From: a virus
Length of the DNA: 27,999 nt
Direction: 5' to 3' (one strand)
Virus record (IMG/VR): IMGVR_UViG_3300006350_000167
Location: 1 to 27,999 of that record
Shown here: piece after piece, positions 1-27,999 of the stretch
Numbering within the stretch: the stretch's first letter is position 1
Layout of the letters: each line of letters starts with the position of its first letter
Notes under the pieces: generated by a model
Seen by the model: the letters and a program-made list of their open reading frames with translations, nothing else
Told to the model about the DNA's origin: nothing
The model's database searches: none
Position numbers and translations under genes: made by a program

Positions 1-3000
1 TCTGTAACTTCCTTAACTGTTCCTTGTGCAAGAGTTGTTTTCTGATACACACGAGCACCAACTGTATAAGGTAAAACACTGTTTACAGCATTCATTACTA
101 GTTGTAACTCTGGTTGATATGTTTGTATTGGATCAGTTCTCAATACAATCTTACCACCATTACCTAAGTCCAGAGGAGCATTGTTCAACGTTAATTGACT
201 TACAGTACTAGTATCGAATACCGCTTTGTAAATAACAAATTTAAGATCTTCATACTGGTCAGCAGTCCAAGTAGATGCGTTTTGTGATTTGAATAACACA
301 CCTGCATATGGTTGCTCAGATATTGTCCTGTTACCTGATTTTTCTACGTCACCCATTCTGGATATCCAGACTTGATATTCGTTAGAGTCAGATAGTAATA
401 CAAAACAATATTCAACCGACTGTTTAATATAAACAGGAGATCTAAATGTAAATCTTGTTGGAATCAATCCACTTTCTGATATCTCAACATCTGCAGCGTT
501 AACTGTAATATCAGATAAAGGTAAGATATCTTTAGTAGGATTACCATTCTCCATAGTCCTTATCTGCATAGAAAGAGGAATGTTGGAGTCCTTAGTCCTA
601 AAGAATAGATCAACAGAGGTAATCATAATACCACCTTCTTCATCCACAATGAATGATTGTGCAAGAGGGTCATACCAACCAATCTGTCTAGTCTCAGTCC
701 TAGTAGAGTTTGTTAATACTCTTTCATCACTAACTGTGTCACGGACAATTTCAGCATTTCTAATTGCAAGAATGTTTTCTCTAACAGTCTGCAATGTACC
801 TGTTGCTCTGTATTCTACGTCAGCAGATGAGTCAACTGTGCCAGGTGTCCTTTCGTTTGAAGCACTAGTTGTCAATCTAATAGTCCTTGTACCTGTTGAC
901 CAACGTGGGTTGGAGTCAATTTTAGGAGATGGAATATAGAAAGTGCCTTTAAAGTTACCAACGTTATCAGTCAATAGACGACGGTCTTTAGCGTATGCAG
1001 CAGCACCTGATGTTAGACCTACAAGCAATTCACCAATTTTAATGTTACCTTGGAATTCACCGTTGGCAGTAGACGCCATCTCATCGACGTCAATATTTAA
1101 TATGTTGGTGTTAGATGCATATGATGAAGGTAATGTTGCAGCACCTGTACCATATGGTGTAGTTACATAAGCATCATCTGCTGCAGCAACTTTTATCTTC
1201 ACGCCACTCTCAATACCAACAACAGTCTCACCTACCACAAATGGTATTTGATTACTGTTATCAATCGTGCTGTCAGAAGGTTGGTTAAATGTATTAGCAC
1301 CTGGTGCAGTTACAACTTCGTTGATGATATTACTGTTACTACCTGTCTTGTTTAACTCAATTACTTTAGGTGTAATGTATGCTGTAATATCAACTCCATC
1401 AAAGAATGCATATACTCTAGTCCTTGGTTTCATTCTATAAACATCAAATGCAATGTTTCTAGATCTGATCCATGGGACAGCAGTCTGTGATAATATTGTG
1501 TCACCCATAGATTTTCTTTCAATCTTAGGTACAATTCTTGTCCTAATACCTTGTCTAGACTGATTCTCTGTGACTGCGAATGTGCGTCTTTCGTGAATAA
1601 ATTCAAGACCTTGATGTCTTGTGCCGACCCAAGTACCTCCACCACTATGACTACCAGTCCTGTTGATGATGGTATCTGTAGAGATTAAACTTTCTCCAAC
1701 CCAGTTAGTTTCCCAACCACCCCATTGGATAGGTGCAAAACCTGTATTAGGATCAATGTTTAACTCATTCTGTACTGATGAGAAATCTCCTTCTACATTC
1801 TCTACTCTAGCTGGAAGTCTATTTGTTTCGATCCAGTCGTCTGATGTAGGATTAAGATCAATACGCCCGATGAAAGTAAAGACGTTAAATGGGTTAACGT
1901 TCTCGGATCGCGAACAATAGGGCTGCTTAACGATTTCAACATCTGTATATGGTAGCATGCAAATGTTTGCAGGAGTTGTTGTAACATTAGTTGATTTTGT
2001 TTGGTTAATTTTTAGAGGGACATTCTGTGTAAAGTGAGAAGGTCTTAAGATTCCTTCTTTGAAATCTAGAGAGCATTTGTAATCTGCACTATTAACATCA
2101 CCAATCTTATGATCAGTAAAGTCATCTACAACAAAACCATTCTTTAATCTATCAAAACCATTCTCGTCATAAGAAGCGGTATTTTCTGCTTTAACTTCTA
2201 GTAAAGATAATGCAGTATAATATTCAACGTTGGTGAGACGTTTCTCCATATCACCAATGTCTTTCATCGTATAACGCTTGATGATTTCTTGGTTAATTGT
2301 TGAGTCACGCTCAGGTGTAAACATGTATGCTCTATGCTTCAATGTCGCTAGACACATAGCATTTTGCATATTGTCGGGTGGTTGTGGATCTTCGGAAGAA
2401 TTACCTTTAAGTAACTGTAACTTGTTATCGTGAGTTAGGAATAGTTTATCTGTCCTAGGTAGGTAATAATCAAAGTCACAACGGAATTCTGTTTCTGCCT
2501 TAGGAATATCAAACAATGTCGCTGCTGCTGCAGCACCTGCACCCTGTCCAGTAGTAGAGAATTGTCTTGCATCAAAGTCAAGAGTTGCACAAGTAACCTC
2601 GAAAGGACTACCAACTGTACCTTGTCCTGTTGCTAATTCACCAACTGCAGGTCTAAAGTCAATCTGATCTCTAACAGTTTGACTAGATCCTTTAAGTATA
2701 GGTGAAGGAATATCTGAAAATTCTATACCAGTATATGATTGACCAGAGAAATAATCTCCTGATGCTTCATGAATGAAGTAGTCAAACACTGCCATCAACT
2801 GTCTAGTTGGAGGAGTTGTGCCAGGTTTTCTTATTAGACGTGATACGTCATAGAAGAATGGGTTTTGTGCTTGATTTAATTCATATTGATTTGTGATAAC
2901 TTTAGATCCTTTTTCAACAGATCCGTCAGCATCATCAATAGTTGCAGTCAATACGTTATTATCAGTGTCTACACCTGTTACTGTTTCGCCAGGACTAAAC

Positions 3001-5732
3001 TGTGTGCCGTTAAGATCAACATTATAAAGTCTTAGAGTTGAGTTGATAAATGATACAACTATTGCTCTTGCTCCACTTGTGCCTCCTGTGATAACTGTGC
3101 CAGGTGCAAAGAAAGTTGCCTCTGAGAGTACAATGTAAGGTATCTTGGGAGGGTTGTCATCTGAGGATTCATAGACTGCGTGGAGTTTATATACATCGTT
3201 GAGACCGAATGAGATCTCAGTGTCTTCGATTCTTGTGCCATAAAGTCCTCCATATAGTAGACCAAATCTTTGGACGTCTTGTTGTTTTGCAGTCCTAGTG
3301 ATTTTCATAGCACGCATCTTAGATGCGGTTTTAATTTTTCTAGAAACAATATTCTTAGATACCAGTGCAGTCAACTTAACTGTGGTAACATTTGTCAAAC
3401 CACCAATAGTGATAGACTGTCTGTCAGCACCATAAGTAACTGACAATGCACCTGAGTCTGAAAGTGCTTCAATGTCTAAGTTTTGTCCTACAGAATATGC
3501 AGATCCTCCCTCAGCGAGGATAGTAAGAATATAATTATCATCATCTAACGCAGCAAACTGCTCAGATTCTGGAAGTGCAACAGTTAAACCACCTGATACA
3601 ACAGTCTTGTTATCAAACGTCCTAAAGACAAAGAATGATTCATCACTAATAGATTTGATTGTCTTCTTAGGCATATCTTGAGACAACTGACCTGCAGGTA
3701 TATTTTGTCCATATAGATATGGTCTATATCTTACAACAGTTGTATATGTGCCATCAGCTATAGATCCTTTTGTTAGACTAGTATCAACTGTAGCAGTCTG
3801 TGCTTGATAATCAAAGACATAAGGTGTAACACCTGTGTTGTTTTGAGATGTTAGGTTGATAGCATTCTTAACTGCTTTTGTAATCACAAAAGTTTTTTCA
3901 CCCTCAGGAGATGATAATCCATCAGGGCATAATACATCACCTGGTCTGAGGTCTTGCTCAAACTTAGATCCATTTGTACCTGTAATCTTAGGGGGAGATC
4001 CGTTTAGATCAACAGTAATAGATGCACCTCTGATCGCTTGTCTATCATTAAGTAAGAAGTTAGCAAGGAAACTTACAATAGATGATGCGTTATAACCTAC
4101 AGCAGATCTTGCGTCAATAACTTTGTATGTATGGACAGCATCCAATGTGCCAACAACTCTACCATCTCTAGTGATTACTTCACCATCAACAAAGTTACCC
4201 GATACTTGCTCTAGAGAAACTCTTGTGCCAGAAAAGTCAGAAGTTACAAATCCAGTTGCACCTGATATACGTCCAATAAGTTTATCACCTGTTGAGACAG
4301 TAGTATTACCTGCAACAAAGTTGAGACCTGTATACATCTGGATATCCATCATATACATGTCGAAGATACCTGCTCCCGATTTCTGTAGTTGCACACAGCG
4401 AGCACGTCCGATTTTTTGTCCAGATATACTAGCACCAGTATTAAGACCCCAACCGTCATATAGATCTACAATTTGGTAAGCATCTTGGACACCTTCACCA
4501 GTAAAGTTTGGCCATCCATATACGTCGAATACTTTTACATACTGACCCCATTCTAAAGGAATGATAGTGTTTTGAATTGCTTCAAAATCTCTTGGTTTTG
4601 GTAGATCAACATACTGAGGTGTTAGAAACTCTGTCCTATAACCTTTAATATATGCACGACCTGGTGATACCTCGATTGCAGCCCATTCTTCCGATGCTGC
4701 CTGACCTTCTCTAGATGATTGACCTGGTGAATATACACCATGATTGAAACCATCATTAAGATGCTCTCTTAAACTGACATCAAATGTGTCAATTACATAG
4801 TCACCAGACTCTTCGTATGTCCTTCTCGCAAGTGACTTTTCAAGTTGTGAGTAAGCACTTGTATTAACAAGTTGCTCAACTTTAGAATTTCTGATTCTAA
4901 CCAATTCGATGAAGTTTTTATCAGTCTCATCTGTAATTGGTTTCTTAACAAGTGTAGTAGATATCTTAAATCTATGTCCACCTGGTGCTGAATAGTTTGA
5001 TGTGCCTGCAGCATTATCGTTTAGAGACGTATCATCTTCTGGGGTAACAATAGATTCTGATACTTCTAGACCAATTCTGTATGACGGATTGTTTGTATAC
5101 TGGTCAAGAATAATGTAAGCACTAGGGACGTTTGTAAAATGTCCACGAATAAAATATATACCTTCATTAATATATGCTACAGCAGCTACTGCAGTTGCAT
5201 CAACAGGTAGTAACTGAGCAAATGGTGATCCAATCTCAATAAGAGTTGTGCCGAAAGTTAATTCAGACTCAGATATTAACTGCTCGTTTTCTTGGAAACC
5301 ACGGACGCTTGTCTCAGATACAGTGTCACCAGAGTCAATATACTTTACATATAGTGTAATGTATCCTCTAGTAGATTCAGTAGCAGGGATTGAATATAGG
5401 ACTTTTGCACGAATACCAGATGTAAGTCCAGATATAATCTTTCCGCTTAGTTGAGTACGATATGTCTCAACGTCTACTCCCAAGAATGCTTGTTGTAAGA
5501 CGATTGCTTGTACGTTTAAGTCATAACCTACTTGACCAGGTATGACCATTGCACCTTCTTTAAAGAAGTGCTGACCCATATTCTCAATCTGATTCTGTAG
5601 AATCGATTGCATTGTTGTTAGCTCTCTTGCTTGGATTGGGAATCCAGGTCTATAGAGCACTCGATAAAAATTCTTATCTTTATCGAAGTCGTCGAAATAT
5701 GGACTAATGTTTAGGTTGGTATTCTGTGGCAT
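1..5732 (-). CDS. DUF4815-type virion structural protein, 3' end beyond window
   Basis: The frame is open from ATG at 5732-5730 to base 1, giving about 1,910 residues with no stop, so the C terminus lies outside the window. The start MPQNTNLNISPYFDDFD and the following NFYRVLYRPGFPIQAREL match, from memory, the N-terminal DUF4815 family of T4-like cyanophage virion proteins. Further landmarks are GRAYIKGY near residue 355; two GE-type modules (about 4160-4320 and 2940-3130); NPFNVFTFIGRIDLNP near 1280; RMKPRTRVYAFFDG near 1435; and WYDPLAQSFIVDEEGG near 1685, followed by SVDLFFRTKDSNIP, a phage tail beta-sandwich motif. The gene begins 2 nt after the gp8 stop and has no Shine-Dalgarno, so translation is probably coupled to gp8. 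Its place next to gp8 suggests a baseplate or baseplate-attached fibre role; that role is inference. No signal peptide or membrane segment was noticed. Confidence 0.85.
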   Translation of the reverse strand, partial: MPQNTNLNISPYFDDFDKDKNFYRVLYRPGFPIQARELTTMQSILQNQIENMGQHFFKEGAMVIPGQVGYDLNVQAIVLQQAFLGVDVETYRTQLSGKIISGLTSGIRAKVLYSIPATESTRGYITLYVKYIDSGDTVSETSVRGFQENEQLISESELTFGTTLIEIGSPFAQLLPVDATAVAAVAYINEGIYFIRGHFTNVPSAYIILDQYTNNPSYRIGLEVSESIVTPEDDTSLNDNAAGTSNYSAPGGHRFKISTTLVKKPITDETDKNFIELVRIRNSKVEQLVNTSAYSQLEKSLARRTYEESGDYVIDTFDVSLREHLNDGFNHGVYSPGQSSREGQAASEEWAAIEVSPGRAYIKGYRTEFLTPQYVDLPKPRDFEAIQNTIIPLEWGQYVKVFDVYGWPNFTGEGVQDAYQIVDLYDGWGLNTGASISGQKIGRARCVQLQKSGAGIFDMYMMDIQMYTGLNFVAGNTTVSTGDKLIGRISGATGFVTSDFSGTRVSLEQVSGNFVDGEVITRDGRVVGTLDAVHTYKVIDARSAVGYNASSIVSFLANFLLNDRQAIRGASITVDLNGSPPKITGTNGSKFEQDLRPGDVLCPDGLSSPEGEKTFVITKAVKNAINLTSQNNTGVTPYVFDYQAQTATVDTSLTKGSIADGTYTTVVRYRPYLYGQNIPAGQLSQDMPKKTIKSISDESFFVFRTFDNKTVVSGGLTVALPESEQFAALDDDNYILTILAEGGSAYSVGQNLDIEALSDSGALSVTYGADRQSITIGGLTNVTTVKLTALVSKNIVSRKIKTASKMRAMKITRTAKQQDVQRFGLLYGGLYGTRIEDTEISFGLNDVYKLHAVYESSDDNPPKIPYIVLSEATFFAPGTVITGGTSGARAIVVSFINSTLRLYNVDLNGTQFSPGETVTGVDTDNNVLTATIDDADGSVEKGSKVITNQYELNQAQNPFFYDVSRLIRKPGTTPPTRQLMAVFDYFIHEASGDYFSGQSYTGIEFSDIPSPILKGSSQTVRDQIDFRPAVGELATGQGTVGSPFEVTCATLDFDARQFSTTGQGAGAAAAATLFDIPKAETEFRCDFDYYLPRTDKLFLTHDNKLQLLKGNSSEDPQPPDNMQNAMCLATLKHRAYMFTPERDSTINQEIIKRYTMKDIGDMEKRLTNVEYYTALSLLEVKAENTASYDENGFDRLKNGFVVDDFTDHKIGDVNSADYKCSLDFKEGILRPSHFTQNVPLKINQTKSTNVTTTPANICMLPYTDVEIVKQPYCSRSENVNPFNVFTFIGRIDLNPTSDDWIETNRLPARVENVEGDFSSVQNELNIDPNTGFAPIQWGGWETNWVGESLISTDTIINRTGSHSGGGTWVGTRHQGLEFIHERRTFAVTENQSRQGIRTRIVPKIERKSMGDTILSQTAVPWIRSRNIAFDVYRMKPRTRVYAFFDGVDITAYITPKVIELNKTGSNSNIINEVVTAPGANTFNQPSDSTIDNSNQIPFVVGETVVGIESGVKIKVAAADDAYVTTPYGTGAATLPSSYASNTNILNIDVDEMASTANGEFQGNIKIGELLVGLTSGAAAYAKDRRLLTDNVGNFKGTFYIPSPKIDSNPRWSTGTRTIRLTTSASNERTPGTVDSSADVEYRATGTLQTVRENILAIRNAEIVRDTVSDERVLTNSTRTETRQIGWYDPLAQSFIVDEEGGIMITSVDLFFRTKDSNIPLSMQIRTMENGNPTKDILPLSDITVNAADVEISESGLIPTRFTFRSPVYIKQSVEYCFVLLSDSNEYQVWISRMGDVEKSGNRTISEQPYAGVLFKSQNASTWTADQYEDLKFVIYKAVFDTSTVSQLTLNNAPLDLGNGGKIVLRTDPIQTYQPELQLVMNAVNSVLPYTVGARVYQKTTLAQGTVKEVT

Positions 5733-5734
5733 CG

Positions 5735-7270
5735 TTAGAATTCGATTACGACTTTGATATCCTCAATTTGGTCGCCCGCACGAGTGATTGGTCCTCTATT
5801 ATCTATGTAAATAATCCGACCGCTATTTGGTTGGATCTCTGGATCTGCATAACCGTTAGTAAATGCCATACCCAAATCATATTCAGTGTTGTTAATCACT
5901 CTGGTAGAGGATCCAGAGACGATAGGGAAGTTGATGTCTGGGTCACCTGATGTACCTGAGATAGATCCCACAACTGGGTTACCTCCATCAAACTCAGTCA
6001 AACTACCAGTAATCTCAGGGAAAATACCGTCGATTCTATTCTGGTAATACTTCAATACTTTTGTTGTGCTATTCCATGAAACAACACGACCTCTAGCAGT
6101 TACCTGCTGTCCACCAACTGTCCTAGATTGTGTTACGATCTCGTCAGTTGTGTAGTTACCTGTAAATGTAGGAGAGAATATAACTGCCTTTGTACCTGAC
6201 AAAGTTAATTCTGCAGTCAATTCATTTGTGCCATATCTAAATGGATTAAGTAACAAACCAATACGACGATAGTCGTTATCAGTTGGGAAGTCACCTGATC
6301 CCTCAGCGTATGTAAACTTGGTGTTGATCATTGTCCTATATCCACCTAACTCTGTGTCAGGTGCTGCACCATGACCTACAGATGGAGGAATGATAACTTC
6401 AACAGATGCACCAGATCCTGCTCCTGCTCCGATACCGTTGATCTCATCAATGATAACTGTCCCGAATGTATATCCTGATCCACCAGATGTAACAGTAGCA
6501 GTAACAAGTTTACCACCGTCAACCACTAGTGATACACGTCCACCAATACCGTCTCCTTTAATAGGGACGTTTTCGTAGGTGCCGTTGTTGTAACCAGTAC
6601 CTGAAGATCCGATAATAACCGTATCAATCTCTCCACCAACAGCATCAGAGATAACAGCAGTATCTTCCAACACTGGCATATATTCATTAGAGAAGAATTT
6701 TAAAACTTGTCCAACAGGAATAGTATAGAGATATTTCCAACGATAACCATCAGCAGTTGTGATGATAGATGTTGAAGTACCTGTAGGCTCAACAGTGGAA
6801 GGTTTTCCGTTAGGATCACCAGGAGACGTGCCGTTGAATATACACTTGTATACCTGATAAGATGAGTTAACAACATAGAAGTCTGCATCATAAAGTTTAG
6901 TAGCACCTGATGCAGCAGTCTTTGTAGCAGAATAGTCATGTCTATACATGTCATAGACGTAACCTAATCCACCAGTAGTTTGCTCAGGAGGAATCCAGTT
7001 TATTCTTCTTACAACTTGTATTGTGTCATTTGCTAAAACTCTCTTTAGGGAGATCATGTCAGAAAAGTTGTCAGCAAATTCCTGTAGCGAATCCGTTGGA
7101 TCGGGTGGGTCATTCTCATTATCCCAGCTTTGAGGTCTGCCAATGAATACATACAGTCTATCTCTAGATGCTCCTGCTGCTAGATCGGATTGAGCCGAGT
7201 CAGGACCTTCCAGAGATTTAATGAATCTCTTGGCAGTAAAAATTCTAAACTGGTCGGTTAGTAGTGCCAT
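5735..7270 (-). CDS. 8: gp8-like baseplate wedge protein
   Basis: This 511-residue protein is a homologue of T4 gp8, a dimeric component of each baseplate wedge that helps join wedges around the tail tube. Landmarks shared with T4 gp8 (recalled, not aligned) run in order: a PTDS segment near residue 60; YRWKYLYTIP followed by SNEYMPV near 175-200; RRIGLLLNPF near 340; and the C-terminal SGRIIYIDNRGPI then AGDQIEDIKVVIEF, which parallels SGEMIYMENRPPI and AMDQTEEINILFTF in T4. T4 gp8 is 334 residues; the extra length here comes largely from a Gly-rich beta module at about residues 213-297. The ATG at 7270 has GGGAGA 11 nt upstream and a late-promoter-like box before that. The gene stops with TAA 2 nt before the DUF4815-type gene. 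It is the best functional anchor in the window. Confidence 0.9.
   Translation of the reverse strand: MALLTDQFRIFTAKRFIKSLEGPDSAQSDLAAGASRDRLYVFIGRPQSWDNENDPPDPTDSLQEFADNFSDMISLKRVLANDTIQVVRRINWIPPEQTTGGLGYVYDMYRHDYSATKTAASGATKLYDADFYVVNSSYQVYKCIFNGTSPGDPNGKPSTVEPTGTSTSIITTADGYRWKYLYTIPVGQVLKFFSNEYMPVLEDTAVISDAVGGEIDTVIIGSSGTGYNNGTYENVPIKGDGIGGRVSLVVDGGKLVTATVTSGGSGYTFGTVIIDEINGIGAGAGSGASVEVIIPPSVGHGAAPDTELGGYRTMINTKFTYAEGSGDFPTDNDYRRIGLLLNPFRYGTNELTAELTLSGTKAVIFSPTFTGNYTTDEIVTQSRTVGGQQVTARGRVVSWNSTTKVLKYYQNRIDGIFPEITGSLTEFDGGNPVVGSISGTSGDPDINFPIVSGSSTRVINNTEYDLGMAFTNGYADPEIQPNSGRIIYIDNRGPITRAGDQIEDIKVVIEF
6382..6635 (-). other. Gly-rich beta module inserted in gp8
   Basis: Residues about 213-297 of the gp8 homologue read as a separate module: GTGYNNGTYENVPIKGDG, then a GGSGYT turn, then GAGSGASVEVIIPP. 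T4 gp8 has no comparable stretch in my recollection. The same module, with YYNVPIDGDGEGG, GKGYT and GSGAALAVVIPDEG in the same order, occurs in the giant protein (about 24580-24880). It is probably a surface-exposed insertion on the wedge. Confidence 0.65.
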
Positions 7271-7281
7271 TTAGTTATAGG

Positions 7282-7287
7282 TCTCCC
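7282..7287 (-). promoter_or_regulatory. Ribosome binding site of gp8 homologue
   Basis: On the minus strand the sequence is GGGAGA, 11 nt before the ATG at 7270. It is the clearest Shine-Dalgarno in the window and supports this start over internal ATGs. Confidence 0.6.
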
Positions 7288-7293
7288 ATACTT

Positions 7294-7301
7294 TATTTAT
7301 G
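7294..7301 (-). promoter_or_regulatory. Possible T4-type late promoter
   Basis: The 37-nt gap between the 614-residue protein gene and gp8 contains CATAAATA on the minus strand, 7 of 8 matches to the T4 late consensus TATAAATA. It lies 23 nt before the gp8 ATG, so a start shortly downstream would leave a very short leader carrying the GGGAGA site. A single 8-mer in AT-rich DNA is weak evidence; its placement in one of only two real intergenic gaps is what makes it worth listing. Confidence 0.4.
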
Positions 7302-7307
7302 GAGTTT

Positions 7308-9152
7308 TTAATCGTCCTCATTTCGGACTCTGGTTGTATACTCAGTAAAGATGTGCACACCTGTTGCACCTGATCCTTGACCTTGTATAGTTTCACCTGC
7401 AGCAAACTTACTTGCTGTGTTAGATGCAGTAATATTCTTTACGTTTAAGATGAATTCTCCTGTCCTTTCCCCTGCAGTAATACTTACAAAGGTTGCAGTA
7501 ACACCGCTAGATTGACCTGTTATGATCTCATCAACAGCATATGCAGAAGCGTTTCTATCTCTAACAGAGATTGCACCAAGAGATAAATGAGTGTCTCCAT
7601 CACCCAAAACTCCCGCTGTAACTACTGTTGCAAGTTGCGGTGGGTTTGCTCCGTCGTATAGTTTATCCGCTGCTTGGAATAAGGTGATATTTTGTCCACC
7701 TAATTCTTCCTCAATACCATATTTAGATGATGCTATACCACCATCTAGGTTTGTATCATTCTCAAATTCTGTGCCAGTATTTACGAGGTCAATAATACCG
7801 TCACCTGCTCCGTCTAATTCATCGTCATCTTCAAACGCTTTGTTTAAGATTGCTGATAACGGATCAGTAAAAGTAACAATATCGTTACCTGGACTGTCTA
7901 TAATAACGTGTGGTGATACACCTGTGCCACTAGATTGTGCACTACCACCAACAAACTGTATAGATGCAGTCTTGTCAGCAGAGTTACCACCATCAATAAA
8001 TGCTAATTCGTCAACCTCAAATGTTAGATATAACTCATGAGCAATAGGATCCCAATCATATACAATAGCAACCCTACTTGTCGCACTAGCAACAAAACGT
8101 TTTACTTGGTCGGTAACCGCAAACGAATATTGAGAAACCCCTTGAGCATTGTCTTGCAAGTTGTCAAGAGTAACCTTTTGATCAAATCTAAAGTTGACAC
8201 CCCTGTCAAGTCCAGTAAAGGAGGTTGCAGTTTTACCTGTATATCTGACGATTTCTTTCCCGACCAAGAATTTACCTGAGCCTGGATACGCTGCAGTAGT
8301 CTCGACATTAATGGTGCTATCACTTGGTGCCACATCTGAAATGAGACCAGTAAGATTATAAACGACACTATTAAGAGATTGTCTATTCCTTTGCCTACGA
8401 ATGAGATTGGTATCTCTAGCAAATATAACTTTAGGACTATTAGTATACCCATTACCTTGGTTAGATAGATCTATACTAGTAATGGCACCCAAGTCAATAT
8501 CAGCACTTGCTGCTGCTCCTCTACCACCTCCACCAATAATCTGCACAATAGGTGCAGTCTCAAAAAATTCACCTTGGTTAGTTAGGGTAATTGATGTAAC
8601 CTTACCAAACTGGTTGGGTGTAACTGTACCTGTAGCACCATCTCCACCGCCACCACCAGATATAACAACGTTAGCATCATTGAGGTCATAGTTTCTACCT
8701 TCTCGGGTAATAACCAGACCTGTCACACCACCAGTAACAGGGACTAATTCTGATCCAGAGCCACCGCCACCTTCAATAACAGCACTAGTGCCGTCAAAAT
8801 AATTATCACCCAGAGTTGTCATCTGGATATAGTCTATTCCACCAGTTGCATTCAAAAAAACTTTGCCTCGTGCACCAAGATTACCTGGATCTGTTGATTC
8901 GATCTTTAAACGTAGAGGGTCATATCCTTCGCCAGGATCTAAGATCTCAACAGCAAGTATTCTATTGTCTTGGATTATAGGTCTTAAAACTGCCTCTCTT
9001 AGAGGTGTCCCTGCATTCTGTATAGTCAGTTTTGGAGGGTCATTAGCATCATATCCGTCCCCACCACTTTCGACAAAAATCGCCCTGACTCCAAACACAC
9101 TGTTGAATTCGGGTCTAATAATTGCACCAGAGCCAGGAACTGTACGTGTCAT
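7308..9152 (-). CDS. Gly-rich beta-repeat virion protein (614 aa)
   Basis: This is probably a structural tail or baseplate-fibre protein; the exact role is unknown. Residues about 20-243 hold six tandem copies of a 35-40-residue unit (GYxxxPxVxI then GGGGxGA). Next come INVETTAAYPGSGKFLVGKE and RYTGKTATSFTGLDRG (about 280-325), a beta motif I recognise from other phage tail proteins. A long middle section is without recognisable family. At the C terminus are two GE-type modules (VDEIITGQSSGVTATFV and AAGETIQGQGSGATG). The ATG at 9152 overlaps the upstream stop as ATGA; AGGTGA sits 12 nt upstream. The gene ends with TAA at 7308, 37 nt before gp8. There are no Cys residues and no membrane or signal segment was seen. 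It could be an accessory baseplate protein, since it is directly upstream of gp8. Confidence 0.85.
   Translation of the reverse strand: MTRTVPGSGAIIRPEFNSVFGVRAIFVESGGDGYDANDPPKLTIQNAGTPLREAVLRPIIQDNRILAVEILDPGEGYDPLRLKIESTDPGNLGARGKVFLNATGGIDYIQMTTLGDNYFDGTSAVIEGGGGSGSELVPVTGGVTGLVITREGRNYDLNDANVVISGGGGGDGATGTVTPNQFGKVTSITLTNQGEFFETAPIVQIIGGGGRGAAASADIDLGAITSIDLSNQGNGYTNSPKVIFARDTNLIRRQRNRQSLNSVVYNLTGLISDVAPSDSTINVETTAAYPGSGKFLVGKEIVRYTGKTATSFTGLDRGVNFRFDQKVTLDNLQDNAQGVSQYSFAVTDQVKRFVASATSRVAIVYDWDPIAHELYLTFEVDELAFIDGGNSADKTASIQFVGGSAQSSGTGVSPHVIIDSPGNDIVTFTDPLSAILNKAFEDDDELDGAGDGIIDLVNTGTEFENDTNLDGGIASSKYGIEEELGGQNITLFQAADKLYDGANPPQLATVVTAGVLGDGDTHLSLGAISVRDRNASAYAVDEIITGQSSGVTATFVSITAGERTGEFILNVKNITASNTASKFAAGETIQGQGSGATGVHIFTEYTTRVRNEDD
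8420..9090 (-). repeat. Six tandem Gly-rich beta repeats (protein level)
   Basis: Six units of 35-40 residues follow one another: SGGDGYDANDPPKLTIQNAG, DPGEGYDPLRLKIES, GDNYFDGTSAVIEGGGGSG, REGRNYDLNDANVVISGGGG, NQGEFFETAPIVQIIGGGG and NQGNGYTNSPKVIF. The shared pattern is a hydrophobic strand, a Gly turn, GY, a second strand ending in VxI, then GGGGxGA. The unit also occurs singly in gp8 and in the giant protein (GSGYTSAPAVVIEGGGGSG near 24400). DNA copies have diverged, so this is an old protein repeat. Confidence 0.7.
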
Positions 9153-10624
9153 ACTACTACTATGTCACCTATCATGTTGACGTGTGATGGAATACCACAC
9201 TGATACTTGTAAGTTGTGCCTGCACTCAATGTTTGTGGCACTGTCCAGAATTGGACTCCTGATTGAGATCCACTAACACCACTGACTGCAGATCCATTTT
9301 GAGATACATTAATTTCAAATGGATGTGATCCTCCTGTTGTGTTATTAAATCTATAAGTAAATCCTCTATAGACATATATTGTAGGATTGTCAGATCCAGT
9401 TGGTAAACCACCACCATCAAATCTATAACCAGCTGTTGCATTACTAGTGATTATGAAACTAATAGTTGGAGATTCGCTCGCAATCCATGCTGATCCATCA
9501 TAGACTAAGTTATCATTCTCACTTGCTGAAGGGAATGATGCAGTGTTTGTAATTGTAAGAGTGTTACTTGAAACAGCAGTTGTGATACCTGTGCCACCTG
9601 CAATAGTAAATCCAGAGTTACTTGCAACAGCAGTATAACTTCCACTATCACCTGATACAGATTGTAATACATTCTGCACAATGTTAGGTGAATCGTTTGT
9701 TATAGTAATAGCACCTGCGTTGAGGTTAGTGCTAATACCAGTGCCACCTAAGAAGTTAAGGGTGTCTGTAGTTACTGTAGCAGTTGTAGTGCCATTATCA
9801 GCACCAAATGTTTCAAACAAATTCTGGTCAGGATCACCAAGTGCACCTGTCATAGTAACTGTAAGTGTATCTCCTACCAATGCAGTGGAGATGTTTGTGC
9901 CACCTACAATATTAAATGTGTCATTTGCAGCAGACGCTGTTGTTGTGCCAGTATCACCTGTAAATGTTTCAAATAGGTTTTGTGTTGTGCCACCGCCACC
10001 TGTTGCTGTTTCATCATTAGCAGGCTCCCATTTTGAAGATGTGCCATTCCATTTCAATACTTGACCGTCAGAAGGTCCTCCATTTACTGTAGTATCTACG
10101 TCAGTTAGTATAGAAATACCATCAGTGGCATCGAGAAGTTGTGTCCAACTGCTGTGTGCAACATATGCTTTTCCTGTGCCATTTACATATCCAAGCATAC
10201 CTTGATGTGCAGTGACATCAGGAAGATCGCTCAATAATGCATAAGGAGATGTCCACTTTAAATATCCATCTGCACCATCTACATATACCTTTCTACTACC
10301 TTGACTACCTGCTTTGAATTCAATATCTCCTGTTGTATCTGGCTCGATAACAATATTGCCTGCACTTTCAGAAATAATTTTAAATGCTTTAACATTAAGG
10401 TCTGCACTTAGAGAATCGAAGTGTGATTCTGTAAACGCAGTGCCAGTCCATCGCAACACTTGATCATTGACAGGTGCTCCGATATTAACTTGTAAGTTGG
10501 TATCATTTCCTAGGTTAGTATATAACTCATCAATGACGCTATTTAATTTGATAGCACCATCTCTCAGGGTATCACCTGTGCCGTCATTCGCAGCTGATCC
10601 AACATTTAGATTTTGCTTAGCCAT
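9149..10624 (-). CDS. Fibre-like virion protein with C-terminal cupredoxin-like domain
   Basis: This 491-residue protein looks like a short tail or neck fibre. The N terminus NLNVGSAANDGTGDTLRDGA, followed by KLNSVIDELYTNLG, is an attachment-type segment I recognise from fibres of T4-like marine phages. Two fibre motifs follow (VLRWTGTAFTES and VLKWNGTSSKWEP). Residues about 215-360 hold three repeats beginning NLFETF or NVLQSV. The last 104 residues form a separate domain ending KYQCGIPSHVNMIGDIVVV, with a cupredoxin-like His/Cys/His/Met arrangement (His 434, Cys 476, His 481, Met 484). The start is ATG at 10624 with no evident Shine-Dalgarno, 25 nt after the upstream stop; the stop overlaps the next gene as ATGA. 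Location in the virion and host target are inference. Confidence 0.82.
   Translation of the reverse strand: MAKQNLNVGSAANDGTGDTLRDGAIKLNSVIDELYTNLGNDTNLQVNIGAPVNDQVLRWTGTAFTESHFDSLSADLNVKAFKIISESAGNIVIEPDTTGDIEFKAGSQGSRKVYVDGADGYLKWTSPYALLSDLPDVTAHQGMLGYVNGTGKAYVAHSSWTQLLDATDGISILTDVDTTVNGGPSDGQVLKWNGTSSKWEPANDETATGGGGTTQNLFETFTGDTGTTTASAANDTFNIVGGTNISTALVGDTLTVTMTGALGDPDQNLFETFGADNGTTTATVTTDTLNFLGGTGISTNLNAGAITITNDSPNIVQNVLQSVSGDSGSYTAVASNSGFTIAGGTGITTAVSSNTLTITNTASFPSASENDNLVYDGSAWIASESPTISFIITSNATAGYRFDGGGLPTGSDNPTIYVYRGFTYRFNNTTGGSHPFEINVSQNGSAVSGVSGSQSGVQFWTVPQTLSAGTTYKYQCGIPSHVNMIGDIVVV
9152..9463 (-). other. Cupredoxin-like domain at fibre C terminus
   Basis: Residues 388-491 of the fibre-like protein form an all-beta segment with NPTIYVYRGFTYRFN, GGSHPFEI and, near the end, C-x4-H-x2-M. 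Type I copper proteins bind copper through one early His and a late Cys-His-Met cluster, and that order is kept here. The spacing in the late cluster differs from plastocyanin (C-x2-H-x4-M). Copper binding is therefore possible but unproven; the fold may be kept only as a stable fibre tip. Confidence 0.6.
9540..9985 (-). repeat. Three fibre-shaft repeats in the 491-aa protein
   Basis: Three consecutive protein repeats of about 45 residues share the frame (N)-L-F-E-T-F, a Gly/Asp/Thr-rich turn, a strand with FNIVGGTNIST or a variant, then a strand such as LTVTMTG. The copies are NLFETFTGDTGTTTAS..., NLFETFGADNGTTTAT... and NVLQSVSGDSGSYTAV.... The DNA also shows repeated wording (for example the reverse complement of gtttcaaa-type segments), which suggests fairly recent duplication of the first two copies. 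Confidence 0.65.
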
Positions 10625-10649
10625 GGTAGGTAGTTTTCTACAGTGTTAT

Positions 10650-12230
10650 TTAGGTTGCATCGTATGTAACTGACGTGGTGTCATACTTCACTGCGGTAGA
10701 TGAGAAGTCAGTATCGCCTTGTCCACCACCTATTCCTGATACAGATAACGTTGCAACGTTAGACATTAGTGGTGAGTTACTTGCATTATTAGCGGGTGCA
10801 GGTCCTCGTAATTCAACTTTATACTTGTAGTTGGACATGTATCCCAACGCAGTAAATGATAGTGAGTTGCTTGTTGCACCAGTAACTTGTGCATATGCAA
10901 ATCCATCATCAGTTGATCTATACCATTGATATGAAATAGGTCCTGGTATAGGAGAAACATTTGCTTGGACTGTAAAGGTAACAGTTGTATTGACAGATGC
11001 TGTAGCACTTTGAGGTTGTGCAGTAATTTGCAGTGTAGGTGTAACAGGAGGTGCTCCACCGTCTCCACCTTCTTGTGCAGGAGGTGCTGCTGCTCCATTG
11101 TTTGCAGGTTGATTTATACTCTCTCTAGTCATATTCCCAACCATATATGGGAATGCTGCTTCTCCTACAGAGTCAATAGATATAAAATATGCATAAGTCC
11201 CATTTGGAAATTCTGGGGTTACACAGTATCTACCATTGTGAAAATCTAAATCACCTAGACCATCAATATATTCCCAGTCCTGCACTAAAGATCCTGCAGG
11301 AGGGTTTTGTGCAGTAGTGCCATAATCAGGTCTTCCTGCTATTTCAATATTTCTTGTCCTATAACTCGAGGACATAAAACGAGTTGTTTGTGATGCAGTA
11401 AACGGCACGTCATATCCAAAAGGTCCGTATACTGGAAATCCGTCAAAGCAATATCCTAAGATTTTACTATGACCATCAGGGTGACGCATATTGTCACCAT
11501 TAAACTGACTACTACCATAGTAGTCATTATAGTTTGCCATAGCAGAATTCTGCTTCCAACAATCTATAAAATGAGTATCATGATAATGATATTGTCCTGT
11601 TGATTCTGGGTGTCCACCACAAGAATCTTCACCAAAATCTACAGGTGAATTAGGATAATGTGCATTCCATTGAAATCCTACAGGAGGGTTACCACCTGCA
11701 CCTGCACTGGGATTATAGAATACAACTCCATTTGCAGCAATACCTATAGCACCAAGAGGAGTTTCTATACGTCCATTTCTTTGATCATAATATGTGTATG
11801 TGCCTGTTGGTATTGTTTGTGAATCTGCAACAATAAGATCTAATCTTTGGTCTGTGGCGAGCCAGCATTCCCCTGCAATGGACGTAAATGTTGTCCCTCT
11901 AAATATAAATCGTTGTTTCCTACCGTCAGAAAAGATAAAGAAAAGATGATCGCCAGGAGCAATAGTTTGGGCAGCAAATAAAGCATTGTCATTAACTGAT
12001 ATATTTACAGAGATAACAAATCCACTTTGGAAGTATGTGTTATCATCAAATGTCCTCTCAACACCAAACTCACCACCACGATATCTAAACGTATGTGCAA
12101 ATGCCTGCTCTGTAACCGCATTAGGATTATTCAGATTAGGAAACGTGCCATAACTTACTGGATCAGGTAGACCATCACCAGTTACGGCAAGTTGTTTAGT
12201 TGCTGACGTGTATGTTGCTGTAGCGGTCAT
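10650..12230 (-). CDS. YHYH-domain protein with C-terminal Ig-like domain
   Basis: This 526-residue protein carries the YHYH protein domain at about residues 160-370. It shows SCGGHPESTGQYHYHDTHF (YHYH near 213), HPDGHSKILGYCFDGFPVYG near 253-272, and DWEYIDGLGDLDFHNGRYC near 330. Several His and Cys residues are conserved-looking, so metal binding or disulphides are possible; the biochemical role of YHYH proteins is not known to me. A Pro/Gly-rich linker near 385 (NNGAAAPPAQEGGDGG) leads to an Ig-like domain. The ATG at 12230 overlaps the giant gene's stop as ATGA, with no Shine-Dalgarno, so it is probably translated by re-initiation. The stop is TAA, 25 nt before the fibre gene. Placement among virion genes suggests a decoration or host-contact protein; this is inference. 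Confidence 0.85.
   Translation of the reverse strand: MTATATYTSATKQLAVTGDGLPDPVSYGTFPNLNNPNAVTEQAFAHTFRYRGGEFGVERTFDDNTYFQSGFVISVNISVNDNALFAAQTIAPGDHLFFIFSDGRKQRFIFRGTTFTSIAGECWLATDQRLDLIVADSQTIPTGTYTYYDQRNGRIETPLGAIGIAANGVVFYNPSAGAGGNPPVGFQWNAHYPNSPVDFGEDSCGGHPESTGQYHYHDTHFIDCWKQNSAMANYNDYYGSSQFNGDNMRHPDGHSKILGYCFDGFPVYGPFGYDVPFTASQTTRFMSSSYRTRNIEIAGRPDYGTTAQNPPAGSLVQDWEYIDGLGDLDFHNGRYCVTPEFPNGTYAYFISIDSVGEAAFPYMVGNMTRESINQPANNGAAAPPAQEGGDGGAPPVTPTLQITAQPQSATASVNTTVTFTVQANVSPIPGPISYQWYRSTDDGFAYAQVTGATSNSLSFTALGYMSNYKYKVELRGPAPANNASNSPLMSNVATLSVSGIGGGQGDTDFSSTAVKYDTTSVTYDAT
10735..11040 (-). other. Ig-like domain of the YHYH protein
   Basis: The segment begins LQITAQPQSATASVNTTVTF, continues with ISYQWYRSTDDG and ends with YKVELRG and ATLSVSG. 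The core Trp in YQW and the alternating strand pattern are typical of Ig-like domains on phage virion proteins, which often give weak, reversible binding to carbohydrates. A related domain closes the giant protein next door. Confidence 0.7.
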
Positions 12231-15200
12231 GCGTCGTCGAAGATTTGATCAGGAGTGAAGTTAGAGATCACCGTGGATCCGATCTGGACAGATAGGATAG
12301 CGGAGAAGGAGTAAACAGGTGTTGCTCCCGCTGCAGTTATCGCTACTCTGTATTCATCACCATCATCTTGTTGTGTGGTAAAGTTAGTAGGATATGCTGC
12401 TTGGTTTCCACCAATAATGTTAGACCAGACAGTTGTGCCATAGTCTTTCTTCTGCCACTGATAGTTAAGTGTAGTAGTATTTAGTTGACCATCGGATGCC
12501 CTTACAAAGTCAGCAACCACGGTGAATGTTGCAGTTTGACCTTGGTTAACAGTCACGTTAACTGGGTTGATATTGATTCTAATTAAACCAGGATCAACAA
12601 CGATTGGATTACCCTGTTGATCAATACCCTCACCTGCGTAGATGTCAAATCCATTATTTACAGGTGATCCTGTAGGTGTAACAAAGTCATCCTCAACAGT
12701 TGTAAGTGCAGCAACTATAGGTAGTGAATATCCACCACCAGGTGCTTTTACGTCGATCCTTTGGATACCCATCATAGGCACCAAACGACCATCGAAACCA
12801 GTAGAGGAGATAATCTCAACGTTAGGTTTAGATGTATAACCATCGCCAGGATTGGTTACAGTAGCAGAAATAATTTGTCCACTAGTAATATTTGCAAGTG
12901 CCTCTGCGTTTCTACCCTTAACTGATCCTGTATATTCAAATGTAATCAAGGAGTTAGAAGATTCAATTAGAGCAACTTCTCTTGGGAATTCTTCACCCTC
13001 GATGTCTAATTGGTCACCTGCCTCAATCGGTGGGACAACAGTTGCAGATATAACGTCAGCATCAGATCCAATGTAAGAGAATCCAACGAATGTTGCTCCT
13101 GCTCTTGGGACTTCAGCAAAGATTATCCTAGATCCAACAATCTCATATGACACACCTGGCTCCTGTATGATACCATTGAGTGATACGAGTATGTTGTTTT
13201 CTGGTAAGATCGTTGCAGATGAAACACCTTCTGTCAATGTTAATGAGTAGAAGATTCCATCTAACTTTAAGTTAAAGGAAGATCTTAGTGAATCAAATTC
13301 AAATCCAATATCATCAAGTTGTCTTAGTTTACCAACGTAGTATCCAATAAACTCAGATCCAATCTCAGGTGGCTCTGTAAACTGTATCTTGTCAGAGAAT
13401 GCAGTGTATGCATTAATAGCACCTGGTGGTTGTAGAATACCATTAACGAAGATGAGCATGTGTCCTGCAGGATCTGGGAAGTATGCTTGTCCATTCTCAA
13501 CAGATAGTGAGAAGTTTTGCTGCACACCGTCAAATCCTCTGAAGTAACGATCAACACGTCCAACCAATGTCCTTGCATCAGATACAGCAGCTGACCATCC
13601 ATCGTCACCCTTAATAGTCATGTTGTCATAAAAATCACCGACTGCCTGCTCAACCCATATTCTTGCAGTAATACCTTGCTGCTCAATCTTAGAAATCTTA
13701 GCGTAAGAAGTATATGTGTTTTGAGTTACGTTAGTTACATTGGAGTAGATAACAGGGAAGTTTGTGCCTATATCAAACTTACCAATGAATATACCTGAGT
13801 TTGTTAACTCACTCACAGCTGCACCTGTGCCTACAGGTTGGACATTACCAATCCACATCTTATGTGGTATTACAGGACTTACATTGTTATTAGGAGCTTG
13901 ATACTTAGTTACGATCGCTGTTAAACCAGGATTCTTAATAACAGTACCTATAAGCATACTAACTTCATCACCAACTTCAAATGTAGCAGCAAGACCTGCC
14001 TCAATAAATGTAGATCCAAGATCTAATTCTATAACCTCTGTGCCGTGAATAATATCATTTACTTCTGCAACTCCACCTGGTTGGTATATACCCTTAACAT
14101 CTAAGATATAGTCAGTAAGACTACCATAGATGATGTCACCAGTCTCCCATCCAGATTGAATGGTCTCAACATCCATAACAACACGACCACCATCGTTACC
14201 GATAATTGCACCTGACTTATTATCGTAGAATACGATATCTGCCTCAGTGTTATCTGCCTTCTTGAAGATCTTATCTCCAACAGCATATGCACCAAGATCA
14301 ACGTTAAGGAGTAGACGATCTGTTATAGCAGTAATGTCTGCAGTTGTTGAGCTGTCTAGTCCAACAAGAGTATCTCCAACTGCCCAGTTAGGTCCTGTCT
14401 TATCTACAACTCTTAGGATAATTTCTGTGTTACCAGTGTTGTAGTTTTGCTGTAATATCTTACCTACAGCAGTTGCATCACCAGACTTGAATACATTTTC
14501 ACCGTTAGTGAATTTAGAAACGCCAGGATCTGATGGGTTGCCAAGTTTAACATATAAGAATGTTTCTCTGACAGATGCTTCGTTAAAGGACTGTGATCCA
14601 ATCTCAGAAAATACATCAGATTGTGTGCCGTAAAGGACATCAGCATCAAGGAATCCACCTGAGTATGGAGTCTCTACATTAGGATCACCGTAAGTTGTTG
14701 TTGCTCTATTGATACCAGATCTTACAAGGACTTGGAAGATATGAGATGATGCTGCAGTATCGTCAAATTCTAATGCTCTAAATCTACCATCATGAGTTGG
14801 GACAGCACCTATTTCAAAGAATGTTGCCTCAGCATTTAAGATATAATATAAAGATTGACCTGTTGTGCCACCTAGTGTGCTACCAGATGCAGGGATGTAT
14901 TGTACAACATCACCACGTCTGAAGAAGTTAGCACGGTAAATTCTGACTCTAAACTCTGCTCTATCATACCCTGCACGAACTGTGGGAGTAAGAGATACAA
15001 GAGCAGGATCTGTATTCCAGTCAAATCCTTCGTTGTATACAACGTGTCTGTTGTGGACGTCAGTATTAGCAATCCATGTAGTCTTCGCCTCAGTAGAGAA
15101 TTTAGATTGCTCAAGTGCAAATTCAAATACGTTAATACTAGAATCCATATTGAATTCTGTTGCTTCCTGATTCCATTCTGTTCTAAGAGCAGGAATGTAA

Positions 15201-18200
15201 AGTCCAGGATCTGCGACGTAAGGAATCCAACCTGCACCGTCAGGAGCATATATGATTGACTTACAATATTCTCTAACACGAGTCATATGATAGATTAGAT
15301 GTGTCCTAACAATTCCTGTGTAGACAATCATATTTCCATCACCATCAAACCAGTTACTAATAGAATCAAATGCCTCAGCATTACCACCTGTAACAAGGTC
15401 ATAAATTACAGCATGAATTATTTGATCTGCAAAGTCTGCATCACCTGCGTAACTAGGATAGAATGCAACAGTTTGATCATATGCTCTCTTCTTAATAGCA
15501 GGTTTGTTGAAGAGAATCATCTTCGCTGCCATCTTATTACTTGTTGATCCACCTGATAAGGTCTCATACATGACCTTATACTTCTTCTCAATCTCTAGTT
15601 TGACATCATAACACTTACCTGCATTATAGAGATTAGATGTAGGTGATGTAGGAGCAGTCTCTGTGACAGTTGTGCCATAGTAAGTAAGACCATTTCCTGC
15701 TACAGCAGCGTCAATACCACCTTCAAGAATTGCCATCAAAGTATTGATTGCAGCAGCTTGAGTAGGACAGGTTTGATTCCACTGTGTTGCTTGATTGTCA
15801 AATGTGACAGATACATCTCTAAGTGGGACATCTCCACTATATTTTGTTGGCCAGATGTTTGGTAGTGTTGGGGTAAATGATCCAGATAGACCATTAGGAT
15901 ATGTTGTTGTATCAGATCCTGTAGGATCATTGATAGTATCAGTAACTATACTAATAAGTCTATTAACTTCTGTATCTACATCAGAGTCACTTACAGCACT
16001 CATATTTCCTGATCCAGTTACCCACTTATCTTCAATGTCAGTAATTGGGACAAACTCAGCACCGTTTGTTGCATGTCTGGAAGGTGTAGTGCCTTGGTAT
16101 ATTTGCTTGGCAATATCTCTAGCAGTATTTGTAATCCAAGTTACTTCATTTACAACACCTGCGATATGTTGGATAACTCCATTCTCAACATAGTATCCTG
16201 CACCAAGTGCAACCATGTTGTCACCACCATATTCTAGGTTGAATGTATGCCACGCAAGCACATCAGCAACGTCATGGACACAATCGATAGATCCTGCAGC
16301 AACGATACTTTCGTGATCAGCACTTACAAATGCATGAGTATATTGCTGACCTGCAGGTGATGCACCAACGTTAACTGTTACAGTGCCACTCTGTTTTATC
16401 AATGCACCAGATGTTGCACTTACAAATGTATGAGGATATTGTTGTCCAACTTGTGAAGGATAAACATTAACTGCAATATTGTCATCATCAATCTTAGTTA
16501 CTATCAACCACTTATTATTAGCAGGGTCAGTAGATCTTGGATAATCGTGGTTTGTGCTGTTTCCATCTTGTGTGCAAGTAAATCTAATACCATCTGTTGC
16601 AATCTTAATTCTATTTCCAGTTACAAGTCCATGACCTGCAGATGTAATTGTCAAAATACCAGTTGTTTCTTGGTATGATGCATTTGTAATATTTGCAGTC
16701 CCAGTGCCAACAGCAGTTACAGCAACTGTCTTATTATAGTAAGGATCAGTTGTCCTAGGATATGAATGATTAGATGCATTATTATCCTGACTGCATGTAA
16801 ATGTCAATGAGTTAGGAGCAATCATTAAACGATTACCAACATTGAATACATGGTCAGGAATTGTCATTACCATGTCACCAGTTGCAGAGTTGTAAGTGAT
16901 GTTTGTAGGTGTTAGTTTTTGTCCACCAAAATCATCACCCCACTTAATAGATCCTGCAAGTGCACTCTGGAATTGGTGAGTATACTGCTGACCTTGTGGT
17001 GATGCTCCAACGTTTATAGTAATGGTTGTTTGTGATATATCTTCTACAAGAATATTCTTTTCATATACAGGATCAGTTGTCCTTGGATATGGATGATCTG
17101 TTGCATAGTTATCTTGTGAGCAACGTAATGTAATACCTAGAGGAGTAACTCTAACTGTGTCACCTCTTTGGATATCATGCTTACCAATGGTAACGACCAT
17201 CTTACCATTTGTAGAATTATAATTTACATCTGTAGGAGTGAATTCTTTTGTCCACAATGCACTAGATCCACCATTGATACTTAATGAAGGATACTGATCT
17301 AATCCACGACGGACTGCCTCTTCTGCAATAAATCTAATGTTTCTTTCAATAGCACGAGCAGCATATATTCTATTGTTAGATGCACCATTACGCTCATAAC
17401 TTGAAAGTTGGAAAGTTACTTCGTTATGACCAGGTAAACTATCACGACCAAATCCATTTCTAATTGTTAGGATTGCCATATCTCTAGCAATCTTAAATAC
17501 AGCTTTAGATGCTTCTGTTTCACCTTCGATGTGTTTAATACCACCGTCAGATCTTACATAAAGTTTACCAATTCTATAGGTTTCAGAGTTACCACCATGA
17601 CGTAAATCATGAGCAACACCTGCCAAGATGTCAACAACATCATCTTCACAATCTACAGGGTTACCAGTTGGCACAATAAATGATCCATACTTAGAAAGGT
17701 CATTCATTGTAGAAACTGCTTCCTTAGCAATTATTCTTGCATTGTCATCAATTAAATCTGCAGCATCAAGGAATTTATTAGATCCAGTCCTTGTTTGGTC
17801 AAACTGTTTAGGATCGTAAGTAATTGTCTCATCTCTAAATGCTAATCTTGAAGTATATTGTGGTGAGTAATATTCATCTTGATAAGTTGCACTAACACCA
17901 AGAGCAGCAGAAGTTTCGCCTGGTGACATGAGTAAATTATTAATTGCTTTCTTTGCGAGCATCTCTGTATAGTGAATCGCATCAATCATTGGATTCAATT
18001 CATCAGTAATGTAAAGAATCTCATTATCACTATTCAAATAACTATCAATAACCTTCTGTGTTTCAGCATTACCACCCATAATGATGTCACCAATCACAGC
18101 AGGTAATACATGATCTTTAAGATCTCTTAGACACTTAGTATTATTTGGAATAGTTAAGAATTGGACAGGGACACTATTAATAGTTTTAGTATAAAGTGCG

Positions 18201-21200
18201 TTAATATAACCAACTGCCTCTTCTGCAATGTAGTCTCTATTCTTCCAGATTAGTGCACCTGCATCTCTAAATCTATGTCCAGTAGGAGCAAGGACGTCAG
18301 CAATATAATCACCCAATACATCTAACTGAGATTCTACTTGAGTTGTGCCAGTAAGTGCATGTGGGACACGAAGTTTAGTTGTGTATGTGCCAGTGAGGGT
18401 AGTATCAGATGTATTAATTACATACTTACAAAGTTTTACAACTTCACGCCATGCATATAGAGTTTGTAGTAACTCTTGACCAATATACTCAATTTCACCA
18501 CCTCTTGTGCGGTAGAAACGAGCAGTAACGATAACGTTATAGTTACCACCTTCTCTTAGATCTTTTACAATAGCAGGTAAGATATAATCTCTAGTATCTC
18601 TAATACAAACATTTGTGCCACTCATTGTGCCACCTGCACCGTAAGTATCGCCAGGTATTGTAAAGTCAGGGAAGAATGCCTGCATGATTCCAACTGCTTC
18701 CTCAGCAAGCCAATCACGGTTAATATCAATTATATCTGCAGCGTCTCTATAAATTTCTCTACCAAGATCTACCTCCTCAATAGTAATACGCTTATTGAGA
18801 TAATCAATAGATTTAAGTGTAGATGATGAATTGGTTAAACCAGTAAGTGTAGCATATACCTCAGTTGTAGAAACTACAAATGGTGCTTCTCCATTAATAC
18901 CAAGGACAATATTACTATTAGTAAAGTCAGGATCTGAAGAAGGAGTAATTGTAGCACCTTCATAATCACCAACACCTTTCTTAACGATAAGATTATCAAG
19001 GTTACCTATAAACTGTTGACCGTTAGAAACATCTTTACCAAGAGCAAATCTTGCAAACTCGTATGTGTTTGTATCGCTGTAAGTTGTTTGCTGCACACCA
19101 TCAATATAGATTGAAGTTACAGCAGACTTTCTAACAACAGCAATATGATGCCATCTAAGTGCAATAAGAGTATTTGAAGATGTAATAAGAGTGCTGCTAC
19201 CATTAGCGAGGATAAGTTGACCACTTCCATTCAATACTAGACTTAGACCTGTTGAGGTTGTTTGTGGACGTCTCATATCAAAGATAATTTGATTACCTGA
19301 TATTGCGTCAGCACGAAGTCTCATCTCAATAGTAAAGTCACCTGTGCCAAACTTAAAGTCATTTCTTTCTGTCTGGACAATCTGTCCAGTGTTAGGAATT
19401 CTAACTGATTTTGTGTTATTAGAAAGAGCTGATAATATTGTAATATCATCTATGGTGCAATTAGAATTAACTAGAGTAGAGTTAGTTACATATTCTCCAA
19501 TACTGAATGTGCCAGTAGCGTTACCACCATAGATCCACTTAAGACCATTGTTAGATCCTTTAATAGGAGCAGATGCGTTAGTTGTAACACCTTTAAGGTT
19601 TTCGCCAGGTAAGAATAAACCTCTTGATGGATCTTTAAATGCATATTTTGTAACACGAAGAGTTTCACCTGCACTATAACCACCATCAGTGATTGTCCTT
19701 TCAGTAGGAGCAGTCCTTGTGGCGTGTGCCATATTGTTGTTGGTATACGCAGTTGTGTATACACTCATAAGTGTATTAAATGCAGATACAACAGTTGCAC
19801 AACCATTAGTATCTGAATTAACAGGTGTTAGATCTGTGTCAAACCACTGTCTCTTTCCATGTATTCCTGTGGCAGCAAATCTAGGATAGAAGTAATCACC
19901 AAATGTCTTAGATACAAAGTGTAAGTAGTGTAATCTTACTGTGTCTCCATTAGATAATGTTGGAGTATAACTTTCTGCAAGTTGAATAGAAAGTGTGCCT
20001 CCTGCAACGTCATAAGTTGCTAAAGCAATGTCTGCAGTGTTATCTAATGTTACTGCGTTACTTGTAGCACTTACAAATGTATGTGTATAGTTACCACCTG
20101 TGATAACAGCACCAAATGCTGCACTTTGGAAGACGTGCTCATACTGACCTTGTGCAGTTGCAACACCTACGTTTACAGTAATAGTAGTAGATGTTGTATC
20201 TGTAATTGTTATTGCAGTATCATAGTATGGGTCAGTTGTCCTTGGATAAGCATGATCAGTTAGATAGTTATCTTGAGAGCATCTAAAGACTAATGATTCT
20301 TGTGCAATTTTAATAGCAGTGCCTGTCTCTAATTTGTGCTCACCAATAGTCATTACCATCACACCGCTAGATGGACTGTAGGTGATAGCAGTAGGAGTAA
20401 ATGTTATCTCAGGAGATGCACCAACGTTAACTGTAATAGATGTGTTTGCAACAACAGATTTAACTTCTAGAGGTTTGTTATAATATGGATCTTTTCCTGC
20501 TCTAGGATATGTCTTGTTAGAAGATCCACCATCCATTGTGCAATTAAATGTCAAACTATTAGCAGCGATAGAAACAAATCTACCTGCAGTAATACTATGA
20601 GATCCAATAGTTAATACTAAGTCACCAGTTACAGGATTATATGTTGCACCAGTTGGTGTAAATTGTGGTGGTGCCACAACCATCTTACCGTTACCAACAT
20701 AAGTTAATGAGTCACCTGCATTCAGTGTGACAGTTGGGACTGTCACATCAAATGTCCTAGTGGCGTTGTTTACGTTAGCAACTGTAAATGTATCTGTGCC
20801 GTTTTGTATGACACTACCTGCAATAGTCTGTGCCTCAGCGTATATTCCATTAACTTGTGATGCAGTTGTAGGAGAGTCATCATAAGCAATAGCATAAGTT
20901 GCAGCATCATATACTCTACTGTTTCCACCATACTTAATATCATAAGCAATCGCTTCAATTACATCTTTGATATCGTCTGTGCAATCAGCATCAGTTTGGT
21001 GAGGAGTAAATCCTGGATTAGCGGTCTTATAAATGTGAAGTGCTTCTGCAGCAATAAATTCTTTGTTATTAAGAAGAAGGTTTGCACCATCAATATTGAG
21101 ACTACCTTGAGGCACTGGATCAGCAAATACACCAGTAATCTTAGGACCTCCTGTGCCCTCAGATGTATATGAAGTTGTGCCTGTAAGGTTATGTGTATTT

Positions 21201-24200
21201 TCTGCAGTAACAGAGTGGATAACAATGTCAGTTAAGAATGTAATATTCTGTTGAATATCAGCACAGTTACTTAAACTCTGAGCATTACCAGATGAGTAAT
21301 TAGGATCATAAGTATGTGCAGGAGCAGATCCACCGTAAGTTATAGGATCGTTTAAGTTATATCCTTCGTTACCAATATCTTTTACATAGAGCAAGTTGTT
21401 GATAGCATAAAACATTGTGTCTCTTGCTTTCAATATTGCAGTCTGTGATTCAGCAACTTCACCATAGAATCCGTTAAGAATAAAGTTACCAGTAGTATCA
21501 AAATATTGCTCTGCAAAGTTTTGAGAATTAAACTCACCACCTGAGCTTAAATCATCAGCAATAGCATCTATGAATAATCCTAAGTCACGACGACATTTTT
21601 CTTGACCTATAGAAGTTGTAGGCTCAACTTCAGTAGGAATATCATTTAGATTACCTGCAGCTATTGCTTCGTTTTGCCATGTCCAGATAGTAGTAATTGC
21701 AGACTGCACGTCGCTGCAATTATCAGTAGTAGCGTTATCTGTATTGCTGCCTGGAGTCGCATACGGAGATCCTGGTGATGGGTCTGCTGTGATTGAGAGG
21801 TCTGCATAATAAGTTGCTTCGTCGGTTGAATTAGTTGCACTGAATACACCAGTTAACTGGTTTGTAATAGCAGCAAGACATAAGTCTTTTGCTTTCTCTA
21901 CAATGAATAATAACTCAGCACTTGCTCTACTATAGTTAAGTGTAGTTGTATCTGAGAAGTATTCATTAATCCACTTCAAGGAGTATTGGTTACCACCTGA
22001 GTGAATGTCTAATGCAAGAGATTCTATCCATAGTCTAACATCATCTAGGTAACCTTGCTTGTCTCCTGCAGAAGTGCCAGTAAAAGCTGTTTTTTGTAGA
22101 TCATATGCTCTTAAAGATATTGCATCAATATTCTTAAGAATCATACGATATGCATCTCTAAATCTTGATGTTGTGTTAGTCTGCACATCGCCAGGATAAT
22201 AGAAATCAGGATGCTCTACTGCAACCCAACGCTCTGCTCTGTCAATAATTTCTTGTCTATTTCTACCAATACTTCTAGCACCGTCATTTGCTCTGTTACC
22301 TGCATTACCTACAAGGTTTGCATAGAATATTGCTTTGTTTCTTAGAGCATCACCTTTAGCAAATGTGCCACTAGAAAGATTATCGTATTCAATCTCAGTG
22401 CTTCTAACTTCTTCAAAGTCTAAGAAATCTTCATTGATTCTAGCATCTGGATCGTACAATTGTACTGGTGTAATACTTGACTGAGAAATATCATCAAGTA
22501 TGACATTAGGATTCTGGATAGCAACAAGTCTTTCGTAGATAAGACCGAAGAATGTAGATCCTCTGTTAATGATTAGAGTGTCAACAGGTTGACCAGTATT
22601 AGGATCAAGATATGGACTAATGAATGTAATCTGAGCAACAATCTTAGAATTACTTGAGTAGATATATTCATTCAATCTAATATCAAAGATACCAGTTTCA
22701 TATCTTGAAGTACCTGAAGTCTTACTTAAGAGTAATTCATCAGTTGCATTACCTTGTGAATCAAGGTTTGTTTCTTCAATGATTGCTATGTCACCGTCAA
22801 AGTTAGTGATTGTCTCTTGGAATTTAAAGAGACTTTCAGTGTTGATAAGATCTACACTTGCTACAACAGCATTGAATAATGTTGTCCTCTTAATTATTTC
22901 ACTGACTGTGAAAGGTCCGTCAGTAATGTTAATAACATCAATATGGAATGTCCCTGAGTCAATAACAGTTGCATATGCATCAGAAGACTCACCATTAACT
23001 TGCTGACCCATCTCAGGGAATATACCCTGTGGGTTTGTTAATGTAATTCTGTAAACTGGTATAGTTGTAAATCTAACAGCTCTATATCTAACCTGTGATG
23101 CTGCTTTTGGTGGCTCAGCAAATACAATCTGATTACCAACAATTTGATATGATGTGCCAGGTGCTTGGATAACACCATTCAATGTAATCATCAACTGATT
23201 ACCTTTAACAATTACACCTTCACCTTCTACAGTGATTGGGAATGATTTTAATATTCCATCGAAATCATCAGATATATCATCAATCTTCTTAACGATAGAA
23301 GTTAAGATTTCCTCAGATGATGTTAATCTTCTACTTCTGAATAATACCTCTGTATTGTTGTAGTCAGTATATACTGGCTCAGCAGCACCAAATGATGTGA
23401 TCTGGTTTACGTTAGTATACTCATTAATATTAACTTCTTTAATAAATTCTGTGCCAACCTTTCTACCAGATACGTCCTTACCACCAGTTAGTGATAACTG
23501 ACCAAACATCTTAAATCCTGTAGGATGGTTGTTGTCTAATACTTGCTTCTTCCATCTTGTAATAGGAATCTCAGATGTAATAACATAAGAGAATGACTGA
23601 TAGAAGAAACTATCTTGAATCTTCTGGACAATCTCAGATGGTTTACCAACATCATCGATGAATCTACCAGGTGTTTGTGTAATTGAGTCAATATTCAATA
23701 CACCACGAGCAATGCTCAAGTTATCGATAATACCAGATGCTTTAGAAACCTCACCTGATACTTTTTCACCTTGGACAAAGTTACCTGTGTAATCAACAAC
23801 CTTAAGAATCTTAGGACCTATTTGCCAACCAGTGTTAGTAGAAACAAAACCTGTTGCAGATGCTTGCTCAGGACTATTACCTTGGAAAATTTTCTCACCT
23901 TCTAGGAATCTAGATGTTGCAACAACAGCAGTAGCAGTACCTCCAAACACCTCAGTTAAGAGAGTTTGTCGTCCCTCACCCTGTGTTAGGAAGGTGATAA
24001 AGTCACCAGACTGTGCGGCTTGTAACGTTAATCCGAAGCGTAATTGATCAGATTCTAACTGATCAGCAATAGCATAGTATATCTGACCATCAACTAATTG
24101 AGTCAAACCTGCACTACTTGGTTTTGGTAGTATACCAGTTGTAGATCCTATACTATCAGCACGCAACTGAATAGCAGCACCTGTTGTAATACCATGTGGG

Positions 24201-27200
24201 AAGTTAAACTGTAGATAGTTAAGATCTAAGTTAACAACATAGTTAAATTCTGATTTTAGAGTTACAGTTGGCTCAGATGAATATCCTTGACCTGGATTCT
24301 TAATAAGAATCTCATTCAAACGATTGTTTTTAATAACCGCTTCTGCCTCAGCACCTGATCCACCACCACCTTCGATTACAACTGCAGGAGCAGATGTATA
24401 ACCAGAACCTGGATCAGTTATGGTAATCTCAGTTAGTATTGAAGTATTAAAGAGTTGTAGGTTAACAGGGAATGTAATCTCAGGACGTAGAGTGTAGTCA
24501 TGTGAATATCCAAATCCAAACTCATTGTTTTTAAGTCTCTTAATCTTACCGATATTTCTACCAGTTAGGAATACAGATGCACCACTACCTTCATCAGGAA
24601 TTACAACTGCTAATGCAGCACCAGATCCTGCAAGTTGAGGTCCTAAGATACCTGTGATGCTATCAACGTCAATACTTGCAGTTGTATAACCTTTACCTGG
24701 ATCTGCAACAGATACATCTGAAATTGTGCCTGATCCAATCTCTTCATCAAGAGTAACAGTTATAGTTGCTAAACCACCTTCACCATCTCCATCGATAGGC
24801 ACGTTATAGTAAACGCCAGGTTGATATTCTGTACCTCCTGAGGTTATAGTAATACGCTCAATCTGTCTGAATGATGCAATATCAGATATAATAGGTAACT
24901 TCTGATAGAATCCACCTGGTGATACTAGTTTAATAGTATTGATAGGTCCTATTGCTTTTACAGACGTTGTTGAATAGAATGAGAATGGATTGCCGTTTTC
25001 GTCATCTTGGACTTCAGCAGATGAGGTTTCTGGCTCAAGTAGTAATGGGAATTTGAATTCAGTATTATTGACAATTTGTGATATAGTAAATGTGCCATCA
25101 TAAGGTGTCTTAATAATATCAATAAATGAATTTGCACCAACAGGAGACATTGATCCAATCCTAGATGGATCAAAGTAGTAAGAAATATTAGTTACATTAC
25201 CAATAGCAGAGAATTTAACATATGGTCTTAGACCTTCTGCTTGGACACCAGGTGTCCCAACTCTAGTAATATTATTGAAAGAGTATTCCAACTTATACTG
25301 GTTATCCTGTGCAAATGACAAATAGTAACCGAAGTTAGATACATCACCAACATCAAAGACATATTGATGCTCTCTAATAAATGTTAGAGATGGATGTTTA
25401 GCAAATATATTAACATTGCTTATACTGTTTTGATTGAATACAGGATCACCTGCAGCAGTATTTCTTAGTCCAAATACAAATTCTCTACTACCAAATACTT
25501 CACGAATAAAGAATGACCCGTTGTATTCTGTAGTATTAAATCCTTCAGTAAATATAATTTCATTAGCTCTGTAATTATGAGGTGTGACAGATGTTGCATA
25601 AACAAGATCTGATCTTGCATCACTAACTTTCTTAATATCTTTCTTAAGAGTTGTAGTTAACTCAACTTCTTTAACAGATGCAAATCCAGTTACCTTAACA
25701 ATCTTATATGCATCATTGCCATCATCATCAACAACTATATTTCCAGAGTTAATAGCAATAACATCGCCAGGTATGTAAGATGATGCAGGTTGTACCTTTC
25801 TAATCTTAACTGAGTATTGTCCATCACTGTATTGTTGGAATCTAGCATAGTCAGATAGTGGTTGCTCTGTAGATTTCCATTCCCATGTTACGCCACCATC
25901 AGATGCTGTGCCAGTTGTATGTACTGGTGCAATATTACCTGATGTACCTGCAACTGTTACTTCATATATGTTACGCTGCCAATAAACTTGATATCCTACA
26001 GGGAAATTAACTCCTTGATCCCAACGATCCATATCCATTCCTCTGTATTGAGGTTTGGGGTATGGCTCAGTTTGAATGTCAATATCAAACTCACCTGCAT
26101 TTCTAATAAACACCCATGTAACAGCACCGTCACTTACAGCACCAGTGGTGTGTGTTGGAGGAGTTACACCAGATGTGCCACCTGACTGTGCCTCATATAT
26201 TTTCTTAGCATAGTATACTCTGTCAGCAGTAGCATATGCAGTGCCTGTGACCCAAATATTTTCTGCCTCAACACCAATAAATGTTTGCTCAGGTATTATG
26301 TTTATATCTGTTGCTTCTGTAGATCTTAATAGATCAGTAGTATTGAATGTGCCGAAGATCTTACCAATCTTATACTTATTACCTAGACCAGGATTTGTTG
26401 TAGTGCCTACAGGAGTTTCTACAATCGTGCCGTATGCTTGGACTACACCAAGAGCATTGTATTGCTGAAGGATTGCACCTTTAGTAAACTTAACATCTTG
26501 GTTAAGAGTATATTCAAGAATGTTATCAATCTTACTGTAAGTTGCATCTTTAATATAGAATTTGGGCACAACGTTTGCAGTAACAAACATCTTCTGACCA
26601 TTCTTAACAGGTATAGTAGAGGACTTAGATGCAAACTGCTCTCTGTTGTTTGTCCATGTGTACGTTTGTACTGGTGTGTATACACTGGGCGAATCTGAGA
26701 AGTCAAGTAGTTGTAGACCACCTGCTCCGACATCCCACTGATCAATAGAAGGTAAACCTGCATCTGACCATGTGCCAGTTGTCCACTCACTGATAGTAAG
26801 ATTAGAATAGTTAGTAGGTGTAGTTAATGTATATGTGCCTCTTCCAGAAGTATGTGCTCTGTCAATCTTAACAGCAACCACGTCACTGATTTCATGTGAT
26901 AGTGGGTATTTGGTTGTAGGAGGAGTAAAGGTTGACTGAAACTCATCAAGTTTAGATATAATCCAATCGTCAATATGACCAATAAATGCCTTAGTTGCAA
27001 CTGATGGATCAGTGCCACCTAATCCAACAGACGCCATATTAACGTCAATTAGAGTTTGATATGTAACTGCAAGTGTGCCATCATAGTAAACATTGATTTC
27101 CCATACACCTGATCCAGTGTTTTCTTTAACAAGTGCAATATGATGCCATGCTGCAGCAGCAAAGTTGCCCCAGTAAGTAGTCTCTGTAGAAGAAGCAACT

Positions 27201-27999
27201 ACACTACCATTTACTTCAAGAATAATTTTACCGAAGTTAGGATCGGATGCGATACCCATAAGGTATGCAGAAACACCAGAGGTGCCATTCACTTCAACAG
27301 TGTCAAAGAAGTGTGGAGTATTACCTGCTGCATATGCAGTGGTATTCATACTAAACCATGCTGCAGTAGTCCAGTCTTGACCTTCCCATGCTAAACCAGA
27401 TGCAGTAGCACGGTTTGCTGCTTGGAATTTGAGTGATCCAGTGCCATACTTATAATATGATGTATCTACCTCAGCATCGGCAGGTGTTTGAATTGTAAGA
27501 GTAGATATAGTCTGTTTAGTTGTATCATAGTCTAAATCAGCACTATCATCGAATCTATAGACTGCAAGTTGATTAGGAATCAATCTTTCAGCAATAGTGA
27601 TAATATCACCAGAATTATCAACTGTAGATGTCTTACCAACTTGTCCAACAGAATCAGTTGTTTCTATTAATGATTCTGCTTTTATTGTGCCATCATACTT
27701 AAGTGAAGATACAATATTAGTTTTTCTGTCTTCGTCATAATCTATGGCAGCAGTTATGACAACATCTCCAAATACATCGACATGTAGACCAGTATTCTTA
27801 ATAGAGACGTAATTTCCTTGAGGAGTTAATGATTTACGGAATAACCAAGGTTTTGGTAATGTAGCACCTTGCTGATTCGTATAAGTTGCATTTGTATCTC
27901 CAAGAGGAATTTTACCAACTTGGATTCTTTCAAATTTACCATTTGCATTATTAAAGACATCATATAAGAAAAATACGTCATTATACTCGTCAATAGTAA
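12227..27999 (-). CDS. Giant modular virion structural protein, N terminus beyond window
   Basis: The frame is open from the right edge to a TGA at 12227-12229: at least 5,256 codons (about 570 kDa) without the N terminus. A TTG at 27583 could be read as a start, but the same frame continues upstream without a stop (for example DVFGDVVITAAIDYDEDRK then TNIVSSLKYDGTIKAESLIE), so it is internal. Modules from N to C are: LamG-like domain; two chitin-binding-like modules; Gly-rich and GE-type beta modules; NGxxQxPG module; helical GGN repeats; two YPR repeats; second LamG-like domain; more GGN repeats with three YPR repeats placed inside one of them; another GE-type array; two more NGxxQxPG modules; Ig-like domain. 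No transmembrane segment or enzyme motif was noticed. It is probably a very long tail-associated fibre or scaffold that binds glycans; this is inference from the modules. Confidence 0.88.
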   Translation of the reverse strand, partial: TIDEYNDVFFLYDVFNNANGKFERIQVGKIPLGDTNATYTNQQGATLPKPWLFRKSLTPQGNYVSIKNTGLHVDVFGDVVITAAIDYDEDRKTNIVSSLKYDGTIKAESLIETTDSVGQVGKTSTVDNSGDIITIAERLIPNQLAVYRFDDSADLDYDTTKQTISTLTIQTPADAEVDTSYYKYGTGSLKFQAANRATASGLAWEGQDWTTAAWFSMNTTAYAAGNTPHFFDTVEVNGTSGVSAYLMGIASDPNFGKIILEVNGSVVASSTETTYWGNFAAAAWHHIALVKENTGSGVWEINVYYDGTLAVTYQTLIDVNMASVGLGGTDPSVATKAFIGHIDDWIISKLDEFQSTFTPPTTKYPLSHEISDVVAVKIDRAHTSGRGTYTLTTPTNYSNLTISEWTTGTWSDAGLPSIDQWDVGAGGLQLLDFSDSPSVYTPVQTYTWTNNREQFASKSSTIPVKNGQKMFVTANVVPKFYIKDATYSKIDNILEYTLNQDVKFTKGAILQQYNALGVVQAYGTIVETPVGTTTNPGLGNKYKIGKIFGTFNTTDLLRSTEATDINIIPEQTFIGVEAENIWVTGTAYATADRVYYAKKIYEAQSGGTSGVTPPTHTTGAVSDGAVTWVFIRNAGEFDIDIQTEPYPKPQYRGMDMDRWDQGVNFPVGYQVYWQRNIYEVTVAGTSGNIAPVHTTGTASDGGVTWEWKSTEQPLSDYARFQQYSDGQYSVKIRKVQPASSYIPGDVIAINSGNIVVDDDGNDAYKIVKVTGFASVKEVELTTTLKKDIKKVSDARSDLVYATSVTPHNYRANEIIFTEGFNTTEYNGSFFIREVFGSREFVFGLRNTAAGDPVFNQNSISNVNIFAKHPSLTFIREHQYVFDVGDVSNFGYYLSFAQDNQYKLEYSFNNITRVGTPGVQAEGLRPYVKFSAIGNVTNISYYFDPSRIGSMSPVGANSFIDIIKTPYDGTFTISQIVNNTEFKFPLLLEPETSSAEVQDDENGNPFSFYSTTSVKAIGPINTIKLVSPGGFYQKLPIISDIASFRQIERITITSGGTEYQPGVYYNVPIDGDGEGGLATITVTLDEEIGSGTISDVSVADPGKGYTTASIDVDSITGILGPQLAGSGAALAVVIPDEGSGASVFLTGRNIGKIKRLKNNEFGFGYSHDYTLRPEITFPVNLQLFNTSILTEITITDPGSGYTSAPAVVIEGGGGSGAEAEAVIKNNRLNEILIKNPGQGYSSEPTVTLKSEFNYVVNLDLNYLQFNFPHGITTGAAIQLRADSIGSTTGILPKPSSAGLTQLVDGQIYYAIADQLESDQLRFGLTLQAAQSGDFITFLTQGEGRQTLLTEVFGGTATAVVATSRFLEGEKIFQGNSPEQASATGFVSTNTGWQIGPKILKVVDYTGNFVQGEKVSGEVSKASGIIDNLSIARGVLNIDSITQTPGRFIDDVGKPSEIVQKIQDSFFYQSFSYVITSEIPITRWKKQVLDNNHPTGFKMFGQLSLTGGKDVSGRKVGTEFIKEVNINEYTNVNQITSFGAAEPVYTDYNNTEVLFRSRRLTSSEEILTSIVKKIDDISDDFDGILKSFPITVEGEGVIVKGNQLMITLNGVIQAPGTSYQIVGNQIVFAEPPKAASQVRYRAVRFTTIPVYRITLTNPQGIFPEMGQQVNGESSDAYATVIDSGTFHIDVINITDGPFTVSEIIKRTTLFNAVVASVDLINTESLFKFQETITNFDGDIAIIEETNLDSQGNATDELLLSKTSGTSRYETGIFDIRLNEYIYSSNSKIVAQITFISPYLDPNTGQPVDTLIINRGSTFFGLIYERLVAIQNPNVILDDISQSSITPVQLYDPDARINEDFLDFEEVRSTEIEYDNLSSGTFAKGDALRNKAIFYANLVGNAGNRANDGARSIGRNRQEIIDRAERWVAVEHPDFYYPGDVQTNTTSRFRDAYRMILKNIDAISLRAYDLQKTAFTGTSAGDKQGYLDDVRLWIESLALDIHSGGNQYSLKWINEYFSDTTTLNYSRASAELLFIVEKAKDLCLAAITNQLTGVFSATNSTDEATYYADLSITADPSPGSPYATPGSNTDNATTDNCSDVQSAITTIWTWQNEAIAAGNLNDIPTEVEPTTSIGQEKCRRDLGLFIDAIADDLSSGGEFNSQNFAEQYFDTTGNFILNGFYGEVAESQTAILKARDTMFYAINNLLYVKDIGNEGYNLNDPITYGGSAPAHTYDPNYSSGNAQSLSNCADIQQNITFLTDIVIHSVTAENTHNLTGTTSYTSEGTGGPKITGVFADPVPQGSLNIDGANLLLNNKEFIAAEALHIYKTANPGFTPHQTDADCTDDIKDVIEAIAYDIKYGGNSRVYDAATYAIAYDDSPTTASQVNGIYAEAQTIAGSVIQNGTDTFTVANVNNATRTFDVTVPTVTLNAGDSLTYVGNGKMVVAPPQFTPTGATYNPVTGDLVLTIGSHSITAGRFVSIAANSLTFNCTMDGGSSNKTYPRAGKDPYYNKPLEVKSVVANTSITVNVGASPEITFTPTAITYSPSSGVMVMTIGEHKLETGTAIKIAQESLVFRCSQDNYLTDHAYPRTTDPYYDTAITITDTTSTTITVNVGVATAQGQYEHVFQSAAFGAVITGGNYTHTFVSATSNAVTLDNTADIALATYDVAGGTLSIQLAESYTPTLSNGDTVRLHYLHFVSKTFGDYFYPRFAATGIHGKRQWFDTDLTPVNSDTNGCATVVSAFNTLMSVYTTAYTNNNMAHATRTAPTERTITDGGYSAGETLRVTKYAFKDPSRGLFLPGENLKGVTTNASAPIKGSNNGLKWIYGGNATGTFSIGEYVTNSTLVNSNCTIDDITILSALSNNTKSVRIPNTGQIVQTERNDFKFGTGDFTIEMRLRADAISGNQIIFDMRRPQTTSTGLSLVLNGSGQLILANGSSTLITSSNTLIALRWHHIAVVRKSAVTSIYIDGVQQTTYSDTNTYEFARFALGKDVSNGQQFIGNLDNLIVKKGVGDYEGATITPSSDPDFTNSNIVLGINGEAPFVVSTTEVYATLTGLTNSSSTLKSIDYLNKRITIEEVDLGREIYRDAADIIDINRDWLAEEAVGIMQAFFPDFTIPGDTYGAGGTMSGTNVCIRDTRDYILPAIVKDLREGGNYNVIVTARFYRTRGGEIEYIGQELLQTLYAWREVVKLCKYVINTSDTTLTGTYTTKLRVPHALTGTTQVESQLDVLGDYIADVLAPTGHRFRDAGALIWKNRDYIAEEAVGYINALYTKTINSVPVQFLTIPNNTKCLRDLKDHVLPAVIGDIIMGGNAETQKVIDSYLNSDNEILYITDELNPMIDAIHYTEMLAKKAINNLLMSPGETSAALGVSATYQDEYYSPQYTSRLAFRDETITYDPKQFDQTRTGSNKFLDAADLIDDNARIIAKEAVSTMNDLSKYGSFIVPTGNPVDCEDDVVDILAGVAHDLRHGGNSETYRIGKLYVRSDGGIKHIEGETEASKAVFKIARDMAILTIRNGFGRDSLPGHNEVTFQLSSYERNGASNNRIYAARAIERNIRFIAEEAVRRGLDQYPSLSINGGSSALWTKEFTPTDVNYNSTNGKMVVTIGKHDIQRGDTVRVTPLGITLRCSQDNYATDHPYPRTTDPVYEKNILVEDISQTTITINVGASPQGQQYTHQFQSALAGSIKWGDDFGGQKLTPTNITYNSATGDMVMTIPDHVFNVGNRLMIAPNSLTFTCSQDNNASNHSYPRTTDPYYNKTVAVTAVGTGTANITNASYQETTGILTITSAGHGLVTGNRIKIATDGIRFTCTQDGNSTNHDYPRSTDPANNKWLIVTKIDDDNIAVNVYPSQVGQQYPHTFVSATSGALIKQSGTVTVNVGASPAGQQYTHAFVSADHESIVAAGSIDCVHDVADVLAWHTFNLEYGGDNMVALGAGYYVENGVIQHIAGVVNEVTWITNTARDIAKQIYQGTTPSRHATNGAEFVPITDIEDKWVTGSGNMSAVSDSDVDTEVNRLISIVTDTINDPTGSDTTTYPNGLSGSFTPTLPNIWPTKYSGDVPLRDVSVTFDNQATQWNQTCPTQAAAINTLMAILEGGIDAAVAGNGLTYYGTTVTETAPTSPTSNLYNAGKCYDVKLEIEKKYKVMYETLSGGSTSNKMAAKMILFNKPAIKKRAYDQTVAFYPSYAGDADFADQIIHAVIYDLVTGGNAEAFDSISNWFDGDGNMIVYTGIVRTHLIYHMTRVREYCKSIIYAPDGAGWIPYVADPGLYIPALRTEWNQEATEFNMDSSINVFEFALEQSKFSTEAKTTWIANTDVHNRHVVYNEGFDWNTDPALVSLTPTVRAGYDRAEFRVRIYRANFFRRGDVVQYIPASGSTLGGTTGQSLYYILNAEATFFEIGAVPTHDGRFRALEFDDTAASSHIFQVLVRSGINRATTTYGDPNVETPYSGGFLDADVLYGTQSDVFSEIGSQSFNEASVRETFLYVKLGNPSDPGVSKFTNGENVFKSGDATAVGKILQQNYNTGNTEIILRVVDKTGPNWAVGDTLVGLDSSTTADITAITDRLLLNVDLGAYAVGDKIFKKADNTEADIVFYDNKSGAIIGNDGGRVVMDVETIQSGWETGDIIYGSLTDYILDVKGIYQPGGVAEVNDIIHGTEVIELDLGSTFIEAGLAATFEVGDEVSMLIGTVIKNPGLTAIVTKYQAPNNNVSPVIPHKMWIGNVQPVGTGAAVSELTNSGIFIGKFDIGTNFPVIYSNVTNVTQNTYTSYAKISKIEQQGITARIWVEQAVGDFYDNMTIKGDDGWSAAVSDARTLVGRVDRYFRGFDGVQQNFSLSVENGQAYFPDPAGHMLIFVNGILQPPGAINAYTAFSDKIQFTEPPEIGSEFIGYYVGKLRQLDDIGFEFDSLRSSFNLKLDGIFYSLTLTEGVSSATILPENNILVSLNGIIQEPGVSYEIVGSRIIFAEVPRAGATFVGFSYIGSDADVISATVVPPIEAGDQLDIEGEEFPREVALIESSNSLITFEYTGSVKGRNAEALANITSGQIISATVTNPGDGYTSKPNVEIISSTGFDGRLVPMMGIQRIDVKAPGGGYSLPIVAALTTVEDDFVTPTGSPVNNGFDIYAGEGIDQQGNPIVVDPGLIRININPVNVTVNQGQTATFTVVADFVRASDGQLNTTTLNYQWQKKDYGTTVWSNIIGGNQAAYPTNFTTQQDDGDEYRVAITAAGATPVYSFSAILSVQIGSTVISNFTPDQIFDDA
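12280..12575 (-). other. C-terminal Ig-like domain of the giant protein
   Basis: The last ~110 residues read NVTVNQGQTATFTVVADF, then LNYQWQKKDYG, then DGDEYRVAITAAG and ILSVQIG: an Ig-like beta sandwich with the core Trp in YQW. It resembles the C-terminal domain of the following YHYH protein in strand order and in the position of the YQW. Confidence 0.7.
13060..13560 (-). repeat. Two NGxxQxPG beta modules
   Basis: Two adjacent modules share LIFVNGILQPPG ... IQFTEPPEIGSEFIGYY and LVSLNGIIQEPGVSYEIVGS, then IIFAEVPRAGATFVGF. A third copy lies near 23080-23240 (MITLNGVIQAPGTSYQIVGN, then IVFAEPPKA). The pattern LNGxxQxPGxxYxIxGxxIxFxExP is a recurrent building block of phage fibre and tail proteins. 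Confidence 0.7.
13900..14620 (-). repeat. Array of GE-type beta modules
   Basis: Several short consecutive modules have a hydrophobic residue, Gly-(Asp/Glu)-x-(Val/Ile), a Gly and a small-residue turn: FTNGENVFKSGDATAVG, WAVGDTLVGLDSSTTAD, YAVGDKIFKKADNTEAD, WETGDIIYGSLTDY and FEVGDEVSMLIGTV. The same module type appears near 23730-23930 (FLEGEKIFQG, FVQGEKVSGEVSKASG), in the 614-residue protein and in the DUF4815-type protein. Confidence 0.55.
15250..18755 (-). repeat. Helical GGN repeats, copies 4 to 8 (protein level)
   Basis: About five helical units of roughly 110 residues each. The first helix is like DAADIIDINRDWLAEEAV, the second starts at a Cys or equivalent (CIRDTRDYILPAIVKDLREGGN), followed by a Tyr-rich segment, G-x-I-x-(H/Y)-I and a third helix. 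Second-helix ends are KDLREGGN, GDIIMGGN, HDLRHGGN, FNLEYGGD and YDLVTGGN. In copy 7 the first helix (near 17280-17390) is separated from the second (near 16280) by about 1 kb coding for three YPR beta repeats. I do not recognise a named family. Confidence 0.75.
16320..17260 (-). repeat. YPR beta repeats, second cluster (three copies plus half-repeat)
   Basis: Three units of about 90-105 residues: a T-P-T-x-(I/V)-x-Y-N opening, MVMTIPDHVFNVGNRLMIAP, a CSQDNNASNHSYPRTTDPYY signature, then TVNVGASPxGQQYTHxF. Signature variants are CSQDNYATDHPYPRTTDP, CSQDNNASNHSYPRTTDP and CTQDGNSTNHDYPRSTDP. The GQQYTHAFVSA tail is partly duplicated at the end. The Cys and the YPRxxDP are the most fixed positions. 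Confidence 0.75.
18955..19420 (-). other. Second LamG-like (concanavalin-type) domain
   Basis: The segment begins SVRIPNTGQ, continues FKFGTGDFTIEMRLRAD, has a central LRWHHIAVVRKSAVTSIYID and ends FIGNLDNLIVKKGVGDYEG. The F-x-F-G-T-G-D-F-T-I-E start and W-H-H-I-A-V-V-R-x-x-x-x-x-x-Y-I-D-G core are hallmarks of LamG-type jelly-roll domains, which commonly bind glycans. Spacing to the end (IGNLDNL) is normal, so the domain looks intact. Confidence 0.8.
20100..20680 (-). repeat. YPR beta repeats, first cluster (two copies)
   Basis: Two units matching the second cluster: FTPTGATYNPVTGDLVLTIG with CTMDGGSSNKTYPRAGKDP, and FTPTAITYSPSSGVMVMTIG with CSQDNYLTDHAYPRTTDP. Each ends in SITVNVGASP or TITVNVG; the second continues with GQYEHVFQSA. 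They follow helical copy 3 directly. Confidence 0.75.
20880..22300 (-). repeat. Helical GGN repeats, copies 1 to 3 (protein level)
   Basis: Three earlier units of the helical repeat. Copy 1 has IGRNRQEIIDRAERWV then LDIHSGGN. Copy 2 has CRRDLGLFIDAIADDLSSGG. Copy 3 has NNKEFIAAEALHIYKTANPG, then CTDDIKDVIEAIAYDIKYGG. Between them are Cys-led helices (NCSDVQSAITTIWTWQNEA near 21690, NCADIQQNITFLTDIVIHS near 21250) that recur at GCATVVSAFNTLMSVYTTAY (near 19775) and TCPTQAAAINTLMAILEGG (near 15745), probably another part of the same unit. Confidence 0.7.
24250..24880 (-). other. Gly-rich beta modules of the giant protein
   Basis: The N-terminal part (24580-24880) carries YQPGVYYNVPIDGDGEGG, then DPGKGYT and GSGAALAVVIPDEG, the same order as the insert in gp8. 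The second part (24250-24430) has DPGSGYTSAPAVVIEGGGG, then SGAEAEAVI and NPGQGYSSEPTVTL, the same unit as in the 614-residue protein. Confidence 0.65.
25868..26256 (-). other. Two chitin-binding-like modules
   Basis: Two copies of a ~50-residue module are seen: WVTGTAYATADRVYYAKKIY, then GTSGVTPPTHTTGAVSDG and VTWVFI; and WDQGVNFPVGYQVYWQRNIY, then GTSGNIAPVHTTGTASDG and VTWEWK. The W-x-x-G-x-x-Y/F-x-x-G-x-x-V-x-(Y/W)-x-x-x-x-Y-x pattern resembles small chitin or cellulose binding modules (CBM5/12 type) found on phage tail proteins. A GTSGxxPPxHTTG turn precedes the final strand in both. Glycan binding is the expected role. Confidence 0.6.
26945..27575 (-). other. First LamG-like (concanavalin-type) domain
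   Basis: The segment runs from AVYRFDDSADLDYD through YKYGTGSLKFQ, DWTTAAWFSMNTTAY and AAWHHIALVKENTGSGVWEI to AFIGHIDDWIISK. The W-H-H-I-A-L-V core and the final G-x-I-D-D-W are typical of LamG_3-type jelly rolls. With the second LamG near 19 kb it gives the protein two likely glycan-binding sites. Confidence 0.8.

Follow-up and report, generated by a model that had tools for sequence, protein, structure and literature searches.

Genes and missing tetranucleotides in the contig

The window analysed here is an entire IMG/VR record of 27,999 bases with a GC content of 38.7%, which aligns to the genome of the cyanophage P-TIM40 with 84.9% identity over 99% of bases 1–25000. Six open reading frames (ORFs), all on the minus strand, were named from the P-TIM40 annotation, i.e. 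the start of the gp104 (DUF4815) equivalent, a structural protein open at the contig end and named by its position in annotation and alignment (3–5732), the gp103 equivalent, a T4 gp8-like baseplate wedge subunit also covered by the alignment (5735–7270), the hypothetical gp102 equivalent (7308–9152), the gp101 equivalent, a T4 gp10-like baseplate wedge tail fibre connector (9149–10624), the gp100 equivalent, a virion structural protein (10650–12230), and the gp099 equivalent, a giant virion structural protein with an open 5' end (12227–27997).

The whole contig (1–27999) avoids GAAC/GTTC and GTAC, and this avoidance is real. Compared to a codon-preserving null of 300 synonymous-codon shuffles of the six ORFs, GAAC/GTTC occurs 9 times versus 205.7±11.3 expected (shuffle minimum 174; z −17.5, the lowest value among 136 tetramer classes), and GTAC occurs 30 times versus 115.6±7.5 (z −11.3). 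A second-order Markov model gives similar expectations, i.e. 193.6 for GAAC/GTTC (ratio 0.05) and 114.3 for GTAC (ratio 0.26). The residual sites, read on the plus strand, are GTTC at 19–22, 136–139, 183–186, 1899–1902 and 15180–15183 and GAAC at 1912–1915, 9137–9140, 14977–14980 and 24405–24408. An earlier note on this DNA had recognised the depletion correctly, counting eight GAAC/GTTC sites by overlooking the one at 15180 and placing the one at 14977 one base off; its estimate of about 29 GTAC sites is close to our count. Its further observations, i.e. loss in both orientations and all codon phases and no shortage of GATC and GTCC/GGAC, were borne out in the shuffles: the two coding-strand orientations of GAAC/GTTC are present 5 and 4 times versus 104 and 102, all three codon phases show the loss, and GATC (165 versus 109) and GTCC/GGAC (154 versus 93) are raised. 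The depletion thus withstands the protein-preserving comparison which that note had proposed with GATC and CAAG as controls, the latter being present at 0.86 of its Markov value. Further words are avoided in the shuffle comparison, i.e. AGCT (z −10.2), AGCC/GGCT (z −6.7) and AAAA/TTTT (z −14.0); GGCC is found twice versus 6.6 expected, and CCGG and GCGC are absent with approximately 8 expected for each.

At codon level we compared the gp8 gene at sites at which 24 relatives with normal GAAC frequency use the word and the encoded residues are identical. GAAC/GTTC is kept by the window in 0 of 274 comparisons, which are not independent, versus 51% among the relatives, and GTAC is kept in 28% versus 53%; eight control words vary in both directions, e.g. 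CAAC/GTTG 71% versus 52% and CAAG/CTTG 16% versus 39%. The avoidance extends to the complete genome of P-TIM40 (GAAC/GTTC 104 versus 1240; GTAC 136 versus 668), answering the suggestion of the earlier note to look in relatives, with ratios for window and P-TIM40 of 0.05–0.08 for GAAC/GTTC and 0.20–0.26 for GTAC. A mutational or codon bias acting without nuclease selection, e.g. deamination of methylated cytosine in GTTC, might be considered as P-TIM40 encodes methyltransferases. We regard this as extremely improbable, since the codon-preserving shuffles yield 206 sites, the relatives retain half of the words at identical residues, and the neighbouring words in P-TIM40 rise evenly (AAAC 1.21, GAAG 1.34, GAAT 1.27, CAAC 1.28) instead of GTTT/AAAC alone.

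A phage gene pair accompanying GAAC/GTTC avoidance

Among 22 complete cyanomyovirus genomes, the GAAC/GTTC ratio is 0.08–0.25 in all seven genomes encoding a homologue of P-TIM40 gp059 and 0.93–1.10 in all 15 genomes lacking it. By blastp, gp059 is the sole P-TIM40 ORF of at least 60 amino acids with this distribution, the runner-up being a 62-residue ORF present in 6/7 and 1/15 genomes. The neighbouring gp060 at 76–100% identity is distributed like gp059, with homologues at 25–27% identity in seven other genomes. Across 50,697 phage records gp059 is found in 17, the same 17 containing gp060 at above 60% identity, and gp060 homologues below 60% identity are present in 689 more records. Four phages were chosen for their gene pair ahead of any count of composition; GAAC/GTTC turned out to be avoided in every one of them over the 15–20 kb analysed for each (S-MbCM6 0.19, S-H35 0.15, S-RIM4 0.10, S-MS29 0.18). 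GTAC does not follow the pair in this way: it is low in several complete genomes without it (0.00–0.96), whereas GAAC/GTTC follows the pair cleanly.

The gp059 protein is unannotated in P-TIM40 and corresponds to Syn9 gp61 and PHROG 11812. Its gene overlaps that of gp060 (Syn9 gp62), an N6/N4 DNA methyltransferase (PF01555, E 3.9e-40), and in 68 of 80 IMG/VR loci, which were found by the methyltransferase, the ORF directly upstream of the latter belongs to the gp059 cluster. The residues D90, E99 and K101, constituting a D…E-x-K triad, are invariant across 43 homologues sharing 16–86% identity with the first. The gp059 sequence matched no solved structure and no NCBIfam, PADLOC or above-cut-off Pfam entry. 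Its AlphaFold2 model (pLDDT 88.9) is closest to NaeI (Z 10.1, rmsd 3.7, 153 aligned residues), and restriction enzymes or related nucleases make up 49 of the 50 structural matches listed; the best Foldseek E value is 4.4e-3. These predictions suggest gp059 to be a PD-(D/E)XK protein with a restriction-enzyme fold, and the nuclease triad, the predicted fold and the adjoining methyltransferase gene are features of type II restriction-modification (R-M) systems. As read from depletion, the recognition site would comprise GAAC/GTTC clearly, GTAC partially and GATC in some subclades. GAAC/GTTC by itself is asymmetric, an unusual site for a small homodimeric enzyme. A search of the open-licence literature with few terms returned no earlier publication on these enzymes or this avoidance.

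The earlier note had proposed selection by a DNA-targeting system of restriction type, which is also the best reading of our data, and had looked for the enzyme in the host, from which our data depart, the avoidance following a phage gene pair. A host-encoded GTWC enzyme of Prochlorococcus or Synechococcus, with the phage methyltransferase acting in antirestriction and gp059 doing something else, would draw on a documented phage strategy, the avoidance of sites cut by host enzymes (PMC6286503), and on an antirestriction role being possible for a phage methyltransferase. We consider it unlikely. Apart from the distribution of 7/7 versus 0/15 genomes and the predicted restriction-enzyme fold of gp059 itself, phages isolated on the same host differ: on NATL2A, P-TIM40 avoids GAAC/GTTC (0.08) but P-RSM6 (0.93) and P-SSM4 (1.10) do not, and on WH8102, S-H35 avoids it (0.20) but S-ShM2 (0.98) and S-TIM4 (1.04) do not. 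Host DNA sampled at loci around psbA does not avoid the word either (Prochlorococcus 1.10 and 0.99; Synechococcus/Cyanobium 0.91), containing one site per 121–125 bases. A gp059 profile, covering the gp059 family and run without a positive control, gave no match in a sample of 400 host-family genomes. Because the avoidance tracks the phage gene pair and the sampled host DNA does not show it, we favour a module of the phage over an enzyme of the host.

Phosphorothioate (Dnd) restriction by the host would fit the hierarchy of depletion, GAAC/GTTC (0.05–0.08) being lost more strongly than GTAC (0.20–0.26): in Salmonella Cerro 87, GAAC/GTTC are phosphorothioate sites and GpsTAC is the third motif (PMC9521924). 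No DndC (TIGR03183) match was obtained in 8 genomes or in a sample of 400 from the host family, control genomes matching only below the cut-off. This reading, very improbable also in view of the tie to a phage gene, was set aside because of the 0/400 result.

Module subclades in environmental loci

We assigned the IMG/VR loci to subclades ourselves; of the ratio counts, one omitted the 11 of 80 loci shorter than 9,000 bases and another omitted loci shorter than 4,000 bases. The main subclade (34 loci) has a pooled GAAC/GTTC ratio of 0.10, individual loci ranging from 0.00 to 0.25. Six loci set apart from it (L215, L225, L227, L228, L234, L236), at least some of which have the main-subclade core motif, avoid the word weakly (pooled 0.49; 0.43–0.93); all 40 taken together would give 604 versus 4,088 (ratio 0.15). 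Other divergent loci have ratios of 0.80 (L238) and approximately 0.6 (L229/L230). Ten loci grouped as methyltransferase without endonuclease show a pooled GAAC ratio of 0.77 and are not a clean control, four of them (L252, L254, L255, L257) having a gp059-like match 8–10 kb away. Within the stretches examined, no gp059 match was found in L262 (1.13), L263 (1.13) and L265 (0.99), the methyltransferases of which are 58–61% identical, nor in L253 (0.51), L258 (0.63) and L259 (0.56), which are somewhat low and have a methyltransferase 70% identical. Among contigs related to the window, gp059 was found in 0 of 16 fragments in a search lacking a positive control, 11 of these being strong avoiders (0.05–0.12), and gp060 in none of five avoider fragments (L014, L015, L016, L024, L071). 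Judging by the P-TIM40 gene order, many related contigs should stop short of the module.

The association of seven versus 15 genomes represents two phylogenetic events only in the tree of the 22 genomes, i.e. two phage clades, and some loci with divergent modules avoid weakly or not at all. Both observations favour hitch-hiking, by which the module marks two clades avoiding GAAC for another inherited reason, e.g. a nuclease shorter than 60 amino acids, a divergent gene missed by blastp or a shared host history. We judge this quite unlikely, as no other P-TIM40 ORF of at least 60 amino acids has the same distribution, the sister lineage P-RSM6 has neither gp059 nor the avoidance, the link between word and enzyme recurs in other phages with other enzymes (see below), and the avoided set shifts with the endonuclease subclade, GATC being added in two. 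The GATC-avoiding group comprises 13 loci, including L245, whose upstream ORF remained unclustered. The earlier note's definition of the avoided set as GTWC is only roughly correct; RGCY, CCGG and GCGC are low as well, GTAC is not specific for the module and GATC joins in some subclades.

A GWWC motif with GATC shielded by a phage Dam was considered and is not supported. A dam homologue is present in 14 of 14 complete phage records tested (in pieces in S-PM2) and also where GATC is low, i.e. in record G421, with a GATC ratio of 0.36 at its sampled locus L243, and in L276, with 0 of 22 expected GATC sites and the dam match cut by the contig end. GATC avoidance follows the endonuclease subclade and not dam; the enzymes of the GATC-avoiding subclades are possibly Dam-insensitive.

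A proposed self-purged restriction module and other candidate cyanophage enzymes

Our data make it probable that the lineage of the window carries its own type II R-M module composed of gp059 and gp060 and has purged the sites from its own DNA. According to this model, a lineage of T4-like cyanophages would encode a small PD-(D/E)XK endonuclease overlapping with an N6/N4 methyltransferase gene; the endonuclease would recognise GAAC/GTTC, with GTAC probably as a lesser site, and cut the host genome, offering one GAAC/GTTC/GTAC per approximately 120–125 bases, to pieces. The phage would survive by synonymous purging, leaving the window with about one site per 720 bases, and the methyltransferase would cover the remaining phage sites. 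From composition and gene content we infer that gp059 cleaves DNA and with which exact specificity, that gp060 methylates the site in question, and that the module is used against host or rival DNA; in the window's own genome, the module would lie outside this contig.

The proposed module resembles the R-M systems of chloroviruses (CviAII, CviJI and others), likewise those of lytic DNA viruses infecting a photosynthetic host, with a small site-specific endonuclease encoded beside its methyltransferase and short sites; their packaged endonucleases are thought to act early in breaking down host DNA (PMC7019647). In contrast, the chlorovirus host is eukaryotic and viral DNA is methylated, heavily in some, whereas these cyanophages purge the site, and the sequence of gp059 could not be matched to a described enzyme family. 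With NaeI, DpnI and EcoRV-type PD-(D/E)XK enzymes gp059 shares the invariant triad and the predicted fold, but it is carried by lytic phages and its specificity for GAAC/GTTC (and GTAC) is deduced from depletion. Bacterial owners of long-lived type II R-M systems similarly lose their own sites over time (PMC4687349); here the owner would be a lytic phage, purged to 0.08–0.25 in complete genomes with a methyltransferase partner. T4 DenA/DenB likewise attack host and not phage DNA, a possible role here, but T4 protects itself by modified cytosine and not by purging of sites. Full protection by the methyltransferase, if it occurs, should make purging unnecessary, which counts against the module reading.

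The genes denA, ndd and denB are missing from cyanomyoviruses, in which host DNA degradation, as a review suggests, is either less efficient or proceeds by an "as yet un-described method" (PMC2984593). A phage-borne restriction enzyme combined with purged own sites is a candidate for this method. The GAAC/GTTC avoidance is most likely due to the lineage's own, previously unrecognised restriction enzyme, which may be a missing tool for shredding host DNA. If so, the protein family PHROG 11812 would gain a function, the usual inference that missing sites in phages record host defences would change, and the absence of words could become a method for finding restriction enzymes and assigning their specificity.

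Other cyanophages lack other words, and four with other enzymes have zero sites of 290–586 expected. S-SM2 contains no CTAG (0 versus 290) and encodes an ORF matching RE_MjaI (PF09568) over residues 10–174 of 175 (E 1.2e-46; 158.9 bits versus a cut-off of 22.7), with no match in NCBIfam or PDB; MjaI cleaves CTAG. This is a case independent of gp059, combining an absent word with a present enzyme, but of a known family not detectably related to gp059, and no methyltransferase of gp060/gp074 type was found in the S-SM2 genome. S-SM1 and Syn1 lack GTAC and S-ShM2 lacks TTAA, each encoding a type II enzyme or homologue identified by PADLOC. Pfam, NCBIfam and PDB yielded nothing significant for the S-ShM2 candidate, a protein of 168 residues. 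In ACG-2014d, a 198-residue ORF adjoining the helicase gene is a candidate for TCGA. For the GTAC candidate, PADLOC is the sole source of the family assignment, the model is mediocre (pLDDT 74.7) and resembles solved structures weakly, MvaI at Z 3.7 being the best; the gene is present in one genome more than lack GTAC, which is only partly low in S-TIM4 (0.32) and in the majority of the remaining carriers (179 versus 650 over 22 pooled loci). PADLOC scans covered 7/8 candidate ORFs in S-ShM2, 9/37 in S-SM2 and 4/7 in ACG-2014d, the four scanned in the latter giving no match; a fifth was scanned in Pfam and NCBIfam.

These cases suggest, at what we regard as even chances, that cyanophages carry a swappable set of small type II enzymes, the matching four-base words being erased genome-wide, which degrade host or rival DNA in a DenA/DenB-like manner. 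Such enzyme genes would adjoin the conserved gp057-type helicase gene in several phages, often without a methyltransferase. If true, the specificities of a phage's nucleases could be read from the words absent from its genome, and the universal or near-universal losses of CCGG, RGCY and GCGC would mark nucleases yet to be found. Genome-wide association for GCGC, CGCG and CCGG did return candidate genes, which may merely mark a phage clade.

Missing words in the window, its relatives and their hosts

The window is a complete IMG/VR record, in which all six virion genes lie on the minus strand and a tRNA search of the 27,999 bases found none. Over bases 209–24994 it aligns at 84.9% identity with P-TIM40, a Libanvirus cyanophage (Kyanoviridae) whose host is Prochlorococcus NATL2A. 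The earlier note had read a near-absence of GAAC/GTTC and a scarcity of GTAC, in every codon phase and on both strands, and had advised a codon-shuffle control. Against 300 shuffles preserving the protein and per-gene codon usage, we counted 9 GAAC/GTTC (205.7±11.3 expected) and 30 GTAC (115.6±7.5 expected), the z-score of GAAC/GTTC being the lowest among 136 tetramer classes and its depletion extending to both orientations and all three codon phases. GATC, GTCC/GGAC and GTGC/GCAC, described as common, are indeed above expectation in these shuffles; Dam methylation, expected beforehand as the reason for the sparing of GATC, is not supported by the data. The definition of the avoided set as GTWC stood for GAAC/GTTC and GTAC but is too narrow, because avoidance also covers CCGG, GCGC and the RGCY words. 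AAAA/TTTT is also strongly under-represented in the window (166 versus 379 expected, z −14.0, codon-preserving shuffles).

In a codon alignment of gp8, the window keeps its relatives' GAAC/GTTC at identical residues in 0 of 274 comparisons, which are non-independent, the same words being kept in 51% of comparisons among the 24 relatives. IMG/VR relatives were found via gp8, and 69 of 80 were counted after dropping 11 loci shorter than 9 kb; their observed/expected GAAC/GTTC ratios fall at 0.05–0.15 (15 loci), 0.22–0.32 (10 loci) and 0.85–1.13 (44 loci). Low GAAC is mostly accompanied by lowered GTAC, which is 0.05–0.50 in the lowest 15. CATG is wholly missing from 14 of the gp8 relatives (loci L041, L042, L045-L050, L052-L054, L056, L057 and L075; e.g. 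0 versus 75 expected in L050).

The whole P-TIM40 genome holds 104 GAAC/GTTC (1240 expected) and 136 GTAC (668 expected). Of these 104 leftover GAAC/GTTC, 21 lie within the 10 kb at 120000-130000, a concentration in the genes for sheath, portal and capsid. The suspicion that a system of candidate hosts is reflected in the avoidance is not supported by sampled host loci, which are normal for GAAC/GTTC (Prochlorococcus 1.10 and 0.99; Synechococcus/Cyanobium 0.91). Phages sharing the host NATL2A differ from each other (P-TIM40 0.08, P-RSM6 0.93, P-SSM4 1.10). Since sampled host loci are normal and only some phages are low, avoidance is a trait of some phages and not of hosts. Host Dnd phosphorothioation, first suggested by the word signature, was set aside, as DndC had no match among 400 sampled genomes of the host family.

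A gene pair accompanying the depletion

Among 40 records, the gp060 methyltransferase is present at 72–100% identity in three, P-TIM40, Syn9 and the contig of the locus L065, with GAAC ratios of 0.08, 0.24 and 0.29; eight further records have distant gp060 relatives only, and 19 other sampled phage records show 0.82–1.20 in 10-kb stretches. In both P-TIM40 (gp059) and Syn9 (gp61), an ORF of roughly 200 residues that carries no annotation sits directly upstream of the methyltransferase gene and overlaps it. Both genes co-occur in the same 17 of 50,697 phage records, and the four carriers among these that were counted only afterwards all avoid GAAC and GTAC. In a set of 22 genomes (P-TIM40, 20 public cyanomyoviruses and one long IMG/VR record), GAAC/GTTC is 0.08–0.25 in all seven with gp059 and 0.93–1.10 in all 15 without. 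By blastp of all ORFs of at least 60 residues, gp059 is the only ORF present in 7/7 and absent from 15/15; gp060 shows the same distribution after setting aside paralogues at 25–27% identity. The association has a probability of 6e-6 if genomes are treated as independent. A phylogeny built from three concatenated proteins requires two changes of the module label, so only two independent events underlie the association. P-RSM6, whose lineage is sister to P-TIM40 plus the IMG/VR genome, has neither gp059 nor avoidance. The gene pair lies outside the window, and we infer its presence elsewhere in the window's own genome.

The 43 gp059 homologues, 16–86% identical to the first of them, share the invariant residues T55, T59, K60, G88, D90, E99, K101, G114, N115, K121, W157 and G189, of which D90…E99-x-K101 reads, in our own interpretation of the sequences, as a putative PD-(D/E)XK nuclease pattern. 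The predicted gp059 structure (pLDDT 88.9, pTM 0.86) matches NaeI most closely (Z 10.1, rmsd 3.7, 153 aligned) and further resembles DpnI (Z 7.7, rmsd 3.5, 135 aligned), SwaI (Z 7.5, rmsd 3.9, 147 aligned), BglI (Z 7.3, rmsd 4.7, 183 aligned) and SfiI (Z 7.2, rmsd 4.2, 167 aligned), 49 of the best 50 structural matches listed being restriction enzymes or related nucleases. Foldseek returned no match to the model at E <0.001, and sequence searches in PDB, Pfam (above cut-off), NCBIfam and PADLOC returned none; the family, PHROG 11812, is labelled 'unknown function'. By family matches, gp060 is an N6/N4 methyltransferase.

Target words across subclades and a proposed mechanism

We collected 80 IMG/VR loci via gp060, the upstream ORF falling into one gp059-like cluster in 68, and assigned subclades ourselves, deducing 4-base specificities from word depletion. 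The main subclade (34 loci) shows GAAC 0.10, GTAC 0.23 and GATC 0.95; in six loci that we separated from it the corresponding ratios are 0.49, 0.65 and 0.85. In the same order, the ratios are 0.09, 0.21 and 0.13 in a 238-residue subclade (5 loci), 0.27, 0.34 and 0.28 in a GNKTS-type subclade (13 loci), 0.33, 0.84 and 1.01 in another (6 loci), 0.13, 0.34 and 0.91 in the loci L232/L233 and 0.70, 0.58 and 0.38 in the last (3 loci). The avoided words thus vary by endonuclease subclade, as expected if the endonuclease sets the target. Some divergent loci, however, show weak or no avoidance of GAAC (L236 0.93, L238 0.80). Because GTAC is lowered also in several phages without the module, its link to the module is weaker.

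GAAC/GTTC/GTAC sites occur once per 121–125 bases in sampled host DNA, once per 75–97 bases in the fifteen other cyanophages and once per 381–786 bases in the seven module carriers (window: one per 718). We propose that the infected cell would make a nuclease and a methyltransferase sharing one target; with sites dense in host and other phages and sparse in carriers, the nuclease would fragment the DNA of host and rivals. Leftover sites in the carrier would be tolerated, presumably through methylation, and purging would reduce the risk of fresh copies being cut ahead of methylation.

It is known that phages avoid sites of host enzymes (PMC6286503), that bacteria avoid their own restriction sites (PMC4687349) and that chloroviruses have restriction systems (PMC7019647); the open-licence literature searched yielded no account of lytic T4-like phages from the sea with a restriction module whose site they purge from their own DNA. 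Cyanomyoviruses are described as being without denA, ndd and denB (PMC2984593), making the predicted module a candidate for the host-DNA degradation that they appear to be missing.

Other words missing from cyanophages

Other genomes lack other words entirely: CTAG in S-SM2 (0 versus 290 expected in 191 kb; the other 21 genomes hold 368–631), GTAC in S-SM1 and Syn1 (0 versus 491 and 574), TTAA in S-ShM2 (0 versus 586), TCGA in ACG-2014d (0 versus 309) and CGCG in P-RSM6 and P-SSM2 (0 versus 41 and 34). S-SM2 encodes a 175-residue RE_MjaI-family ORF (L517:10147-10674, plus strand, E 1.2e-46), and MjaI cuts CTAG. M.MjaI is grouped with homologues of a CTAG methyltransferase in PMC5867850. The GTAC-free phages share an ORF of 199–203 residues, PHROG 6892 (S-SM1, L424:1593-2192; Syn1, L497:15661-16272; IMG/VR, L549-L570). 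One IMG/VR copy, with the same sequence as in S-SM1, hits a type II enzyme of PADLOC (E 9.5e-16). S-TIM4 also carries the ORF (GTAC 0.32), and in most remaining carriers GTAC is just partly low. An ORF unique to S-ShM2 (168 residues, L433:7030-7536), overlapping the helicase gene, matches another PADLOC type II enzyme (E 1.4e-22). The unique 198-residue ORF of ACG-2014d (L459:9562-10158), which has no PADLOC match, is a candidate TCGA nuclease by its position directly after the gp057-type helicase.

Where enzyme and methyltransferase occur together some sites stay, whereas the word is fully gone in S-SM1, Syn1, S-ShM2 and S-SM2, in which a search for gp060- or gp074-type methyltransferases found none; S-TIM4 fits neither pattern cleanly. 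In the IMG/VR genome, S-SM1 and S-ShM2, the enzyme gene adjoins that of the gp057-type helicase; one small gene separates the two in P-TIM40, 1.4 kb in S-SM2, 1.8 kb in S-TIM4 and about 5 kb in Syn1, and in the Syn9 group they are also further apart. This site may be an insertion hotspot.

Across the 22 genomes, CCGG is at 0.00–0.04 in 20, RGCY words at 0.15–0.70 in all, and GCGC is zero in five Prochlorococcus phages; partial avoidance is seen for AATT in S-RIM2 (0.31) and TGCA in S-CAM4 (0.32). Three P-TIM40 genes (L001:41758-42366 and 43721-44437; L004:22636-23247) are labelled DNA endonuclease V or DNA endonuclease but match 2OG-Fe(II) oxygenase in Pfam, so that these labels are likely misannotations.
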